Origin: Ancylobacter crimeensis
Lineage (GTDB): Bacteria; Pseudomonadota; Alphaproteobacteria; Rhizobiales; Xanthobacteraceae
Assembly (NCBI RefSeq): GCF_023016805.1
Contig: NZ_JALKCH010000002.1
Span: forward strand, 1-64,000
Direction of reading: 5' to 3'
Length of the DNA: 64,000 nt
Position 1 is the stretch's first letter. The number at the start of each line of letters is the position of its first letter. A model generated the notes under the pieces. That model worked only from the letters and a program-made list of their open reading frames with translations. It did no database searches and had not been told where the DNA came from. Below, in pieces: positions 1 to 64,000 of the stretch. A program made the position numbers and the translations under genes.

Positions 1-291
1 CATGGCCTAATCGCCAAGGGGGGTGTTTCCTTGCGCACCCACACAAACAACGCGCGACACCAAACCAAAAACCGGAAAAACCAAAAGCACGCCGCTTCCT
101 CAGTCGGCAAATAAGCGGCCCACCACGCAAATCGCCAATCGCGGGCGAGCAGAAGACCCGCCGCAGCGCGGTCGGGTGGATCGGAAACGGATGCTCCCGA
201 CGCCTCCGGCGGAACAGCCGGTTGTTCCAGCCAGGAGCGCGCCGCTCGGGTGCTGTGAAGCGCCTCCGGGAACAGGCCGGCACACGGAAGG
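1..291. other. Left-edge region with no recognised gene
   Basis: I see no convincing gene here. Short open frames exist on both strands but are low-complexity Arg/Pro-rich translations typical of high-GC shadow frames. An ATG on the minus strand at positions 3-1 could start a gene that continues beyond the left edge, but this cannot be judged from the window. Confidence 0.4.
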
Positions 292-1530
292 TCAGCGGCA
301 GACATCCAGCGCGGTCAATGTCAGCACCCGCGCGACTTTCTCCATTTCGCTCAGCACCACATAGGCGCCTTCAGGGCCACCGGCGGCGAAGGCTGCGGTC
401 GGGCCGTAATTCACGGCGGAAATGCCGGCCTTGCACAGCCAGGAGGTGTCGCAGGCCGAATAGGCGGTCGGTAGGATAGCGCCGATCGTCTTCGGCGGAT
501 GACCTTCCAGCTCCTCATACGCTTTCGCCAGCGCCTGCACGACGGGGGAGTCGACGGGCAGATCGACCGGCTCCATCACAAGGCGGCGGCGGCCTTCGAT
601 AAAGTCCGGCACCGGCATCTCGATGCGGTATTCGAAATCGGGATCTTCGGCCTTCAGGCCGTCGAGCACCGCGCGCACGTCATCGAGCACACCCTCGACG
701 GTCTGGGTCGGCACGAAATGCACATCGACGACGATGGTGCACATGTCGGGAATGTAGGGCGGCTCGGACCGGTAGGTCTCGCCACGGCCCCCGATGATGC
801 TGCCGACATTCAGGCGCGGCAAAGCGGGCAGGGGCGGATAGGGCTCGCAGGAAAAGCGGATCCCGTCGAGCGCCAGCAGCACCTTCGCCATCTTGTTGAC
901 GGCGTGCACCGTGTTCTCCACCTGGCTCAGATGGCCCGAACGGCCGATGACGTGGATCGCGAAATGCATGATGCCGCTGTGAATCGTGGCGATGTTGTCG
1001 GCGCCGAACGGCTCGGTGATGACCGCCATATCGGTGCGGAAGCCGCGATTCATGAGGTGGTTCATCCCTTCGCCGCCCTGCGTCTCGCCGACGACGAAGG
1101 CGAGCACGAGATCGCCGGAGAGCCGCGCACCCGACCGTCGAACGGCTTCCGCGGCCACCATGAAGGTCGCGAGCCCGCCCTTCATGTTCTGCGCGCCGTG
1201 CCCGTACACCCTGTCGCCCTCCACCCAGCCGGCAAACGGGTCCCGTTCCCAGCCGCGGGTGAGCGAGTTGGTGTCGAGATGGCCGTTGAACATCAAGCTC
1301 CTGCCGCCGCCGCTGCCCCGCAGCGTGGCGATCACCTGGAAGCGTCCCGGTTCGACCTCGTCGAGCTCGACCTCGTAGCCGCGCTCGCCGCACCACGCTG
1401 CGACATGGTGCGCGAGCGGCGTTTCCTGGCCCTTGAAGCTCGGAATGGCGACGAGTTCGCTGGTGAGGTCCACCAGGTCCCGGCGTGAGACGAGGCCGAG
1501 AGCGGCCGAACGAATATCCATGACGGTCAT
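292..1530 (-). CDS. M20 family metallopeptidase / amidohydrolase (ArgE/DapE-like)
   Basis: A 412-residue M20-type hydrolase, expected to cleave an amide bond in an N-acylated amino acid or related compound in the cytoplasm. The metal-binding His-x-Asp is in the FNGHLDTN segment. The usual GRGAxDMKGG motif reads GAQNMKGG, so the bridging Asp is Asn, and the usual Glu-Glu pair reads GETQGG. Such variation occurs in some M20 clades but makes activity less certain. Length is normal. It is the last gene of a minus-strand operon, 18 nt after the second M20 gene. The start is the first in-frame ATG; a second ATG lies three codons later. Substrate unknown; the operon context suggests breakdown of an imported amide. 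Confidence 0.85.
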   Translation of the reverse strand: MTVMDIRSAALGLVSRRDLVDLTSELVAIPSFKGQETPLAHHVAAWCGERGYEVELDEVEPGRFQVIATLRGSGGGRSLMFNGHLDTNSLTRGWERDPFAGWVEGDRVYGHGAQNMKGGLATFMVAAEAVRRSGARLSGDLVLAFVVGETQGGEGMNHLMNRGFRTDMAVITEPFGADNIATIHSGIMHFAIHVIGRSGHLSQVENTVHAVNKMAKVLLALDGIRFSCEPYPPLPALPRLNVGSIIGGRGETYRSEPPYIPDMCTIVVDVHFVPTQTVEGVLDDVRAVLDGLKAEDPDFEYRIEMPVPDFIEGRRRLVMEPVDLPVDSPVVQALAKAYEELEGHPPKTIGAILPTAYSACDTSWLCKAGISAVNYGPTAAFAAGGPEGAYVVLSEMEKVARVLTLTALDVCR

Positions 1531-1548
1531 CGGTACTGGTCCTTGCGC

Positions 1549-2712
1549 TCAGGCGGACAGGCTCTCGATCAATCGATCGAGAAGCATGTCGCAGGCGGTA
1601 ATCTGGGAAAGGAGGAGATATTCTTCCGGAGTATGGCATTGGGCGACATCGCCCGGGCCGCAGACGACCGTGGTGATGCCGAGCGTCTCGCGGAACAGGC
1701 CTGCCTCGGTGCCGTAGGCCGCCTTGCCGACGCCGTTTGCCCCGGCGAGCCGCTGGACGAAGGCGACGCCCGGTTCGTCGGGATCGGTGGCGAGGCCGGG
1801 ATAGCGGTTACTCACCGCCACCGTCACCGCGCTGCCGGGATGGCGCGCCGCGAGTGCCCGGGCTGCCTCCGAGAGCTCGTCGAGAATGAGGTCGGGGTCG
1901 TCTTCGGGATGATTGCGGATCTCGAAGCCGATCGAGCAGTTCTGTGGAATGATGTTCACCTTGGTGCCGCCGGAGATCACCCCGACATGCAAGGTGGTGT
2001 AGGGCACCGACAGATCGGGATCCGGCCGTGCCGACGCCTTCAGCCGCAGCTGGATGGCGCGAGCCACCTGAATCATGTCGCTTGCCAGCAGAATGGCGTT
2101 GACGCCCTTCTCCGGTTCGCTCGAATGGCCGGCAACTCCCGTGATGTCGATCGAGCCCATCACCTTGCCTTTGTGGGCGGTGAGCACCCGCATGCCGGTG
2201 TTCTCGCCCACGATGCAGAGATCCGGGCGCGGCTCCAACCCGGCAAGCGCCGGCAGCAGCCGGCGCACGCCTATGCAGCCGATCTCTTCATCATGGGAGA
2301 GCGCGAGGATGATGGGCCGCGCAAGGGGGCGGCTGGCCGCTTTCGCCACCGCCCGCAAGGCGCAGGCGACGAAGCCCTTCATGTCGGCGGCGCCGCGGCC
2401 GATGGCCCGGTCCGGCGTCACGCGGAGCCGGAACGGATCGTCGAGCCAGGGTTGGCCGGCGACCGGGACCACGTCGGTGTGGCCGGAGAGGATAACGCCG
2501 GGCCGATCCGGCGGCCCGACAACCGCGAACAGGTTGGCTTTCTGACCGTCTTCCGTAGGAATACGGGTCGCTGTAACGCCGTGGCCGGCGAGAAAGCCTT
2601 CCACGTAGTCGATCAGCGGCACATTCGTGTCGGCGCTGATGGTCGGAAATGCGACGAGATCGGCGAGAAGGTCGAGGCTGTCGGGAACGACGGTCACGGA
2701 TCGCCCTCGCAT
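1549..2712 (-). CDS. M20 family deacetylase, acetylornithine deacetylase (ArgE)-like
   Basis: A roughly 387-residue M20 hydrolase closely resembling acetylornithine deacetylases. The dinuclear zinc motifs are intact: LSGHTDVVP, GRGAADMKGF and the catalytic Glu pair in SHDEEIG. A peptidase-dimerisation domain sits in the middle (around VAGHSSEPEKGVNA). I chose the ATG at 2712 because it overlaps the stop codon of the upstream DUF1028 gene (TGATG), implying translational coupling; the frame stays open further upstream but lies inside that gene. Being in a transport/catabolic operon instead of an arginine operon, it more likely deacylates an imported N-acyl compound than N-acetylornithine. Confidence 0.85.
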   Translation of the reverse strand: MRGRSVTVVPDSLDLLADLVAFPTISADTNVPLIDYVEGFLAGHGVTATRIPTEDGQKANLFAVVGPPDRPGVILSGHTDVVPVAGQPWLDDPFRLRVTPDRAIGRGAADMKGFVACALRAVAKAASRPLARPIILALSHDEEIGCIGVRRLLPALAGLEPRPDLCIVGENTGMRVLTAHKGKVMGSIDITGVAGHSSEPEKGVNAILLASDMIQVARAIQLRLKASARPDPDLSVPYTTLHVGVISGGTKVNIIPQNCSIGFEIRNHPEDDPDLILDELSEAARALAARHPGSAVTVAVSNRYPGLATDPDEPGVAFVQRLAGANGVGKAAYGTEAGLFRETLGITTVVCGPGDVAQCHTPEEYLLLSQITACDMLLDRLIESLSA

Positions 2713-3377
2713 CAGACCGTGTCCGAGGCCGGAGCTTCGGCGGGTCGCAACGCCCGGGCGAGATAGAGCGGCAGGCGCGGCTCCCACACCGCCCAGTGGC
2801 GTCCGAGCTCGGCTATCGGATCGGCCTCGTGCCAGTCGACCCGCAGGTCGACCACCGGCCAGGGCAGGTCGGCAACGACAACGATGCCGGCCGAGCGCAC
2901 CATCTCGGTCTCGCCACCCGCGGCCAGACCCGCCGCAAGCCCGGCCACCAGTCGGGCGGCAAGGTGTCCGCCCGTCGCCTCGAAGGCGGCGACCATGGCG
3001 GCGGGAACGCCCGTTGAAGCGAGCAGATTGCCGACCGCTACGCAGTCGCTGCCGAAATGCTCCGCGGTCTGCGCGAGGCAGCTTGCGCCGGTGAACGCCG
3101 CCGGGCTTGCGTGCGGTCCGATCGCGGCGAGCTGGCGGAACGGCGCGTCGGAGGCCGTGGCCGATACGATGTCGATGGACTGCGCCGCCGTGGCGCCTTT
3201 CTCCATCAGATCAAGGCCGCGACGTCCCAGCGTCGGATCGGTGAAATTCTGCGTCGCGAAGGCGCCGATGCCGGCCCGTGCATGGATGCAGCGGGAGGCG
3301 ACGGCGGGTGAGGACGAGGACACCGCAAGGCCGAGCATGCCGGTATCGCGACAGCGTGCGACGAGTGTGAAGGTCAC
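2712..3377 (-). CDS. DUF1028 domain-containing protein
   Basis: A 221-residue protein matching DUF1028 over its length. The N-terminal Ser-rich AVSSSSPAVASRC stretch followed by GIGAFATQNFTDP is the hallmark of the family. DUF1028 proteins are of unknown biochemical function and are often found beside M20 peptidases and ABC importers, as here. The start overlaps the HpaB-like gene stop by 4 nt (ATGA) and the end overlaps the ArgE-like start by 1 nt, so it is translated as part of the operon. No signal peptide is seen, so it probably acts in the cytoplasm. Confidence 0.8.
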   Translation of the reverse strand: MTFTLVARCRDTGMLGLAVSSSSPAVASRCIHARAGIGAFATQNFTDPTLGRRGLDLMEKGATAAQSIDIVSATASDAPFRQLAAIGPHASPAAFTGASCLAQTAEHFGSDCVAVGNLLASTGVPAAMVAAFEATGGHLAARLVAGLAAGLAAGGETEMVRSAGIVVVADLPWPVVDLRVDWHEADPIAELGRHWAVWEPRLPLYLARALRPAEAPASDTV

Positions 3378-4840
3378 GCCGCGGCCTCCTTGCGTCCGTC
3401 GACGGCCTCGGACAGGCCCGCTGCCCTGGCGACGATACCGGCCGAGCGCTCCCAGTCGAAATTGCGGTAGACGGCACCGGCCTGCGCATAGGGCGGGCTC
3501 TGCGCGAACAGGTGGAAGGTCAGCCGGTGACCGCCATAGTCCGAGTTCATCAGATCGCGTGCATAGGCGAGAAGCTTGCGCCGGTCCTCCGCCTGCCAGT
3601 TCTCGTTCACGGAATAGAACTTGTTGAGCCAGGCCTCAGTTTCGGGATTCGCGAAGTCCGCGGCGCTCGGGGTGACGCAGATCTGACCACCGCACAGCTC
3701 CCGCGCGAGGTGGATGGCGTTGTGCATCTCGCCGCAGCCGAGCAGGCGGCCGGTATAGAGCAGGGACTGGTTGGGCATGCAGAGGCCGCCGGGGCTCTCC
3801 TGCGCCGTCTCGATCGCCGCGATGAGATGAGCGTCGATCCCCTCGCGGTAGCGGGCGAGCTGAACGAGTTTGTCCTGGACCGCCGGCTGCTTGTCGAGCC
3901 CCGTCTGCCGCACGTTGAGGAGCGCGGCGCCGATGAGCAGATCGGCGAAGCGCAGGATGCGCTGCAGGAAGGGGAAGGCGGCGTAACGATGCAGGGTCGA
4001 GCGGATGAAGGCCGCGGCCGCGGTGTGGCGGTTGAACAGCACGTTCTCCCACGGCACCAGCACGTCGTCATAGATGACCAGCGTATCGATCTCGTCGAGA
4101 CGGTTGGAGAGGGGATAATCCTCCACCGACCCCCTGCCGGCGAAGCCGGCGCGGCAGATGAACTTCATGTTCGGGGCCGAGAAGTTCGAGATGAAGCCGA
4201 CGGCATATTCCGACAGCTTGGCGTCGCCCCAATTGGCGATGGTCGGCTTCACGAAGGCCTGGTTGGCATAGGCGGCGGCGGTCTCATATTTGGCGCCGCG
4301 CACGATGATGCCGGCATCGGTCTCCCTGACGACATGCAGCAGCATGTCGGGATCCTGTTCCTGCGGGCGCTTGGAGCGATCGCCCTTTGGGTCGGTGTTG
4401 GCCGAGACGTGGAACAGATCCTGGTCGAGGATGCGGTCGATATGCGGCTGGATGTTGCCGGCGAAATGCGTGTCGATGGAGGTGAGAACGCCCGCGCCGT
4501 CATGCAGCGACCACATTTCGCCGATGGTTTCGTCGCCGAGCCGGGAAACCACGCCGCCGAACGCGTCCATCATCGTATCGACCGCCCGGCGCTTGGCGTA
4601 CCAGTCCGCTTTGGCATAGGGCAGGGCAAGACCGGTCGCCACCTCGCGCCCCGTCGCATCCGTCGCGACCATCACCTCGCGCGTCGCAGCGTCGTGCTGC
4701 ATGTCGTAGATGCGGGCCCGGATATCGACCAGCGGCCGAAAGGCGGGGTGAGCGGCAACGTCGTTCACGCGTTCGCCGTTGATCCATACGCGACGGCCGT
4801 CACGGATGGAATCGCGATACTGAGCGCCGGTGCGAAGCAT
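3374..4840 (-). CDS. 4-hydroxyphenylacetate 3-hydroxylase (HpaB) family flavin-dependent oxygenase
   Basis: A 488-residue protein of the HpaB/PvcC family, close to the family's usual length. Family-typical segments are the N-terminal RTGAQYRDSIRDGR start, the HVSANTDPKGDRSKRP stretch near residue 140, the IIVRGAKYETAAAYANQ stretch, and IYDDVLVPWENVLF in the middle domain. Members use reduced FAD to hydroxylate phenols, or are related acyl-CoA dehydratases. No flavin reductase partner gene is next to it, so it would rely on one elsewhere. It overlaps the DUF1028 start by 4 nt and is separated from the ABC permease by 227 nt, which may hold an internal promoter. Substrate unknown. Confidence 0.85.
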   Translation of the reverse strand: MLRTGAQYRDSIRDGRRVWINGERVNDVAAHPAFRPLVDIRARIYDMQHDAATREVMVATDATGREVATGLALPYAKADWYAKRRAVDTMMDAFGGVVSRLGDETIGEMWSLHDGAGVLTSIDTHFAGNIQPHIDRILDQDLFHVSANTDPKGDRSKRPQEQDPDMLLHVVRETDAGIIVRGAKYETAAAYANQAFVKPTIANWGDAKLSEYAVGFISNFSAPNMKFICRAGFAGRGSVEDYPLSNRLDEIDTLVIYDDVLVPWENVLFNRHTAAAAFIRSTLHRYAAFPFLQRILRFADLLIGAALLNVRQTGLDKQPAVQDKLVQLARYREGIDAHLIAAIETAQESPGGLCMPNQSLLYTGRLLGCGEMHNAIHLARELCGGQICVTPSAADFANPETEAWLNKFYSVNENWQAEDRRKLLAYARDLMNSDYGGHRLTFHLFAQSPPYAQAGAVYRNFDWERSAGIVARAAGLSEAVDGRKEAAA

Positions 4841-5067
4841 GTCCGATTGTCCAATCTGTTCAAGGGCGTGCCGACGGGGAGTCCGCGATGCACACGCAAG
4901 AAGAAGTGAAGAGAAGATGTCGAGCTGTTTGCGGAGCGCCAGGCCGCCCCGTCGTCTTCATGTCCGCGGTCTTTTCATCCGATGGCTTGGGAACAGCGTG
5001 CTGCGCATTGCTCGATGCAGCAATTTGTTCTTGATGAAGTCGAACTTCGGAATTTCCGATCCCCTTC

Positions 5068-5865
5068 TCAGCGTGATTGCGACAGTTTCTCGAGGCCGAT
5101 GACGCGATTGAAGAGGATCACCAAAGCGAGGGTGAGTGCCGAGAGCAGCGTCGACATCACCGCCACCAGCGGGTCGTCGAAATCGCGGATGTGCTGGTAG
5201 GCGACGATCGGCAGGGTGTTGCTGTCGAGATCGACGAGGAAAACGTTCACCGCGAAGTTGTCGATCACCTCCACCAGCACGAACACCCCGCCTGCGAGCA
5301 GGCCCGGCTTCAGCTGCGGCAGTGTCACCTTGAGATAGGCGAGCAGGGGGCCGGCGCCAAGATCGCGGGCGGCCTCCTCCGTAGCCCGGTCGACGCCGCC
5401 ATAGTTGGCGGACACGGCCCGCACGGCATAGGGCAGGCAGACGACCATCATCGCGATCGACATCCGCACCAGCCCGATATCCTGGTGAAGAATGCGGAAC
5501 AGGCTGAGGAAGGCGACGCCGGTGACGACTCCGGGTACGATGAGCGGCGACAGGATCAGCGAATCCACGAGGCGTTTTCCGCGAAACTCCCAGCGCGCCA
5601 CCGCATGAGCGGTGCATAGCGCCGCCGCCAGGCAGCCGGGGGTCACGATCAGTGCGAGCAGGCCGGTCTCGATCGCCGCTTTTTGAAACTTGGCCGCGCC
5701 GAAGAACGCCGTGTACCAGCGCAGCGAGTATGACTGCATCGGAAAGCTGAAATAGCGGGCCTCGCTGAAGGAGAACAGTACCGTGAAAAGCGTCGGGGCC
5801 AGCAGGAATGCGAGCATCGTGGCGCCGAAGGCTGTCCAGAGCGTGCGGGAGATCAAGGTCCTCAT
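5068..5865 (-). CDS. ABC transporter permease, spermidine/putrescine type (PotC-like)
   Basis: A roughly 265-residue inner-membrane permease with about six hydrophobic segments and the cytoplasmic EAA loop (EEAARDLGAGPLLAYLKVTLP) that contacts the ATPase. The start at 5865 overlaps the stop of the preceding permease gene by ATGA. This is the last of the four importer genes in the operon. It resembles PotC-type permeases of polyamine, 2-aminoethylphosphonate or Fe(III) importers; the transported compound is not evident. Confidence 0.88.
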   Translation of the reverse strand: MRTLISRTLWTAFGATMLAFLLAPTLFTVLFSFSEARYFSFPMQSYSLRWYTAFFGAAKFQKAAIETGLLALIVTPGCLAAALCTAHAVARWEFRGKRLVDSLILSPLIVPGVVTGVAFLSLFRILHQDIGLVRMSIAMMVVCLPYAVRAVSANYGGVDRATEEAARDLGAGPLLAYLKVTLPQLKPGLLAGGVFVLVEVIDNFAVNVFLVDLDSNTLPIVAYQHIRDFDDPLVAVMSTLLSALTLALVILFNRVIGLEKLSQSR

Positions 5866-6746
5866 GCCAGCCCGCCCATCGGAATCCGCCGCCGGGTGGC
5901 GATGCCCTCCAGCCAGAAGAAGCCGCACAGCGTGGCGACGGCCACGATGAGGAAGATGGTCGAGCTCGCCGCGGCGAAGGGCAGGTTGAAGGACACGAAG
6001 AGCTGGTCGTAGATGAAGTTGGAAATCAGCCGCACGCGTCCGCCTCCGAGCAGCAGCGGGAAGGCGAAGGCGCTGATGGCAAGCGAGAACACCAGCGCGG
6101 CGCCGCTGATGATCGCCGGCACGGTGATCGGCACCGTAATCCGGAAGAAGGTCGTGAGGGCACCGGCACCAAGGTCGCGCGCGGCCTCCTCAACCTGCGC
6201 CGGCACCGACCGGATGCTGCCGAACACGGTGAGGGCGAAATAGGGCAGCGTGAAGTGGAGCAGGGCGATGAACACCCCCGTCCAGTTGTAGACCAGCGCC
6301 ACCGGCCGATCGACCAGCCCGAGCGCCAGCAGCGCATCGTTCACCACGCCCCGCCGGCCGAGCAGGATGAGCCAGCCATAGGCCCGGTTGATGCTGCCGG
6401 ACAGGAAGGTCAGCACCAGCGCTCCGAGCAGGAGGCTGCGGATGATGCGGTGAGGAGAGCGCGCCATGATATAGGCGAGCGGATATCCCAGGAGGATCGA
6501 GACGATCGTCACGGCGATGGCGAAAACGATGGTTTCCGCCAGGATGCCCAGCGCCGTCGGGTCGGTGAGGAAGCGAACATAGTTTGCCACCCCGAACGGA
6601 CCCTGATAGCCCGGCATGCCCGAGGCCGGCTGCAGGAAGCTGACGAACGCAAACACCGCGAAGGCGCCGAAGAACAGCGCCATCAGCACCGTCATCGGCA
6701 GCAACAGCCAGGGCAGCCCGCCGATTCTCATCGCGCCGCCCCTCAT
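5862..6746 (-). CDS. ABC transporter permease, spermidine/putrescine type (PotB-like)
   Basis: A roughly 294-residue permease with six predicted membrane segments and an EAA loop (EEAARDLGAGALTTFFRITVP). It pairs with the downstream PotC-like subunit to form the membrane channel. I placed the start at 6746 because that ATG overlaps the ATPase stop as ATGA; an ATG five codons later (6731, MRIGGLPW) is an equally possible start. The frame is open further upstream, but the extra residues are Arg-rich and lie inside the ATPase gene. Confidence 0.87.
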   Translation of the reverse strand: MRGGAMRIGGLPWLLLPMTVLMALFFGAFAVFAFVSFLQPASGMPGYQGPFGVANYVRFLTDPTALGILAETIVFAIAVTIVSILLGYPLAYIMARSPHRIIRSLLLGALVLTFLSGSINRAYGWLILLGRRGVVNDALLALGLVDRPVALVYNWTGVFIALLHFTLPYFALTVFGSIRSVPAQVEEAARDLGAGALTTFFRITVPITVPAIISGAALVFSLAISAFAFPLLLGGGRVRLISNFIYDQLFVSFNLPFAAASSTIFLIVAVATLCGFFWLEGIATRRRIPMGGLA

Positions 6747-7801
6747 CGCGGGAACAGCTGGAGCTGTTCTTCGGCGATGGCGAGGCCGACGCGCTCGCCG
6801 ATGACCGGTCCGCTGCCGTGTCGCGGTATCAGCGCGGTGAGCACCGCATCGTCGACCTTGATCTCGCAGCTCAGCCGGCTTCCCACCAGCGAGGTGAAGG
6901 CGACCGTGCCGGCCAGACGGCATGCGCGGTCGTCCAGCGCGCACAGCCGGACAGCCTCCGGCCGAATGGCAAGCGTGACGGGGCCGGACGGAAGCGCGCT
7001 GGCAACCGCCAGCGCCGCGCCACCGGGGAAGCGGAACGATGTCTCGCCGCCTCGCTCGAGCGTGCCGTCGATCAGGTTGGAGACGCCCATGAAGCTGGCG
7101 ACGAAGCGGTTGGCCGGCCGGTCATAAAGCTCGATCGGCTCGGCGAACTGCTCGATGGCGCCGGCCCGCATCACCGCGATGTAGTCGGACAGCACGAGCG
7201 CCTCCTCCTGATCGTGGGTGACCACGACCATGGTGACGCCGAGCTGGCGTTGCAGCTTGCGCATCTCCACCTGCATTTCCTCGCGCAGATGCCGGTCGAG
7301 TGCGCCAAAGGGCTCGTCGAGAAGGAGAATCTCCGGCTCCACCACCAGGCAGCGGGCCAGCGCCACACGCTGCTGCTGACCACCCGAAAGCTCCGAGGGA
7401 AAACGCGCCTCGAAGGGGTCCATGCGGACCAGGGCGAGGGCGCGCCGCACCTTGTCGCCCAGCTGCGCGCGGGGCGTGGCGCGCAGGCGCAACCCGAATG
7501 CCACATTGTCGAAGACCGTCATGTGGGGAAACAGTGCGTAGCTCTGGAACACCATGGCGGTCGGCCGGCGCTCCGGCCGCAGCGGCAGGATGCTGCGGCC
7601 GTTTATCAGGATGTCGCCTGCGCTCGGCTCGACGAAGCCCGCGATCATGCGAAGAAGTGTGCTCTTTCCGCAGCCCGAGGGGCCGAGCAGGGTCAGCAGC
7701 GCACCTCGCGGGAGCCGAAGATCGACCTCCTGCACCACGGGGTGGTTGCCATAGCTCTTGCGCAGGCCGGCGAGTTCGAGGGCAGCGACGTCACCGGGCA
7801 T
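6743..7801 (-). CDS. ABC transporter ATP-binding protein (PotA-like)
   Basis: A 352-residue importer ATPase. It shows Walker A (GPSGCGKST), signature (LSGGQQQRVALAR), Walker B (ILLLDEPFGALD) and the H-loop His (VVTHDQEEA). It also has a C-terminal TOBE-like regulatory domain of about 100 residues, as in PotA/FbpC. The ATG at 7801 overlaps the stop of the binding-protein gene by 1 nt (TGATG). It energises uptake through the two adjacent permeases. Confidence 0.92.
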   Translation of the reverse strand: MPGDVAALELAGLRKSYGNHPVVQEVDLRLPRGALLTLLGPSGCGKSTLLRMIAGFVEPSAGDILINGRSILPLRPERRPTAMVFQSYALFPHMTVFDNVAFGLRLRATPRAQLGDKVRRALALVRMDPFEARFPSELSGGQQQRVALARCLVVEPEILLLDEPFGALDRHLREEMQVEMRKLQRQLGVTMVVVTHDQEEALVLSDYIAVMRAGAIEQFAEPIELYDRPANRFVASFMGVSNLIDGTLERGGETSFRFPGGAALAVASALPSGPVTLAIRPEAVRLCALDDRACRLAGTVAFTSLVGSRLSCEIKVDDAVLTALIPRHGSGPVIGERVGLAIAEEQLQLFPR

Positions 7802-8829
7802 CAGCGGGCGATCTCGGCCTTGAAGCGCTCGTTCCACCCGCCGATCGCGGCGTTGACCTTGGCTTCGTCGAAGCTCACCTGATCGGCGACCGCAGGCAGG
7901 ACCGCCGCAAGCGACGGCGATGCCTTCACCGTCTTGTTCACCGGGCCCATGTCGATCTTGTTCGAGATGATCTCCTGGGCCTTGGGCGACAGCACGTAGT
8001 CGATGAATGTCAGGGCCATATCCTGTCTGGGCGTGTTCACCAGCGTCATGACGTCGAACATCACCGGCGAGGGCTTCGGGCTCAACACGGTCACGTCGAT
8101 GCCATCGGTCCGCAGGGGGGCGGCCTGCGAGGGCGGGCCTACCAGGACCGAAACCTCCCCCTGGGCAAGCGCCCGTCGCGAATCGGAATCCGAGCCGTAA
8201 AACATCGCGATGTTGGGGCGCAGCTCCTTCCACGCCTTGAAGCCGGGCTCGACATTGTCGATGCTGCCGCCGTTCAGTAGCGCGGCGACCAGCAGCATGC
8301 GGCCCGCGTAAGTCTCGACATCCGGCACCGCGAGCGAATCCTTGAACGCCGGATCCCAGAGATCCTTCCAGCCCGTGATCGGCTTCTTCACGAGGCTGGG
8401 GCGGTAGATGATCGAGAGCGGGTAGTAATAGGCGGCGACATAGGCTTCCATCTTGGCGCCGTCGATCAGACTGCCGGCATTGGAGAGCTTGTCGGCAGGA
8501 ATCGGCGCGAACAGCTTGCGGTCCGCGGTGGCGCGGGCGGCGAGGGAAGAGGTCGAGAACCACACGTCGATCTTCGGAGCGTCCGCCATCGACTGCAGCC
8601 GTGCGAGGCCGTCACTGGAGCCGGACTGCGTCACCGGAACGACATGGATGCCGGTCTCCTTCTCGAAGCCGTCCGCAACCTCCTGCAGGCCCTGTTCCCA
8701 GGTTGTTCCCCAGGCCTGAACGGTGATTTCCTTGTCGGCGGCGCCGGCAGGTCCCGCGAAGGCAGACATGAGGCCCAGCGCGGCCACGGCGAGAACGGAA
8801 ACGGACTTCCACAAGGCGGGCTGAGTCAT
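7801..8829 (-). CDS. ABC transporter extracellular substrate-binding protein (PotD-like)
   Basis: A 342-residue periplasmic binding protein, first gene of the eight-gene minus-strand operon. An N-terminal signal peptide is clear: positive MTQPALWKS, a hydrophobic core, and cleavage after AGPAGAA. The mature part resembles spermidine/putrescine-type binding proteins (family 1 extracellular solute-binding). The ATG at 8829 gives a normal signal peptide; an ATG four codons earlier is also possible. The divergent LysR gene probably controls it. Ligand unknown; the operon's amidohydrolases and hydroxylase suggest an amide or an aromatic amine conjugate. Confidence 0.87.
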   Translation of the reverse strand: MTQPALWKSVSVLAVAALGLMSAFAGPAGAADKEITVQAWGTTWEQGLQEVADGFEKETGIHVVPVTQSGSSDGLARLQSMADAPKIDVWFSTSSLAARATADRKLFAPIPADKLSNAGSLIDGAKMEAYVAAYYYPLSIIYRPSLVKKPITGWKDLWDPAFKDSLAVPDVETYAGRMLLVAALLNGGSIDNVEPGFKAWKELRPNIAMFYGSDSDSRRALAQGEVSVLVGPPSQAAPLRTDGIDVTVLSPKPSPVMFDVMTLVNTPRQDMALTFIDYVLSPKAQEIISNKIDMGPVNKTVKASPSLAAVLPAVADQVSFDEAKVNAAIGGWNERFKAEIAR

Positions 8830-8975
8830 AGCGTGTCCCATCTGGATTTTTGGATGTGCCGCTTCAGCTCGGCGACAAAGCGCGTGCGCCGCGGGCCATC
8901 GTTTGCATAAAAATCCTTGCAGAACCAAAGGGGGTTGACCAGCCAATGCGGCCTTTCCGGCTCAACGGATTTTCC

Positions 8976-9001
8976 ACAATACGACATAGATTTTTTATTG
9001 T
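8976..9001. promoter_or_regulatory. Inverted repeat in LysR/ABC intergenic region (candidate operator)
   Basis: The arms ACAATA and TATTGT are separated by exactly 14 bp in the 249-bp divergent intergenic region. They lie 78 nt before the LysR start and 147 nt before the binding-protein start. LysR regulators typically bind interrupted palindromes of T-N11-A type in such positions. The same 6-14-6 geometry recurs upstream of the second LysR gene in this window (59746-59771). Confidence 0.4.
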
Positions 9002-9078
9002 TTGCTCCCGCGCGCCGCTTCGTCGATGATCGATTTTTAGTCCTGACCTATTTCTGCGCATAACCCCGAGGCGCCGTC

Positions 9079-10074
9079 TTGGCCACCAATTACTCGTTGC
9101 GACAGCTCCGCTATTTCGTCGCTGTGGTCGAGAGCGGCGGCGTGGCCCAGGCATCGCGGCATCTCAACATCTCGCAGCCCTCCGTCTCGGTCGCGGTCAA
9201 GGAACTCGAGACCAGTTTCGGCATGCAGATGTTCGTCCGGCAGCGCTCGTCGGGCATGACGCTGACGCCGGTGGGACAGCGGGTCTATCTGCATGCGCTG
9301 CAGCTCCTGAAGCACGCCCGGGAGTTCGAGCAGCGCGCGCTCGGCGAAAATGACGTCGTGGCGGGGGAAATATCGCTGGCCTGTTTCGAAACGCTGGCTC
9401 CGCTCTATGCCCCGGGGCTCATCGCTTCGTTCAAGGAGCGCTTTCCGGATGTCACCATCCGCCTGCATATCGGCGCACAGGAAAAGATCCTCGAGGGCCT
9501 GCGCTCGGGCGCCTATGATCTGGCGATCTGCTACGTGCAGGGCTTGAGCGCGAGCATCGAGCATGTCGCGCTTTTGCCCGATCTCTATCCGCGAGCGGTG
9601 CTGCCGAAGCGTCACCGCCTCGCCGCCCATGCCAGCCTTTCGCTCTCTATGCTGGCCGATGACGATCTCATTCTTCTCGATATCTGGCCGAGCAACGAAT
9701 ATTTCCTGACCCTGTTCGACGATGCCGGCATCACCCCGCGCGTGGCCTATCGGGTACCCTCGATCGAACTGGTCCGCGGGCTGGTCGGGCAGGGCCTTGG
9801 ATTTTCCGTGCTGGTCACCGAGCCGCCGCACGCCATGACGTTCGACGGGCAGAAGGTCGTCACGGTGCCGCTCACCGATCGCATGATCCCGTCGCGAACC
9901 GTCATGGCCTGGCATGGCTCCGCCGCCCTCACGCGGCTGACCCGCGCTTTCCTGCACCATTGCCAGGCCGTGATCGAGATTCCGGCGCATATCGCGCCGC
10001 CCGAAGGTTACGTCGCCGCCCCCATTCCGCCCGGCTTCACCAGCAGGCCGAGCAAAGCCAAGCTTTCGACCTGA
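9079..10074 (+). CDS. LysR family transcriptional regulator
   Basis: A 331-residue LysR-type regulator. The N-terminal winged helix-turn-helix (LRQLRYFVAVVESGGVAQAS then LNISQPSVSVAVKELE) is followed by an effector-binding domain of about 220 residues. The start used is TTG at 9079, which keeps the conserved N-terminus; no ATG lies at the right place. It is divergent from the ABC/amidohydrolase operon, so it is its likely regulator, and it is 9 nt from the aldolase gene that it probably shares a transcript with. It is clearly similar to the second LysR protein at 59792. Confidence 0.9.
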   Translation: MATNYSLRQLRYFVAVVESGGVAQASRHLNISQPSVSVAVKELETSFGMQMFVRQRSSGMTLTPVGQRVYLHALQLLKHAREFEQRALGENDVVAGEISLACFETLAPLYAPGLIASFKERFPDVTIRLHIGAQEKILEGLRSGAYDLAICYVQGLSASIEHVALLPDLYPRAVLPKRHRLAAHASLSLSMLADDDLILLDIWPSNEYFLTLFDDAGITPRVAYRVPSIELVRGLVGQGLGFSVLVTEPPHAMTFDGQKVVTVPLTDRMIPSRTVMAWHGSAALTRLTRAFLHHCQAVIEIPAHIAPPEGYVAAPIPPGFTSRPSKAKLST

Positions 10075-10083
10075 GAGGCCTCC

Positions 10084-10842
10084 ATGAACAACCTAGCAAT
10101 GCTCCGGAACATCGATGCCAGCGAACAGAAGCTGCGCTCCGACCTCGCTGCGGTCTTCCGCATGGTCGCCCGGCTCGACTGGCACGAGGGTGTCGCCAAT
10201 CATTTCAGTGTCGCCTTGCCCGGACCCGGGCGCCGGTTCCTCATGAACCGGAAATGGCGCCACTTCTCGCTGATGACGGCGTCCGACCTCCTGCTGCTCG
10301 ATGCCGACGATCCGAGCGTGATGGAGGGGCCGGAGGCGCCGGATCCGACTGCGTGGGCGATCCACGGAACCATGCATCGCGTTCTGCCCAACGCCTCCTG
10401 CATCCTGCATGTGCATTCGCCCTATGCGACGGCGCTGTCCGGCCTGAAGGATCCCTGCATCCTGCCGATCGACCAGACCACCGCGCGCTTCTTCAACCGC
10501 ATGAGCATCGACACCGGCTATACCGGCATGGCCGACGATACCGACGAGGGCACGCGCCTCGCCCATATGCTCGGCAACAATGAAGTGATGATGATGGGCA
10601 ACCACGGTGTGCTCGTCACCGGCAAGAGCATCGCCGAAGCCTATGACACCCTCTACCATCTGGAACGGGCCTGCCGGACGCTGATGCTGGCCTATGCCAG
10701 CGGGCAGGAACTCTCCATCCTGTCCGACGCGGTTGCCGAGCAGACCGCCCGCGACTGGGAGAGCTTCACCGATTCGTCCTTCACCCACCTCGCCGAAGTG
10801 CGCCGGATCCTGGATCGGCACGAGCCCGATTACGTCAACTGA
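10084..10842 (+). CDS. Class II aldolase/adducin family protein
   Basis: A 252-residue protein of the class II aldolase/adducin fold (fuculose-1-phosphate aldolase-like), a metal-dependent lyase or decarboxylase. Zinc-ligand histidines are visible in ILHVHSPYA (HxH) and in MMGNHGVLVTG. A GAGAGG ribosome site precedes the ATG, which lies 9 nt after the LysR stop, so the two genes form a small operon. It may process a product of the divergent catabolic operon. Substrate unknown. Confidence 0.87.
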   Translation: MNNLAMLRNIDASEQKLRSDLAAVFRMVARLDWHEGVANHFSVALPGPGRRFLMNRKWRHFSLMTASDLLLLDADDPSVMEGPEAPDPTAWAIHGTMHRVLPNASCILHVHSPYATALSGLKDPCILPIDQTTARFFNRMSIDTGYTGMADDTDEGTRLAHMLGNNEVMMMGNHGVLVTGKSIAEAYDTLYHLERACRTLMLAYASGQELSILSDAVAEQTARDWESFTDSSFTHLAEVRRILDRHEPDYVN

Positions 10843-11070
10843 ACAGGCGCTTCGTCATCCGGCACCGATGACGGCCGGCTTGCTTCCATCGGCATCGGAT
10901 GATCGCGATCATCGCGGCGCAGACAAGGGACCCGGCCGATCGCTCGGCTGGGCACATCATGCCGCGGCGCGGGCGCGGTTAGGCTGGCTTCACCCTGGCG
11001 CGGGGGAGCGGTGGCGAGGCGCTTGCTCGATCTATTGGGTGGGGGCGAGGCGTCGCCGTCTCTGGCGCCA
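10843..11070. other. Convergent intergenic region with a 16-bp palindrome
   Basis: Region between the convergent aldolase and transglutaminase genes. A perfect palindrome, GATGATCGCGATCATC, lies at 10898-10913. No T-run follows, so it is not a classical terminator, though it may help end or stabilise either transcript. No gene seen. Confidence 0.35.
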
Positions 11071-12021
11071 TCACCGCCTTTCGCTTGAGGCTCCCTTGCG
11101 CTCCCGCCCGCTTTTCGACCCTGTCGGAGCAATGGGCCGGCCGTCGATGATCGGGACGACATCGACCGCGACACCCAGTTTCTGTCGGCCGGAGCCGACC
11201 AGCACGCCGCCCACCGGCGCAACGTCGGAATAGTCCCGACCTACCGCGAGAACGACGTGATCGGTCGCCACCCGAAGATCGTTGGTGGGGTCGAGGCCCT
11301 GCCAGCCGATGCCCGGTCCGCACCACACATTGACCCACGCATGGGTCGCGTCCGCACCCTGCAGGCGCTCCTGACCCGGCGGGGGTTCGGTGCGCAGGAA
11401 GCCGCTGACATAGGCGGCTGGCAGGCCGAGGCCGCGCAGGCCGGATATCATGATATGCGCGAAATCCTGGCACACGCCGCGACGGATCGCGAAGGCTTCG
11501 CCCGGCGGAGTCGAGACGTCGGTCGCCTTGGAATCATAGGTAAATTCGTTATAGAGCCGACTCATCAGATCGACGGCTCCCGCAAGCATCGCCCGCCCGG
11601 GCGGGAAGCTCTGCTCGGCCCAGGCGGTGATCTCTGGATCGAGACGGATCAGCGGGCTCGGGAAAAGGTGATGCACCGGAGAGGCGGGGCCCAGGTCTCC
11701 ACTCGCCGCCCCCTGCTCCCGCACCAGTTCCCAGGGCGGGCTGTCCTCGGGGGCCGGCAAGGGTCCGGCAACGACCTCGACCCGGACATGGGTGGTGACG
11801 ACGAAGCGGGTATGGGGCGTTTCGATGCGGATGTGCGAGACGCGGTTGCCGAAGAAATCGGTGCTGTCCGTCCATTCCACCGGCTCGGGCTTTACGATGA
11901 AGCGGGTGCTCTCGATACGCTGGCCGAGGCGCTCCACCGGCATCATCCGCACCACGTGGCGCGCCACCGGCACCGGGGAGGCGTAGCTGTAGGTGGTGGT
12001 CTGGTGGATATCGTACTTCAC
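11071..12021 (-). CDS. Transglutaminase-like cysteine protease family protein
   Basis: A 316-residue protein with an N-terminal bacterial transglutaminase-associated beta domain (TTTYSYASPVPVARHVVRMMP) and a transglutaminase-like core. The catalytic triad is visible: Cys in RRGVCQDFAH, His in ATHAWVNVW and Asp in GLDPTND. I chose GTG at 12021 because it overlaps the stop of the upstream ATP-grasp gene (GTGA); GTG at 12036 is an alternative. It is the last gene of the three-gene cluster. Members of this family are predicted peptidases or amidases acting on small peptides; no substrate is known. Confidence 0.87.
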   Translation of the reverse strand: MKYDIHQTTTYSYASPVPVARHVVRMMPVERLGQRIESTRFIVKPEPVEWTDSTDFFGNRVSHIRIETPHTRFVVTTHVRVEVVAGPLPAPEDSPPWELVREQGAASGDLGPASPVHHLFPSPLIRLDPEITAWAEQSFPPGRAMLAGAVDLMSRLYNEFTYDSKATDVSTPPGEAFAIRRGVCQDFAHIMISGLRGLGLPAAYVSGFLRTEPPPGQERLQGADATHAWVNVWCGPGIGWQGLDPTNDLRVATDHVVLAVGRDYSDVAPVGGVLVGSGRQKLGVAVDVVPIIDGRPIAPTGSKSGRERKGASSERR

Positions 12022-14531
12022 GCGAGCTGTCCCCACGCCGTTTCAACCGGCGAGCGGTGAATGAAATAGCGCCCTGAAATATCATTGGAGAGCGCCATGA
12101 GCTGGCCCTCGATTTCCATCAGGCGCGCGGCGTCGAAATCGGCTGGCTCATAGGCCTTCATCGCGGCGGCGAGGCGGGCGGCGAGGCGCTCCTCGTCCTT
12201 GGGTGGCTCGTCCACATGATGACCGGGCATGGCCTCCAGATGGGCGGCGATGCGGTCGATCTGGAACGCGAGGGAGCGCGGGTTCACCGGGTCCAGCAGC
12301 ACGAGGTCGACGACGGGAGCCTGCGCTTCCACCATCACATAGCGCGAGCGATAGGTGATCTGGCTGTCGCAGAGCTCCAGCAGAACGTCGAGCGTGCCGG
12401 CATGCACCGGCTCAGCGGTCAACGAGCGGGTGAAGCGGCAGACCGCGATGCCCCGCTCGATGCGTCGGCCGAGGTCAAGAAAGCGCCAGCCGGACAGCCG
12501 GTTCATGTTCTCGGAAGCGAGGCCGGAAAAGGCCGAGAGCGCGCGCAGGGCCCGGTCGGCGCGGTCATAGACATCGGGCTCGGCGCTACCGACGGGCATC
12601 GGTTCGCCCATGCTGACGGCGAGATCCTCCAGCGTTCGCCAGGCATCGGGGGACAGCCGGTCGCGGATCACCGAGGCGGTGTTGCGCGCCGCTTCGACGA
12701 GGCCGCGAATGGCGCCCGGCGGATCGCGCCGCGTCAGCGCGGCGATGGCGAGGCGCGAGGGGCGCCCGCGCATCAGTTCCGGCGGCACAGAGCCCCAATG
12801 ATCCAGCAGGCCCACCAGCTTGCCGATCGAGCCGCCGCCGCCCTCGGCGGAGGAGGAGAGCCGGCCGGCGAGCGTGCGCAGCAGACGCAGCGTCGCCTCG
12901 GCGCGCTCCACATAGCGGCCCAGCCAGAAGAAATTGTCGGCCGCACGGCTCGGCAGCGGGCCGGTCTGGCGGCGCACGCTTACCTGCCCGGCCGCGGGCA
13001 GCAGGGTGGTCTGTTCGACTGGTCGCTCGTCCAGCACCCAGACATCGGCGGATCGCCCCCCATGCTGAATGGTGACGGCGCGGGAATCCCGGCTTTCGGA
13101 CACGCGGCAGAAGCCGCCGGGCATCACCTGCCAGCCTTCCTCGGTCGCCGCGAGGAAGATGCGCAGGATGAAGGGGCGCGGCTCCAGCTTGCCCTTGCGC
13201 CAGACCGGCATGGTGGAGAGATGCACCGCTTCCTGGCCGACGAAGTCGACGCCGCGGGTGCGGATGGCCTGTTCGAGCTCGTTGCGCTCCTCCTCGTCGA
13301 GATCGGCGCCGATGCGCGGGCCGCGGGCCATGGCGCCACGCATCGGGCGGCCGAAGGCCGAGGCCACGACGAAATCGTCCAGCCCGGAGAGCACGGTCTC
13401 GCGCTCCAGCGGCTGGCCGCACCACCAGGTCGCGATATTGGGCAGGATGAGGTCTTCGCCCAGCACCTGCCGGCCGATCTTGGGCAGGAAGCTCATCATG
13501 GCCGGGGATTCGATGAGACCCGAGCCGAGGGCATTGGCGATCGCCACGCCGCCGGCACGGACCGCCTGTACCAGCCCCGGCACGCCGAGCCGCGAGCGGG
13601 CATTCAGTTCCAGCGGGTCGGTGAAGTCGGCGTCGAGGCGGCGCAGCAGCACGTCGGCGCGCTTCAGCCCCGCGACGGTGCGCATATAGACCTGGTTGTC
13701 GCGCACGGTGAGGTCTTCGCCCTCCAGCAGCACGAAGCCGAGATAGCGGGCGAGATAGGCGTGCTCGAAATAGGTCTCGTTCAGGGGCCCGGGGGTCAGC
13801 AGTCCGACGCGCCCCTCGCCGGAGCGATCCAGCCGGGTGAGGCTGGCGCGCAGCGACTGGAAGAAGCCGGCGAGCCGCACCACGTTGAGCGAGCGGGCAA
13901 GCTCCGGCAAAGCGCGCCCGACCGCGATGCGGTTCTCCAGTGCGTAGCCGGCGCCGGAGGGTGACTGGGTGCGGTCGGAGAGCACCCACCAGCGCCCGTC
14001 CGGTGCGCGGCCGAGATCGGCGGCATAGAGCCGAAGGAAGCTGCCGCCATGGGGGTCGACCCCTTTGAGCGGGCGCAGAAATTCCGGGCTGCCAGCCACC
14101 GCCGCCGCCGGCATGGCGCCTGAGCGGACGAGTTCATTGGGGCCGTAGAGATCGGCCAGCACGCTTTCCAGCAATTGCGCGCGTTGCACGAGGCCGCGGG
14201 CCAGCGCCCGCCATTCGCCGGAGCCGATGACGAGCGGAAGATGCGAGAGCGGCCAGGGCCGTTCGCCGCCGGTAGGATCGTCATAAACCCGGTAGAACAC
14301 GCCGGAGCGGTAGAGATGACGGTCGGCCGCGGTGAAGCTGCGCTCCACTTCCTCGCGGCCCATTTCGGCGAGGCCGGCGAGCAAGGGCGTCCAATGTGAC
14401 CTTGGCTTCCCGTCGGCATCCACCATCTCGTCATAGACACCGGGCAACGGGCGGTAACCGGCGAGCAGGGCCTCCACGGCCTCTTCCTCGAACCGGCGCG
14501 CGCGTGCCTGCGGTTCCGTGCTTCCCGCCAT
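12018..14531 (-). CDS. Circularly permuted ATP-grasp / alpha-E domain fusion protein
   Basis: An 837-residue two-domain protein. Residues about 20-500 form a circularly permuted ATP-grasp type 2 domain, a predicted ATP-dependent amidoligase, with the family segments GLLTPGPLNETYFEHAYLA and ANALGSGLIESPAMMSFLP. Residues about 510-837 form the helical alpha-E domain, starting near PLPSRAADNFFWLGRYVERAE. In many bacteria these domains are separate genes; here they are fused. The gene sits between two transglutaminase-like genes, an arrangement known from comparative genomics and proposed to make and cleave a peptide or peptide-like conjugate. The product is unknown. Confidence 0.88.
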   Translation of the reverse strand: MAGSTEPQARARRFEEEAVEALLAGYRPLPGVYDEMVDADGKPRSHWTPLLAGLAEMGREEVERSFTAADRHLYRSGVFYRVYDDPTGGERPWPLSHLPLVIGSGEWRALARGLVQRAQLLESVLADLYGPNELVRSGAMPAAAVAGSPEFLRPLKGVDPHGGSFLRLYAADLGRAPDGRWWVLSDRTQSPSGAGYALENRIAVGRALPELARSLNVVRLAGFFQSLRASLTRLDRSGEGRVGLLTPGPLNETYFEHAYLARYLGFVLLEGEDLTVRDNQVYMRTVAGLKRADVLLRRLDADFTDPLELNARSRLGVPGLVQAVRAGGVAIANALGSGLIESPAMMSFLPKIGRQVLGEDLILPNIATWWCGQPLERETVLSGLDDFVVASAFGRPMRGAMARGPRIGADLDEEERNELEQAIRTRGVDFVGQEAVHLSTMPVWRKGKLEPRPFILRIFLAATEEGWQVMPGGFCRVSESRDSRAVTIQHGGRSADVWVLDERPVEQTTLLPAAGQVSVRRQTGPLPSRAADNFFWLGRYVERAEATLRLLRTLAGRLSSSAEGGGGSIGKLVGLLDHWGSVPPELMRGRPSRLAIAALTRRDPPGAIRGLVEAARNTASVIRDRLSPDAWRTLEDLAVSMGEPMPVGSAEPDVYDRADRALRALSAFSGLASENMNRLSGWRFLDLGRRIERGIAVCRFTRSLTAEPVHAGTLDVLLELCDSQITYRSRYVMVEAQAPVVDLVLLDPVNPRSLAFQIDRIAAHLEAMPGHHVDEPPKDEERLAARLAAAMKAYEPADFDAARLMEIEGQLMALSNDISGRYFIHRSPVETAWGQLA

Positions 14532-14698
14532 AATGCTGTGCGTAGCTCCCGGCCCTTGGCCTGTTTACCGTTCCCCTTGCCGAAGAGTAGCCGCCACGCC
14601 CCCTCTTGCGAAAGCGCCTGTGACGTAAACCATGCAGTAAACCGCATGAAAGCTGGTCCGCGCGCCTGTGGACGGCGTGCGGTCGGCGCGAAGGCGGG
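14532..14698. other. Short intergenic region in the transglutaminase/ATP-grasp cluster
   Basis: A 167-nt gap between the DUF2126 gene stop and the ATP-grasp/alpha-E start. It may hold a separate promoter for the two downstream genes, but I see no clear -10/-35 pair and no hairpin with a T-run. Confidence 0.3.
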
Positions 14699-17600
14699 TC
14701 ATATTCCTGCGGGGCGGCGCAGGTCGAGCGTGGTCGGAAACTCCGGCGCCGGCTCTTCGGCGGGCACGAAGAGATAGCCCGGCGTGTGACCATGGGGCTG
14801 GAAGCGGGCAAGGCGACGAGCCTGCGCTTCGTAGGAGTTTACCGGGAACGTGTCGTAGTTGCGCCCCCCAGGATGGGCGACATGGTACATGCAGCCGCCC
14901 AGCGAGCGGTTCGACCACAAATCCACGATGTCGAAGGTGAGAGGCGCCTGCACCGGGATGGTTGGGTGCAGCCCGGAGGCCGGCTGCCACGCCTTGTAGC
15001 GCACGCCGGCGACATATTCGCCGAACCGTCCGGTGGGAACGAGCGGAAGCCTGCGGCCGTTGCAGGCGACGATGTGGCGGGATGGATTGAGCCCGTCGAC
15101 GCGCACCTGCAGCCGCTCGACGGAGGAGTCGACATAGCGCACCGTGCCGCCGACCGCGCCTTCCTCGCCCATGACGTGCCAGGGCTCCAGCGCCTGCCGG
15201 ATTTCCAGCGTCACCCCGCCGTGCTCCACCTGCCCGTAATAGGGGAAGCGGAATTCGCGCTGCGCCTCGAACCAGAGCGGATCGACCTGATAGCCGGTGC
15301 GCGCGAGGTCGCCGAGCACGTCGAGAAAATCGGTCCAGACGAAATGCGGCAGCATGAAGCGGTCGGCCAGGGCGGTGCCCCAGCGCACCAGCTTGCCTTC
15401 CTGCGGTTCGCGCCAGAACCACGCGATCAGTGCGCGCAGCAGCAGTTGCTGGGCAAGGCTCATGCGCCAGTCCGGCGGCATTTCGAAGGAGCGGAACTCG
15501 ACGAGGCCAAGCCGGCCTGTCGGACCGTCCGGGGAGAACAGCTTGTCGATGCAGATTTCGGAGCGGTGGGTGTTGCCGGTGACGTCGACCAGAAGGTTGC
15601 GGAACAGCCGGTCGACCAGCCAGGGCTGGGGGGCGTAGCCCTTGCCGGGTGCCGGGACATTGGCGAGCGCGATCTCCATTTCGTAGAGCCCGTCGTGACG
15701 GGCCTCGTCGATGCGCGGGGCCTGACTGGTGGGTCCGATGAAAAGGCCGGAGAACAGGTAGGACAGCGAGGGATGCCGCTGCCAGTAGAGCACGAGGCTC
15801 TTGAGCAGGTCCGGCCGGCGCAGGAACGGGCTTTCCGCCGGCATGGCGCCGCCGACGACCACATGATTCCCGCCGCCGGTGCCGGTGTGGCGACCATCCA
15901 CCATGAACTTCTCGGTGCCGAGCCGCGAGAGGCGGGCTTCCTCGTAAAGATCGCGGCTGATCTCGACGCAGCTGCGCCAGTTCGAGGCCGGGTGTACGTT
16001 CACCTCGATCACCCCCGGATCGGGCGCGACGCGGATGACGTTGAGCCGCGGGTCGACCGGCGGGGTGTAACCCTCGATATGTACCGGCATCTTGAGTTCG
16101 GCAGCGGTCACCTCGATCGCCGCGAGCAGTTCCAGATAATCCTCGAGCCGTTCGGTCGGCGGCATGAACACGCAGATCCTTCCGTCGCGTGGCTCGATCG
16201 CGATGGCGGTACGTATGGCACCGGTGCCGGTCCCGGTGAGGATCTGGCTCACCTGATCCTGCGTCGGCTCTTCGTGATCGGTACGCCGGTAGAGCTGGTG
16301 CAACACCTCGGCGTCCGGCAGGTCGCCCGAAATCGACATCGGGTCGGCCGGGTTTACATAAGGATAGGAAGCGGGGGGAACCCAGGGCAGCGCATTCAGC
16401 GGCAGACGAAAGCCGACGGGAGAGTCGCCCGGCACGAGAAACATGCGGCCGCGCCGGAACTGCCAGACCTCGCTCTGCCAACCACGACTGCCGCGCGCCT
16501 GCCAGCGCTGGATCGGCAGTACGTAGCCCGATGGGCGGCCGAGGCCGCGTTCGAACACGCGGGCGATGCGGGCGCGTTCCTCGGCGTTCTCGATCTTGGA
16601 ATCGAGCGGGTCCACATTGCCGGGCAAATCGGCTTCCTTGAGGATCCAATACGCCGGATCTTCATAGGCCGGCTGGGCATAGTCGTTCGCGAGGCCGAGC
16701 GTGCCGGCAAGGCGGCGGGTGAAGCTCTCGGCGCCTGCGATGGTGGCGCTGTTCTGGCCCTCACGCGCAACCAGATCGGGATTGCGCCAGATCGGCTTGC
16801 CGTCCTTGCGCCAGTAGAGCGAGAAGGTCCAGCGCGGCAGGCTTTCGCCGGGATACCACTTGCCCTGGCCGTAATGCAGCATACCGCCGGGGGCGAAGCG
16901 CTTGCGCAGGCGGCGGATCAGATCGTCGGCGCGCATCCGCTTGGTGGGGCCGACCGCCGACGTGTTCCACTCCGCGCCCTGATAGTCGTCGATCGAGATG
17001 AAGGTTGGCTCGCCGCCCATGGTGAGGCGCACGTCCTGCGCCGCGAGGTCGGCGTCCACCCGGTCGCCCAGCGCGTCGAGCGCCGCCCACGCCTCGTCGG
17101 AGAAGGGCAGGGTGACCCGCGGCTTTTCGGCGACGCGGCGCACCTCCATCTTGAAATCGAAGCTGGTCTCGGTGTCGGGCAGGGCCGAGAAACCGCCGGT
17201 GATCGGTGCGGCGGAGGCATAGTTCGGCGTCGCGCAGAGCGGCAGGTGGCTTTCCCCGCAGAGCAGGCCGGAAGTGGGGTCGAGGCCGATCCAGCCGGCG
17301 CCGGGCAGATAGACCTCGCACCAGGCATGCAGGTCGGTGAAGTCGACCTCCGTGCCGGTCGGCCCCTCCAACGCCTTCACGTCCGGTTTGAGCTGGATGA
17401 GGTAGCCGGAGACGAAGCGCGCAGCGAGGCCCAGCCGGCGCAGCATCTGCACCAGGAGCCAGCCGGTGTCGCGGCACGAGCCCGAAGCGCGGGTCAGCGT
17501 CTCGTCCGGCGTCTGCACGCCGGGTTCCATGCGGATGAGGTAGGAAATGTCCTGCTGGAGCTTCTGGTTGAGCTCCACCAGGAAATCGATCGTCGGGCTC

Positions 17601-18016
17601 GCGGCATGAGGGCGGGCCGCCTCCACATAGGCATCGAGCCGGGGTCCGCCGCCTTCCGCTTCCAGATAGGGCGTCAGCTCCTTGGCGAGTTCGGGCGGGT
17701 AGGTGAAGGGGAAGGTCTCGGCATATTCCTCGATGAAGAAGTCGAAGGGGTTGTAGACCGTCATGTCGGCGACGAGGTCGACCTCGACGCGGAATTCGGT
17801 GGTCGGCTCGGGAAAGACGTAGCGCGCCATCCAGTTGCCGAACGGGTCCTGCTGCCAGTTCACGAAGTGGTTCGAGGGCGTGACCTTCAGCGAATAGCTC
17901 TTCACCGGGGTCCGGCAATGCGGCGCGGGCCGCAGACGGATGATCTGCGGGCCGAGGGTGACCGGCTTGTCGTAGCTGTAGGCGGTGACATGGTGAAGGC
18001 TGGCGAAGATCGTCAT
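14699..18016 (-). CDS. Transglutaminase / DUF2126 family protein
   Basis: A protein of about 1105 residues, normal length for this family. Residues 1-290 are a transglutaminase-like domain with Cys in [13 protein letters not shown], His in [12 protein letters not shown] and Asp in IGLDPTSG. The rest, about 800 residues, is the DUF2126 region, which carries segments such as [12 protein letters not shown] and [23 protein letters not shown] chose ATG 18016 ([18 protein letters not shown]), which begins the conserved beta domain; upstream codons are Arg-rich and unconserved. It heads the three-gene cluster. Biochemical role unknown; the DUF2126 part has been proposed to be related to amidoligase/peptide-modification chemistry. 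Confidence 0.9.
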
Positions 18017-18240
18017 GGGCACCCACTCGAAAGACTGGCGACGCGCGCGGGGAGACTGTATGCGGGCGGCCGCTCCGCGGCGAGGATTCGTTGCGGGTGC
18101 GGCGCCACGCTGCACGCACGATTCATGCCGTGGGCACACCGGTCCGGACGGCGTCCGGTCTTGCGGCAGGGCACGGCGCGGCATTGCGAGCCAGGTGCCG
18201 CTTTAGGCGGCAGACGGTATCTTCCATGCCGGAATGGCGG

Positions 18241-21200
18241 TCAGCCGGCAGCGCTCGGTTCGGCGGGCGCGGGTGCCTTGCGGCGTTGCCGCCATTCCTC
18301 GAAGCTCTGGAGCACGGTGTAGAAGGACGGCACGAACAACACCGCCAGGCAGGTGGAGGCCAGCATGCCGCTGAACACGGCGATGCCGATCGACCTGCGC
18401 GCGTTCGCACCTGCTCCGGTGGCCAGCACGAGGGGCAGCACGCCGAGGATGAAGGCGAAGGAGGTCATCAGGATCGGGCGGAAGCGAAGCCGCGCCGCTT
18501 CGACCGCCGCCTCCATGATCTCCATGCCGTCCGCGCGTTTCTCACGGGCGAATTCGACGATCAGGATCGCGTTCTTCGCCGAGAGTGCGATGAGCAGGAT
18601 GAGGCCGATCTGGGTGTAGAGATTGTTCGCAATCCCCAACCCGGTAAGCGCCGCCACCGTACCGAGCAGGGCCAGCGGCACCGCAAGGAGCACGGAGAGC
18701 GGCAGGATCCAGCTCTCATACTGGCCAGCCAGCACGAAATAGACCAGCAGGACGGCGAGGCCGAACACCACATAGATCTCGTTGCCGACCGCCCGTTCCT
18801 GATAGGACATCGCGGTCCACGAACTGCCGGTGCCCGGCGGCAGGGTCTGGTGCGCCACCTGGTCCATGATGTCGAGCGCCTGTCCGGAGGAGAAGCCGGA
18901 TGCCGGCGAGCCGACGATGGTGGCGGCCGGATAACGGTTATAGAGCGTGATCAGCGAAGGGCCGACGACCTCGTGGATCTCCGCGAGCGTGCCGATCGGC
19001 ACCATCGCTCCCTGCGGGGTCTTCACCTTCAGCGCGAGCACCTCGGCACGGGTGCTGCGGAACGGTGAATCGGCCTGGATATAGGCCTGGAAGGTCTGGC
19101 CGAACCGGTTGAACTGGGTGACGAAGCTTGACCCGACATAGCCCTGGATGGTGGTGAAGACCTGCCCCACGGTCACGCCCAGCGTCTCGGCCTTGATGCG
19201 GTCCACCGAGATGAAGAGCTGCGGCACGCCGGCCCGGAATGTGGTGGTGGGACGCTGGATCGCCGACTGCGAGGTCGCGTTGGTGACCACCTGGTTGGTG
19301 ACCGCCTCCAGCGCCGGGAAGTCGAAGCTGCCGTCGCGCTGCTCGACCATCATGGTGAAACCGCCGGCATTGCCGATGCCCTGGATCGGCGGTGGCGGGA
19401 GAACGAAGGTCGCCGCCTTCTCGATGGGCGCCATCGCCTTGCCGAGCGCGGTGTAGATCTCGAGCAGTCCCTGTCCTGCTTTGTCGCGCACGTCCCAGTC
19501 GTCAAGCATCACATAGGCGACGCCGGCATTGGCGAGGGTGGCATTGTTGTCCAGCACCGACACGCCCGAGATGGTGATGACCTCCTTCACGCCCGGCGTC
19601 GCCTTGGCATGCCGGGAGATGTCGTCCATCACCGCCTGCGTGCGTTCCAGCGAGGCGCCATCCGGCAACTGCGCGCCGATCACCATGTAGCCCTGATCTT
19701 CCAGCGGCAGGAAGCCGGTGGGGACCCGGCTGATGCCGTAGAAGGCAATGCCGATCAGAACCAGCGCGACGGCGATCGTCAGGTAGCTCGCCTTGACCAT
19801 GTGGTGGATGACGCCGGCATACCAGCGCTCGGCCCGGTCATAGACCGCATTGAAGCCGCGATAGAGCGCGTTGCGCTTTTCCGGCGGCACCGGCGGACGC
19901 AGCCAGAGCGCGCATTGGGTCGGCTTCAGCGTCATCGCATTGATGGCCGAGATCAGCGCGGTGGCGGCGATGACGAGCGCGAATTGCCGGTACATCTGGC
20001 CCGTGAGCCCTGGCATGAAGGCGGCCGGAATGAACACCGACATCAGCACCAGCGTGATGCCGATGATGGGGCCGAACAGCTCGTCCATCGCCTTCTCGGC
20101 GGCGAGGCGGCCGGGCAGGCCGCGCTCGATGTGCCGCGCGACACCCTCGACGATGACGATTGCGTCGTCCACCACGATGCCGATGGCGAGCACGATGGCG
20201 AAAAGGGTGGAGAGGTTCACCGTGAAACCCATCGCTGCCATGGCAGCGAAGGTGCCGATGATCGTCACCGGCACGGTGGTCGCCGGCACCAGTGTGGCCC
20301 GCCAGTCCTGCAGGAAGACCAGGATGACGATGAGCACCAGCGCGCCGGCCTCGAACAGCGTCTTGTAGACCTCGTTGATCGAAGCGTTGACGAAGACCGT
20401 GGTGTCGAAGGGGACGGAATATTCGAGCCCCGGCGGGAAGGATTTGGCGAGCTTGGCCATGGTGGCCTTCACCTCGCCCGCCACGGCCAGCGAGTTCGCC
20501 TCCGGAAGCTGGAAGATGCCGAGCGCAGCGGCCGGTTTGCCGTTGAAGCTGAAAGACTGGCTGTAGGTCTGCGAGCCGAGCTCGACCCGCGCGACATCTT
20601 TCAGCCGGGTGATCCTGCCGCCATTGCCGCTCTCTACCTTGACGATGATGTTCTCGTAGTCGGCGACGTCGTTCAGCCGGCCGGCGAGGTTGAGCGTGTA
20701 CTGGAAGTTCGTGCCGCGGGGCGTCGGGGGCATGCCGATGACGCCGGAGCCCACTTCCTGGCTCTGCTGCTGGATTGCGTCGCCGACATCCTGCGGGGTG
20801 AGGCCGCGGCTCTGCATCTTGTCCGCATCGAGCCAGATCCGCATCGCATATTGCCCGGCGCCAAACACCGAGACATTACCGACCCCGGGCAGGCGGGAGA
20901 TCGGATCCTGCAGGTTGATGACGCCGTAATTGGCGAGGAACAGACTGTCATAGCGCTGGTCGGGCGAGAACAGGGCGACGAATTGCAGGATCGCGGTCGA
21001 CTTCTTGCGCGTGGTGACGCCTTGCGTCTGCACCGCCTGCGGCAGCGAGGCCATGGCGATGGCGACGCGGTTCTGCACCAGCACCTGCGCCTGATCCGGA
21101 TCGGTTCCGATGGCGAAGCTTACGGTCAGGGCGTAGCTGCCGTCCGAGGCGGCGGTGGACTGCATGTAGATCATGCCCTCGACGCCGTTCACCTGCTGCT

Positions 21201-21399
21201 CGATCGGCAGGGCGACGGTATCGACGAGGGTACGGGCGCTGGCGCCGGGGTAGCGCGTGGTGACCTGAACGGTGGGCGGCACGACATTGGGATATTGTGC
21301 CACCGGCAGCTCGATGAGCGCGATGGCGCCGATCAGCACGAACACCAGCGCCAGTACGTTGGCGAGGACCGGGCGTTCGATGAAGAAGCGGGAGATCAT
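18241..21399 (-). CDS. RND efflux transporter permease, HAE1 (AcrB/MexB) family
   Basis: A 1052-residue inner-membrane proton-driven pump that exports hydrophobic drugs or metabolites. It begins with the typical MISRFFIERPVLANVLA helix and has twelve predicted membrane segments and two large periplasmic loops. The proton-relay Asp pair is present in IGIVVDDAIVIVEG (near residue 407), and a late-TM Lys in IALSAKNAILIVEFA. The ATG at 21399 fits the family start; 20 extra upstream codons look non-homologous. It is 85 nt downstream of the adaptor gene. No outer-membrane factor gene is adjacent, so it probably uses a TolC-like channel encoded elsewhere. Confidence 0.94.
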   Translation of the reverse strand: MISRFFIERPVLANVLALVFVLIGAIALIELPVAQYPNVVPPTVQVTTRYPGASARTLVDTVALPIEQQVNGVEGMIYMQSTAASDGSYALTVSFAIGTDPDQAQVLVQNRVAIAMASLPQAVQTQGVTTRKKSTAILQFVALFSPDQRYDSLFLANYGVINLQDPISRLPGVGNVSVFGAGQYAMRIWLDADKMQSRGLTPQDVGDAIQQQSQEVGSGVIGMPPTPRGTNFQYTLNLAGRLNDVADYENIIVKVESGNGGRITRLKDVARVELGSQTYSQSFSFNGKPAAALGIFQLPEANSLAVAGEVKATMAKLAKSFPPGLEYSVPFDTTVFVNASINEVYKTLFEAGALVLIVILVFLQDWRATLVPATTVPVTIIGTFAAMAAMGFTVNLSTLFAIVLAIGIVVDDAIVIVEGVARHIERGLPGRLAAEKAMDELFGPIIGITLVLMSVFIPAAFMPGLTGQMYRQFALVIAATALISAINAMTLKPTQCALWLRPPVPPEKRNALYRGFNAVYDRAERWYAGVIHHMVKASYLTIAVALVLIGIAFYGISRVPTGFLPLEDQGYMVIGAQLPDGASLERTQAVMDDISRHAKATPGVKEVITISGVSVLDNNATLANAGVAYVMLDDWDVRDKAGQGLLEIYTALGKAMAPIEKAATFVLPPPPIQGIGNAGGFTMMVEQRDGSFDFPALEAVTNQVVTNATSQSAIQRPTTTFRAGVPQLFISVDRIKAETLGVTVGQVFTTIQGYVGSSFVTQFNRFGQTFQAYIQADSPFRSTRAEVLALKVKTPQGAMVPIGTLAEIHEVVGPSLITLYNRYPAATIVGSPASGFSSGQALDIMDQVAHQTLPPGTGSSWTAMSYQERAVGNEIYVVFGLAVLLVYFVLAGQYESWILPLSVLLAVPLALLGTVAALTGLGIANNLYTQIGLILLIALSAKNAILIVEFAREKRADGMEIMEAAVEAARLRFRPILMTSFAFILGVLPLVLATGAGANARRSIGIAVFSGMLASTCLAVLFVPSFYTVLQSFEEWRQRRKAPAPAEPSAAG

Positions 21400-21484
21400 G
21401 GCTCGGCTCCGGAAGCGCTCTCGTCTCTGACGGGCGGCCGGCGCGATGAGCCCGGCCATGCACGGGGCGGATCGTCCGCCGGCC

Positions 21485-22708
21485 TCAGGGTGCGGGTGAG
21501 GTCGCCGGTGCCGGGGGCTGCGCCGCGGGTCTTCCCGGTGGTGCCGGCAGATCGTCGGGACCGGCCGGTTGCGGATCGACCTTCGCGCCCGGGGCGGCGC
21601 GCTGGATGCCGGTCACGATCACCCTGTCGCTCGGGGCGAGGCCCGAGCGCACTACCCGGTAGCCGCCCTGAAGGTCGCCGGTCGAGATGATCTTCTGCTC
21701 GACCACATTGTCGACATTGACGGTGAGCACGTAGCTGCCCTGCTGAGCCCGGCCGATGGCAATGTCCGGCACCAGGAGCACATCGGGGACTGGCCGGGTC
21801 GGCACCTTCACCCGCACGAACAGGCCGGGCATCAAGGCGTGGTCCGCGTTTTTTAGCAGCGCCCGCACCTGCAGCGTGCCCGTCGAGGGATCGACCTCCG
21901 GCGAGATGTAATCCAGCCGACCCTCGTGAGGGTAGCCCTCCTCGGTCTGCAGCCCGATGAAGACCGGTACCGCTCCAATGTCGCTGAGCGTCTGGCCGCC
22001 CTTCGCCAGTGCCTCCTTGATGCGCAGCACCTGCTGCTCGCTCACCGTGAAATAAACGTAGATCGGATCGACCTGGACGATGCTGGCGAGCGTGGTGGGG
22101 GCACCATGGCCGACCAATTCGCCCACATCGACCAGATGCCGGGTGACGATGCCGTCGAACGGCGCGCTAACCGTGGTGTAGCCGAGATTGATGTTGGCGA
22201 TCTCGAGGTTCGCCTCGGCCGACTGGACACCGGCATTGGCCATGTCGAGGTTGGCCTTGGCCTTGTCGACATTGGCCTGGGAGGAGAAGTCCTGTTTGCC
22301 AAGCGTCGCCTGCCGGTTGTATTCGCCGGCGGCATTGACCTGCTGGGCCTGCGCCGAGGTCAGCGAGGCTTTGGCCGCATCGAGATTGGCGATGTAGGTG
22401 TTCTGCTGAATCAGGAAAAGCCGGTCGCCTTTCTTCACCAGCGCGCCGTCGGTGTAGTCGATCGCGGTGAGAAAGCCTTCGACCCGGGCGACGAGGTCCA
22501 CCGCATTGATGGCCGCGGTGTTGCCGGTAAAGGCCAGGGCCGGGACGATGGATTGCTGGAGCGGAGCGGCAACCGTCACCCTGGCGGGCGGAGGTGGCAC
22601 ATAGGTGTTCTTCTCCTCGCAGCCGGAGAGCCAAAGCCCGGTTCCCGCCAGCGCGATTGCCGCCCAGACGCGCCGCGTCCGAGATCGCGCCCGGTGATCA
22701 CGCCGCAT
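21485..22708 (-). CDS. RND efflux periplasmic adaptor subunit (membrane fusion protein, AcrA-like lipoprotein)
   Basis: An adaptor of about 407 residues linking the RND pump to an outer-membrane channel. The N-terminus has a basic stretch, a hydrophobic segment and a lipobox (LSGC), so it should be lipid-anchored. The barrel-sandwich, a long alpha-hairpin (QVNAAGEYNRQATLGKQDFS) and the beta-barrel domain follow in order, and the C-terminus is Pro/Ala-rich. The ATG at 22708 is preceded by a strong GGGAGGGG ribosome site. It is the first gene of the two-gene operon; no local TetR-type regulator is seen. Confidence 0.92.
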   Translation of the reverse strand: MRRDHRARSRTRRVWAAIALAGTGLWLSGCEEKNTYVPPPPARVTVAAPLQQSIVPALAFTGNTAAINAVDLVARVEGFLTAIDYTDGALVKKGDRLFLIQQNTYIANLDAAKASLTSAQAQQVNAAGEYNRQATLGKQDFSSQANVDKAKANLDMANAGVQSAEANLEIANINLGYTTVSAPFDGIVTRHLVDVGELVGHGAPTTLASIVQVDPIYVYFTVSEQQVLRIKEALAKGGQTLSDIGAVPVFIGLQTEEGYPHEGRLDYISPEVDPSTGTLQVRALLKNADHALMPGLFVRVKVPTRPVPDVLLVPDIAIGRAQQGSYVLTVNVDNVVEQKIISTGDLQGGYRVVRSGLAPSDRVIVTGIQRAAPGAKVDPQPAGPDDLPAPPGRPAAQPPAPATSPAP

Positions 22709-23080
22709 TTCGCCCCTCCCGAAACCCGCCTCCACCCAGCCGCACCGAGGGCCGCGCATGGTGGACCGTCCGCCGACACCATTGGTAAAGTGTTTGCCGG
22801 TGCGTGAAAACCACCAAACGATGAGGGCGGCATGAAAGCGCGCGGGGGCATTGTCGAGCCGTTTCGGGATCCTCGGCTATCTCCGACCTATCGACCCATT
22901 TTCCTCGGCTGCCGGCGACCTTTGCGGAAGGCCGGAGCACCGGCGGAGATGCGGGGCTGGGTATAGTTCGGCATCGTGCGCGATGCTGACTTGCCAGAGC
23001 TACCGCTTTCGTTATATCTCGCGGCTCTCCGGACCGGAAGCGCCAAGCCGCCTCCCGAAGGACGGCGCCTTGGGTGCCAT
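22709..23080. other. Intergenic region between RND operon and tRNA-Ser
   Basis: 372 bp with no convincing gene. It must contain the promoter of the minus-strand RND operon and of the plus-strand tRNA. I see no obvious repressor palindrome. Confidence 0.4.
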
Positions 23081-23170
23081 GGAGGGGTGGCCGAGTGGTT
23101 GAAGGCGCACGCCTGGAAAGTGTGTATACGGGAAACCGTATCGCGGGTTCGAATCCCGCTCCCTCCGCCA
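23081..23170 (+). tRNA. tRNA-Ser (anticodon GGA)
   Basis: A 90-nt class II tRNA including an encoded CCA. The 5' acceptor strand GGAGGGG pairs with TCCCTCC. The anticodon stem CACGC/GTGTG encloses the loop CTGGAAA, giving anticodon GGA. A long variable arm follows (ATACGGGAAACCGTAT), as expected for serine, then the T-loop GGTTCGAATCCC. It borders the island on the left and is a plausible original integration site, although no second copy of its 3' end is seen at the right boundary. Confidence 0.97.
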
Positions 23171-23194
23171 CCTTCAAGTTGCAAACCTGCCACG

Positions 23195-23218
23195 AGGCCC
23201 CCAAGCGGGGCTTTTTTC
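23195..23218 (+). terminator. Rho-independent terminator after tRNA-Ser
   Basis: A GCCCC/GGGGC stem (23197-23201 with 23207-23211, extendable by two pairs) has a short loop and is followed by TTTTTT. It lies about 25 nt after the tRNA 3' end. Confidence 0.8.
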
Positions 23219-23545
23219 TTTTTATCTCAAAGGGGTTTGGCGGCTGGGCCCGCCCTGCGGAGACTGGCGCCGCGGCTGATATTGGTCTCTGAACCGCCAG
23301 CGTCTCTCTTCGAGCGCCCTGCCCGCACAGTAGGTCGGGTTCAGAAAATGGCGCCATACCAGCATCTTAACAAAAACCAGCCTCGGCGAAGTTGAAGTGG
23401 AGACATCCGGTAGGCGGCGGATCGGAGACACCCGCAGGCGGCGTGGTCTCGCGCAGCGGCGCGGGCAAGTATGCAGAAGGCGGCCGAAATAGGATTCCCT
23501 CATTTGCCACAATCGCTTAGAGTTATCCACAAAAGGGTATGAGGC
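23219..23545. other. Left island border region with an imperfect tandem repeat
   Basis: 327 bp without a gene. An imperfect duplication of about 25 nt lies at 23399-23423 and 23424-23448, each copy beginning GGAGACA and containing AGGCGGCG. The A/T-richer stretch just upstream of 23546 should hold the promoter of the DUF5131/tcmP operon. No integrase gene or tRNA 3'-end copy is visible here. Confidence 0.4.
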
Positions 23546-24313
23546 ATGGCACAGAAATCCGAGATCGAGTGGACGGACGCGACATGGAATCCGGTCACCG
23601 GCTGTACCAAGGTCGGTCCGGGTTGCGACAACTGCTACGCAGAGCGCTTCGCGGAACGCTGGCGTGGCATTGCCGGCCACCCCTACGAACAGGGCTTTGA
23701 CCTGAAGCTCTGGCCCTCCCGGCTAGAGCAGCCCTTCCTGTGGAAGAAGCCTCGCATGATCTTCGTCAATTCGATGAGTGATCTCTTCCATAAAAACATA
23801 GACCGCACCTTCATCGACCAAGTGTTCGACGCCATGGAGCGTGCGGACTGGCACGTCTATCAGGTGCTGACCAAGCGCAGCTCGCTCATGCGCAACTATG
23901 TCCGAGCGCGCTATTCAGGTGGTCCGGTACCACGTCATATCTGGCTTGGCGTCTCGGTGGAGGATGCTGCACATACCAGCCGTGTCGAGCATCTGAAGGG
24001 AGTCAACTCAGAGGCGCGCTTCATTTCGTTCGAGCCTCTGTTGGGGCGGATTGAGGAGGTAGACCTGCGCGGCGTCGCTTGGGCAATCGTCGGTGGCGAA
24101 AGCGGTCCTGGTGCCCGACCGATGCAGGCCGACTGGGCACGACGGCTCCGTGACATCTGCGATCGCGACGACGTGGCTTTCTTCTTCAAGCAATGGGGCG
24201 GTGCCCGGCCGAAGTCAGGCGGCAGACTGCTCGATGGCGAGGAATGGAACGGGTTCCCTTGGCAGATAGTCCCCAAACCGATTCTTGACGCTCTGCAACC
24301 CGAGAGCGTTTAA
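23546..24313 (+). CDS. DUF5131 (phage Gp37/Gp68) family protein, three-Cys-motif protein
   Basis: A 255-residue protein with the family signature at the N-terminus: IEWTDATWNPVTGC followed by Cys-x6-Cys-x2-Cys (C20, C27, C30). This resembles an iron-sulfur-binding, radical-SAM-like motif, although homology to true radical SAM enzymes is not established. Further conserved parts are FVNSMSDLFH, VLTKRS and WAIVGGESGPGARPM. The family occurs in phages and mobile elements and is usually next to tcmP, as here: the stop and the tcmP ATG overlap by 1 nt (TAATG). Function unknown; nucleic-acid modification or repair is a reasonable guess. Confidence 0.9.
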   Translation: MAQKSEIEWTDATWNPVTGCTKVGPGCDNCYAERFAERWRGIAGHPYEQGFDLKLWPSRLEQPFLWKKPRMIFVNSMSDLFHKNIDRTFIDQVFDAMERADWHVYQVLTKRSSLMRNYVRARYSGGPVPRHIWLGVSVEDAAHTSRVEHLKGVNSEARFISFEPLLGRIEEVDLRGVAWAIVGGESGPGARPMQADWARRLRDICDRDDVAFFFKQWGGARPKSGGRLLDGEEWNGFPWQIVPKPILDALQPESV

Positions 24314-25497
24314 TGCAGCTTAACATCAACCATTACCAGGGCCGCGAACAGTCATTTATCAAACACCTATTCTTGCAGAAGTATCTGGAGAATGCGGCCT
24401 ATAAGCTTTTTCAGGGACGTTCGCCCGTCTTCAATTTTGTCGATGCTTTCGCCGGTCCTTGGCGGAATTCGGACTCCGAATCCCTGTCAGATACGTCGTT
24501 TGCTCTCGCGCTGACAACGCTCGAAAATGTCCGCGGTATCCTCACGAATCTCGGCCACTCGAATCTCAGGGTCCGTTTCCGGTTTTGCGAGAAGAACCCC
24601 GAGTCTCTCGCCAAGCTCCAAGCATTTGCTGAAAGCAAAACTGATTTCGATATCAAGGTGTTCTCAGGCGCGTTCGAGGACAACCTTGCAGGTATTCAGG
24701 CAGCTTGCAGCGACGTTAGAGACAGCTTCACGTTCACATTCATCGACCCAACCGGATGGAATGTCGATAGCCGCCCGATCTTCTCGTTTTTGAAGGATCT
24801 GCGTGGTGAGGTTCTGTTCAACTTCATGTCGGAGCATGTGAACCGTCATGCGGGATGGGATGGTGTTGCGACGTCGGTCGGGCGCTTCCTTGCTGACCCG
24901 GCCTGGCGGCCGGCCTTCGAGGCTCTTCCCGACATTTCCAACGAGGAGAAGGTTCTCAGGCTCTTCAAGGGCAAGATGAAGGAAGCGGGTGCTGCCACGC
25001 ATCTGCCCGACATCATGATCCGTAAGCCTCGGGAAGACCGCATCAAGATGCGGCTGATCCTTGGCACGCACAATTCGCACGGAGTTTCGGTTTTTCGTGA
25101 TGTGCAGGCACTCGTCGAAAAGGAAGCCATTCGTACAAGGCAGAACATCAAGATAACCGAGAGCGGCCAACCGTCACTGTTCTCAGAGGAACAGATCATT
25201 GAATTCGAGGCCCAACGCGATGGTGTCGGTTGCGCAGCAAACATGGGTTGGGCGACCGAAACGCTGCTCGGGCTGGTGCGATCACAACCAGGCATCGCGT
25301 TCGAGAGCGCTGCGCCTCTCGTCATGGAGCAGGTTCCTGTACGCGGGACCCACGTCAAGGATATCGCTGTGGGCCAGCACAAGGCGGGCTTTTTGCGTTT
25401 CGATCTGCCGCAGGGGAAGCGCAAGCCCCAAGCCGACACAAAGCTCTATCCCGCGGCATCAGAAGCTGCTGATGACAGGCCGACTTCTTCCCTCTAG
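24313..25497 (+). CDS. tcmP: Three-Cys-motif partner protein TcmP
   Basis: A 394-residue protein recognised as TcmP by its start (INHYQGREQSFIKHLFLQKY) and its constant pairing with a DUF5131 gene. Segments resemble a Rossmann-fold methyltransferase: VDAFAGPW at 43-50 looks like motif I, FCEKNP at 91-96 supplies a motif II acid, and FIDPTGW at 143-149 sits where a DPPY-like motif would. This is my reading, not an established assignment. The C-terminal 150 residues have no recognised domain. It is translationally coupled to the DUF5131 gene and probably works with it, perhaps in modification or defence. Confidence 0.85.
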   Translation: MQLNINHYQGREQSFIKHLFLQKYLENAAYKLFQGRSPVFNFVDAFAGPWRNSDSESLSDTSFALALTTLENVRGILTNLGHSNLRVRFRFCEKNPESLAKLQAFAESKTDFDIKVFSGAFEDNLAGIQAACSDVRDSFTFTFIDPTGWNVDSRPIFSFLKDLRGEVLFNFMSEHVNRHAGWDGVATSVGRFLADPAWRPAFEALPDISNEEKVLRLFKGKMKEAGAATHLPDIMIRKPREDRIKMRLILGTHNSHGVSVFRDVQALVEKEAIRTRQNIKITESGQPSLFSEEQIIEFEAQRDGVGCAANMGWATETLLGLVRSQPGIAFESAAPLVMEQVPVRGTHVKDIAVGQHKAGFLRFDLPQGKRKPQADTKLYPAASEAADDRPTSSL

Positions 25498-25506
25498 CCT
25501 GGCGCA

Positions 25507-26121
25507 ATGTCGAACGGGCCCTGGACGGATGAAGAGAACGACTTGATCGTCGCGGATTACTTCGCGATGCTGGCCGACGACATCGCTGGGCGCCCCTACA
25601 ATAAGGCTGAGCACAACCGGCAGCTTCAGGAACGGATCGACCGCACACGCACGTCGATCGAGTTCAAACACCAGAACATCAGTGCGGTGCTGAAGGGGCT
25701 CGGCGAGGACTGGATCCCCGGCTACAAGCCAGCGTTTAATTTCCAGATGACGCTGGTCGATGCGGTGGCGCGCTGGCTCGCGTTCCATCCCGACTGGCTC
25801 GGCCGGATGCCGGGCCTGCGTCCGGTCACCGGTCTACAGGAGGCCGCGCAGCTCTGGATCGGCCCACCGCCCACGCTGTCCAACCAGCCACCGCCGCAAG
25901 AGCTCGAGCAGATGCTGCACATCGCCCGCAAATTCGATGTTGCGGGCCGAGACGAGCGCAACCGCGCTCTCGGTCGCGCAGGCGAAGAACGTGTGCTGGC
26001 GCATGAGCGGGCTTCGCTTCAGGCCGTGGGGCGGGAGGATCTGGCGCGGAAGGTACGCTGGGTGTCGGAAGAGGATGGTGACGGCGCAGGTTATGATATC
26101 GAGAGCTTTGCACCGGATGGG
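25507..26121 (+). pseudogene. DUF3883 domain protein, 3'-truncated
   Basis: The first about 205 codons match DUF3883-type proteins. An N-terminal segment (WTDEENDLIVADYFAML) is followed by the beginning of the DUF3883 nuclease-like domain (RKVRWVSEEDGDGAGYDIES). Intact relatives continue after FxPDG with a beta strand carrying the EVKTT active-site motif. Here the homology stops at about 26121 and the frame runs on for 87 unrelated Arg-rich codons, to a stop at 26385, because a different gene's 3' end has been joined. DUF3883 proteins are common in restriction and defence loci. It lies 9 nt after tcmP and was probably part of that operon. Confidence 0.75.
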
Positions 26122-26359
26122 CTGTCTCGCCTGGCTCAGAGACGAGACGTTCGAATTTCGCGGCGACAAGCATCGCAAGCTCCTCGAGCAGCTGTTCGAC
26201 GCCTACTGGGCGGGGAAACCAGTGCTGCGTGTCACCGTGACACTCGCGGAGGCCGGGTTCTCGGACAAGACGAACAGCCTGTCGAAAGCGTTCAGCGGGC
26301 GAGACGACTGGCAGAAGTTCATCCGACAATCGGAAGGGAACTGCTGGATCGAGGTCTGA
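26122..26359 (+). pseudogene. C-terminal remnant of an unidentified gene
   Basis: In a different frame from the DUF3883 fragment, about 78 codons read as a sensible protein C-terminus: WLRDETFEFRGDKHRKLLEQ, then LAEAGFSDK and GNCWIEV, ending at a stop at 26357-26359. A terminator hairpin follows 26 nt later. There is no start codon of its own. It is the tail of a gene whose 5' part was lost in the same event that truncated the DUF3883 gene. Function not recognised. Confidence 0.6.
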
Positions 26360-26385
26360 TCCAAGCCATTGGATTTCATGAGTAA

Positions 26386-26408
26386 GGCCGTCCGGAAGGG
26401 CGGCCTTT
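26386..26408 (+). terminator. Rho-independent terminator-like hairpin
   Basis: GGCCGTCC/GGGCGGCC stem (one G-T pair) with a GGAA loop followed by a short TTT. It lies just after the remnant reading frame that ends at 26359, and separates the defence genes from the prophage remnant. Confidence 0.6.
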
Positions 26409-26520
26409 CGCATTTCCGGGGCGCCTACCGTTTCCCCTACCGCTGCCCTTCCGAAGCCCTACCAGCCCCTCTGCGATCTTCACCCCCGCAGGTTTTCGAA
26501 CAAACCCGAAGGAGGTTCAG

Positions 26521-26608
26521 ATGGCGCTCAGGCACCTGTCGCAGATCGAGCTGGCAGCTCGCTGGAACATTTCCCACCGCACGCTGGAGCGTTGGCGGTG
26601 GACGGGCG
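26521..26608 (+). pseudogene. 5' fragment of a helix-turn-helix (AlpA/MerR-like) gene
   Basis: An AGGAGG ribosome site precedes an ATG at 26521. The first about 29 codons read as a winged-helix DNA-binding start (LSQIELAARWNISHRTLERW RW split here by the family's recognition helix). After about 26608 the frame becomes Arg-rich nonsense because the downstream DNA belongs to a phage gene in another frame. It is therefore a truncated regulator or excisionase gene whose signals remain but whose body is gone. Confidence 0.65.
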
Positions 26609-26920
26609 AATACCATCACTCTGACCGCGCCCTATGCCGTCGTCTCCGGCGAGGGCCTGCTCGTCGGCTCCATCTTCGGCGTGGGCGCGGGCACCGCGGC
26701 CAGTGGCGAACCCGTCGAGACCGCGCTCGTTGGCGTCTTCGACCTGACGAAGGTCGGCAGCCAGGCCTGGACCGTCGGCGCGAAAGTCTATTGGGACGAT
26801 ACCAACAAGCGCACCACGACCGTCTCGACCGACAACACGTTGATCGGTGTGGCCGTCGAGGCGGTGGCGAGCGGCGCGGGCGACACCATCGGCAGGGTGC
26901 GCCTGAACGCGAGCTTCTGA
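26609..26920 (+). pseudogene. DUF2190 family phage capsid-decoration-like protein, 5'-truncated
   Basis: 103 codons from NTITLTAPYAVVSGEG to the TGA at 26918-26920 match DUF2190 proteins, small phage structural proteins near the capsid gene. Only the first several residues, including the start codon, are missing. The family usually starts six to ten residues before this segment. No in-frame start with a ribosome site is seen close upstream, so it is probably not translated. It marks the left edge of what survives of the prophage. Confidence 0.75.
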
Positions 26921-27231
26921 TGAGTGCTTTCGCCGCCGCCGTCGACGCGCTCTTCGCCGATCCGAACATTGGGCGGGCCGCAGTCTACATCGCCGATGGC
27001 GGTGCGCCCGTTCCGGTGCGCGTCGTCCCCCGACGGGCCGATGCGATCACGGACTTCGGTGATGCGCGGCTCTGGTCGGAAGCAACGCGGATCGATCTCC
27101 GCGTGGGCGAGGTTCCCAACCCGCGTCCCGGCGATCGCATCGAGATCAGCGGCGACGCCTTCCTCATTCAGGGTGAACCCGTCCGCGACCGCGAACGGCT
27201 CGTATGGACGCTCGATCTGAGGCCCGCATGA
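26920..27231 (+). CDS. Phage head-tail joining protein
   Basis: A 103-residue protein (starts MSAFAAAVDALFADPNIGRAA) of the head-tail joining type: all-beta, with the conserved RVGEVPNPRPGDRIEISGD region. The ATG overlaps the TGA of the DUF2190 fragment (TGATG) and its own stop overlaps the next start by ATGA, so it belongs to the phage late operon. In a virion it would sit at the head-tail interface. With the head genes gone it may have no partner. Confidence 0.75.
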   Translation: MSAFAAAVDALFADPNIGRAAVYIADGGAPVPVRVVPRRADAITDFGDARLWSEATRIDLRVGEVPNPRPGDRIEISGDAFLIQGEPVRDRERLVWTLDLRPA

Positions 27232-27860
27232 AACTTGGCATCGGCATCGTCGGCGATATCGTCCGCTTGATAGAAGGGGAAGTGAAGGCCGGGGAGAAGG
27301 CCGTCACCACGGCGATGCGCGATGCCGGGACCGGCCTCAAGACCGCCTGGCGCGCGCAGATCACCGGCGCGGGTCTCGGGGCACGGCTTGCCCGCACCAT
27401 CCGGTCGGAGCAGTTCCCGAAAGGCAGGACCAGCCTCAATGCGGCAGCGCTGGTCTGGTCGAAGGCGCCGGTGATCGTCGGCGCGCACGATACCGGCCCG
27501 CTGATCCGCTCGAAGAACGGGTTCTGGCTGGCGATCCCGACGCCTGCGGCGGGCAAGTCCCTGCGCGGCGGACGGATCACCCCCGGTGAATGGGAACGTC
27601 GCACCGGCCTGCGCCTGCGCTTCGTCTATCGCCGGACGGGTCCGAGCCTGCTGGTCGCCGAGGGGCGACTGAACAAGAAGGGCCGTGCCGTGGCATCGCG
27701 GTCGAAGACTGGCCGGGGACTGACCACCGTGCCGATCTTCCTGCTGGTCCCGCAGGTGAGACTGCCGAAGCGGCTGGACCTCGCGCGGGATGCCGAGCGG
27801 GTGCGCGATGCGGTGCCGGGGCTGATCGTGGCGAACTGGGTAGAAGTGCAGTTACGATAA
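27228..27860 (+). CDS. DUF6441 family phage protein
   Basis: A 210-residue basic protein (start MKLGIGIVGDIVRLIEGEVK) matching DUF6441, found between the head-tail joining and tail genes of alphaproteobacterial siphophages. Its role is probably tail completion or head-tail connection; the position suggests a counterpart of the gpZ/neck-type protein. It overlaps the previous gene by 4 nt. The next phage gene in this strand is 839 nt away because a gene of opposite orientation has been inserted. Confidence 0.7.
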   Translation: MKLGIGIVGDIVRLIEGEVKAGEKAVTTAMRDAGTGLKTAWRAQITGAGLGARLARTIRSEQFPKGRTSLNAAALVWSKAPVIVGAHDTGPLIRSKNGFWLAIPTPAAGKSLRGGRITPGEWERRTGLRLRFVYRRTGPSLLVAEGRLNKKGRAVASRSKTGRGLTTVPIFLLVPQVRLPKRLDLARDAERVRDAVPGLIVANWVEVQLR

Positions 27861-27918
27861 AGTGTGGAAGATTGCCGCTTGGGATATTGGCTCGTGCGTG
27901 CTCCAGCCCAGCCGTTGT

Positions 27919-28617
27919 TCAATGAACCAGAACCTCGGACGCATTTCTAAGAAGTTGCCCCAGAATCGTCGCCCGCGAGTCCCCGTTGTTTGGGCGAGCC
28001 TTAAGATAGTGTCCGGCTTGCTGGATGAGATTAACGTTCCGCTTGAGCCCAGTCGGAAAAAGGGCACCGGCGTCGAATGCCACGTTCAGCCTGTCTAGAG
28101 AAGACTTACTACGGTGCGCAAGATTATTTCTCGCTGCTATCGCGGCGTTTACGACCGCCCGTTGCTGGGCGTTCATATTTGTGAACCGCTGTGCGTGTGC
28201 CGCCACGAGCCATTGCTGAGCCCGGTCTTCGATTGCTCCAAAGTCGGGAAAGGACGTGTTCCGGCCTTCCGGATCGAGAATTTCTTTGAGTTCAGCCTTC
28301 GTGAGATGATCTCTATGCTGGAAATCCCCAAACTTATTAAATGCGGCTTCTGCTTTGGGTGATGCGTGCAAGCAAGCGCGAAGGCTGTTCTCAAGGTGCT
28401 CCATGACTTTCGAGCAGTCTCTGTTGGCATATGCGAAAATTAGATCGTTTACATATCCCTCAAACATAACGCCGATGGTCAGTACGTAGTTTTCGGTCGC
28501 GATCTTTCTGTCGTCTGCTCCCGCGAGAGTGTTCCACGATTTTTGGTAATACGCGAATTGCTCGTCAAGCTGCGCAGCAAAATCGTTCCAAACACCATCC
28601 GGACTGATCTTTCGCAT
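27919..28617 (-). CDS. HEPN-like domain protein (phage moron)
   Basis: A 232-residue all-helical protein on the opposite strand to the tail operon. It has the HEPN-type motif Arg-x4-His (RNNLAH, residues 163-168) and an upstream helix with an acidic residue (GVMFEGYVNDLIFAY, 48-63), which resembles HEPN ribonucleases of the RiboL-PSP/MAE-type. Base composition of 27861-28690 is visibly more A/T-rich than the flanking phage genes, so it is probably a later insertion. HEPN proteins are often toxins or abortive-infection RNases. No antitoxin partner is adjacent. Family assignment rests on motif reading only. Confidence 0.65.
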   Translation of the reverse strand: MRKISPDGVWNDFAAQLDEQFAYYQKSWNTLAGADDRKIATENYVLTIGVMFEGYVNDLIFAYANRDCSKVMEHLENSLRACLHASPKAEAAFNKFGDFQHRDHLTKAELKEILDPEGRNTSFPDFGAIEDRAQQWLVAAHAQRFTNMNAQQRAVVNAAIAARNNLAHRSKSSLDRLNVAFDAGALFPTGLKRNVNLIQQAGHYLKARPNNGDSRATILGQLLRNASEVLVH

Positions 28618-28699
28618 GTGATTCCGCCTCCCGCAGCTCCCATACTTGGCAAGGTAATCGGAACTAACTCACTGCGCCACATAGAGAAGACGGTTCGAG

Positions 28700-29119
28700 A
28701 TGCCCACCCACCGTGAAGCCATCCTCGCCGCGCTGCACACGCGGCTTTCGGCGCTGCCCGCCGCCGCCCTCCGCGGCGAGGTCCTGCCGGAACGTGTGCC
28801 GGCAGCCGGGTTGCTGATCCTGCGCGACGGAGAACCCGGCGAGCCCGAGGTGACGCTCTCGCCCTTGCGCTATCACTACCAGCACCGTGCCGAGATCGAA
28901 GCCGTAGTGCAGGGCGCGAGCCGGGACACGGGTTTCGACACGCTCTGCACCAGTATCGGCGCGGCGCTCGCCGCCGACCGCACGCTCGGTGGTCTCTGCG
29001 ACTGGGTCGAGGCGGAAGCCCCGCAGCCCGTCGATCTGCCGGTGGACGGCGCGGCCAGCCTGAAGGCGGCCGTCATTCCGGTGGTGCTGCATTATTCCAC
29101 GGCCGATCCGCTCGGCTGA
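28700..29119 (+). CDS. Phage tail terminator-like protein
   Basis: A 139-residue protein (HREAILAALHTRLSALP start) typical of the minor tail / tail terminator gene preceding the tail tube gene. Homologues are sometimes mislabelled acyl-CoA transferase. It would cap the tail tube. It resumes the phage operon after the inserted HEPN-like gene, and the tail tube gene follows 23 nt later. Confidence 0.7.
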   Translation: MPTHREAILAALHTRLSALPAAALRGEVLPERVPAAGLLILRDGEPGEPEVTLSPLRYHYQHRAEIEAVVQGASRDTGFDTLCTSIGAALAADRTLGGLCDWVEAEAPQPVDLPVDGAASLKAAVIPVVLHYSTADPLG

Positions 29120-29142
29120 ACCCCTTCTACAAGGAGACCGAC

Positions 29143-30087
29143 ATGGCACGCGCCCAAGGGGCGCGGGCGCGGATGGCGCTCGCGTTCGAGACGACCTATG
29201 GCACGCCGCCCGGCAGCGGCTATACGAGGATGCCCTTTGCCAGCGCCACGCTCGGGGCGGAACAGCCGCTCCTGAACTCGGAGCTTCTGGGCTACGGCCG
29301 CGATCCTCTTGCGCCCATCAAGGACGCGGTGACCGCCGATGGCGATGTGGTGGTGCCGATCGATGCCGAGGCCTTCGGCTTCTGGCTGAAGGCGGCCTTC
29401 GGCGCGCCCACCACCACCGGAAGCTCTCCCGGTCCATATACCCATACGTTCCAGTCCGGCAACTGGACGCTGCCCAGCATGGCGATCGAGACCGCCATGC
29501 CCGAGGTGCCGCGCTACGCCATGTATTCCGGCGTGGTGCTGGACCAGCTTAGCTGGCAGATGCAGCGATCCGGCCTGCTCACCGCCACGGCACGGCTGGT
29601 GGCGCAGGGCGAGACGGTTGCTACCACCAGCGGTGCGGGAACACCGACGGAGCTCGACCTGATCCGTTTCGGGCATTTCAACGGCGCGATCAAACGCAAC
29701 GGCACCGCCCTGGGCAACGTGATCTCGACCGAAATCACCTATGCCAACAACCTCGACCGGATCGAGACCATCCGTGCCGACGGCATGATCGACGGCGCCG
29801 ATCCCTCGATCGCCGCGCTCACCGGCCGCACCGAGGTGCGTTTCGCCGACAGCACGCTCGTCAGCCAGGCGATCAGCGGTACCCCCTGCGAACTGGAGTT
29901 CGCCTACGGCCTGACCTCGGGCCAGAGCTTCACCTTCACCGTCCACGCCGTCTATCTGCCGCGCCCGCGGATCGAGATTTCCGGACCGCAGGGCGTGCAG
30001 GCCAGCTTCGACTGGCAGGCCGCCCGCGACGCCGCGCTGGGACGGATGTGCACCGCCGTTCTCGTCAACGATATCGAAAGCTACTGA
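29143..30087 (+). CDS. Phage tail tube protein (major tail protein)
   Basis: A 314-residue structural protein of the tail tube type (ALAFETTYGTPPGSGYTRMPF start; GQSFTFTVHAVYLPRPRIE near the end), length typical for siphophages. A good AAGGAG ribosome site lies before the ATG. Its location directly upstream of the frameshifting chaperone gene is the canonical order. Confidence 0.85.
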   Translation: MARAQGARARMALAFETTYGTPPGSGYTRMPFASATLGAEQPLLNSELLGYGRDPLAPIKDAVTADGDVVVPIDAEAFGFWLKAAFGAPTTTGSSPGPYTHTFQSGNWTLPSMAIETAMPEVPRYAMYSGVVLDQLSWQMQRSGLLTATARLVAQGETVATTSGAGTPTELDLIRFGHFNGAIKRNGTALGNVISTEITYANNLDRIETIRADGMIDGADPSIAALTGRTEVRFADSTLVSQAISGTPCELEFAYGLTSGQSFTFTVHAVYLPRPRIEISGPQGVQASFDWQAARDAALGRMCTAVLVNDIESY

Positions 30088-30088
30088 C

Positions 30089-30526
30089 ATGATCCGTCTC
30101 GACCTTTCCAGCGAACCGAAATGGCTCGATCTGGGCCACGGCCTGCGCCTGCACATTCTGCCCGTCACCACCGCGATCATGGTCGCCGCACGCAACGACC
30201 CAGTTGTCGAGACGCTGCCCGAAGGGACGAGCAAGGAGGAGCAGGCACTGATCATGGCGAAGGCGGTCGCCCGCCGCGTGGTCACCGGCTGGGAAGGTGT
30301 CGGCGATGCCGACGGCGATCCAGTTCCCGTCACACCGGAAGGGATCGACGCGCTTCTGAACATCTGGCCGGTGTTCGAGGCCTTCCAGACCCGCTGCCTC
30401 GCGCCGCACCTGATGTTGGACGCGGAAAAAAACGCCTCCGCGCCCTCGCAGACTGGCACCTCGGCGGGGGCGAAAGCTACTGCGAAGCCTGCGCGGGCCC
30501 GTGCCCGAACTGCCCGGCGCGGCTGA
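30089..30526 (+). CDS. Phage tail assembly chaperone, zero-frame product (gpG-like)
   Basis: A 145-residue protein starting MIRLDLSSEPKWLDLGHGL, the short tail-assembly chaperone. The C-terminal 30 codons after the slippery site are Ala/Thr/Arg-rich. It starts 1 nt after the tail tube stop codon. In lambda-type phages such a protein (gpG) and a less abundant frameshift product (gpGT) coat the tape measure protein during tail assembly. Confidence 0.8.
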   Translation: MIRLDLSSEPKWLDLGHGLRLHILPVTTAIMVAARNDPVVETLPEGTSKEEQALIMAKAVARRVVTGWEGVGDADGDPVPVTPEGIDALLNIWPVFEAFQTRCLAPHLMLDAEKNASAPSQTGTSAGAKATAKPARARARTARRG

Positions 30527-30780
30527 ACTACCCGCTGACGCCGGAAGGCTGGCAGGTCTGGGATCTGGCGCTGCGCCTGACCGGGCAGCTTCGCGTCGCG
30601 GCCGGCATGGGCGGGACCATAGTGCTCGGCTGGGACATGACGGCCGCGCTCGCGATGGCGCGGGCGCTCGGGGTCGATCCGCTGATCGCCGCCGAATGCC
30701 TGCCAGAGATCGAGGCGGTGATGGTCCGCAAACTCAACGAGCAGATGGCCCGCGACGAAAGGCCGGATTTCAGGGCTTGA
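30089..30780 (+). CDS. Phage tail assembly chaperone, -1 frameshift fusion (gpGT-like)
   Basis: Reading 30089-30433 in frame and then slipping back one base at the A-AAA-AAC heptamer gives a fusion of about 230 residues. The shifted part (RLRALADWHLGGG, then a Cys-rich CEACAGPCPNC) runs to the TGA at 30778-30780. It contains a sensible folded segment (VWDLALRLTGQLRVAAGM) that has no start codon of its own. This is the expected T domain that recruits the tail tube subunit. The fusion coordinates are a reading of sequence; efficiency is unknown. Confidence 0.75.
30427..30433 (+). promoter_or_regulatory. Programmed -1 ribosomal frameshift slippery heptamer
   Basis: A AAA AAC in the zero frame (codons GAA AAA AAC), part of a run of seven A residues in an otherwise GC-rich gene. 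This is the canonical X XXY YYZ heptamer. The overlap of the two frames continues to 30526. Confidence 0.8.
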
Positions 30781-31150
30781 TCTTCTCGATCAGCGTCACG
30801 CCCGGCAGCCCGTCGAAATGCGCATCGCAGGTGATCAGCGTGGCGTCCTGCGCGCGGGCGGTGGCGAAGACGATGGCGTCGGCGGTCGCGAGCTTGTGCA
30901 CACGGCAGGCCTCGGCCGCCGCCAGAGCGACTTCGGTGTCGAGCGGTACGACGTGGCAGAGCTGCGTGAAGGCGATCACCTGATCGGCCTTGTCCTCACC
31001 CACCTCGCGGGCGAGCCATTTCGCCAGTTCGAGCTGCACCATGGTCGGCACCAGCCAGTCGGATTGCTCGGGCAGATGCGCAGTCACTGCCTCGCCGGTC
31101 GGCGAACCGATCAGCCATTCGATCCAGGCGGACGTGTCGACGAGACGCAT
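30770..31150 (-). CDS. vapC: VapC-type PIN domain toxin ribonuclease
   Basis: A 126-residue PIN-domain protein. Metal-binding acids are visible: Asp5 in MRLVDTSAW, then Asp in ATADAIVFATA and Asp in LITCDAHF. It should cleave RNA when free of its antitoxin. It is coupled to vapB by a 1-nt overlap (TGATG) and lies convergent to the tail chaperone gene, overlapping its frameshifted end by 11 nt. It is inserted between the tail chaperone and tape measure genes, so it is cargo (moron) in the phage operon. Confidence 0.88.
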   Translation of the reverse strand: MRLVDTSAWIEWLIGSPTGEAVTAHLPEQSDWLVPTMVQLELAKWLAREVGEDKADQVIAFTQLCHVVPLDTEVALAAAEACRVHKLATADAIVFATARAQDATLITCDAHFDGLPGVTLIEKIKP

Positions 31151-31362
31151 CAGACGCGATCCGACCGGTCCCGGTAATCGGTCGCGGACGCACCTTTCGC
31201 GATCCCGGCCAGCGCCTCGCGCTTCGGCACCGGCACGAGCAGCACGCCGGTTCCCTTGGGGATGAAAGCGAAGGTCAGCCCGGCTTCCCAGTGCTGGGCC
31301 GCGCGGATCGCCTTGGGGATCGAGATCTGGAACTTCGAGGACAGGGTGGCGGTCTCGGACAT
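31150..31362 (-). CDS. vapB: VapB-type AbrB/MazE-fold antitoxin
   Basis: A 70-residue swapped-hairpin DNA-binding antitoxin: LSSKFQISIPKAIRAAQHWE is the AbrB/SpoVT signature, and the C-terminal tail would wrap the toxin. First gene of the vapBC pair. It normally represses its own promoter, which must lie in 31363-31434 between it and the tape measure gene. Confidence 0.87.
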   Translation of the reverse strand: MSETATLSSKFQISIPKAIRAAQHWEAGLTFAFIPKGTGVLLVPVPKREALAGIAKGASATDYRDRSDRV

Positions 31363-31434
31363 GTTCCTACCTTCGGTTTATCGATGCAAAAAACGTAAGA
31401 CAAACGCTCGCCGTTTTCAAGGACTCCCCGACAG

Positions 31435-32757
31435 ATGAGCCAGAAACGAGTCTCCGTCCGCCTCGTCGCCGAGGGCGGCCGGCAGGTGAAGGCCGAATTC
31501 CAGGGGATCGGCGACGCAGGCGAGAACAGTTTCAAGCGGATCGAGCGGCAGGCGGACATCACCGGAGCCGTGGTGCGCCGGGTCATGGGTGTCCTCGGCG
31601 CGGCGATCAGCACGCGCCAGCTCATCGCCTATGCCGACCAGTGGACCGACCTCCGCTCGCGTGTCGATCTCGCCACCGGCTCGCAGGAAGCAGGCGCGGC
31701 CGTCATGGACCGGCTCGCCTCGATGGCGCGCCGGACCTATTCGAGCCTCGGGCAGACCACGGAGTCCTGGCTCGCCAATGCCACGGCCCTGCGCGAGCTG
31801 GGGCTGACGATGGCGGAAAGCCTCTATTTCACCGAGGCGCTGAACAACGCCATGGTCGTCTCGGGCGCGCGGGCCGAGCGTGCGGCTTCAGTGCAGAACG
31901 CGCTCTCGAAGGCCATGGCCCTCGGCACGCTCAGCGGAGACAACCTCAATACCGTGATCCAGAGCGGCGGGCGGCTTGCGGAACTGCTCGCGTCCGAACT
32001 CGGTACCACGGTCTCGGGCCTGCGCACCCTCGGTCAGCAGGGGGCGATCACCGGCGATGTCATCCGCACGGCGCTGATCGGCAATCTCGAACTGCTGCGC
32101 GAGGAAGCCGACAGCATGCCGGCGACCATCGGCGATGCCTTCACGCTGATCGGCAACGCCGCCCTGCAACTGGTCGGGACCTGGGATCAGATGGCGGGCG
32201 CCTCCTCGACGGTGGCCGAGGGGCTGATCCTGCTGGCCGACAATCTGGAGAGGCTCGCAGCCATCGGCATCGCCTTCGCGGCCTTCATGGCCGGGCGCTG
32301 GGTCGCGGCGTTCGTTGCCGCCCGTGTCGTGACCTTCAGCCTGTCGGGTGCGCTGACGCTGCTGCGCGGCGCCATCATCCGCACCGGGATCGGCGCGCTG
32401 ATCGTCGGCGCAGGCGAGCTGATCTACTGGTTCGGCCAGCTCGTGAAGGGCGCGGGCGGTTTCGGCTCGGCACTCGAGCTGATGGGCAACGTGGCGCGCG
32501 CCGTCTGGGACGGGATCAAGGCCACGCTCGGCTCTTTCGTGGACGACTTCCGCGCCCTGCGCGCCGATATCGAGGCGATCTGGCTGCGGCTGATGGCCTT
32601 CCTCTCGCGGCGAGAGGCAGCGGGTTACGGCGCCACCGCCGCGCAGACCGTCAACGTCACGATCAATGCCCGCGATGCCGAGAGCTTCCGGCAGTCCCGC
32701 ACGCAGATCGCGGCGGACATCGCCCGAGCCGTTTCGCTGGGGCGGAGGGGGATGTAA
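31435..32757 (+). CDS. Phage tail tape measure protein (short)
   Basis: A 440-residue tape measure protein, short for the family. It starts MSQKRVSVRLVAEGGRQVKAEF, has a conserved N-terminal tape-measure domain (near residues 60-250), hydrophobic helices near residues 275-345, and a C-terminal NVTINARDAESFRQSRTQIA segment. It sets tail length, so the tail would be short. The C-terminal motif is family-typical, so the gene looks complete and not truncated. The stop overlaps the DUF2460 start (TAATG). Confidence 0.85.
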   Translation: MSQKRVSVRLVAEGGRQVKAEFQGIGDAGENSFKRIERQADITGAVVRRVMGVLGAAISTRQLIAYADQWTDLRSRVDLATGSQEAGAAVMDRLASMARRTYSSLGQTTESWLANATALRELGLTMAESLYFTEALNNAMVVSGARAERAASVQNALSKAMALGTLSGDNLNTVIQSGGRLAELLASELGTTVSGLRTLGQQGAITGDVIRTALIGNLELLREEADSMPATIGDAFTLIGNAALQLVGTWDQMAGASSTVAEGLILLADNLERLAAIGIAFAAFMAGRWVAAFVAARVVTFSLSGALTLLRGAIIRTGIGALIVGAGELIYWFGQLVKGAGGFGSALELMGNVARAVWDGIKATLGSFVDDFRALRADIEAIWLRLMAFLSRREAAGYGATAAQTVNVTINARDAESFRQSRTQIAADIARAVSLGRRGM

Positions 32758-33383
32758 TGGCTTTCCACGAGGTCCGTTTCCCGGACGACATCAGCCGTGG
32801 TGCGCGCGGCGGACCGGAGCGGCGCACCCAGATCGTGGAACTGGCCTCGGGCGACGAGGAACGCAACGCCAGCTGGGCGAACTCGCGCCGCCGCTATGAC
32901 GTGGCCTATGGCATCCGTCGTGCCGACGATCTCGCGGCAGTGGTCGCCTTCTTCGAGGCGCGAAACGGCCGCCTTCACGGCTTCCGCTTCAAGGACTGGG
33001 CCGACTTCAAGTCCTGCCTGCCGTCGCAGGCACCGAGCGCAACCGACCAGCAGATCGGCACCGGCGACGGCACGACAACGCAATTCCAGCTCGCGAAGCG
33101 CTACGCCTCCGGCGCGCAGTCCTGGACACGCAGCATCGCCAAGCCGGTCACCGGTAGCGTGCGTGTCGCGCTCGCGGGCGTCGAACAGATGTCGGGCTGG
33201 TCGGTCGATACCACGACCGGCCTCGTCACCTTCGGCTCCGCACCCGGTGCAGGCGTCGCCATCACGGCGGGCTTCGCGTTCGACGTGCCGGTCCGCTTCG
33301 ACACCGATGCGCTCGACGTCACCCTCGATCTCGAACGCCTTGGCTCGATCACTTCCATCCCGCTGCTGGAGATCCGCAGATGA
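32757..33383 (+). CDS. DUF2460 family phage distal tail protein (GTA gp12-like)
   Basis: A 208-residue protein, start MAFHEVRFPDDISRGARGGP, the signature of the DUF2460/TIGR02217 family found in gene transfer agents and related siphophages. It forms the distal tail ring. The ATG overlaps the tape measure stop by 1 nt and its stop overlaps the next start by 4 nt. Confidence 0.88.
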   Translation: MAFHEVRFPDDISRGARGGPERRTQIVELASGDEERNASWANSRRRYDVAYGIRRADDLAAVVAFFEARNGRLHGFRFKDWADFKSCLPSQAPSATDQQIGTGDGTTTQFQLAKRYASGAQSWTRSIAKPVTGSVRVALAGVEQMSGWSVDTTTGLVTFGSAPGAGVAITAGFAFDVPVRFDTDALDVTLDLERLGSITSIPLLEIRR

Positions 33384-33730
33384 ACGACGAGACCGGGTTC
33401 CTCGCCGCGGTGCTGAAGGAGCTCGCAACATCGACGGCGGTGATCCTGGCCGCCTGGGGCGCGCTCGGCGGGGCGACCAACGCACTGACCACGAGGATGC
33501 GCCTGCGCGACGCGCTGCGGCACATCCTGCTCGGCGGGTTGATCGCGGCAGGGATGGGCAGCCTTTCCATGGCGCTCATCACCAGCTGGCTGGGCCTGCC
33601 GCCCGAGGCGATCCCAGCCGGGGGCGCAGCAGGTTCGGCGGCCTATCTCGTCGGCGTCTTCGGCCCCGCCTTCATCGAGCTCGTCCTCGCCCGGCTGCGC
33701 GGGGAGAAGAAAGGCGACGGCGATGCATGA
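33380..33730 (+). CDS. Small phage membrane protein, holin-like
   Basis: A 116-residue protein with three hydrophobic segments (about 20-32, 48-68 and 80-105) and a charged C-terminus (RLRGEKKGDGDA). Being followed by a small membrane protein and a lysozyme gene, it is a good holin candidate, letting endolysin cross the inner membrane. No sequence family recognised with certainty. Confidence 0.6.
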   Translation: MNDETGFLAAVLKELATSTAVILAAWGALGGATNALTTRMRLRDALRHILLGGLIAAGMGSLSMALITSWLGLPPEAIPAGGAAGSAAYLVGVFGPAFIELVLARLRGEKKGDGDA

Positions 33731-33854
33731 GCTGCTCCGCCTCGCGCGCTTCATTCGCTGCGACCCCATCGCCCCGCGTCAGGCTTTCGCCCACCGCCTG
33801 CGCATCGGCATCGCCGTCGCAGCTCTCATTCTGACCCTCTCGCTTCTGGGGTGA
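33723..33854 (+). CDS. Very small membrane protein in the lysis cassette
   Basis: A 43-codon frame (starts MHELLRLARFIRCDPIAPRQ, ends in a hydrophobic segment IAVAALILTLSLLG) overlaps the holin-like gene by 8 nt and ends 4 nt before the endolysin start. It has one predicted membrane helix. Tight packing supports translation. It could be a spanin-like or anti-holin peptide. No homology recognised. Confidence 0.5.
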   Translation: MHELLRLARFIRCDPIAPRQAFAHRLRIGIAVAALILTLSLLG

Positions 33855-33858
33855 TCCC

Positions 33859-34533
33859 ATGCACACGACCGATCGGGGCCTGCTGGCCCTCGTCCGGCAC
33901 GAAGGCATCGTGCCCGGAACCTATCTCGATGTGAAACAGGTCTGGACCTTCGGCATCGGCCACACCGCCGAAGCCGGGCCTCCCGATCCGGCTCGGATGC
34001 CTCGTGGCATGCCCGCCGATTTCGATGCCGGCATCCGTGAGGCGTTCAAGGTATTCCGGACCGATCTGGTTGCCTACGAGGCAGCGGTGCGACGGGCCGT
34101 GACCGTGCCGCTCAAGCCGCACGAATTCGATGCGCTGGTCAGCTTCCACTACAACACCGGTGGCATCGCGCGAGCCGCGCTGACGAGGCATCTGAACACC
34201 GGCAACCGCGTGGCGGCGGCCGAGGCCTTCATGGGCTGGCTCAAACCCGTCGCGATCCGCCCCCGGCGCGAGGCCGAGCGTGACCTCTTCCGCCATGGCC
34301 GTTACCCCACCGGGACCATCCCGGTCTGGGCGGTCGACCGCAATGGCCGGGTCGATTTCTCGCGACCCATCCGACGGCTGACCGAGGACGAGGCACTTGC
34401 GCTGCTGCGACCGGATGCGACGCCTGTTCCGGCGGCCGCTGCCCCCACGCCGACCCCGACCCTGCCAGTTGCACCCACGCTGCTGTCTCGCCTCACTGCA
34501 TTCCTCGCCACCCTGATCGGAGGACGTCCATGA
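33859..34533 (+). CDS. Phage endolysin, glycoside hydrolase family 24 lysozyme
   Basis: A 224-residue peptidoglycan muramidase. The catalytic Glu-8-Asp-5-Thr pattern is present (E15, D24, T30, in RHEGIVPGTYLDVKQVWTFG) and FHYNTGGIARAAL is conserved. The C-terminal 50 residues are a Pro/Ala/Thr linker ending in a hydrophobic helix (LLSRLTAFLATLIGG), perhaps a membrane-attachment tail. It would degrade the host wall for release of phage or tail particles. Confidence 0.9.
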   Translation: MHTTDRGLLALVRHEGIVPGTYLDVKQVWTFGIGHTAEAGPPDPARMPRGMPADFDAGIREAFKVFRTDLVAYEAAVRRAVTVPLKPHEFDALVSFHYNTGGIARAALTRHLNTGNRVAAAEAFMGWLKPVAIRPRREAERDLFRHGRYPTGTIPVWAVDRNGRVDFSRPIRRLTEDEALALLRPDATPVPAAAAPTPTPTLPVAPTLLSRLTAFLATLIGGRP

Positions 34534-34739
34534 ACTGGAACCTTGCCCGCGGCCTCGTCTACCTGGCCTGTCTTGCCGCATCCGGCCTCGCTATGGCCGG
34601 GCTGGCGGATTTCGATCTGGCCACCGGCACCCTCGATATCCGGCCCTTCAACCTCTACGCCCTGACCGGCGCGGGCGGCGGCGTGGTGTCTTCGCTTCTG
34701 GCTTCCGTGGCGCTCCTGCGCGGCTGGGGGCGGAAGTGA
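34530..34739 (+). CDS. Small two-helix phage membrane protein
   Basis: A 69-residue protein with two hydrophobic segments (about 7-25 and 40-64) and basic end RGWGRK. It overlaps the endolysin stop and the DUF2163 start by 4 nt each. It could be a second holin or antiholin. No family recognised. Confidence 0.55.
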   Translation: MNWNLARGLVYLACLAASGLAMAGLADFDLATGTLDIRPFNLYALTGAGGGVVSSLLASVALLRGWGRK

Positions 34740-35620
34740 AGTCCCTCTCGCCCGCATTTCAGGCCCATCTCGACGAAGGCACGACGACGCTCGCCTGGTG
34801 CTGGCGGATCGTGCGCGCCGATGGCGTGAGTCTCGGCTTCACCGACCACGACCGGACGCTCGCCTTCGACGGCACCGACTTCGAGCCAGAGAGCGGATTG
34901 ACGGCATCGGAGGTCCGCTCGGGATCCGATCTCTCCGTCGACGCGCAGGACGCCGAGGGCGTGCTGACCTCCGACCGGATCACCGAGACCGACATCCTCG
35001 ACGGTCGCTGGGACAATGCAGAGGTTGATGTCTGGCGGGTGAACTGGAGCGATCCGGGGCAGCGCGTGCTGATGCGCCGCGGGGCCATCGGCCAGATCCG
35101 GCGAGGACGACTCGCCTTCGTGGCAGAGGTCCGTTCGCTCGCGCATGTCCTCGGACAGACGGTCGGGCGGACCTTCCAGGCGACCTGCGATGCGGCGCTC
35201 GGTGACGGACGTTGCAATATCGATCTGGACGCATCGGCCTTCAGGGGAACGGGTTCCGTCATCGACCTGCTGCGTGACCGGACGTTCACGGCTTCCGGCC
35301 TCGGCGACTTTGCCGCGGGCTGGTTCACCTTCGGCACGGTCGGATGGACCAGCGGCGCCAATGCCGGTCGGCGTGCAGAGATCGTCGCGCATGACCTGAC
35401 CGACGGCATCGCCGTGCTGACGCTGCTCGAAGCGCCGGTGCGGTCCATCGCCGGGGGTGACGGTTTCGTCGTTCGCGCGGGCTGCGACAAGCGCATGGAG
35501 ACCTGTGGCGTGAAGTTCGCCAATGTCGCCAACTTCCGGGGCTTCCCGCATATCCCCGGCCAGGATGCCATTCTCCGTTACGCGACGAAGGACGGCGGGC
35601 ACGACGGGAGCGTGCTGTGA
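34736..35620 (+). CDS. DUF2163 domain phage tail protein (GTA gp13-like)
   Basis: A 294-residue protein with the DUF2163/TIGR02218 signature: MKSLSPAFQAHLDEGTTTLA at the N-terminus, and RAGCDKRMETCGVKFANVAN with paired cysteines near the C-terminus. It belongs to the tail tip complex. It uses a GTG start that overlaps the previous stop (GTGA), and its own stop overlaps the next GTG start. Confidence 0.88.
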   Translation: MKSLSPAFQAHLDEGTTTLAWCWRIVRADGVSLGFTDHDRTLAFDGTDFEPESGLTASEVRSGSDLSVDAQDAEGVLTSDRITETDILDGRWDNAEVDVWRVNWSDPGQRVLMRRGAIGQIRRGRLAFVAEVRSLAHVLGQTVGRTFQATCDAALGDGRCNIDLDASAFRGTGSVIDLLRDRTFTASGLGDFAAGWFTFGTVGWTSGANAGRRAEIVAHDLTDGIAVLTLLEAPVRSIAGGDGFVVRAGCDKRMETCGVKFANVANFRGFPHIPGQDAILRYATKDGGHDGSVL

Positions 35621-36078
35621 CGAGCCTACCGGAAGAACGCGCTCCGCGCGGGGCCGAGCCGAACAGGGTGATCGCGGCGGCGCGATCCTGGCTCGGCACG
35701 CCCTACCACGATCAGGCGAGCCTGCGCGGCGTGGGCTGCGACTGCCTCGGCCTCGCCCGCGGGCTCTGGCGCGAGCTCGTCGGCCCCGAGCCATTCCCCA
35801 TCCCGCCCTACAGCCGCGATTGGGGTGAGACCGGACCACGCGAGGTGCTGGCCGAGGGCGCAAGGCGCATGATGATCGAAGTGGAACCTGCGGCGACCGA
35901 ACCCGGCGCGCTGGTCCTCTTCCGGATGAAGCCCCGCGCCATCGCCAAGCATGTCGGGATCCTCACCGGGCCCGGCATCTTCCTCCACGCCTACGAGCGG
36001 CTCGGCGTGATCGAGGAGCCGCTCACCTCCGTCTGGCAGCGGCGCATCGCCTTCGCCTTCCTGTTCCCGCAACGCTGA
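35617..36078 (+). CDS. Phage NlpC/P60 family cell-wall peptidase (GTA gp14-like)
   Basis: A 153-residue tail-associated peptidoglycan endopeptidase. The catalytic Cys is in GVGCDCLGLARG, the His in IAKHVGILTG, and RSWLGTPYHDQASLRG precedes the Cys. It uses a GTG start overlapping the DUF2163 stop. It would open the cell wall during DNA or tail injection and fits the tail hub position. Confidence 0.9.
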   Translation: MTSLPEERAPRGAEPNRVIAAARSWLGTPYHDQASLRGVGCDCLGLARGLWRELVGPEPFPIPPYSRDWGETGPREVLAEGARRMMIEVEPAATEPGALVLFRMKPRAIAKHVGILTGPGIFLHAYERLGVIEEPLTSVWQRRIAFAFLFPQR

Positions 36079-36087
36079 GCATCTGCC

Positions 36088-39000
36088 ATGGCCACCCTCG
36101 TTCTCGGCGTCGCCGGCGCCGCCATCGGCGGCAGCATCGGCGGTGCGATCCTCGGTGTCAGCGCCGCCACCATCGGCGGCTTCATCGGCTCCAGCATCGG
36201 TTCGGTCGTCGACAGCTGGATCATCTCGTCGCTCGCGCCCACCCAGCGTATCGAGGGCGCGCGTCTCGACACGCTGCGCATCACCTCCTCGACGGAGGGC
36301 GCCGTCATCCCGCGCCTCTATGGCCGCATGCGCATGGGCGGCAACATCATCTGGGCGACCGATTTCCGCGAGGAGACCAGGACCACCACGCAAGGCGGCG
36401 GCAAGAGTGGTGGCGGCGGCAAGGTCAGGACCACGGAATATCTCTACTATGCGAGCTTCGCGGTCGCGCTCTGCGAGGGGCCGATCACCGGCATCGGTCG
36501 CATCTGGGCCGACGGCAAGCCGATGGACCTCTCCGGGGTCACCTGGTGCTGGTATCCGGGCGACGAGGTGCAGACTGCCGATCCCTTCATCGCGGCGAAG
36601 ATGGGAGGGGCGAACACGCCCGCCTATCGTGGCATGGCCTATGTCGTCTTCGAGGAACTGCCGCTCTCCAGCTACGGCAATCGCCTGCCGCAGCTCTCCT
36701 TCGAGGTGTTCCGGCCACTCGCCGATCCCGACACCGCCGAAGGACTGACCCGCGCGGTCACGGTGATCCCGGCATCGGGCGAGTTCACCTATGCCACGCA
36801 GGCCATCCGCAAATCCGCAGGCGGCGCAACACAACCCGAGAACCTGAACGCCCTACCGGACGCCACCGACATGGTGGTTGCACTCGACCGGCTTCAGGCC
36901 ATGGCCCCTGCGGTCGAGAGCGTCAGCCTCGTCGTCGCCTGGTTCGGCGACGATCTGCGCGCGGAATCCTGCAAGGTGCGGCCGGGCGTCGAGGTGTCCG
37001 CCAAGTCGACCACGCCGCTGTCCTGGTCGGTCAATGGCGTCAGCCGCGCCAATGCGTTCCTCGTCAGCCGCGACGATCAGGATCGGCCGGTCTATGGCGG
37101 CACGCCGTCCGACTTCGCCGTCATGCAGGCGATCCAGGAGATGAAGGCGCGCGGGCTGCGCGTCACCTTCTATCCCTTCATCCTGATGGACGTCCCGCCC
37201 GGCAACGCGCTGCCGAACCCGTATTCCGACAATGCTGCCGAGACGGGTCAGCCCGCATTCCCCTGGCGGGGACGGATCACCTGTTCCCCCGCAGCGGGTT
37301 ATGCGGGATCGGTCGACAAGACCGCCGCCGCAGCAGCGCAGGTTTCGGCGCTCTTCGGCACGGCCACGCCTGCGAATTTCAGCGTCTCGAACCAATCGGT
37401 CATCTGGACCGGCCCACCCGGCGACTGGGGCCTTCGCCGCATGGTACTGCACTATGCCCTTCTCTGTGCGGCCGCAGGCGGGGTCGACGCCTTCCTGATC
37501 GGCACCGAGATGCCGGGGCTCACCACCATCCGCTCGGGCGCATCCACCTATCCGGCCGTGCATGCCTATCGGGACTTGGCCGCCGATGTCCGGTCCATTC
37601 TCGGGGCTGGCACGAAGATCGGCTACGCCGCCGACTGGTCGGAATATTTCGGGCATCAGCCGGGCGACGACGGCGGCGACGTGTTCTTCCACCTCGATCC
37701 GCTCTGGGCCGATCCGGAGATCGATTTCATCGGCATCGACAACTATATGCCGCTGTCGGACTGGCGGGACGGGTTCGAGCATGCCGACGTTGCCGCAGGC
37801 TGGCCTGCGATCTATGACCGGGCCTATCTGCAGGCGAACATCGCGGGCGGCGAAGGCTTCGACTGGTTCTACGCCAGCGCCGCCGATCGGTCGGCGCAGG
37901 TCCGCACGCCGATCACCGATGGCGCCCACGCCAAGCCGTGGGTCTTCCGCTACAAGGACCTGCGCGCCTGGTGGTCGAACCCGCATTACAACCGCCCGGG
38001 CGGGGTGGAGAGCGCGACGTCGACGCCATGGGCGCCGCAGTCGAAGCCGATCCGGTTCACCGAACTCGGCTGCCCGGCCATCGACCGGGGCACCAACCAG
38101 CCGAACGTCTTCTTCGATCCGAAGTCCTCCGAAAGCTTCACGCCGTATTTCTCGCGGGGCTGGCGCGACGATGCGATCCAGCGCGCCTATCTCGAGGCGA
38201 GCTATCTCTGGTGGGGCGAGGCCGCCAACAACCCGGTCTCCGCCATCTATGGCGGCCGGATGGTCCATGTCCCGGAATGCGCTGCCTGGACCTGGGACGC
38301 ACGCCCCTATCCGTTCTTCCCGGAACTGACCGACGTCTGGACCGATGGTCCGAACTGGCGGCTCGGGCACTGGCTGACCGGCCGCCTCGGGGCGGTCTCG
38401 CTGGCGGCCCTCGTGCGGCACCTCTGCCTGCGCGCGGGGATGCCCGAGGACCGGATCGATGTCACCGGGCTCTGGGGCGCGGTCGAGGGATACGCGATCG
38501 GCGCGCTGGAAAGTCCGCGCGCCTCGATCACCACACTGTCGCGGCATTTCGGCTTCGACGCGGTGGAGACCGAGGGTGTGATCCGCTTCATGATGCGCGG
38601 CCGGGCGTCCATCATCACCATCGCGCCCGAGGATCTGGTTTCCACCCGCGAGGGTGACGTGCTGGAACTGACGCGGGGCCAGGAGACCGAACTGCCGCAG
38701 GCGCTGAAGTGGCAGCTGGCCCGCGCCGACGAGGATTACGACGCCGCGCTCGTCGAGGCGCGGCGCATCACCGTCGACACGGCGCGGATCACATCGGAGA
38801 GTTTCCCGATGGCGGTTCCGCCGGAAGAGGCGGAACGCCGCTGCCGCCGCGCGCTGCTCGAAGCCTGGACTGGCCGCGAGAGCGCGGCCTTCCGCCTTCC
38901 GCCCTCGCGGCTGGCGCTCGATCCCGCCGACGTGGTCCGGCTCGCACATGACGGGCGGGAGATCGAGTTCCGTCTCGTCTCCGTCGCGGATGCCGAAGCG

Positions 39001-40053
39001 CGCGGAGTGGAGGCAATCCGCCAGGACCGCGCGACCTACGATCTGCCGCCCGGCGATCCGCGTGCGGCTTCACTGACGCGCCCGGTCGTGTTCGGAGCCC
39101 CTGACGCGACATTGATGGACCTGCCGCAACTGACCGAGGATCAGCCGGCGCATCGTCCCTTCGTCGCAGCCCATGCCGTTCCATGGCCCGGGGAGATGGC
39201 GGTGTTCCGCAGCGGCTCGTCCGATGGCTTCGAGCTGCTGACCACCTTCGGCGGTCGGGCGCGGATCGGCGTCCTGGTTTCGGATTTCTGGTCGGGGCCG
39301 ACCTCACGCTTCGATCTCGGCAACGTGCTGGTGATCGATCTGCTTTCGGGCACGCTGGAGAGCGTCACGGATCTGGCGCTGTTCGGCGGCGGCAATGCAC
39401 TCGCCGTCGAGAGCGCACCAGGCATCTGGGAAATCGTGCAGGCGGGGGCGGCCGAACTGATCGCACCGGGGCGCTATCGTCTGACCCGGCTCCTGCGCGG
39501 CCAGCGCGGTACGGAAGGCGCCATGGGCAATCCGGTCCCAGCCGGGGCGCGGGTCGTGGTGCTGGACGAGAGCATTGCCTCGCTGCCGATCGCCGAGGCC
39601 GATCTCGGGCTTCCCTGGAACTGGCGCATCGGCCCGGCAAGCCGTCCGGCCAGCGACGAGACCTATCTTGCCACCACCTTCACGCCCGAGGGCGTGGGGC
39701 TCCGGCCGTTCTCGGTCGCTCATGTCGAGCAGCCATGGCGAAAGCCACGCACACCGGGTGATCTGACGATCCGCTGGACCCGCCGTTCGCGATCCCTCTC
39801 GGCCGACAATTGGGGCACCGGCGAGGTACCGCTCGCCGAGGAGGTCGAAGCCTACGAGGTCGAGATCCTCGATGGCCCGGCCGTCAAGCGAACCTTGGCC
39901 GCCGCCAGCACCAGCGTGGTCTACACCACCGCCCAGCAGTCCGCCGACTGGGGCGCACCGCTCGGGTCTGGCGACACGCTGACCGTCCGCATCTTCCAGC
40001 TCTCCGCCCTGATCGGGCGGGGCATGCCCAAGACCGTCACACTGACATTCTGA
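36088..40053 (+). CDS. GTA TIM-barrel-like domain / phage tail hub (host specificity) protein
   Basis: A 1321-residue tail hub protein, the largest in the prophage. The order is: a glycine-rich hydrophobic N-terminus (AGAAIGGSIGGAILGVSAAT), a GTA TIM-barrel-like domain at about 430-720 (IGYAADWSEYFGHQPGDDGG; IDFIGIDNYMPLSDW), then a phage-tail-3-type domain and a C-terminal beta domain. Related to gp15 of Rhodobacter gene transfer agents; probably binds and opens the host envelope. Length is typical, with no frameshift seen. Confidence 0.9.
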   Translation: MATLVLGVAGAAIGGSIGGAILGVSAATIGGFIGSSIGSVVDSWIISSLAPTQRIEGARLDTLRITSSTEGAVIPRLYGRMRMGGNIIWATDFREETRTTTQGGGKSGGGGKVRTTEYLYYASFAVALCEGPITGIGRIWADGKPMDLSGVTWCWYPGDEVQTADPFIAAKMGGANTPAYRGMAYVVFEELPLSSYGNRLPQLSFEVFRPLADPDTAEGLTRAVTVIPASGEFTYATQAIRKSAGGATQPENLNALPDATDMVVALDRLQAMAPAVESVSLVVAWFGDDLRAESCKVRPGVEVSAKSTTPLSWSVNGVSRANAFLVSRDDQDRPVYGGTPSDFAVMQAIQEMKARGLRVTFYPFILMDVPPGNALPNPYSDNAAETGQPAFPWRGRITCSPAAGYAGSVDKTAAAAAQVSALFGTATPANFSVSNQSVIWTGPPGDWGLRRMVLHYALLCAAAGGVDAFLIGTEMPGLTTIRSGASTYPAVHAYRDLAADVRSILGAGTKIGYAADWSEYFGHQPGDDGGDVFFHLDPLWADPEIDFIGIDNYMPLSDWRDGFEHADVAAGWPAIYDRAYLQANIAGGEGFDWFYASAADRSAQVRTPITDGAHAKPWVFRYKDLRAWWSNPHYNRPGGVESATSTPWAPQSKPIRFTELGCPAIDRGTNQPNVFFDPKSSESFTPYFSRGWRDDAIQRAYLEASYLWWGEAANNPVSAIYGGRMVHVPECAAWTWDARPYPFFPELTDVWTDGPNWRLGHWLTGRLGAVSLAALVRHLCLRAGMPEDRIDVTGLWGAVEGYAIGALESPRASITTLSRHFGFDAVETEGVIRFMMRGRASIITIAPEDLVSTREGDVLELTRGQETELPQALKWQLARADEDYDAALVEARRITVDTARITSESFPMAVPPEEAERRCRRALLEAWTGRESAAFRLPPSRLALDPADVVRLAHDGREIEFRLVSVADAEARGVEAIRQDRATYDLPPGDPRAASLTRPVVFGAPDATLMDLPQLTEDQPAHRPFVAAHAVPWPGEMAVFRSGSSDGFELLTTFGGRARIGVLVSDFWSGPTSRFDLGNVLVIDLLSGTLESVTDLALFGGGNALAVESAPGIWEIVQAGAAELIAPGRYRLTRLLRGQRGTEGAMGNPVPAGARVVVLDESIASLPIAEADLGLPWNWRIGPASRPASDETYLATTFTPEGVGLRPFSVAHVEQPWRKPRTPGDLTIRWTRRSRSLSADNWGTGEVPLAEEVEAYEVEILDGPAVKRTLAAASTSVVYTTAQQSADWGAPLGSGDTLTVRIFQLSALIGRGMPKTVTLTF

Positions 40054-40061
40054 GAACGCCC

Positions 40062-41138
40062 ATGTCCGATGCCACCACCCATCTGCTCCTGCCCTACATC
40101 CTGGCGGCGCAGGCACAGAAGCATGTCACCCACAACGAGGCGCTGCGGCTGCTCGACGGACTCGTCCAGCTCTCCGTCCTCGATCGGGATCTGACGGCGC
40201 CGCCCGGCAGCCCCGCCGACGGTGACCGCTGCATCGTGGCGTCAGGCGCAACCGGGGCCTGGACAGGGTGGGATTTGAACGTCGCGCTCTGGACCGACGG
40301 CACCTGGCTTCGCCTTCCGCCGCGGACCGGCTGGCGGGCATGGGTGGAGGACGAGGGGTTGCTGCTGGTCTATGATGGCTCCGTCTGGATCGTCACGACG
40401 CCCGTCGAGCTACAGAACATGGTGCTGCTCGGTCTCGGAACGACCGCCGATGCGGCCAATCCGTTCTCGGCGAAGCTCAATGCCGCGCTCTGGACCGGCA
40501 GGACCGTCGCCGAAGGAGGCACCGGCGATCTCTTCTATACCATGAACAAGGAGGCCGCCGGTCGCGACCTCGGGCTCACCTTCCAGACCGCCTATGTCAC
40601 CAAGGCGCTGATGGGCCTGTTCGGTTCGGACAGGTTCCGGCTGGCGGTCTCCGCCGACGGCAGCGCCTTCTTCGACGGGCTGATCGTCGACAACGCCACC
40701 GGCATCGTCGACCAGCCCCGGCTGCCGCGCTTCAAGGGATATACCAACTACGACAACTATGTTGCCGTCGACACCTGGACGAAGATCGCGATCAACAACA
40801 CCGACTACAACGACCAGAGCGCCTTCGACGCAGGCAACAACCGTTTCGTCGCTCCGGTCGCCGGCACCTACCTCCTCGGCGCCACGCTGCTCTACAAGGT
40901 CAATTCCAGCACCACGGCGCGCATGCGCGGGCGACTCGTGCTGAACGGCTCGGCCGAAATCCGTGGGTCATTCGGCGAGATATCCGGGGCGCACGCTTCC
41001 GAGGCGACGGCGCTCTGGCTGCAGACCATGGTGTCGCTCGCACAAGGCGACACGGTCGAGCTGCAGGGCACCTTTCGTGTGGCCGACGGGTATTTCGCCG
41101 CCGACCACACGTCCTTCTGGGGCGCGAAGGTGGGTTAA
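40062..41138 (+). CDS. DUF2793 phage protein with C-terminal C1q-like domain (candidate receptor-binding protein)
   Basis: A 358-residue protein. Residues 1-110 are DUF2793 (HLLLPYILAAQAQKHVTHNE start). The last about 130 residues read as a C1q/TNF-like jelly roll (NNRFVAPVAGTYLLGATLLY; ending SFWGAKVG), which forms trimers in other tail fibres. It follows the tail hub gene by 8 nt and is the last phage gene, so it most likely recognises the host surface. Confidence 0.8.
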   Translation: MSDATTHLLLPYILAAQAQKHVTHNEALRLLDGLVQLSVLDRDLTAPPGSPADGDRCIVASGATGAWTGWDLNVALWTDGTWLRLPPRTGWRAWVEDEGLLLVYDGSVWIVTTPVELQNMVLLGLGTTADAANPFSAKLNAALWTGRTVAEGGTGDLFYTMNKEAAGRDLGLTFQTAYVTKALMGLFGSDRFRLAVSADGSAFFDGLIVDNATGIVDQPRLPRFKGYTNYDNYVAVDTWTKIAINNTDYNDQSAFDAGNNRFVAPVAGTYLLGATLLYKVNSSTTARMRGRLVLNGSAEIRGSFGEISGAHASEATALWLQTMVSLAQGDTVELQGTFRVADGYFAADHTSFWGAKVG

Positions 41139-41181
41139 ATGTCAGCAAAACTGATGGCTGGTCCCTGAGCACCTATAACAG
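41139..41181. other. Junction between prophage and right island arm
   Basis: 43 bp separate the fibre gene from the convergent helicase fusion. A nine-codon frame starting ATG at 41139 (MSAKLMAGP, stop) follows the fibre stop directly and may be the beginning of a phage gene cut off here. Confidence 0.35.
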
Positions 41182-43851
41182 TCAAAGTTGGCTGCACGAG
41201 CCGCCCGCCGCATCCTGGTTTGCCTCCCAGTCCGCGTAGGTGCGTCCATCCGGAAGCTTCCAGAGAATTCGACCGTTGGCGCTCGCGCCGATAACCGCCG
41301 CAGCCGCAGCCGAGGCAGACGTGAAGCTGTATGCGCTTGTGAAAATGAGAAAATCGCCTTCTTCTCGAAGAACACCCTTCTCGACCAGCGTGTTTCTGAG
41401 GGTGACTGTGCCTCTTGGTATCGTTCGTGTCGTCCGGCCCCTCGCCCTCGATCCGGCTGTAACCACGAAGTCCCCCGAGGGTCCGATCTCCATCTCTGCT
41501 GCGAATCCTTCGCCCCGGAAATAGAAGCGAGGGCTTTCGTGGGTCTCAGCCTTTGGCAGATCCCGTTCCAGTATCTGATCGGGTGTTCGTCCGCGGACTT
41601 CGCGAAACAGATCCCAGCCCAGTGCGCCTACCAGGGTTTTCGTCTGATCCACAAACTCATCCATCGCCGCGCGGTCGGGCAACGGCAGCTTGCCAGCGTC
41701 GTCGGAGGGTGTCCGCGTGAGCGGCTCGTCGATCTTCTGTCGGATCAGCGCAAGCAGATGCTGGAGCTTGGCATCATCGGCCGGGGTCACCTTTTCCATC
41801 GAAGCGATCAGTTCCTCGATGAGAGCAAGGTCCGCAGCCAGGTCATGCTTCCATGACGGCAGATCCATATCGGTTAGGCTGATCTGCACCTTCTTTCCGA
41901 CCGTGAACTCGTCCAGGCCGGAAAGATCATCATCTTCCGGGTCAAAATCGCTCGCTTCCGCAAGGTAGTCGCTCACGCTCCCGGCGCGCCCGGTTCTCTC
42001 GAACTCGTCGATGGCGTCAAGGGTGCGAGAGATATTCTCACCCAGCGATCGCAGGGTAAGCCGGAACGCTGCGACGGAGCTTTCGAGGCGCTTCAGCAGG
42101 TTCGTCGTCATGAGCGCCTGCAGGCTGCGCTCACGATCAGCCTGGCGCAGCTTACCCCCTCCGCCTTCAACTTGCGTGTCGTAGAGCTCCTCGTATTTAC
42201 GCAGGCGGCTTTGCAAGATGTAGCTGATAGGCGCATAGACCGCGAGCTTCAGCACCGACAGTCTCGTGAATATGTCGTCCAGCCCCATGACGTCGGGGCG
42301 TTGGGTGATGGGGCAATGGAACGAGAGCGGCTTCCGGCGCTCCGGGAACTTGCCGATGTCCTTCGTGTCATAGAAGGTCTCGATATGCTTGCGTGACCGA
42401 GCGATAGTCACGGCGTCAAGCAGCTCAAAGAAATCGAAGTCCAGCGCCTTCAAAATTGAGGCCGCCGTCCGTTCATCGGGTGGCAAAGAAGACCACTCGT
42501 TGAATGCTTTTTGGGCGCGACGGAAAATCTCTTCGACGCTGGTCTCTGTTTTCAGATTTTTGCTAAGGGCCTCTGAGTGCCCCTCATAGGCCAACGCGAG
42601 CTGGTTTCGCAGATCGATGAAGCGATTGTTCACCGGAGTTGCGGAAAGCATCAGAACCTTGGTCTTCACACCAGCGCGGATGACCTTGTTCATCAGTTTC
42701 TGGTAGCGCGTTTCTCGATCCTTGTAGACGTCGTTGTTCCGGAAATTATGGGATTCGTCGATGACGACCAGGTCGTAATTACCCCAGTTCACACGGTTAA
42801 GTGGGATGCCGAACGACTCGCCGGTCGTGCGAGACAGGTCAGTGTGGCATAGGACATCGTAGTTGAACCTGTCCTTGGCGAAGATATTGGTGGTCAGGTT
42901 GGTATTGTAGTTTCGCCAGTTGTCCGCGAGCTTCTTTGGGCACAGCACCAGAACGGAGCGGTTGCGCAGTTCGTAATATTTGATGACGGCCAACGCTGTG
43001 AACGTCTTACCAAGACCGACGCTATCGGCAAGGATGCAGCCGTTATAGGTCTCCAGCTTGTTGATGATGCCGGTGGCCGCGTCCTTCTGGTAGTTGAAGA
43101 GCTTGTTCCAGACCACGCTGTCGCGGTAGCCAGTGAGATCGTTCGGCAGAACGTCCTCATCAACCTCTTCCAAGAAGTCCTGAAAGATGTTGTAGAGCAT
43201 CATGAAGTAGATGCGCTCTGGCGAGTTTTCCTGATAGACGGACTCAATATGTTCGCAGATTGCGGCCGTGACATCCTTTACCTTCTCTGCATCCGACCAG
43301 ATTTGATCGAACAACTGAAGGTACATCTGGGTGTGGTTCGGATCGTCAAACCGCGTGACAAAATTCGAGACAGCATCTCCTTTTTGATAGCCCAGATCGA
43401 CTGCCGTGAAGCCGCTGATCGGCATGTAGGCAATGCCGCCGTCAGTGCCCGCCACATGCAGGAACTGCTGCATCGGGGCCTTGGTGGTGTTCGAGCGGAA
43501 TTTGGCCTTCTTGCGAATCCAGTCGGCGCACTCGCGCGCCACAGCTCGCTGGGTGAGTTTGTTACGGAGCTGAATCTCGAACTCTGTCCCGTATAACCCG
43601 CTCTCACGTCGCGCCTTTGGAATGAAGAACTCGCGACGCTCCTTACGCATGCGATCGGTGACCTCGTTCGGCACAAAGGTGGGAGCTGTGAAAATGAACT
43701 GCAGGCTGTCGATCTTCGAGAGTTCCGATTTGAGAGCCTCAAACGCATAGATCGAGAAGCAGGACGCGGCGATCCGTAAACGCGCACCCCGACCGACTGA
43801 AGCCTTCAGGTCATCCCCGAGAAGGTGAGAGGTGTTATCGATGATCTGCAT
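41182..43851 (-). CDS. Chimeric protein: SNF2-type helicase N-terminal half fused to a DUF4357 tail
   Basis: One open frame of 889 residues from two sources. Residues 1-about 705 match the N-terminal part of large DEAD/SNF2-type helicases with a PLD-like N-terminus: Walker A in ADSVGLGKTFTALAV, DEAH-box variant VVIDESHNFRN and motif III LMLSATPVNN. The second helicase domain (motifs IV-VI) is absent. From about residue 708 (near 41730) the sequence becomes a DUF4357 C-terminus, usually the end of GIY-YIG or other nuclease-like proteins (FVVTAGSRARG; TSAYSFTSASAAAAAVIG). The fusion is in frame but the helicase cannot translocate normally without domain 2. It overlaps the WYL gene by 17 nt, forming a regulator-helicase operon. 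Confidence 0.75.
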   Translation of the reverse strand: MQIIDNTSHLLGDDLKASVGRGARLRIAASCFSIYAFEALKSELSKIDSLQFIFTAPTFVPNEVTDRMRKERREFFIPKARRESGLYGTEFEIQLRNKLTQRAVARECADWIRKKAKFRSNTTKAPMQQFLHVAGTDGGIAYMPISGFTAVDLGYQKGDAVSNFVTRFDDPNHTQMYLQLFDQIWSDAEKVKDVTAAICEHIESVYQENSPERIYFMMLYNIFQDFLEEVDEDVLPNDLTGYRDSVVWNKLFNYQKDAATGIINKLETYNGCILADSVGLGKTFTALAVIKYYELRNRSVLVLCPKKLADNWRNYNTNLTTNIFAKDRFNYDVLCHTDLSRTTGESFGIPLNRVNWGNYDLVVIDESHNFRNNDVYKDRETRYQKLMNKVIRAGVKTKVLMLSATPVNNRFIDLRNQLALAYEGHSEALSKNLKTETSVEEIFRRAQKAFNEWSSLPPDERTAASILKALDFDFFELLDAVTIARSRKHIETFYDTKDIGKFPERRKPLSFHCPITQRPDVMGLDDIFTRLSVLKLAVYAPISYILQSRLRKYEELYDTQVEGGGGKLRQADRERSLQALMTTNLLKRLESSVAAFRLTLRSLGENISRTLDAIDEFERTGRAGSVSDYLAEASDFDPEDDDLSGLDEFTVGKKVQISLTDMDLPSWKHDLAADLALIEELIASMEKVTPADDAKLQHLLALIRQKIDEPLTRTPSDDAGKLPLPDRAAMDEFVDQTKTLVGALGWDLFREVRGRTPDQILERDLPKAETHESPRFYFRGEGFAAEMEIGPSGDFVVTAGSRARGRTTRTIPRGTVTLRNTLVEKGVLREEGDFLIFTSAYSFTSASAAAAAVIGASANGRILWKLPDGRTYADWEANQDAAGGSCSQL

Positions 43852-44695
43852 CGATGACCTCTCGATTCAGAAGCACGATCTGCTGATCCTGGGGCCGCCT
43901 GGCGGCCGGGTCTGTATCGAGTCCAAGACGACGCAGAGCGTAATACAGGAGCGCGCGCCTGACTTTGATCCTGGCCTTACCACCGCGCATGCCGTAGTCG
44001 AGCGCAATCACCTTTGCCTGTGTTTCAGAGAGTGCGGGGTGCGGTCCCACCTCCAGCGTAACCTCGGAGTTCCAGTCACAGTCGTTGTCCGCTGACACGC
44101 CGCTCTCCCGCGAACCGCGAATTTCAAGAATCCGGGAGAGCAAGAAATCCTTGAAGGCCTCGTCAGTCAGGCAGAACGCGCGGGTGTGCCAGCGGAACCC
44201 GTCAAACGCGATGGCGTGCGGAGCGATCCACCGCCACCGGGGCTCCGGGCTTGAAAGGGACTGGTACTTCACCTCAATCGCCTCGGCCCGCCGAATGGCA
44301 CCGACGACCGACCGGAGCATTGCGGGGTTGACGCCGCGAACCGGCGTCGGAGCGGATGCGTAGGGCGGGAGATCGGCGATCCAGGAATCCTCGCGATCAA
44401 GGATCCCATCGGCCACCGACCGCAACTGGGCGAGGTAGCGGCTGGCGTCGGGTTCGAGGAACTGCGGCTTGAACTCGGGGCCCCGGACATAGGTCCGCGC
44501 ACTCTTGTCGTAGACCATGTTCTCCGGAGCGAAGCCAATATAGCGATTCAGGTCGGTGGACGCCTGGTTCACCGAGACCCCGAACTGGTCCATCAAATCG
44601 CTACGGTTCACATGGCCCTCCCAGAACAGACGGAACTCTATGAACTCGAGGCGCTGCTCGACCCCCCAACGAAGTTCCGCCCTGTCGTTATCCAC
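43835..44695 (-). CDS. WYL domain transcriptional regulator (BrxR/CapW-like)
   Basis: A 286-residue regulator: N-terminal winged helix (QRLEFIEFRLFWEGHVNRSD, then FGVSVNQASTDLNRYI), middle WYL domain with SPEPRWRWIAPHAIAFDGFRWH, and C-terminal dimerisation region. The N-terminal segment strongly recalls the BrxR/CapW regulators that sit at the head of BREX, CBASS and similar defence loci and sense a nucleic-acid or nucleotide signal. It is upstream of and overlaps the helicase gene, so it probably controls it. It looks intact. Confidence 0.82.
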   Translation of the reverse strand: MDNDRAELRWGVEQRLEFIEFRLFWEGHVNRSDLMDQFGVSVNQASTDLNRYIGFAPENMVYDKSARTYVRGPEFKPQFLEPDASRYLAQLRSVADGILDREDSWIADLPPYASAPTPVRGVNPAMLRSVVGAIRRAEAIEVKYQSLSSPEPRWRWIAPHAIAFDGFRWHTRAFCLTDEAFKDFLLSRILEIRGSRESGVSADNDCDWNSEVTLEVGPHPALSETQAKVIALDYGMRGGKARIKVRRALLYYALRRLGLDTDPAARRPQDQQIVLLNREVIDADHR

Positions 44696-44725
44696 CGTGC
44701 TCTCTCGGCTTGGCTGGTGCGCACG

Positions 44726-45352
44726 TTAACTATGCACACCCAATTTCTGTGCTGACGCTACCCGAGTGGTAAAGCGTGAGCAATCGAAATTGCGCGTAAA
44801 GCGTTTGAATCGGTAGGTGATCTGACTTTGTGGTGTTGACGAGAAAGGGGCGTGCCGAGATGCATCAAGCCTCGACACGCCCAGAGAATGACGCAGCCGC
44901 ACATGCGGCCACGCGGCCGGCGAAAACTCGAGCCGGCCTGGCGGGCTCCGAGCGGGTTCTTCCGGAACGCCACGCTCGATGGCACGCCGGATCATCTTGT
45001 GCTCCTGGACCGGCGACAACCGGCTGATCCGCTTGTTGTAGGTGAAGGCTTCGTCGTCGGTGGAGACCAGGCACTCGACCTGTTCGATGCCGAGGTCTTT
45101 AAGCACCTCGATGCGAACATGCCCGTCCAGCAGAAGGAAGGTGCCCGGATTTGCGGGATCGCGGGCGACCACGGGCGGTTCGACGAGACCGACCTCGCGG
45201 ATCGACGCGGTGATCTGCTGGTATTTCTTGCTGGATTTCGTGGCCGTCCGAAGCACCCGCACCGGCAGAAGGGCGTCCACGGCCAGGGTCACGCAGTCGT
45301 CTTCAAAGGCATGGGCAACGACATCGGGAAGGCGGCGATCTTTCCGTGTCAT
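44726..45352 (-). pseudogene. ParB/RepB nuclease-fold partition-like protein, 3'-truncated
   Basis: The first about 130 codons (45352 to about 44985) match ParB/Spo0J N-terminal domains: LPVRVLRTATKSSKKYQQI, then VGLVEPPVVARDP and FLLLDGHVRIEVLKDLGI. After the AIERGVPEE segment, where relatives continue into a helix-turn-helix, the sequence turns into about 75 unrelated codons. The start overlaps the upstream RepB-like gene by 4 nt (ATGA), a normal arrangement for this tandem pair on mobile elements. The 3' part has been replaced by DNA I cannot identify (44726-44985). Confidence 0.7.
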
Positions 45353-45757
45353 GGATCCGTCCTCGCGTGTTCCTCCAGATAGGTGGGCATCACCGCGAGG
45401 CTTTCGGCACGCAGCAGCGTCAGGAAGTTCTCGTCGCTCCGCAGCGAGCGGAACGCCTCCGTGACGAAGAGAAGCCGGCCTTGGGTCAGCTCCGCCTTCT
45501 TGATCATCAGCTTCTGGCGATCGGCTTCCTGACGATAGGCGCGCACGAGCGCATCGCTGGTCAGGGGGCGCCCGGAGCGGTTCACTTTGCGGCCGAAGGG
45601 CGTTTCATCGACGCGCCGCCCATGGCGCTGGCGTCGTTCGAGCAGGCGCCGCACGGCCGCGAATTTCTTCCCGCGCAGCTTCTTTTCGGTATAGGCATCC
45701 ATGAGCGCGCGCTGGGCACCTTCGTCGTCCGCTCTGGAGATTTCGATCGCGAGGTTC
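45349..45757 (-). pseudogene. RepB-type plasmid-partition-like protein, 5'-truncated
   Basis: The C-terminal about 133 codons match RepB-type ParB proteins: ISRADDEGAQRALMDAYTEK, KKFAAVRRLLERRQRHGRR and LRSDENFLTLLRAESLAVMP. The whole ParB nuclease-fold N-terminal half is missing. Upstream of about 45757 the DNA belongs to a recombinase C-terminus in another frame. It is the first of the tandem partition-like pair and has lost its start. Confidence 0.7.
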
Positions 45758-46075
45758 GTCCATGCGTATGGCGATGGTGATGTCCGGCAAGAGTCCCGTG
45801 TCGAGGCGGATGCGCCAGCGCAACGAGCCTGCCGCGGTCTCGAAGCATCGCGACAGCACGACCGATACCGTGAATTCGCCATTGACGGTCAGAAGCTCGG
45901 TCCGGGGGTCCTGAACGGCATTGCCACCGGCGTTTTCGATCCCAGCGACGACGCCCGCGACGATCTGCGGATGTGCCTCGCGGAGCTTGCGGTTGATCTC
46001 GATGTATCGGTAGTCGCGGTCGGGCTGATAGCCGACCATCTCGTAGGCGCGCAGCAGGCTGCCGAAGCCGGATAT
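45758..46075 (-). pseudogene. Fragment of an element-borne recombinase-family protein (C-terminal region)
   Basis: In the frame opposite to the IS fragment, about 105 codons read ISGFGSLLRAYEMVGYQPDR, DYRYIEINRKLREAHPQIV, then RLDTGLLPDITIAIRMDE. I recognise this as the C-terminal part of proteins annotated as recombinases that precede the RepB/ParB-like pair on alphaproteobacterial islands; the function of this part is unclear. It is cut at the 5' side by IS3-type DNA (about 46070) and at the 3' side by the RepB-like fragment (about 45757). Confidence 0.55.
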
Positions 46076-46452
46076 CTTCAATACCGACCAGGGCTCGCAG
46101 TTCACCAGCCGCGAGTTCACCGGCCTGCTGATCGCAGCCGACATCAGGATCAGCATGGACGGCAAGGGCGCCTGGCGCGACAACGTCTTCGTCGAACGCC
46201 TCTGGAAATCGGTCAAATACGAGGAGGTCTATCTGCGCGCCTATGCCAGTGTGTCGGAAGCACGCGCCTCGATCGGCCGATATCTCGACTTCTATAACAG
46301 CCGGAGGCCTCATCAGGGACTGGCCCGGCAGACGCCCGACCAAGCCTACTTCAACGCGCTGCTGCCAATCCCGGCGGCGGCATAACCGAGGCCGAAACCC
46401 ACTTAGCGACAACGCCAAAACTGTTCAGATCAACCGAGCCAGCTCTCAGCGG
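46066..46452 (+). mobile_element. IS3-family insertion sequence remnant (3' end of transposase orfB)
   Basis: The plus-strand frame to the TAA at 46385 encodes the last about 105 residues of an IS3-type DDE transposase: IFNTDQGSQFTSREFTG with the second catalytic Asp, NVFVERLWKSVKYEEVYL with the catalytic Glu, and FYNSRRPHQGLARQTPDQAY. About 67 nt of non-coding IS end follow, up to the edge of the serine recombinase fragment at about 46453. The left two thirds of the element are missing, so it is inactive. Confidence 0.82.
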
Positions 46453-46845
46453 CATGATCTGCCGCATCATGACGTGCATGGGGTCATCCCCCATTTCCTG
46501 AGTGATCGAAACCAGCTTCACGCCATTCTTCGCCAGCTTGCGGACATAGAACTCAAGCTCGAAGTGATCGCGGAAGAACCGGCTGAACGAATGGACCACG
46601 ACTACATCAAAGGGTGCGGGCTTGGACGTTCCCGCCTCGATCATGCGCTGGAACTCGGGGCGGCGGTCGTTGGTGGCCGATGCGCCGGGTTCGATGAAGG
46701 TTTCGACCAGTTGCAGGTTGCGGGACTCGCAATAGGCTTCGCCCTGCCGCTTCTGATCGGGAATGGAAACGTCATGCTCGGCCTGCCGCGCAGTTGAGAC
46801 GCGCAGGTAAAGAGCAGCGCGTAGCGGCACGGTGGAAGCGGTCAT
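46453..46845 (-). pseudogene. Serine recombinase (resolvase family), 3'-truncated by IS3
   Basis: The start is MTASTVPLRAALYLRVSTAR with the catalytic Ser in LRVSTARQ, then IPDQKRQGEAYCESRNL, VVVHSFSRFFRDHFELEFYV and MHVMMRQIM. This is the resolvase/invertase N-terminal catalytic domain, about 131 codons. Just after MMRQIM, where relatives continue to the large recombinase domain, it runs into the IS3 end. The catalytic domain is nearly complete but the DNA-binding part is lost. Confidence 0.78.
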
Positions 46846-46885
46846 AATCTGTTTCCTTTCAAAGCCGGTCGAACGAACGAGGTCG

Positions 46886-47218
46886 CTATTCAGCGGCCTC
46901 CCGGATCGTCCCGACGATCCATTCATTCAGGCTCTTGCCCGATGCTGCTGCGGCAATGACTGCTGCGGCATGGTCGTCAGGGGTGAGGCGGACATTGAAC
47001 TTGCCGGAGAACTTCCGGCGCGGCTCGATGCCCTTCTCCCGGCACATTTCGAGATAGACGGCCAACGACTTGCGGCCTTCCTCGATCAGATCGTGGACGC
47101 TCTCGGCATAGAAGTCGGCCCCGCCATTGAGGCCGACAAACTCGCCGCGCAGCATTTGAATCTCGGGATCGAAAGCGATGACCGCCTTCTCGCCATTGAT
47201 TTCAACGACATTGTTCAT
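46886..47218 (-). CDS. hicB: HicB family antitoxin
   Basis: A protein of about 110 residues: a partial RNase-H-like HicB fold (AVIAFDPEIQMLRGEFVG, then DFYAESVHDLIEEGRKSL) followed by a ribbon-helix-helix C-terminus (FSGKFNVRLTPDDHAAAVIA, then SGKSLNEWIVGTI). It neutralises HicA and represses the operon. The ATG at 47218 overlaps the hicA stop by ATGA; an upstream ATG is inside hicA and unlikely. Confidence 0.88.
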   Translation of the reverse strand: MNNVVEINGEKAVIAFDPEIQMLRGEFVGLNGGADFYAESVHDLIEEGRKSLAVYLEMCREKGIEPRRKFSGKFNVRLTPDDHAAAVIAAAASGKSLNEWIVGTIREAAE

Positions 47219-47469
47219 AGCTTTACTCCGTGTTCGTCCAGCCATTTTCGGATGCTGGCAACCGCACCTTTGTCCGTGTCCGGTGACGGATGCGGACGAT
47301 GAAAGACGCGCACTTCACCGAACAGGAACACGCCGACGCGCGAACCTTCCCGCTCGCTGACCTCCGCCCCGAGGCTCACAAACAGCGCCTCTATGTCGGC
47401 CCAGCGGATCGACCCGTTGACCGGGCGGGCGAAGATCAGTTCCAGCGTGGCTCTGTGACGCTTTTTCAT
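47215..47469 (-). CDS. hicA: HicA family mRNA interferase toxin
   Basis: An 84-residue toxin: KKRHRATLELIFARPVNGSI at the N-terminus and VFHRPHPSPDTDKGAVASIR, which is the HicA C-terminal signature. It cleaves mRNA when free. It lies upstream of and overlaps hicB. The G-x-H catalytic region reads EGSRVGVF, with Arg in place of the usual His, which may weaken activity. Confidence 0.85.
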   Translation of the reverse strand: MKKRHRATLELIFARPVNGSIRWADIEALFVSLGAEVSEREGSRVGVFLFGEVRVFHRPHPSPDTDKGAVASIRKWLDEHGVKL

Positions 47470-47485
47470 AGAGCGTCCAGTATCA

Positions 47486-47800
47486 TTATTTAGTACCGTT
47501 TTCAAGATCGATTTCGGTCCCGGCATCGGGCGATCCGATATCGGGGCCAAAGAGTTCATCGAACAGGTCGCCGAACCAACGCTCGAACACCTCGATCTCG
47601 GCTTCCGTGACCGGAATGGGATCGGGCCAGTCATCGGTGACAGTCCATGAGCTAAGGTCGTGCTTGGGCGGCCTGCCGGGGAACGGCCAAGGATAGCCCA
47701 GCAACTCCTCAAGCTGTTCTGAAGCCGTAGGCGGTCGTTTGGTACGCCGGGATCGGGATGCCGTCACCGGCTTGTGGTCACCGTTGCGGTCAGAAGTCAT
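47486..47800 (-). CDS. Hypothetical acidic protein
   Basis: A 104-residue protein with a basic N-terminal third and an acidic C-terminal part (VTEAEIEVFERWFGDLFDEL). It overlaps the AlpA remnant by 11 nt and precedes hicA by 16 nt, all in the same direction. No domain recognised. Probably an element-specific gene; function unknown. Confidence 0.5.
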   Translation of the reverse strand: MTSDRNGDHKPVTASRSRRTKRPPTASEQLEELLGYPWPFPGRPPKHDLSSWTVTDDWPDPIPVTEAEIEVFERWFGDLFDELFGPDIGSPDAGTEIDLENGTK

Positions 47801-47961
47801 CGAGGAATTCAAATTCGTTGAACGAACGCTGCCGCCATCCGACCGGGTTGGCGACCCAGCGATTGATGTCGGATTCCTTCCAGCCCGCGCCATTGGTGCT
47901 GATCTTGATCTGGGCGGGAAAGGTGCCTTCGACGATCTTGCGATAGATGGTGGTCTCGGTC
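47790..47961 (-). pseudogene. AlpA-type DNA-binding protein, C-terminal remnant (first copy)
   Basis: The last about 56 codons read TTIYRKIVEGTFPAQIKIST, GAGWKESDINRWVANPVGWR. This is the helix-turn-helix and C-terminus of an AlpA family regulator/excisionase. The N-terminal 15-20 residues and start are missing. The upstream DNA at about 47962 switches frame into the TraA fragment, with a short shared sequence (GCGCAAGA region) at the join. Confidence 0.7.
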
Positions 47962-49933
47962 TTGCGCCTTGAAGATCGCATCCACGGCACGAGCATGACG
48001 GACAAAGGCCCGGCCACGGGCGCGGCGCGCCGCGGCCTCCGGGTCTTCCCCGATTTGCTGCTCTGCCAACGGCTTGCCGGTCCTTTCCCTTTCCCGGCCA
48101 GTTCCGGCTTCGGGGCCAGGCACGCCGTCGCCCGGCGCGCGCAATATGTCGAGCATGTCATCGACGGCATCGCGCACGCGCTCCGGCATCAGGCTTCGCA
48201 TGATCTGGGCGACACGGGCGCGGAAGGTGATGCCGCGCCGCTCGGCATAGTCCTGTGCCGGGTCGTAGTCCGTCGCCATGTCCTTGGCGCGGTCGCGCGA
48301 CAGAGTGCGGGCAAGACGATCCTGACTGGCGAAGTCGTCGCGGCCATAATGCAGGTCCATGCCGTCGCGGTGACGTGACAGGGCAACATAGCTGCCGTGG
48401 GCGTCCATGCCGGGCGTTGCCAACACATGCGTCCGGTCCACCGTCATGCCCTGCGCCTTGTGAATGGTCGCAGCATAGCCGTGGTCGATGCGATCATAGT
48501 CTTTCAGGTCAAAGGCGATGGATCGGCCATCGTCTGTCTGCACGGTCATGCTCTGCGCGCTGACCTGTTCGATGGTGCCGAGCGTGCCGTTCTTGACGCC
48601 AAGGCCGCGCTCGTTTTGCAGAAACATGACGCGATCCCCGCTGGCAAAATTCCGGTCGCCGCGCTTGACGGTCACGCGCATGTCCTCGCCCAGATCACCA
48701 GCCTCCCGCATCCTGTCGCGGGCAGCTTCTTTGAGTTCGCGCACCTCTGCATTGGTGTGGGTGAGGATGATGCGGCTGCTGTCCGGTTCTGCCTGACGCT
48801 GACGGTCCCATCTGTCGATCAGATCGCCGCGCGCCTGCTCGCGCGTTTCGGCGGAATGCACCATGCCGTGACGGTCATAGGCGCTGATGGCATTGCCGGT
48901 TCTTCCTGTCGCTAGATCACGGGTCGCGCCACGCTGCCAGTCCTCGCGCTGGCGGCGCACCTCATGGATTTCCACGCCACCATGACGCTCATGAATCGAA
49001 CGGAACGCTGCACCTGCTTCGATAGATTGCAACTGCTGCGGATCGCCGACCAGAACAACCTTTGCGCCTGCCTCGGCGGCATGGGACAGCACCCGCTCCA
49101 TCTGCCGCGCGCCGACCATGCCCGCCCCGTCGATGACAAGCACGTCGCGGCTGGTGAGCATGTCGCGGCCATTCTGCCAGCCGTGTTCCATGCTGGCGAT
49201 GGTGCGCGAGGCGATGCCCGACCCGCCTTCCAGATTCTCGGCGGCGATGCCGGACAGGGCAACCCCGCGAACCTCAAAGCCCGCCGCTTCCCATGCCTCG
49301 CGGGCCACGCCAAGCATGGCGCTCTTTCCTGTACCGGCATAGCCGACGACAACGCCAAGATCACGCCCGTCCGTGACATGCGCCAGCGCGTCGGCCTGCT
49401 CGCCGGAAAGGATAAGGCCGCGCTGTTCCGCTCGGGCAAGGGCTTCCTGCCTGTCCCGGTCGCTGACCTCGTGCAATTCCTTCTCGGCCATCAATTCCGC
49501 CGCACGATGCAAACGCTGTTCGGTCTCGATCATGTCGCGGGTGGTGAATCGGTCCTCGCCGCGTCCGTCTTGACCCAATTCGACCAGATCGGGCGAATTG
49601 CGCATCGCACCCATGACCTCGTTGAACTGGTCGATGCCGTCGCTGTGCCGGTGCGCAAACTTCACCATGTCGCGCCGTGTGAAGGTCGATTGTTGCTGCG
49701 TGATGGCGTCCAACGCCACGGATGGATCGGCGATGATCCGTTCGCCATTGTTGGGGGCGATCTCCCGGTGCATGTCGGCGCGGTCGGCGGCTTCGATACC
49801 TTCGCCCTCGATGCGTTGCGCGGGCGCGCCGATCTGGCTTTGCGGCTCCAGCGCAATGCCCTGCGCCTCAAGGCTGCGATGGTCGATCCGCGCGTCGATG
49901 TCGAGTTCGGAAAGCCGTTCGTTGACATGCTTG
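47962..49933 (-). pseudogene. traA: TraA-type conjugative relaxase/helicase, both ends truncated
   Basis: About 657 codons of a Ti-type TraA. The tail of the MobA/MobL relaxase domain (NERLSELDIDARIDHRSLEA) is followed by the RecD-like helicase (VVVGYAGTGKSAML Walker A; VVLVGDPQQLQSIEAGAAF; HGYAATIHKAQGMT). The relaxase catalytic domain is absent. The Walker B motif, normally DEAGM, reads DGAGM, so the catalytic Glu is Gly. Upstream it is joined in frame to a primase fragment at about 49933. Downstream it ends at about 47962 against AlpA DNA. It cannot nick oriT and is probably dead. Confidence 0.82.
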
Positions 49934-50977
49934 TCTTCGGCGCTCAGGAACAGGACGGGACCGGCGGCGGGAACGGTGTTTAGCCAGCAGCGATTTGCCC
50001 GTGCCGCCATCGCCGCCCAGCAGGGTCACGGTGCGGGCCGGGATCAGATCGCGCACCAGCCATCGCCGCTCCGGGACAGGGTGGCCTGCCAGATCGGAGG
50101 CCGGGAAGGGGCCGGGAGCCGATGGCGGTGCGGGGATGGTGGGCGGCGGTTCATGACCGAAGACAAGCGCTCCGCGCATCGCGGGTGAGAGACGCTGCAC
50201 CATCCAGCCCCAGCCGAGTGAAGTCCCCTTGTCGAATGAGCGCCATAGCCGCTCGTTGGCGCGCAGATCGTTCGCTCGATAACCGGCGCACCATCCATCG
50301 AACACCGCACGGGCCATGGTGTCGGGCATGATGCCGGTGGCGGACTGGCGAAAAGCAGCGGTCACGTCCCGCCACTCGTCATACCCTAGATCATTCGGCC
50401 GGAAGCTCATGAGCGCGAATGTGGCGGCATCGGCGGACGGCGCACGTTCCGTCCCGAGCGGCATCCGGCCTGCCGCCGCTGCCCCACCGTGGCGCGCACC
50501 GGGCATCAGCAGCCAATCGGGTGCCGGCACGGCGGGCTGGCTCAGATCGGCCCCGTAATAGACGACATAGCCGCCATCCCCGCGCCGGTCGAGGCCCGGA
50601 CCCAGCACCCCGGCATCGGTCGGTGCGTGCACCCCGGCAGCGAAGCGAAAGAAGACATGCAGCCCGCCCGATGGCGTGGGAGACTGGACGGCATCGGCTG
50701 GGATGGGGATGCCCAGCCCTGCGAGCGTGGCAAAACCGTCCCTGCCGGGCTTTCGATCAATATCGAGAACCAGCCAGCCCGACGCAGCGCCGGTCGGGAT
50801 ACCGATACCTGCATCCGGCCATTGGCTCCACCACGCTCGCAGGGCGTTTTCGTCCGTGGTGGCAGATTTGAAGCCGCCGGGTACGTAGGGGGCCTTGTCG
50901 GAGCGGACAGGAAAGACAGGAATGCCGAGCGCGGCAAGGCGCAGGGCCTCGACCACACCGGAGGGGCGCGTTATCAT
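49934..50977 (-). pseudogene. Bifunctional primase-polymerase with RepA-like AAA domain, 3'-truncated
   Basis: Starts with MITRPSGVVEALRLAALGIP, the prim-pol fold of mobile-element replication proteins (WLVLDIDRKPGRDGFATL; GGLHVFFRFAAG), about 330 residues. The AAA ATPase part begins with Walker A GGDGGTGKS, then is broken. At about 49984 a small deletion removes roughly a dozen residues and shifts the frame; the continuation LNTVPAAGPVLFLSAED is readable in the next frame. It stops at about 49933, where TraA begins. The start ATG at 50977 is solid. Confidence 0.78.
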
Positions 50978-51114
50978 GGGGCACTCATTCGATGTGACTT
51001 CGGCCGGCGCCTTCGGGTGTCCGGCCGTTTCTTTTGGCCGGTAAGCCGAATACTGAAAAATAACGTAATTAAATCAAATCATTATCGACGATATGGCGGA
51101 GGATCACTCCTCCT
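50978..51114 (-). promoter_or_regulatory. Leader region of the primase gene with hairpin and A/T-rich tract
   Basis: A G/C hairpin (GGCCGG at 51002-51007 with CCGGCC at 51021-51026, followed on the plus strand by a T-rich stretch) lies just upstream of the primase start. A strongly A/T-rich tract spans 51051-51093. The tract is the likely promoter or unwinding region of the replication gene; the hairpin would read as a terminator only on the plus strand. No repeats of iteron type are evident. Confidence 0.35.
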
Positions 51115-51267
51115 TCACGCGCTCATGGCCTGATTTTCCCAAGCGAGAACGTCGCTAAGACGCCACCGGGTGCAGCCGGCGGACAGGCGCACGGGCTTGG
51201 GGAAGGTGGGCTCACTACCGGCACGACGCCATATCGTTGATGGTGATACGCCGATGCGCTCAGCGAA
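51115..51267 (-). pseudogene. AlpA-type DNA-binding protein, 5'-truncated (second copy, right island edge)
   Basis: About 50 codons, readable only without a start: AERIGVSPSTIWRRAGSEPT, FPKPVRLSAGCTRWRLSDVL, ending AMSA and TGA at 51117-51115. This matches the C-terminal three quarters of AlpA family proteins. The N-terminus (about 15 residues) is missing because the DNA joins the end of the Mrp-operon gene at about 51268-51288. It lies directly upstream of the primase, as expected in the intact element. Confidence 0.7.
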
Positions 51268-51288
51268 CCCGGGCGGTTCGGTGCCGAT

Positions 51289-52902
51289 TCATGCCGAGAG
51301 TTGCAGCGCGGCACCAAGAAGCAGCATCAACAGCACCAGAAGCAGCGCCGCGACCGGCCAGCGCCGCAAGAAGGCATCGAGCCGCTCGACATCCTCCGCC
51401 AGCCGCCGCAGGCGCGGCAACAGGCGCTCGGCCCACACGATGACATCGCCCGGCGGGATGTGGGGAACGCGGTCGGCGAGACGCAGCGGTGGGAGCACGA
51501 GCAGCACGCCGATCAGGATCGGCCAACTCGCCTTCCACACGGTGGCGGGGGAGAACAGTGTTGCGGCGGAGGTATTCGTCACCACCGGGAACAGCGCCCA
51601 GGCGGCGACCAGGGACGCGGCGCCGACGCCGAGCCAGGAGGCCAGCAATACCGGCCCGGCCCGTTTGGCCTCGGCTGCATGGGCGAGCCGATGCAGGAAA
51701 TGCAGCATCAGGGCGGCGCTTCCCGCTGCCGAGAGCGTGACCAGCCATAGCGCCGGGCCCGGCGCGAACACATCCTTCACCACGTATTTTGCCAGCATGC
51801 CGCTGGTGAGGGGAAGTCCGGCAAGGGCAAAGGCGAGCACGGCCATGACTACACGCTTCCACCCGTTCCTCTGCCCCGCGGAGAGCCCGGTGCCAAGGAA
51901 CAAGGCGCCTTTCACCAGCATGTGGTGCAGCGCGTAATAGGCGGCGAGCGTGCGGGTGCGCGGGTCGCCCGCCGCCAGGCCCGCGCCCAGCACGGCGGCG
52001 ATGACGCCCATCTGGCTTACCGTGGAATAGGCCAGCACCACCTTGGGGTGCCGCTGAGCCAGTCCCACCGCTACCGCATAATAGGCGGTGAACAGGCCGA
52101 GCACGACCAGCGCCGTGCCCCAGCCTTCCGCGCCCGCCTCGAACGGCAGAAAGCGGATCAGCCCGATGATGCCGGCCTTCACGATGATGCCGCTCAGCAC
52201 CGCTGAAGCAGGCATCGGCGCCACCGGGTGGGCGAGCGGCATCCACACATGTAGCGGCACCAGCCCCATCTTCAGGCCGAAGCCGAGTATCAGCAGGGCG
52301 AGGATGGCCTCACGCCACGGCGAGGCCGGCAGGCGCTCCAGCGCCTGCGCGATCATTGGGTTGCCGTCCGCCACGCCCACCGCCATCAGCACGAAGCCCA
52401 TCAGCAGGAACGCTTCGCCCAGGAGCGCCAGCACCATGTAGACCCGCGCCGCGCGCTCTGCCTCCGGGTTGCGTTCCTGCGCCACCAGCCCGTAGGCCGC
52501 GAGACTCGCCAGCGAGAAGGCGAGATAGAAGCTTGCGAGATCCGCTACCACGAAAAGGCCGAGAGTGCCGGCCATGGTGAACAACCACCACAGCGTGAAG
52601 GAGGTGCGGTGGCGCGCGCCGGCCATGTAGCGGGCGGCATAAAGGCCGGCTAGGCTCCACAGCATCCCCGCCCCGCCAAGCAGGAGGGCGCCGGGCAGAT
52701 CGAGCGCGAGGGTGAGACGCAGCGGATCGGGTGCCAGTACCAGCGAGCCGCCCGGCGCAAGCAGGGCGGCGGCGAGCGCGGGCAGCGGCGCCACCGGCAG
52801 GACCCGCAGCAGATGCGCGCGGGCGCCGCGCCAGAGCGCGCTGGCCCCCAGCAGTAGCGGGAAAGTGGGGGCGGCGGCGAGCAACAGGCCGGCGGCACTC
52901 AT
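51289..52902 (-). CDS. Proton-conducting membrane transporter, second MrpD/NuoM-like subunit
   Basis: A protein of about 537 residues with some 14 hydrophobic segments, of the complex I antiporter-like family: LGFGLKMGLVPLHVWMPLAH, a lysine helix SGIIVKAGIIGLIRF, and AYYALHHMLVKGALFLGTG. In Mrp/Mbh complexes such subunits carry cation or proton paths. The ATG at 52902 has a GAGG site 7 nt upstream. It is the final gene of the operon. The C-terminus ends with a membrane helix (WPVAALLLVLLMLLLG) right at the island border and looks complete. Confidence 0.82.
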   Translation of the reverse strand: MSAAGLLLAAAPTFPLLLGASALWRGARAHLLRVLPVAPLPALAAALLAPGGSLVLAPDPLRLTLALDLPGALLLGGAGMLWSLAGLYAARYMAGARHRTSFTLWWLFTMAGTLGLFVVADLASFYLAFSLASLAAYGLVAQERNPEAERAARVYMVLALLGEAFLLMGFVLMAVGVADGNPMIAQALERLPASPWREAILALLILGFGLKMGLVPLHVWMPLAHPVAPMPASAVLSGIIVKAGIIGLIRFLPFEAGAEGWGTALVVLGLFTAYYAVAVGLAQRHPKVVLAYSTVSQMGVIAAVLGAGLAAGDPRTRTLAAYYALHHMLVKGALFLGTGLSAGQRNGWKRVVMAVLAFALAGLPLTSGMLAKYVVKDVFAPGPALWLVTLSAAGSAALMLHFLHRLAHAAEAKRAGPVLLASWLGVGAASLVAAWALFPVVTNTSAATLFSPATVWKASWPILIGVLLVLPPLRLADRVPHIPPGDVIVWAERLLPRLRRLAEDVERLDAFLRRWPVAALLLVLLMLLLGAALQLSA

Positions 52903-52910
52903 GAGCGGCG

Positions 52911-52955
52911 CCTCGTCGCACAGTTCCTCGTCGCACGGTTCCTCGTCGCACGGTT
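52911..52955 (-). repeat. Three 15-bp tandem repeats between Mrp genes
   Basis: Three consecutive 15-nt units, read on the minus strand as GAGGAACCGTGCGAC twice and GAGGAACTGTGCGAC once. They are flanked by a fourth partial GAGG on the start-codon side. They fill the gap between the MrpD stop (52958) and the next start (52902). Each unit begins with a Shine-Dalgarno-like GAGGAA. The copy number is a multiple of three bases, so changes would not shift any readthrough frame. Confidence 0.85.
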
Positions 52956-52957
52956 CC

Positions 52958-54487
52958 TCATGGCTGCCCCTGCGCAAGCTCGCCCCGGCCGATGGCGAAC
53001 AGCGCCAGTGGTTGAAGAGGCACGAAGCCCAGCGCCAGCGCCAGCAGGGCCAGCGCCAGCACGAGGGCGTGCCGGCCGGTGGCGGGCAAGGTCGCGGCGG
53101 GTTGGGCGGCCTCGCCGTCACGGTCCTTCATTGCCGCGCCGATGACCCGGAACACGTAACCCGCCGCCAGCACGCCGCCCGCCAGTATCACCGCCGCGAT
53201 CCACCATTGGCCGCTGGCGGCGGCGGCCGAGAGCAGCATCAGCTTGGCGACGAAGCCTCCGCTCGGCGGCAGGCCCATCAGCGACAAGCCGGCTAGCCCG
53301 AAGGCGAAGATCGCCAGCGGCTGCCGGCGCGCCAGACCGGAGAAGTCGGCGATGCGGTCGTGACCCATGTCCTCCGCGATCAGCCCTGCCGCAAGGAACA
53401 TGGAGGCCTTGGCAAGTGCGTGGGAGAGGAGTTGCAGCACGCCGCCGGTCCACCCGAGCCCCGCGAACGGCGCCGGTCCCGCCGTGAGCGTGAAGACCAG
53501 GAACAGATAGCCGATCTGTGCCACGGTGGAATAGGCGATCATCAGCTTGAGCCGGGACTGCCCCAGCGCCACCACCGAGCACATCAGGATCGCCGCCGCT
53601 CCCAGCGCGGCGAGAAGCTGGCCGGCGAGAGGGCTGTAGGGCGCGGGCAGCAGCTCGAACCACAGGCGCAGGATGAGAAAGAACGGCGCCTTCACCACCA
53701 GTGCGGAGAGCACGGCACTGGCGGCGGGCGGGGCGCCGGCATGAGCGGGCGGCAACCACAGGTGAAGGGGAAACAGAGAGGCCTTCGCCATGAGCCCTAC
53801 CGTCATCATCGCGACCGCCGCGAGCGTGATCGGGCCGGGCTGCGCCAGCTCGCTCAACAGGGCGAGATCCAGCACCCCGTAGCGCCCATAGATCAGTCCG
53901 ACGCCGAGCAGGTAGAGAACCGAGCCCAAAAGGGCGAACAGCAGGTAGCGTAGTGCGGCATGAAGCGTCGTCGCCCGTCCGTCGAGGCACACCAGCGTCA
54001 CCGCGCTGAAGGTGAGCAGTTCCAGTGCGACGAAGAAGTTGAACAGATCCTCGCCGACAAACACCAGGTTGAGCGCGCTCCACATCGCCATCAGCATCGA
54101 CCAGAAGGCGAAGGGCGCGCGTGTGTCGCCGGGCGCGTCGGGCGGGGTGCGGAACTGATGCTGTGAGAACAGCGCGGCGGCGCCAATAACGAGGGCGGCC
54201 AGCACCAGCATCACCGCCGAGACCCCGTCGGCGCGCAGCTTCAGTCCCAGCGGCGGAGCCCAGCCGCCCAGCGTATAGTCGATGGCCGAGCGGCCCTCCC
54301 ACACTTCAGCGAGAATGGCACAGGCGAGCAGGAGGCCGAGCGGCGCGACCACGCGCGCCACACGCTCGGGATGCAGCGCGCGCAGGCCCAGCATCGCGAT
54401 CAGGCCGAGGATCGGCAGCAGCACCGCGAACACCAGCAGCAGGCCGGGCAGGTTGATCCCCTCCGCGGGGGGCAGAACGTGGCTCAT
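52958..54487 (-). CDS. mrpD: Mrp-type antiporter subunit D (proton-conducting transporter)
   Basis: A 509-residue NuoM/MrpD-like subunit with about 14 membrane segments: FNFFVALELLTFSAVTLVCL, KASLFPLHLWLPPAHAGAPP, LVVKAPFFLILRLWF and LLSHALAKASMFLAAGLIAE. It starts at 54487 overlapping the MrpC stop (ATGA). It should form part of the ion-translocating path. Confidence 0.85.
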   Translation of the reverse strand: MSHVLPPAEGINLPGLLLVFAVLLPILGLIAMLGLRALHPERVARVVAPLGLLLACAILAEVWEGRSAIDYTLGGWAPPLGLKLRADGVSAVMLVLAALVIGAAALFSQHQFRTPPDAPGDTRAPFAFWSMLMAMWSALNLVFVGEDLFNFFVALELLTFSAVTLVCLDGRATTLHAALRYLLFALLGSVLYLLGVGLIYGRYGVLDLALLSELAQPGPITLAAVAMMTVGLMAKASLFPLHLWLPPAHAGAPPAASAVLSALVVKAPFFLILRLWFELLPAPYSPLAGQLLAALGAAAILMCSVVALGQSRLKLMIAYSTVAQIGYLFLVFTLTAGPAPFAGLGWTGGVLQLLSHALAKASMFLAAGLIAEDMGHDRIADFSGLARRQPLAIFAFGLAGLSLMGLPPSGGFVAKLMLLSAAAASGQWWIAAVILAGGVLAAGYVFRVIGAAMKDRDGEAAQPAATLPATGRHALVLALALLALALGFVPLQPLALFAIGRGELAQGQP

Positions 54488-54819
54488 GCCTCATCCTCTT
54501 CCCGTCCGGCGTCCGGCAGCGCATTCTCGGCGTCGGAGATCTTCACCAGCAGGGTGGCGGCGAGCGCGGTGGCGGAAAAGGCAACCACGATCCCGGTGAT
54601 GACGATGGCCTGCGGCACGGGGTCGCCCTCCAGCCCGGCGGCGGCGCCCCGGCGGCCGATCACGCCGAAAAGCAGAAACACGCCACTGCCCAGAATGTTG
54701 AAAGACAGCAGCTTGCGCAGCGCGTCGGGCCTCACGATCAGCCCGTAAAGCCCGATGCCGACCATGCCGCAGGCGCACAGGCCCAGAAGTGTGGCGGCGG
54801 AAACCAGCGAGTGTGTCAT
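54484..54819 (-). CDS. mrpC: Mrp-type antiporter subunit C (NuoK-like)
   Basis: A 111-residue protein with three hydrophobic segments, NuoK/MrpC-like: GIGLYGLIVRPDALRKLLSF, NILGSGVFLLFGVIG, and PVPQAIVITGIVVAFSATAL, the last carrying the family signature. It overlaps the MrpB stop by ATGA and mrpD by 4 nt. Confidence 0.87.
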   Translation of the reverse strand: MTHSLVSAATLLGLCACGMVGIGLYGLIVRPDALRKLLSFNILGSGVFLLFGVIGRRGAAAGLEGDPVPQAIVITGIVVAFSATALAATLLVKISDAENALPDAGREEDEA

Positions 54820-55748
54820 GGCGTATTCCGCTCTGCCGGCCCCGCCACCATCAGCGCCAGCGCCGCCACGATCGAAACGGCGAGAGCCGCCTCTATGAGC
54901 AGGATCAGTGGTTTGGCGAAGCGGTCGGGATAGGCGAGAAAGCCCTCGCCCCAGCCGATACCCGCAAGGCCGACGACGAGAAAGACCAATGGCCCGAACG
55001 CCAGCGCGCCGCGCAGCGCGGGAGAGCCGGTGCGTGGAGCGGCAACGAGCCCGGCCATCATGGTCAGCAGCCACATCGCCGCGAGCAGCGTGCTGGCCTG
55101 GAATTTCCCGCCCGGCTCGTCGGCGCCGATCCAGAACAGATAGCCCGCGATCACGATGCCGAAGGGCGGGAGCACACGGGCGAGGAAGGTCAGGGCGGAG
55201 GAGGGGGTGCCCTCGTACCAGGCCGCGGGTCGGCCGCCCCAGAATCGGTCCGGCCCCAGCGACCACACCCCGATCAGGGCGAGCAGCAGCACGATGATCT
55301 CAAGGAAGGTGTCCAGCGCGCGATAGGCCAGCAGCACCGCCGTCACCGGGTTGCCAAGCCCGGTCCGCGCGAGCGGCTCCATCGCCGCCCCGGCCAGTGA
55401 GGGCGCGGGGTCGGGCAGCGCCAGTACCAGCGCCATCAGCGCGAGGCTCACCCCGGCACAGACCAGGCCGGCGAGCCATTTGAGCATCCTGCCCGGCTGC
55501 GCGCTCATCGGCCGGAGGTCGCCGAGCCGGGCGGCAACGCGCAGCAGCAGCACGCCGGTCGCTCCGCCCCCGATGGCCGCCTCGGTCAGCGCGACATCGA
55601 CCGCGGCGAGCCGGATCCACACCAATGCCAGGAGCAGCCCGTAGGCGATGAAGCCGAGGACGGCGGCGCGCCGCTCTCGCACCGTGACGATCCAGCCGGC
55701 GGTGAGCAGTACCAGAACAGTGAGCAGCAGAGCGAAGGGTTCGCTCAT
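54816..55748 (-). CDS. mrpB: MrpB-type subunit fused to an N-terminal DUF4040 (MbhD/MrpA C-terminal-like) domain
   Basis: A 310-residue protein. Residues 1-80 match DUF4040, seen as AVLGFIAYGLLLALVWIRLA and DVALTEAAIGGGATGVLLL; in classical Mrp systems this belongs to the C-terminus of MrpA. Residues about 180-310 match MrpB (PPFGIVIAGYLFWIGADEPG, then GKFQASTLLAAMW). The middle residues (75-180) contain further helices. It overlaps mrpG (ATGA) and mrpC (ATGA). Confidence 0.85.
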   Translation of the reverse strand: MSEPFALLLTVLVLLTAGWIVTVRERRAAVLGFIAYGLLLALVWIRLAAVDVALTEAAIGGGATGVLLLRVAARLGDLRPMSAQPGRMLKWLAGLVCAGVSLALMALVLALPDPAPSLAGAAMEPLARTGLGNPVTAVLLAYRALDTFLEIIVLLLALIGVWSLGPDRFWGGRPAAWYEGTPSSALTFLARVLPPFGIVIAGYLFWIGADEPGGKFQASTLLAAMWLLTMMAGLVAAPRTGSPALRGALAFGPLVFLVVGLAGIGWGEGFLAYPDRFAKPLILLIEAALAVSIVAALALMVAGPAERNTP

Positions 55749-56038
55749 TCCCCGCTCTCCTGCCGCTTGGCGAGTCCGGCGAGCAACTGGCTGGTGCCTG
55801 CGCTCGCGATCTGCACCAGCCCCCAGATCACGACCAGCTTCATGCCCGCCCAGAACCCCGCAAGCTGCGGCAAAAGGCCAAGCACGACCAGACCGAGGCC
55901 GAGATTGTCGGCCTTGGTGAGGGCGTGCAGCCGGGTGAGCGTGTCGGGAAAGCGCAGCAGTCCCACCGTGCCGGCGAAATAGAAGAACACGCCCGCGCTC
56001 ACCGTTGCCACGGTGAAGAGGTCGGCGACGAGGCTCAT
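55745..56038 (-). CDS. mrpG: Mrp-type antiporter subunit G
   Basis: A 97-residue subunit with three membrane helices and the MrpG signature GTVGLLRFPDTLTRLHALTK followed by ADNLGLGLVVLG. It overlaps both neighbours by 4 nt (ATGA). Needed for complex stability in known Mrp systems. Confidence 0.92.
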   Translation of the reverse strand: MSLVADLFTVATVSAGVFFYFAGTVGLLRFPDTLTRLHALTKADNLGLGLVVLGLLPQLAGFWAGMKLVVIWGLVQIASAGTSQLLAGLAKRQESGE

Positions 56039-56418
56039 CGCGACCCCTCTCCGGCGCGGATCTCGGGTAGCCCTCTATGCGCCATCTCCCGTGCGGGCAA
56101 TTCGGGCGCCCGTCTTTGACGTGCCCGGGGATCAAGCGCATGAGGGATGGTCGGATGGGGTGCGGGAGGGACGCGCAATTTCAGGCTCATGGTCGCGGCG
56201 GCGAAGGCCGCCAGTAGGGTGAGCACCAGCGCGACATCTATGATGGCGGGAAGGTCGGCGGCGATGGCGACCAGCAGGCAGATAGCCGCTCCCGACGAGC
56301 CGACGAGCTGGGCTGCCATCATCCGGTCGACAGGGGTCGGCGCGCGCAGCAGCGCCAGCATGGAAAGTGCCAGAAGCGCGGCGATGACAAGACCGGCGCC
56401 GAGCAGAAACTCATCCAT
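56035..56418 (-). CDS. mrpF: Mrp-type antiporter subunit F
   Basis: A 127-residue protein. The first about 90 residues are MrpF: three helices and RAPTPVDRMMAAQLVGSSGA, the family signature. The C-terminal 35 residues (RVPPAPHPTIPHALDPRARQ onward) are a Pro/Arg-rich extension not usual for MrpF. The ATG at 56418 overlaps the MrpE end by 8 nt. Confidence 0.85.
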   Translation of the reverse strand: MDEFLLGAGLVIAALLALSMLALLRAPTPVDRMMAAQLVGSSGAAICLLVAIAADLPAIIDVALVLTLLAAFAAATMSLKLRVPPAPHPTIPHALDPRARQRRAPELPAREMAHRGLPEIRAGEGSR

Positions 56419-56953
56419 GGCGCTTGTCCTCCTGCGCGTCGGCGATCGGGCGGAGCACGAGGCCCGCAGCTTTTGCGAAGGCCTGCTCTGCCGCCGCGAA
56501 TTGCGCGCATACATCCTGTCGGCGGTCCAGGCAGTGAATAAGGAAGCCGTCGGCATCGGGGCATTCGGTGGGCAGGCTGCCCGGTTGCAGGCTCATGAGG
56601 GCGCGAAAGGCGTCGCGCCCCGGCCCCGCAGGCAGCCGCACCGGATAGAAAACGAGTCCGGGGTCGAGGTCGAGGCGCGGGGCGAGGGCGCGGCGCGCGA
56701 CATCGAGCCCTGCCCACATCGAGCCACGGCACACGTCAAGCATCAAGGCAGCCATGGCTACCGGGCGGATGCGGTTTCCCGCAGGCGGCTGCAGGCGCAG
56801 GCTCGCCCATGTCGCCAGCGCGGTGACGATCAGACCGGGAAAGAGCAGGGCAAGCCGAGCTCCTCCCAGTGCGAACCAGACGGCGAGAAACAGGATCCAC
56901 CGAAAGACGATGCTGGAAAATGCCGGATGAAGCGTCGGTCTGTCTCGAACCAT
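56411..56953 (-). CDS. mrpE: Mrp-type antiporter subunit E
   Basis: A protein of about 180 residues with two N-terminal membrane helices (SIVFRWILFLAVWFALGGAR; LALLFPGLIVTALATWASLR) and a cytoplasmic C-terminus, matching MrpE (MSLQPGSLPTEC, HCLDRR). I used ATG 56953; the ATG nine codons upstream (56980) is possible. It is the first gene of the operon, so its promoter lies in 56954-57354. Confidence 0.85.
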   Translation of the reverse strand: MVRDRPTLHPAFSSIVFRWILFLAVWFALGGARLALLFPGLIVTALATWASLRLQPPAGNRIRPVAMAALMLDVCRGSMWAGLDVARRALAPRLDLDPGLVFYPVRLPAGPGRDAFRALMSLQPGSLPTECPDADGFLIHCLDRRQDVCAQFAAAEQAFAKAAGLVLRPIADAQEDKRHG

Positions 56954-57354
56954 GCCGTTCTCCCGGCGGTGCCCGCTCACTTATGGTGGCATGATCCGCA
57001 AGGCGCAATAAGCCTTTGAAGCGGAGGTGTCCGCGCTGTTCGCCTTCGGCCCCCGCTTTCCCCACCGCGACGGCTGCCCATTCGAAGCCGGCCCGGTTTC
57101 TTCTGGCGTGATGAGCGGGAAAGGGAGATTCATCGGCACGCGCACGCTCGCGATGACCGGCGATTGTCCTCTTGTCATATCGTAACATCAGGCCGAAGGG
57201 CACGATCTGACCGGCTGATGGCGCCGCCGTCAGCATTCCCGCGTACCTCGCATGTGGACGGTCATGCGTTGGTCGCCGCGCGCGGCGAGGCCGAGTCACC
57301 CTCCTCATCGGAGACTGTGAATCACATCTCAATCGAGATTAATAGGTTCTGAGC
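56954..57354. other. Intergenic region upstream of the Mrp operon
   Basis: About 400 bp without a recognised gene. It separates the Mrp operon (start 56953) from the end of the Rieske gene at 57355, both on the minus strand. It should hold the Mrp promoter and the terminator of the Rieske operon. No strong hairpin with T-run or clear operator was found by eye. Confidence 0.4.
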
Positions 57355-58506
57355 CTAGGCGCTCGCCGATCGGCTCGGGCCGGGGAAGGATCGGCGCCCG
57401 AGATAGCGATAGAAGTCCCAGATCGTGCCCTCATAGTCCCGTGGCGCCAGCGGGCCCGACGGCGCGTAGCGGGATGAGAGGGCGCGCTGCATCTTTTCCA
57501 GCTTCTCCCGATCCTCGCGATTGACCTCGTGCCAGAGTGAAATCCGGCTTTCAAGTTCGTCTTGGGTGAGTTCGTCGCCATAGGTCGACATCGTCCAGCG
57601 GACTCTTATGCGATCGACCGTCATCGGCTGGATTGAAAGGGAGACCAGGAGGGTCGCCGCCTGGCTGACGATCTGGGTAGGGAACAGGCAGAAAAGCGTG
57701 GAGCGGCGGCGCTCCTCCTCGCTCAGATCGGGCGCGCCCATGCCGCGCGAGGTCGCCGTATCCGGATAGTTGGCGCAATAGGAGGTGAAGGCATCGTCCG
57801 ACATCGACTTCCGGCTGAGTCCCGTTGGCGTGTAGGGGTGCAGCGTCTCGGGGTGCACGACCGAGAGATGGTACGCCTCCATGAAGTTTTCGACGAGGCA
57901 CTTCCAGTTCGTGCGCCACTCTTCCTCGAAGGTGCGCACGATCCGCATGCCGGCGGTCCCATAATTGCCGAGCAGCTTTTCCAACTGGCCGAGCCGTGGG
58001 CTGAGCGGGCCGGCCCCGTGATCGAGATTGGCATAGATGAAGCCGTTCCAGATCTCGCTGCGGAACGACGGGAGACTGCAGGTCTCCTCCGTCACGCCCT
58101 TGTCGCGCATACGTGGCGCGTTGATGAGTTCGCCAGCGCGGCCATAGCTCCAGGCGTGGTAGGAGCACACGAAGCGGCGTGTCGAGCCGGAATTCTCCGC
58201 GAGCGGCATGCCGCGATGGCGGCAAAGGTTTGTCAGTACGCGTATCCGGCCGTCGTCGCCCCGCACCACGAGGAGCGGCTCGTCAAACAACCTGGTGGTG
58301 AAATAGTCGCCCGGGTTCGGGACTTCGTCGGCGCGGCCGAGGCAATGCCATTCACGCGAGAGGAAGGTCTCGACCTCGTACCGGAAATAGTCGGGGTCGG
58401 TGTAGAAGCCGCCCGGCAGGCACTGTGCGTCGTGCTCGGGGAGCGCGGCGACGGCACGCAACGTATTGTTCATCGCCTCGATGCCGGCGCAGATGGCCGC
58501 CGCCAT
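57355..58506 (-). CDS. Rieske-type aromatic ring-hydroxylating oxygenase alpha subunit (first)
   Basis: A protein of about 383 residues. The Rieske [2Fe-2S] cluster motif is CRH (in NLCRHRGMP) and CSYH (in VCSYHAWSYG). The mononuclear iron site is in CLVENFMEAYHLSVVHPE. It hydroxylates or demethylates an unknown substrate and needs a reductase encoded elsewhere. The ATG at 58506 lies 4 nt after the stop of the preceding Rieske gene; ATG 58473 is an alternative start. The close second paralogue suggests a heteromeric or two-step system. Confidence 0.87.
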   Translation of the reverse strand: MAAAICAGIEAMNNTLRAVAALPEHDAQCLPGGFYTDPDYFRYEVETFLSREWHCLGRADEVPNPGDYFTTRLFDEPLLVVRGDDGRIRVLTNLCRHRGMPLAENSGSTRRFVCSYHAWSYGRAGELINAPRMRDKGVTEETCSLPSFRSEIWNGFIYANLDHGAGPLSPRLGQLEKLLGNYGTAGMRIVRTFEEEWRTNWKCLVENFMEAYHLSVVHPETLHPYTPTGLSRKSMSDDAFTSYCANYPDTATSRGMGAPDLSEEERRRSTLFCLFPTQIVSQAATLLVSLSIQPMTVDRIRVRWTMSTYGDELTQDELESRISLWHEVNREDREKLEKMQRALSSRYAPSGPLAPRDYEGTIWDFYRYLGRRSFPGPSRSASA

Positions 58507-58510
58507 GGCC

Positions 58511-59665
58511 TTATTCCGCAGCGAGAGCGAAGGAACGATCGAAGCCGGTGGCCCGATCAGCGATGTAGTGCATGAAGTCGTAGATCGGGCGCTCCAGATA
58601 GGAGAGGTGGCCGGCGCGTGCCACGCCCGCATTCATGCCCCGGAACACCTTCTCCGTGCAGCCGCGGTCCTCGACATTCACCTCGTCCAGCAGGTTCTTC
58701 AGCGTCGCCACATATTCCCCGGCGCGCGGATCAGCCATGAATTCCGGCGACAGCCCGCCGCCGAACACCATTGCCACCTGTCCGGCGCCCTTTGGATGCA
58801 GGGAGAGATACCAGAAATAGCCGGGGGTCAGGGTAATGAGATGACTTGGATAGAGAGAGAGCAGCGCGGTCGTCTTTCGCCAGCGACCTTCGAGACGGGT
58901 GTTTTCCGGGTGCGCATTGCCGATCGGCAGCGATGCCTCCTTGGTGATCCAGTGATAGTTGAAGGCGGCAAGACCCGGAGGACATTCCATCTCCTCGAGC
59001 TTCGAATGACCCCCCACGGTTTCGGCGTGACAGACCGGGAGGTGATAGCTCTCCATGAAGTTCTCGGCGAGCACCTTCCAGTTGGTGTCCCATATATGGG
59101 TCTCGCGGAAGCACTCGACATAGTCCTCCATCCGGTACTGGGCGATCATCGCTTCCAGCGGCCGCAGCGCCGAGGCGACGCTCGGGCGATTCTTGTCGAG
59201 CGTTATGTAGATCCAGCCGAGCCATTCCTCGCAGCGGATCGAGGGCAGGGCGTAGTCGTCCTTGCAGAAGCCCGTGGTCTCGGTCATGAACGGCGCCCCG
59301 CGCAGGTGGCCGTCCAGACCGTAGGTCCAGGCGTGATAGGGGCAGACGATGGCGCGCCTGTTTCCGGTGCCCTCGAGCAGCGTCGACATGCGATGCAGGC
59401 AGACATTCGAAAAAGCGCGCAACTGGCCTTCCTTGTCGCGCAGCACGATCACCGGCTGGCCCGCAAGCTCGTAGGTCAAATAGTCGCCCGGTGTGGCGAG
59501 GCTGCCGGCTCGACCGACGCACATCCACTCCTTCGAGAAGATGGTCTCCAACTCACGCGCCAAGAATTCCGGGCTGGTATAGACGCTTGGCGGCATCGCG
59601 CGCGCATCCTCGAACGGCCGCCCGGCGGCGTCGAGCAGTTCGGCAAAGGGCTGGGCTGGCGACAT
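58511..59665 (-). CDS. Rieske-type aromatic ring-hydroxylating oxygenase alpha subunit (second)
   Basis: A protein of about 384 residues, paralogous to the next gene. The Rieske motif is CLH (NVCLHRMSTLL) and CPYH (IVCPYHAWTYG), with the mononuclear iron site in VLAENFMESYHLPVCHAE. I chose ATG 59665 because a GAGGA ribosome site lies 8 nt upstream; ATG 59680 would leave no spacing. It is the first gene of the two-gene operon, divergent from the LysR gene at 59792, which likely regulates it. Substrate unknown, possibly a quaternary ammonium or aromatic compound. Confidence 0.87.
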   Translation of the reverse strand: MSPAQPFAELLDAAGRPFEDARAMPPSVYTSPEFLARELETIFSKEWMCVGRAGSLATPGDYLTYELAGQPVIVLRDKEGQLRAFSNVCLHRMSTLLEGTGNRRAIVCPYHAWTYGLDGHLRGAPFMTETTGFCKDDYALPSIRCEEWLGWIYITLDKNRPSVASALRPLEAMIAQYRMEDYVECFRETHIWDTNWKVLAENFMESYHLPVCHAETVGGHSKLEEMECPPGLAAFNYHWITKEASLPIGNAHPENTRLEGRWRKTTALLSLYPSHLITLTPGYFWYLSLHPKGAGQVAMVFGGGLSPEFMADPRAGEYVATLKNLLDEVNVEDRGCTEKVFRGMNAGVARAGHLSYLERPIYDFMHYIADRATGFDRSFALAAE

Positions 59666-59745
59666 CGCGCGTATCCTCATCCTCGCAGGCGGGTACCGCT
59701 CCGGTCGAGCGGACAACCGATCGAAAGCCAGATTGAACTTCTTTT

Positions 59746-59771
59746 AAGATAGGGGAAAACTTAAATATCTT
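59746..59771. promoter_or_regulatory. Inverted repeat in LysR/Rieske intergenic region (candidate operator)
   Basis: Arms AAGATA and TATCTT with exactly 14 bp between, 20 nt before the LysR start and 80 nt before the Rieske start, in an A/T-rich stretch. The geometry is the same as the repeat at 8976-9001 next to the related LysR gene. Confidence 0.45.
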
Positions 59772-59791
59772 TGGTTTGGACAAGAGTGGAT

Positions 59792-60712
59792 ATGGTTCGT
59801 TATACGCTCCGCCAATGCACCTATTTCCGTGCCATCGCCGAGCATGGCGGCATCGCGCAGGCGGCACGCGCGCTCAACATCTCCCAACCCTCGGTCGCTC
59901 AGGCTCTCGACAAGCTGGAGAGCATCACCGGCCTCACGCTGTTCGATCGGCATCACGCGCGGGGGCTTACACTCACGCTTCAGGGGCGCGTATTTCTGGA
60001 GCATGTGACCCGCCTCGATCAGCAGGCCCAGCAGGTTGAGCGAGAGGCCTTGGCGCTGGCCGCGGAAGCAGCGGGGGAGATTCGGCTCGGGGTATTCTGG
60101 ACACTCTCTCCTTTTTACGCAGCGGGCCTCATCCGCGCCTTCGCGGACATTGCTCCGGGAGTCATCGTCCGGCAGAGAGAGATGTCGCTCACCGATCTGG
60201 CCGACGCGCTCAGGGAGGGTTCGATCGATCTCGCCCTGACCTATGACCGCGGAGCGGAACCTGACGGGCTGGCCTTCGTCGAGCTCGCTGTACTCCGGCC
60301 CATGATCGTACTCGCTGCCGATCATCCGCTTGCGAGCCGCCGCTCGATCAATCTCTCGGATCTCGCCACAGAATCCTATGTCATGCTCGATGGACCGGGA
60401 AGCCGCAGCTATTTCGAGGGTTTGCTGGCAGAGATCGGCATCAACCCGCATATTTCGTACGTCTCCACCTCGCTGGAAGCTGTCAGGAGTGCGGTTGCGG
60501 CCGGCTTCGGATTCACGCTGCTGGTGATGCGGCCTCCGTCATCTCTCACATACGACGGAGGCCGGGTGAAAACCCTGAGGATCGACAACGAGGTGCGCCC
60601 GCTACGTGTCGTGCTCGCTTCGCGCGACGGTGCCCATCGAGGGTTGATACTTAGGCGTTTCGCCGAGCATGCCGTAAGATACTTCGCGGCTCTCAAGGAG
60701 CCGGCGTCCTAG
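59792..60712 (+). CDS. LysR family transcriptional regulator
   Basis: A protein of about 306 residues: helix-turn-helix at 3-60 (YTLRQCTYFRAIAEHGGIAQ; LNISQPSVAQALDKLESITG) and an effector-binding domain after residue 90. I chose ATG 59792, which is the normal distance from the helix-turn-helix; an in-frame TTG lies seven codons upstream. It is divergent from the Rieske operon, its likely target, and it resembles the LysR protein at 9079. Confidence 0.9.
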   Translation: MVRYTLRQCTYFRAIAEHGGIAQAARALNISQPSVAQALDKLESITGLTLFDRHHARGLTLTLQGRVFLEHVTRLDQQAQQVEREALALAAEAAGEIRLGVFWTLSPFYAAGLIRAFADIAPGVIVRQREMSLTDLADALREGSIDLALTYDRGAEPDGLAFVELAVLRPMIVLAADHPLASRRSINLSDLATESYVMLDGPGSRSYFEGLLAEIGINPHISYVSTSLEAVRSAVAAGFGFTLLVMRPPSSLTYDGGRVKTLRIDNEVRPLRVVLASRDGAHRGLILRRFAEHAVRYFAALKEPAS

Positions 60713-60875
60713 CTGTCACAGGTGACGGCCACGCCGCCGTATCCTCTCGTCCATCACAGTGCCGCTCCGAGGTGGCGACGCTCCATTTCGCTGAAAAGCT
60801 TGCTGAGGTCGCTCATTCGATCGAGGCGTGGTCGCGTGCGGAACCGAAGGAGGGGCACCGCTGGCGCCCCCACGT

Positions 60876-61769
60876 TCACAGGCGGTAGAAACGCTCCGCA
60901 TTGTCGTGGAACAGTTTGCGCCTGTCAGTCGCCGGGTAGTCCGCGGTGATCGCCTTGAAGGCATCGAAGATCTGGTCGTAGCTGGAGAACAGCTTGTCGA
61001 CCGGGAAGTTCGAGGCGAACATGCAACGGTCGATGCCGAAGGCGGCGATCGCCTCCTCGACATAGGGGCGGATGCTCTCGGTCGTCCAGCTCCAGTCGCC
61101 CATGCCGAGGCCCGAGATCTTGCAAGCGACATTGGGCGCTTCGGCGAGGCGGCTCATGCCCGCCTTCCACGCCGCGAAATGCTCGATGCCGTCCACCTGC
61201 ATCCCGGTGTGGTTCAGGATGATCTGGGTATCGGGAAAGGCGCGGGCGAGCTCATAGGCCTCTTCCATCTGCGGATAGTAGATTTGCAGGTCGAAGTTCA
61301 TCCCGAAGTCGCGCAGATGGTGGAAGCCAGCCCGCCACTGCGGCTCGGCGCTCACACCCGGGCGGGAGAGATAGGTCTTCACCGGATCAGGATGATAGTT
61401 CAACGACTGCCGGATGCCGCGGAAATTGGGATAGCGGCTGTGTCCTTCGAGGATGTCCCGGACATTCGCCGCGCCGAGATCGGCATAGCCGACGATGCCG
61501 TGGGGAAAGCCGTGCTGGTCTGCGACCTCCTGTAGCCAGCGGGTTTCGCCGACCGGGTCGCTGGGGTCGAAGCCGACATCCAGATGCACCGACTTCACGA
61601 CATTCTGGTTCCTGGCGTCCGCGAGGAAATCCTCGATACGGTAGTTACGGATGATCGGCGAGTAATCACCGAACACGATCGGCTTTGGCCCGTCGGTAAG
61701 CCAGGGATAATAGTGCTTGTCGAGATCCCAGAGATGGTGATGCGGATCGATGATCGGAAAGTCGTCCAT
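60876..61769 (-). CDS. Amidohydrolase family protein (amidohydrolase 2)
   Basis: A 297-residue TIM-barrel metal hydrolase. The HxH metal motif is near the N-terminus (FPIIDPHHHLWD), His in IILNHTGMQ and a late Asp in MFASNFPVDKL. It resembles lactonases of sugar or aromatic pathways such as 2-pyrone-4,6-dicarboxylate or rhamnono-lactone hydrolases. ATG 61769 is preferred over the ATG five codons upstream. It precedes nothing on its strand for 163 bp and lies 88 nt downstream of the sugar-binding-protein gene, so it may be the last gene of the transporter operon. Confidence 0.85.
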   Translation of the reverse strand: MDDFPIIDPHHHLWDLDKHYYPWLTDGPKPIVFGDYSPIIRNYRIEDFLADARNQNVVKSVHLDVGFDPSDPVGETRWLQEVADQHGFPHGIVGYADLGAANVRDILEGHSRYPNFRGIRQSLNYHPDPVKTYLSRPGVSAEPQWRAGFHHLRDFGMNFDLQIYYPQMEEAYELARAFPDTQIILNHTGMQVDGIEHFAAWKAGMSRLAEAPNVACKISGLGMGDWSWTTESIRPYVEEAIAAFGIDRCMFASNFPVDKLFSSYDQIFDAFKAITADYPATDRRKLFHDNAERFYRL

Positions 61770-61857
61770 GGGGGCACCCCGCAAGCGCAGACAGCAATAA
61801 TGGCCGGCAATGGAAGCTCCGGGCGTACCCGCTGCAGGCGCCCGGAGCTGCGTCTGG

Positions 61858-62847
61858 TCAGTAGAGGCCGGCGGCCGGCGGATAGACCCGCTTCAGCTTC
61901 GCCTGCGCCGCCGCGCTATCAATGTCCTTCGAGGTGACCAGCGGCTCGGCGAGCGGAAGGTCCTTGGTCACCGCAGCACCGGTCAGGGCGTTGTGGACCT
62001 GCTGTACCGCCTCGATGCCCTGTCCGCCGGCTTCCTGCAGGAACAGGCCCTGGATGACGCCGTCGCGCAGCAGCTTCACCGTGGTCGGGCTGCCATCGGC
62101 GGTCGCGACGCCGATCTTGCCGACAAGGCCCCGCGTCTGCAGCACCTTTGCGGCACCGGTGGCAGCCTCGTCATACATGCCGTAGATCGCCTTCACGTCC
62201 GGATGGGCGGTGAGCAGGTCATTGGCCTGGTCCACCGCCTCGCGCACGGTCAGGCCCTTGGTCTGCAGAACCTGCACCAGTTCGCACCCGTCGGCGGCGA
62301 AGGATTCCTTCGCTCCCTTGAGGTATTTCTGGGCATTCTCGCGGTCCTGCGGCAGCGAGAGCATGCCGACCTGGCTGCCGCCCCGCTCTTTGGCCAATGC
62401 GCAGACGAAGCTGCCTTCCGCCTTGCCGGCCTCGTAATTGTTCGCGGTCACCGCAGAGGTGTAGTCGGTTTCGCCGGGCTGCGGGCCGATGCCGGTGAAG
62501 GCGATCGGGATGTTCTTCTCCTTCAGCAGCCGCAGCACCGGCGGGGTGCTGGTCGAGCTGACGGGACCCATGACGATCGCGTCGACGCCGCGGGTGATGG
62601 CGGTACGCACATTGGTCATCTGGTCGACCGGGGAATTGTGCGAGTCCATCTCGATATAGTCCATGCCGAGCTCGGCGGCCTTGGTCTTGGCGCCATAGGC
62701 GACCCACTGCCAGTAGGAGATGTCGAGCGAGGGCGCGATATAGGCCACCGTCAGCTTCTTGGCCTCGGCCGTGCCGCTGCTGGCGGTTGCTGCGCCGAGC
62801 GCCAGTGCGGCAGCCGCGACGAGACCGAGGGTCTTCATCCTGGACAT
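61858..62847 (-). CDS. Sugar ABC transporter substrate-binding protein (RbsB-like)
   Basis: A 329-residue periplasmic binding protein. The signal peptide is [20 protein letters not shown] with cleavage near TAEAK. The mature part matches the ribose/galactose-type family ([51 protein letters not shown]). A GGAGGAA site lies 5 nt before the ATG at 62847. The order is permease then binding protein. The ligand may be a sugar or polyol whose lactone is opened by the adjacent amidohydrolase. Confidence 0.9.
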
Positions 62848-62900
62848 GGTTTCCTCCGTTGGGTTCTTGTTGGTTGTGTCGTTGCCGTCCGCCGCGCGGA

Positions 62901-63911
62901 TCAGGCACGCATTTTCGTGAGCCGGTCGATCAGCACGGCGATCAGGATCACCAGGCCGGTCACCGAGCCCTGCCAGAAGCTGTTGATGCCGATGAGGTTC
63001 ACGCCGTTCTGGATCACGGTGATCATCACCGCGCCCAGCATGGCGCCGATCGCCGAGCCGGTGCCGCCGAACAGGCTCGCCCCGCCGATGACGCAGGCGG
63101 CGATGGCCTGCAGCATCATGTTCGCGCCGGATGTGGCCTCGGAATTCGAGATGTAGGACAGGCTGATGAGGCTGGCGAAGGAGGCGAAGAGGCCCGACGC
63201 GGCATAGACCCCGAAGCGCACCGCCCACACCGGGATGCCGAGCAGCCTGGCGGCCTTGTCGTTGCTGCCGATGGCATAGATCCAGCGGCCGAGCACCAGC
63301 TTGCGAAGCGCGAACTCCAGCGCCGCCACCGCGACGATGCAGAACAGTACGTAGTTGGCGAGGCCCGGCACCAGTTCGCCGCCATTGAGCCGCCAGAAAT
63401 CGGGATCGAGGATCGCGATCGAGTGGCCGTCGGTCACGACGAAGGCGAGACTGCCGCCCACCGCGAAGGTGATGAGCGTCACGACGAAGGGCGCGAGCCC
63501 GACAAAGGTTACGAGGCCGCCATTGATGGCGCCCACGACAAGTCCTACGCCGAGCGCCACGAAGCAGGCCAGCGGCCACGCCATGCCGCCCGAAAGGGCG
63601 AGGCCGGCGATCATGCCGGTGAGCGAGAAGGTGGAGCCGACCGAAAGGTCGATGCCGCTGGTCGCAATCACCAGGAAGACGCCGAGCGACATCAGGATGA
63701 GGGGCGCCGAAGCCTGCGCGATATTGGCGATGTTGCCGTAGGACAGAGCCTGCGGCGACCACAGGCTCACCACCAGCTCGATCAGTATGATGGCGACCGC
63801 GATGGCGATTTCGGTGCGGTAGCTGCGCAGCAGGCGCACGCCGAGGCTGGCACGGCGCGGCGCGTGATAGCTGTCCGCATCCCGGTGAGCGCCGGCAATG
63901 GTGTCGGTCAT
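62901..63911 (-). CDS. Sugar ABC transporter permease (RbsC-like)
   Basis: A 336-residue inner-membrane permease of the branched/ribose type with about ten hydrophobic segments ([20 protein letters not shown] is the family signature; [20 protein letters not shown] near the C-terminus). The ATG at 63911 has a GAGGA site 8 nt upstream. It is followed by the binding-protein gene 53 nt downstream. Confidence 0.92.
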
Positions 63912-63958
63912 GGTCGTATCCTCGTCTCGGGCTGGCGGCGTTCCGGCCATGTCGCGAA

Positions 63959-64000
63959 CTACGCGGCCATGCCGGTGGCGCGCGCGAGGGCCACCTCGCT
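63959..64000 (-). CDS. C-terminal end of an upstream gene, probably the sugar ABC transporter ATPase
   Basis: 13 codons ending LARATGMAA and a TAG at 63961-63959, 47 nt upstream of the permease start. In ribose-type operons the ATPase gene occupies this place and ends in a similar ALATG-type tail. The rest is outside the window. Confidence 0.4.

Follow-up and report, generated by a model that had tools for sequence, protein, structure and literature searches.

A composite island at a tRNA-Ser hotspot in Ancylobacter crimeensis, probably in recent decay

Introduction

Cryptic (defective) prophages keep tail and accessory genes while integrase, replication and packaging genes are lost or truncated. 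Integrative elements that have decayed at tRNA genes lie beside the 3' end of the tRNA, with recombinase and TraA truncated. Phages can also carry defence cargo at shared places, such as the site between DUF2793/PDC-S14 and WYL/AlpA-like genes, which holds BREX genes in one relative (genome G492).

Here we describe a stretch of the A. crimeensis genome that resembles all three. We propose that it is a composite island that occupies a tRNA-Ser hotspot and has been decaying recently, a reading to which we give a probability of about 0.82. It has the gene content of a cryptic prophage, but it is merged with the remains of other mobile elements and its truncated genes lack internal stops. It sits where a decayed integrative element would sit, and a related recombinase element lies at the same tRNA in five loci of the genus, with shorter remains in three. 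Unlike such elements, it merges at least four sources and has no copy of the tRNA end downstream in the window (the whole 64-kb stretch analysed). Its version of the cargo site contains a helicase fragment, and the cargo is cut at 41718. Such decay is ordinary for islands; its density here is unusual, and it looks recent.

Results

Truncated genes meet at eleven or more abrupt junctions

The original prediction listed 11 positions where the inside of one gene meets the inside of another, and all 11 are true discontinuities, displaced by at most ~30 bp. After correction, seven are abrupt breaks in homology with relatives on both sides (26610, 41718, 44958, 45757, 46066, 46446/46447 and 47953; the two-sided support at 44958 comes from one relative). 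At three more (26122-26134, 49931 and 51270-51288), one side has relatives and the other is supported by a weak relative or a domain; 49984 was recognized by domain reading only. The earlier list did not contain a further junction at ~44814-44844 or the 456 bp by which 34424-34737 falls short of one relative.

The prediction took these positions for many independent deletions in one ancestral element. Undeleted relatives bear out several of the deletions, with measured losses of ~23 kb (26610), 631 bp (44958), ~670 bp (45757) and 681 bp (47953), but 46446/46447 is the edge of an IS3 insertion. The single ancestor is rejected because the pieces (Table 1) have four or more origins: a prophage that is colinear with one of genome G009, a recombinase-hicAB-AlpA-TraA element, a piece with primase and AlpA, and defence cargo.

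Table 1. Features of the island and its flanks, in window coordinates
Feature	Position	Strand	Remark
tRNA-Ser(GGA)	23081..23170	+	left edge of island; integration hotspot across genus
DUF5131 gene and GMT-like (TcmP-type) gene, candidate defence pair PDC-M30/M41	23546..25497	+	
PDC-S36, N-terminal ~205-213 aa	25507..26121	+	relatives ~280 aa
Phage early-region gene, C-terminal fragment	26135..26359	+	second side of junction 26122-26134; 36% identical to G009 protein
AlpA-like gene, first 30 aa	26521..26610	+	G492 relative is HTH_17
Phage decoration, connector and tail module	26612..41138	+	
232-aa gene without family match	27919..28617	-	different reverse-strand gene at this place in G492
PIN-domain/MazE-like pair	30770..31362	-	also in G492 prophage
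Short tape measure gene	31435-32757	+	361 codons below two relatives
Phage lysozyme	33859..34533	+	also in G492
PDC-S14 (DUF4357), C-terminal 178 aa	41182..41718	-	
HKD/SNF2 helicase, N-terminal 711 aa	41719..43851	-	3,261-bp gene in Neotabrizicola
WYL-domain gene	43835..44695	-	
Phage fragment	44844..44959		position corresponds to 105-aa frame in G009
RepB-2 (PF07506-type), N-terminal fragment	44957..45352	-	
RepB-1, C-terminal fragment	45352..45756	-	~670 bp absent at 45757
Prophage's own serine recombinase, middle part	45755..46066	-	
IS3-family element, 3' part (rve_3)	46065..46446	+	
Second serine recombinase (Resolvase), N-terminal part	46447..46926	-	broken by IS3
hicB and hicA	46889..47490	-	
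AlpA-like C-terminal fragment (named by reading)	47831..47953	-	
TraA-type relaxase/helicase fragment, ~656 codons	47954..49931	-	
Prim-Pol/PriCT-2/AAA_25 primase	49932..50977	-	
AlpA-like gene (named by reading), no start codon	51115..51288	-	abuts end of chromosomal gene
Chromosomal gene, proton-transporter/hydrogenase-type subunit by reading, no family call	51289..53121	-	

A defective prophage retains most of its tail genes

The G009 prophage has terminase, portal, capsid, a RepB pair and a recombinase. In the island the AlpA-like fragment is joined at 26610 to the phage head decoration gene, and what is missing between these two genes in comparison with G009 includes terminase, portal and capsid; the early-region fragment keeps the same spacing to the AlpA-like gene as in G009. 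Colinear with a relative that has packaging and capsid genes, itself devoid of both, and left with a middle piece of its own recombinase, this is a defective prophage, close to those of G492 and Shinella. At 44958 a phage fragment runs directly into RepB-2.

The tail module comprises genes for cement, head-tail attachment, DUF6441, tail terminator, tube, chaperone, tape measure, baseplate hub, NlpC/P60, GTA_TIM/Rcc01698 and DUF2793. It had been described as intact, which overstates its condition: it is not strictly untouched because of the 456-bp shortfall and the short tape measure. Relatives of the tape measure gene in Shinella (locus L094) and G492 are both exactly 1,083 bp longer, and ~80 bp at the join match neither flank; we leave undecided whether the gene suffered a deletion or is a natural short form. 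A candidate loss of ~500 bp near 40053 relative to G492 was read instead as an insertion in G492, since Shinella also lacks the segment. Judged by its genes alone, the module could be tailocin-like: most tail genes and the lysozyme are present, with a short tape measure.

Defence cargo flanks the module on both sides. To the left, the candidate PDC-M30/M41 pair has open frames of model length, the match of the second gene being weak (best E 7e-6). To the right, the GIY-YIG-domain half of PDC-S14 is gone, and the helicase remnant is fused in frame to what is left of it.

The recombinase-TraA element is intact elsewhere and cut here

The recombinase-hicAB-AlpA-TraA element is intact in other genomes, while here both recombinase and relaxase are truncated, as in decayed integrative elements. 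TraA lost its C-terminus to the deletion at 47953 and its N-terminus at 49931. The first relatives found in the genus had suggested that hicAB was a later insertion; this was set aside, since 7 of 80 loci show 46447-47953 as one contiguous block at 89-93% nucleotide identity.

Both sides of 47953 were matched in 66 of the 80 TraA loci. They are adjacent in none of the 66 but lie 604-4,916 bp apart (median 676), so that by sequence comparison the discontinuity appears to be more than chance. This comparison also bears on whether relatives share the compact arrangement, either because it is ancestral or because it was imported already deleted from another strain. The pieces do have relatives in many lineages, and most species in the collections are represented by a single genome, so that a sister strain might go unnoticed. 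Yet the 47953 deletion is common to none of the testable relatives, none of the 80 loci matches past 49970 or across 46447, and among the matches listed from 29 other genomes of the genus none crosses a junction in 44600-52000 by more than ~15 bp. We regard an ancestral or imported arrangement as extremely improbable.

Could the genes be whole in the cell and the joins be spurious gap closures? The fragments lack stops, three losses are alike in size, and the assembly consists of 26 contigs, whose ends around IS3 overlap by 77 bp. Since two contig ends overlap in this way, the assembly may have mis-resolved the 382-bp IS3 piece itself; a copy with more 5' sequence runs to the ends of the genome's own contigs C24 and C11. 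Against a general artefact, a search of the rest of the genome at the expected identity recovered neither the TraA-element sequence missing at 47953, 49931 and 46447 nor the first half of PDC-S14, and some ten misjoins in one 476-kb contig would be exceptional. Moreover, a second island in this genome has a TraA-AbiEii join of similar style, and shortened TraA copies occur elsewhere, one of them in a single-contig assembly (G023). An assembly artefact is therefore, in our judgement, very unlikely.

The likeness of the three losses (631, ~670 and 681 bp) counts against random decay, which does not predict it. Two other TraA copies have losses of 499 and 571 bp, raising the question of a deletion unit of ~650 bp. 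The recurrence of losses of ~500-680 bp is unexplained and possibly due to chance.

Junction overlaps are short and the remnants are free of stops

Microhomology had been proposed at two joins. The eight-bp stretch near 47962, GCGCAAGA, lies away from the break and is carried once by each parent; the true overlap, at 47953, is ~1 bp with the closest parents. TGGC at 49984 is plausible, but a close parent was not found; a small deletion in the primase is probable there from the domain layout. The primase does have relatives, and in locus L193 an AlpA-like match lies near the primase match. Five further joins share ~0-4 bp, as read by eye against mostly diverged parents. With a chance mean of 0.76, and at least 1 bp shared in 47% of random joins, the overlaps are little above chance. 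The genome has two Ku genes, one beside LigD.

Twelve fragments (2,787 codons) contain no internal stop. Inactivation looks recent because the eleven remnants other than the IS3 piece also hold none in 2,680 codons, which bounds neutral change at 0.012-0.014 substitutions per site, small frame-shifting indels being counted only through the stops they cause; gene inactivation would thus appear to lie within <~1.4% neutral divergence. The same decay might have taken longer and come from ordinary slippage or errors of replication, with neither end joining nor a burst, and this would be compatible with the main anatomy. TraA copies below 900 aa are not unusual (10 of 80 loci, with one more at a contig edge), and join overlaps barely exceed chance; the lack of stops beside at least eight joins nevertheless favours a short time. 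We hold slow slippage to be possible, though rather unlikely.

The right boundary and the tRNA site

A right attachment site in the form of a direct repeat of the tRNA 3' end was considered and dropped: downstream on the + strand of the window, no exact match to the tRNA end reaches 10 bp. For this reason the island's right boundary looks like a deletion too. The adjoining chromosomal gene stops a few codons short of the end seen in two relatives, and the sequence that follows it in genome G005 was not found adjoining the island. Parts of the G005 right flank further along match the A. crimeensis contigs C11, C21 and C25. A 26-bp copy of the tRNA end is present in another locus of the genus (L059). 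No RNA families besides tRNA were found at gathering scores.

Five loci in the genus share 1.7-2.0 kb of the recombinase element beside the tRNA, and three others retain only ~795, 455 and 217 bp. To judge from these alignments, decay at the tRNA-Ser site is visible elsewhere in the genus as well.

Discussion

The decay is of an ordinary kind, dense and recent, and a history can be proposed for the island. One partner would have been a prophage that brought its own serine recombinase, a pair of RepB-type genes and, by its tail genes, defence cargo. This prophage, the recombinase-hicAB-AlpA-TraA element and the primase-AlpA piece presumably came to lie side by side, in an order that we infer. 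An IS3 element entered the second recombinase gene, inside which its right end sits. At least eight further joins connect gene interior to gene interior; four were measured as deletions, and we read the rest as such. The breaks may have been double-strand breaks sealed by end joining, a suggestion that comes from the ~0-4 bp shared at the joins together with Ku and LigD. With neither recombinase complete, TraA cut short and no packaging or capsid genes left, the island would no longer excise or transfer itself. Two toxin-antitoxin-type pairs, the DUF5131/TcmP-type pair and most tail genes keep full open frames, whether by selection or by chance.

A more speculative possibility, which we think doubtful, is that these scars go back to a single burst, or a few, of double-strand breaks in the foreign DNA that Ku and LigD then sealed, so that the island died by shattering and not by slow mutation. 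Self-attack, failed excision or host defence could, for example, trigger such a burst. If this were true, the TraA-AbiEii join of the second island and the recurring losses would be signs of one process.

The cargo site between PDC-S14 and the WYL/AlpA-like genes is a lead for finding defence genes. More broadly, scars resolved to a few bases, undeleted relatives and a bound on age together offer a direct test of how islands die: whether large deletions come before point mutations, and whether end joining is responsible.

Island architecture

Sequence features of the island and its pieces, in a window that covers G000:C19:1-64000 of an assembly in 26 contigs.
Feature	Position	Remarks
tRNA-Ser(GGA)	23081-23170	
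Candidate defence pair	23546-25497	second gene a weak match
Prophage remnant	26135-46066	colinear with G009:C5 476-519 kb
Recombinase-hicAB-AlpA-TraA element	46447-49931	
Primase-AlpA piece	49932-51288	

The original prediction of internal deletions is borne out at 47953. Of the best 80 of 92 loci that encode TraA relatives in named genomes, 66 matched both sides of this position; the sides were adjacent in 0 of the 66, lying 604-4,916 bp apart (median 676). Against the closest loci (L113, L131, L162 and L178) the loss is ~681 bp. One alignment in L132 runs 94 bp beyond 47953 under looser scoring, but the two sides there are 606 bp further apart. The stretch 46447-47953, including hicAB, is a single contiguous block in seven TraA loci at 89-93% identity, and none of the best 80 of 92 had matches past 49970 or across 46447. 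BLAST similarity to genus loci is lost abruptly at 44958, 45757, 46066, 46447, 47953 and 49931. Searching the organism's own genome with an 8.4-kb query from L113 returned, beyond the window, 99 bp in contig C22 and two matches in contig C11, one at 82% in part of TraA and one at 71% along an AlpA-TraA stretch spanning what was lost at 47953; all are more diverged than the expected 87-93%. The names TraA, AlpA-like, TcmP-type and chromosomal subunit come partly from domain reading, not family calls. Among named relatives of the island's elements most are alphaproteobacterial, and on that ground the host is assigned to the same class.

We judge the primase-AlpA piece, by sequence comparison, to be separate from the TraA element because no TraA locus among the best 80 of 92 matches it. 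The joins that separate TraA, an AAA_25 piece and a Prim-Pol gene are at 49931 and 49984; among 297 genomes the best primase relative shows 48% identity, and that over part only. At 51270-51288, a start-less AlpA-like gene meets a chromosomal gene ending a few codons earlier than in genomes G005 and G017.

The prophage remnant carries decoration, connector and tail genes, followed by fragments of two RepB-type genes and of the prophage's serine recombinase. From the decoration genes to S14, identity with a prophage in G492:C19 is 73-84%; that prophage likewise has a PIN/MazE-type pair and lysozyme. At 26610 an AlpA-like gene breaks off after residue 30 and runs into the head-decoration gene; in the related G009 prophage ~23.2 kb, including terminase, portal and capsid genes, separates the two sides, and similarity to Shinella and G492 starts at 26609. 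The sides of 44958 and 45757 lie ~631 and ~670 bp apart in G009, and the 45757 gap is ~646-677 bp in L050 (genome G022) and in two diverged own-genome copies (L041, L044). Separately, Shinella and G492 each have a tape-measure gene 361 codons longer, in frame, than the window's (31435-32757), and a reverse-strand gene of 232 aa without any family match occupies 27919-28617, where G492 has a different reverse-strand gene.

The defence cargo is also cut. At 26122-26134 the match to PDC-S36, a candidate defence family, ends at residue 211-216 in 20 of 23 rows excluding the window's own and earlier in the other three; the sequence after it shares 36% identity with the gene that in G009 lies upstream of the AlpA-like gene, and the spacing between the two is equal. 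At 41718 the reading frame passes without a shift from helicase residues 1-711 into the C-terminal 178 residues of PDC-S14. The helicase match ends at 711 in 11 of 12 listed plasmid homologues and at 776 in one (12 listed of 231 records); the Neotabrizicola helicase gene is 3,261 bp. PDC-S14 of G492 has 315 aa and is matched only as far as 41719, and its first half was not found in a search of the own genome. Between PDC-S14 and a WYL gene adjoining an HTH_17 (AlpA-like) gene, G492:C19 (L217 8713-17797, L227 3326-5868) holds BrxL, PglZ, PglX, BrxB and BrxA genes, that is, BREX-type genes, whereas the window has the WYL gene and the helicase fragment.

An IS3 fragment is entered at 46066 and ends at 46446/46447, inside a second recombinase gene. 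Own contigs C24 and C11 carry the same element at their ends, C24 together with the element's 5' continuation; the repeat could have been mis-resolved in assembly.

Age and possible mechanism of the deletions

Twelve fragments (2,787 codons, best frame each) contain no internal stops. Excluding the IS3 fragment, zero stops in 11 fragments (2,680 codons) puts an upper bound of 0.012-0.014 per site on neutral divergence after inactivation. Shared bases, counted by eye at joins with usable parents only (parents mostly 70-93% identical), number ~1 at 47953, 2 at 41718, 2 at 26610, 3 at 44958, 0-3 at 45757 and 4 at 46066; random joins in this DNA share 0.76 bp on average. Since few bases are shared and the genome encodes two Ku genes, one adjoining LigD, sealing by end joining is plausible. 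Five internal losses are alike in size: 631, ~670 and 681 bp at 44958, 45757 and 47953, and 499 and 571 bp in L164 and L013. The likeness of the three window losses (631-681 bp) is odd, and we count it as a doubt. That the island cannot move, in what order events took place and what part selection played are our inferences.

Integration and decay at the tRNA-Ser site

In most genus loci fetched around the tRNA, conservation covers the left flank (to ~22.6 kb), and the other side varies. Five loci (L060-L064) share a 1.7-2.0 kb element right of tRNA-Ser whose recombinase gene matches window 46447-46833; in L073, L078 and L067 no more than roughly the first 795, 455 and 217 bp of it are shared. 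In L059 (genome G010), a 26-bp copy of the tRNA-Ser end lies 17.5 kb from the tRNA. Given these varied right sides, shortened shared elements and the L059 repeat, the site is an integration hotspot, with decay visible in other species too. Within the L059 stretch between tRNA-Ser and the repeat (1327-18988), 93 bp match the DUF5131 gene of the window.

How unusual is such decay? TraA frames reach at least 900 aa in 69 of the best 80 of 92 loci, are shorter in 10 and run off a contig end in one. A second island in the own genome, on C11 (L040 8104-10681), carries another TraA without its N-terminus, abutting a truncated AbiEii gene; by reading, an integrase stands there beside a GMP-synthase-like gene. 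From the shortened frames and the C11 join, we conclude that island decay of this kind is common, and its density in the window is high.
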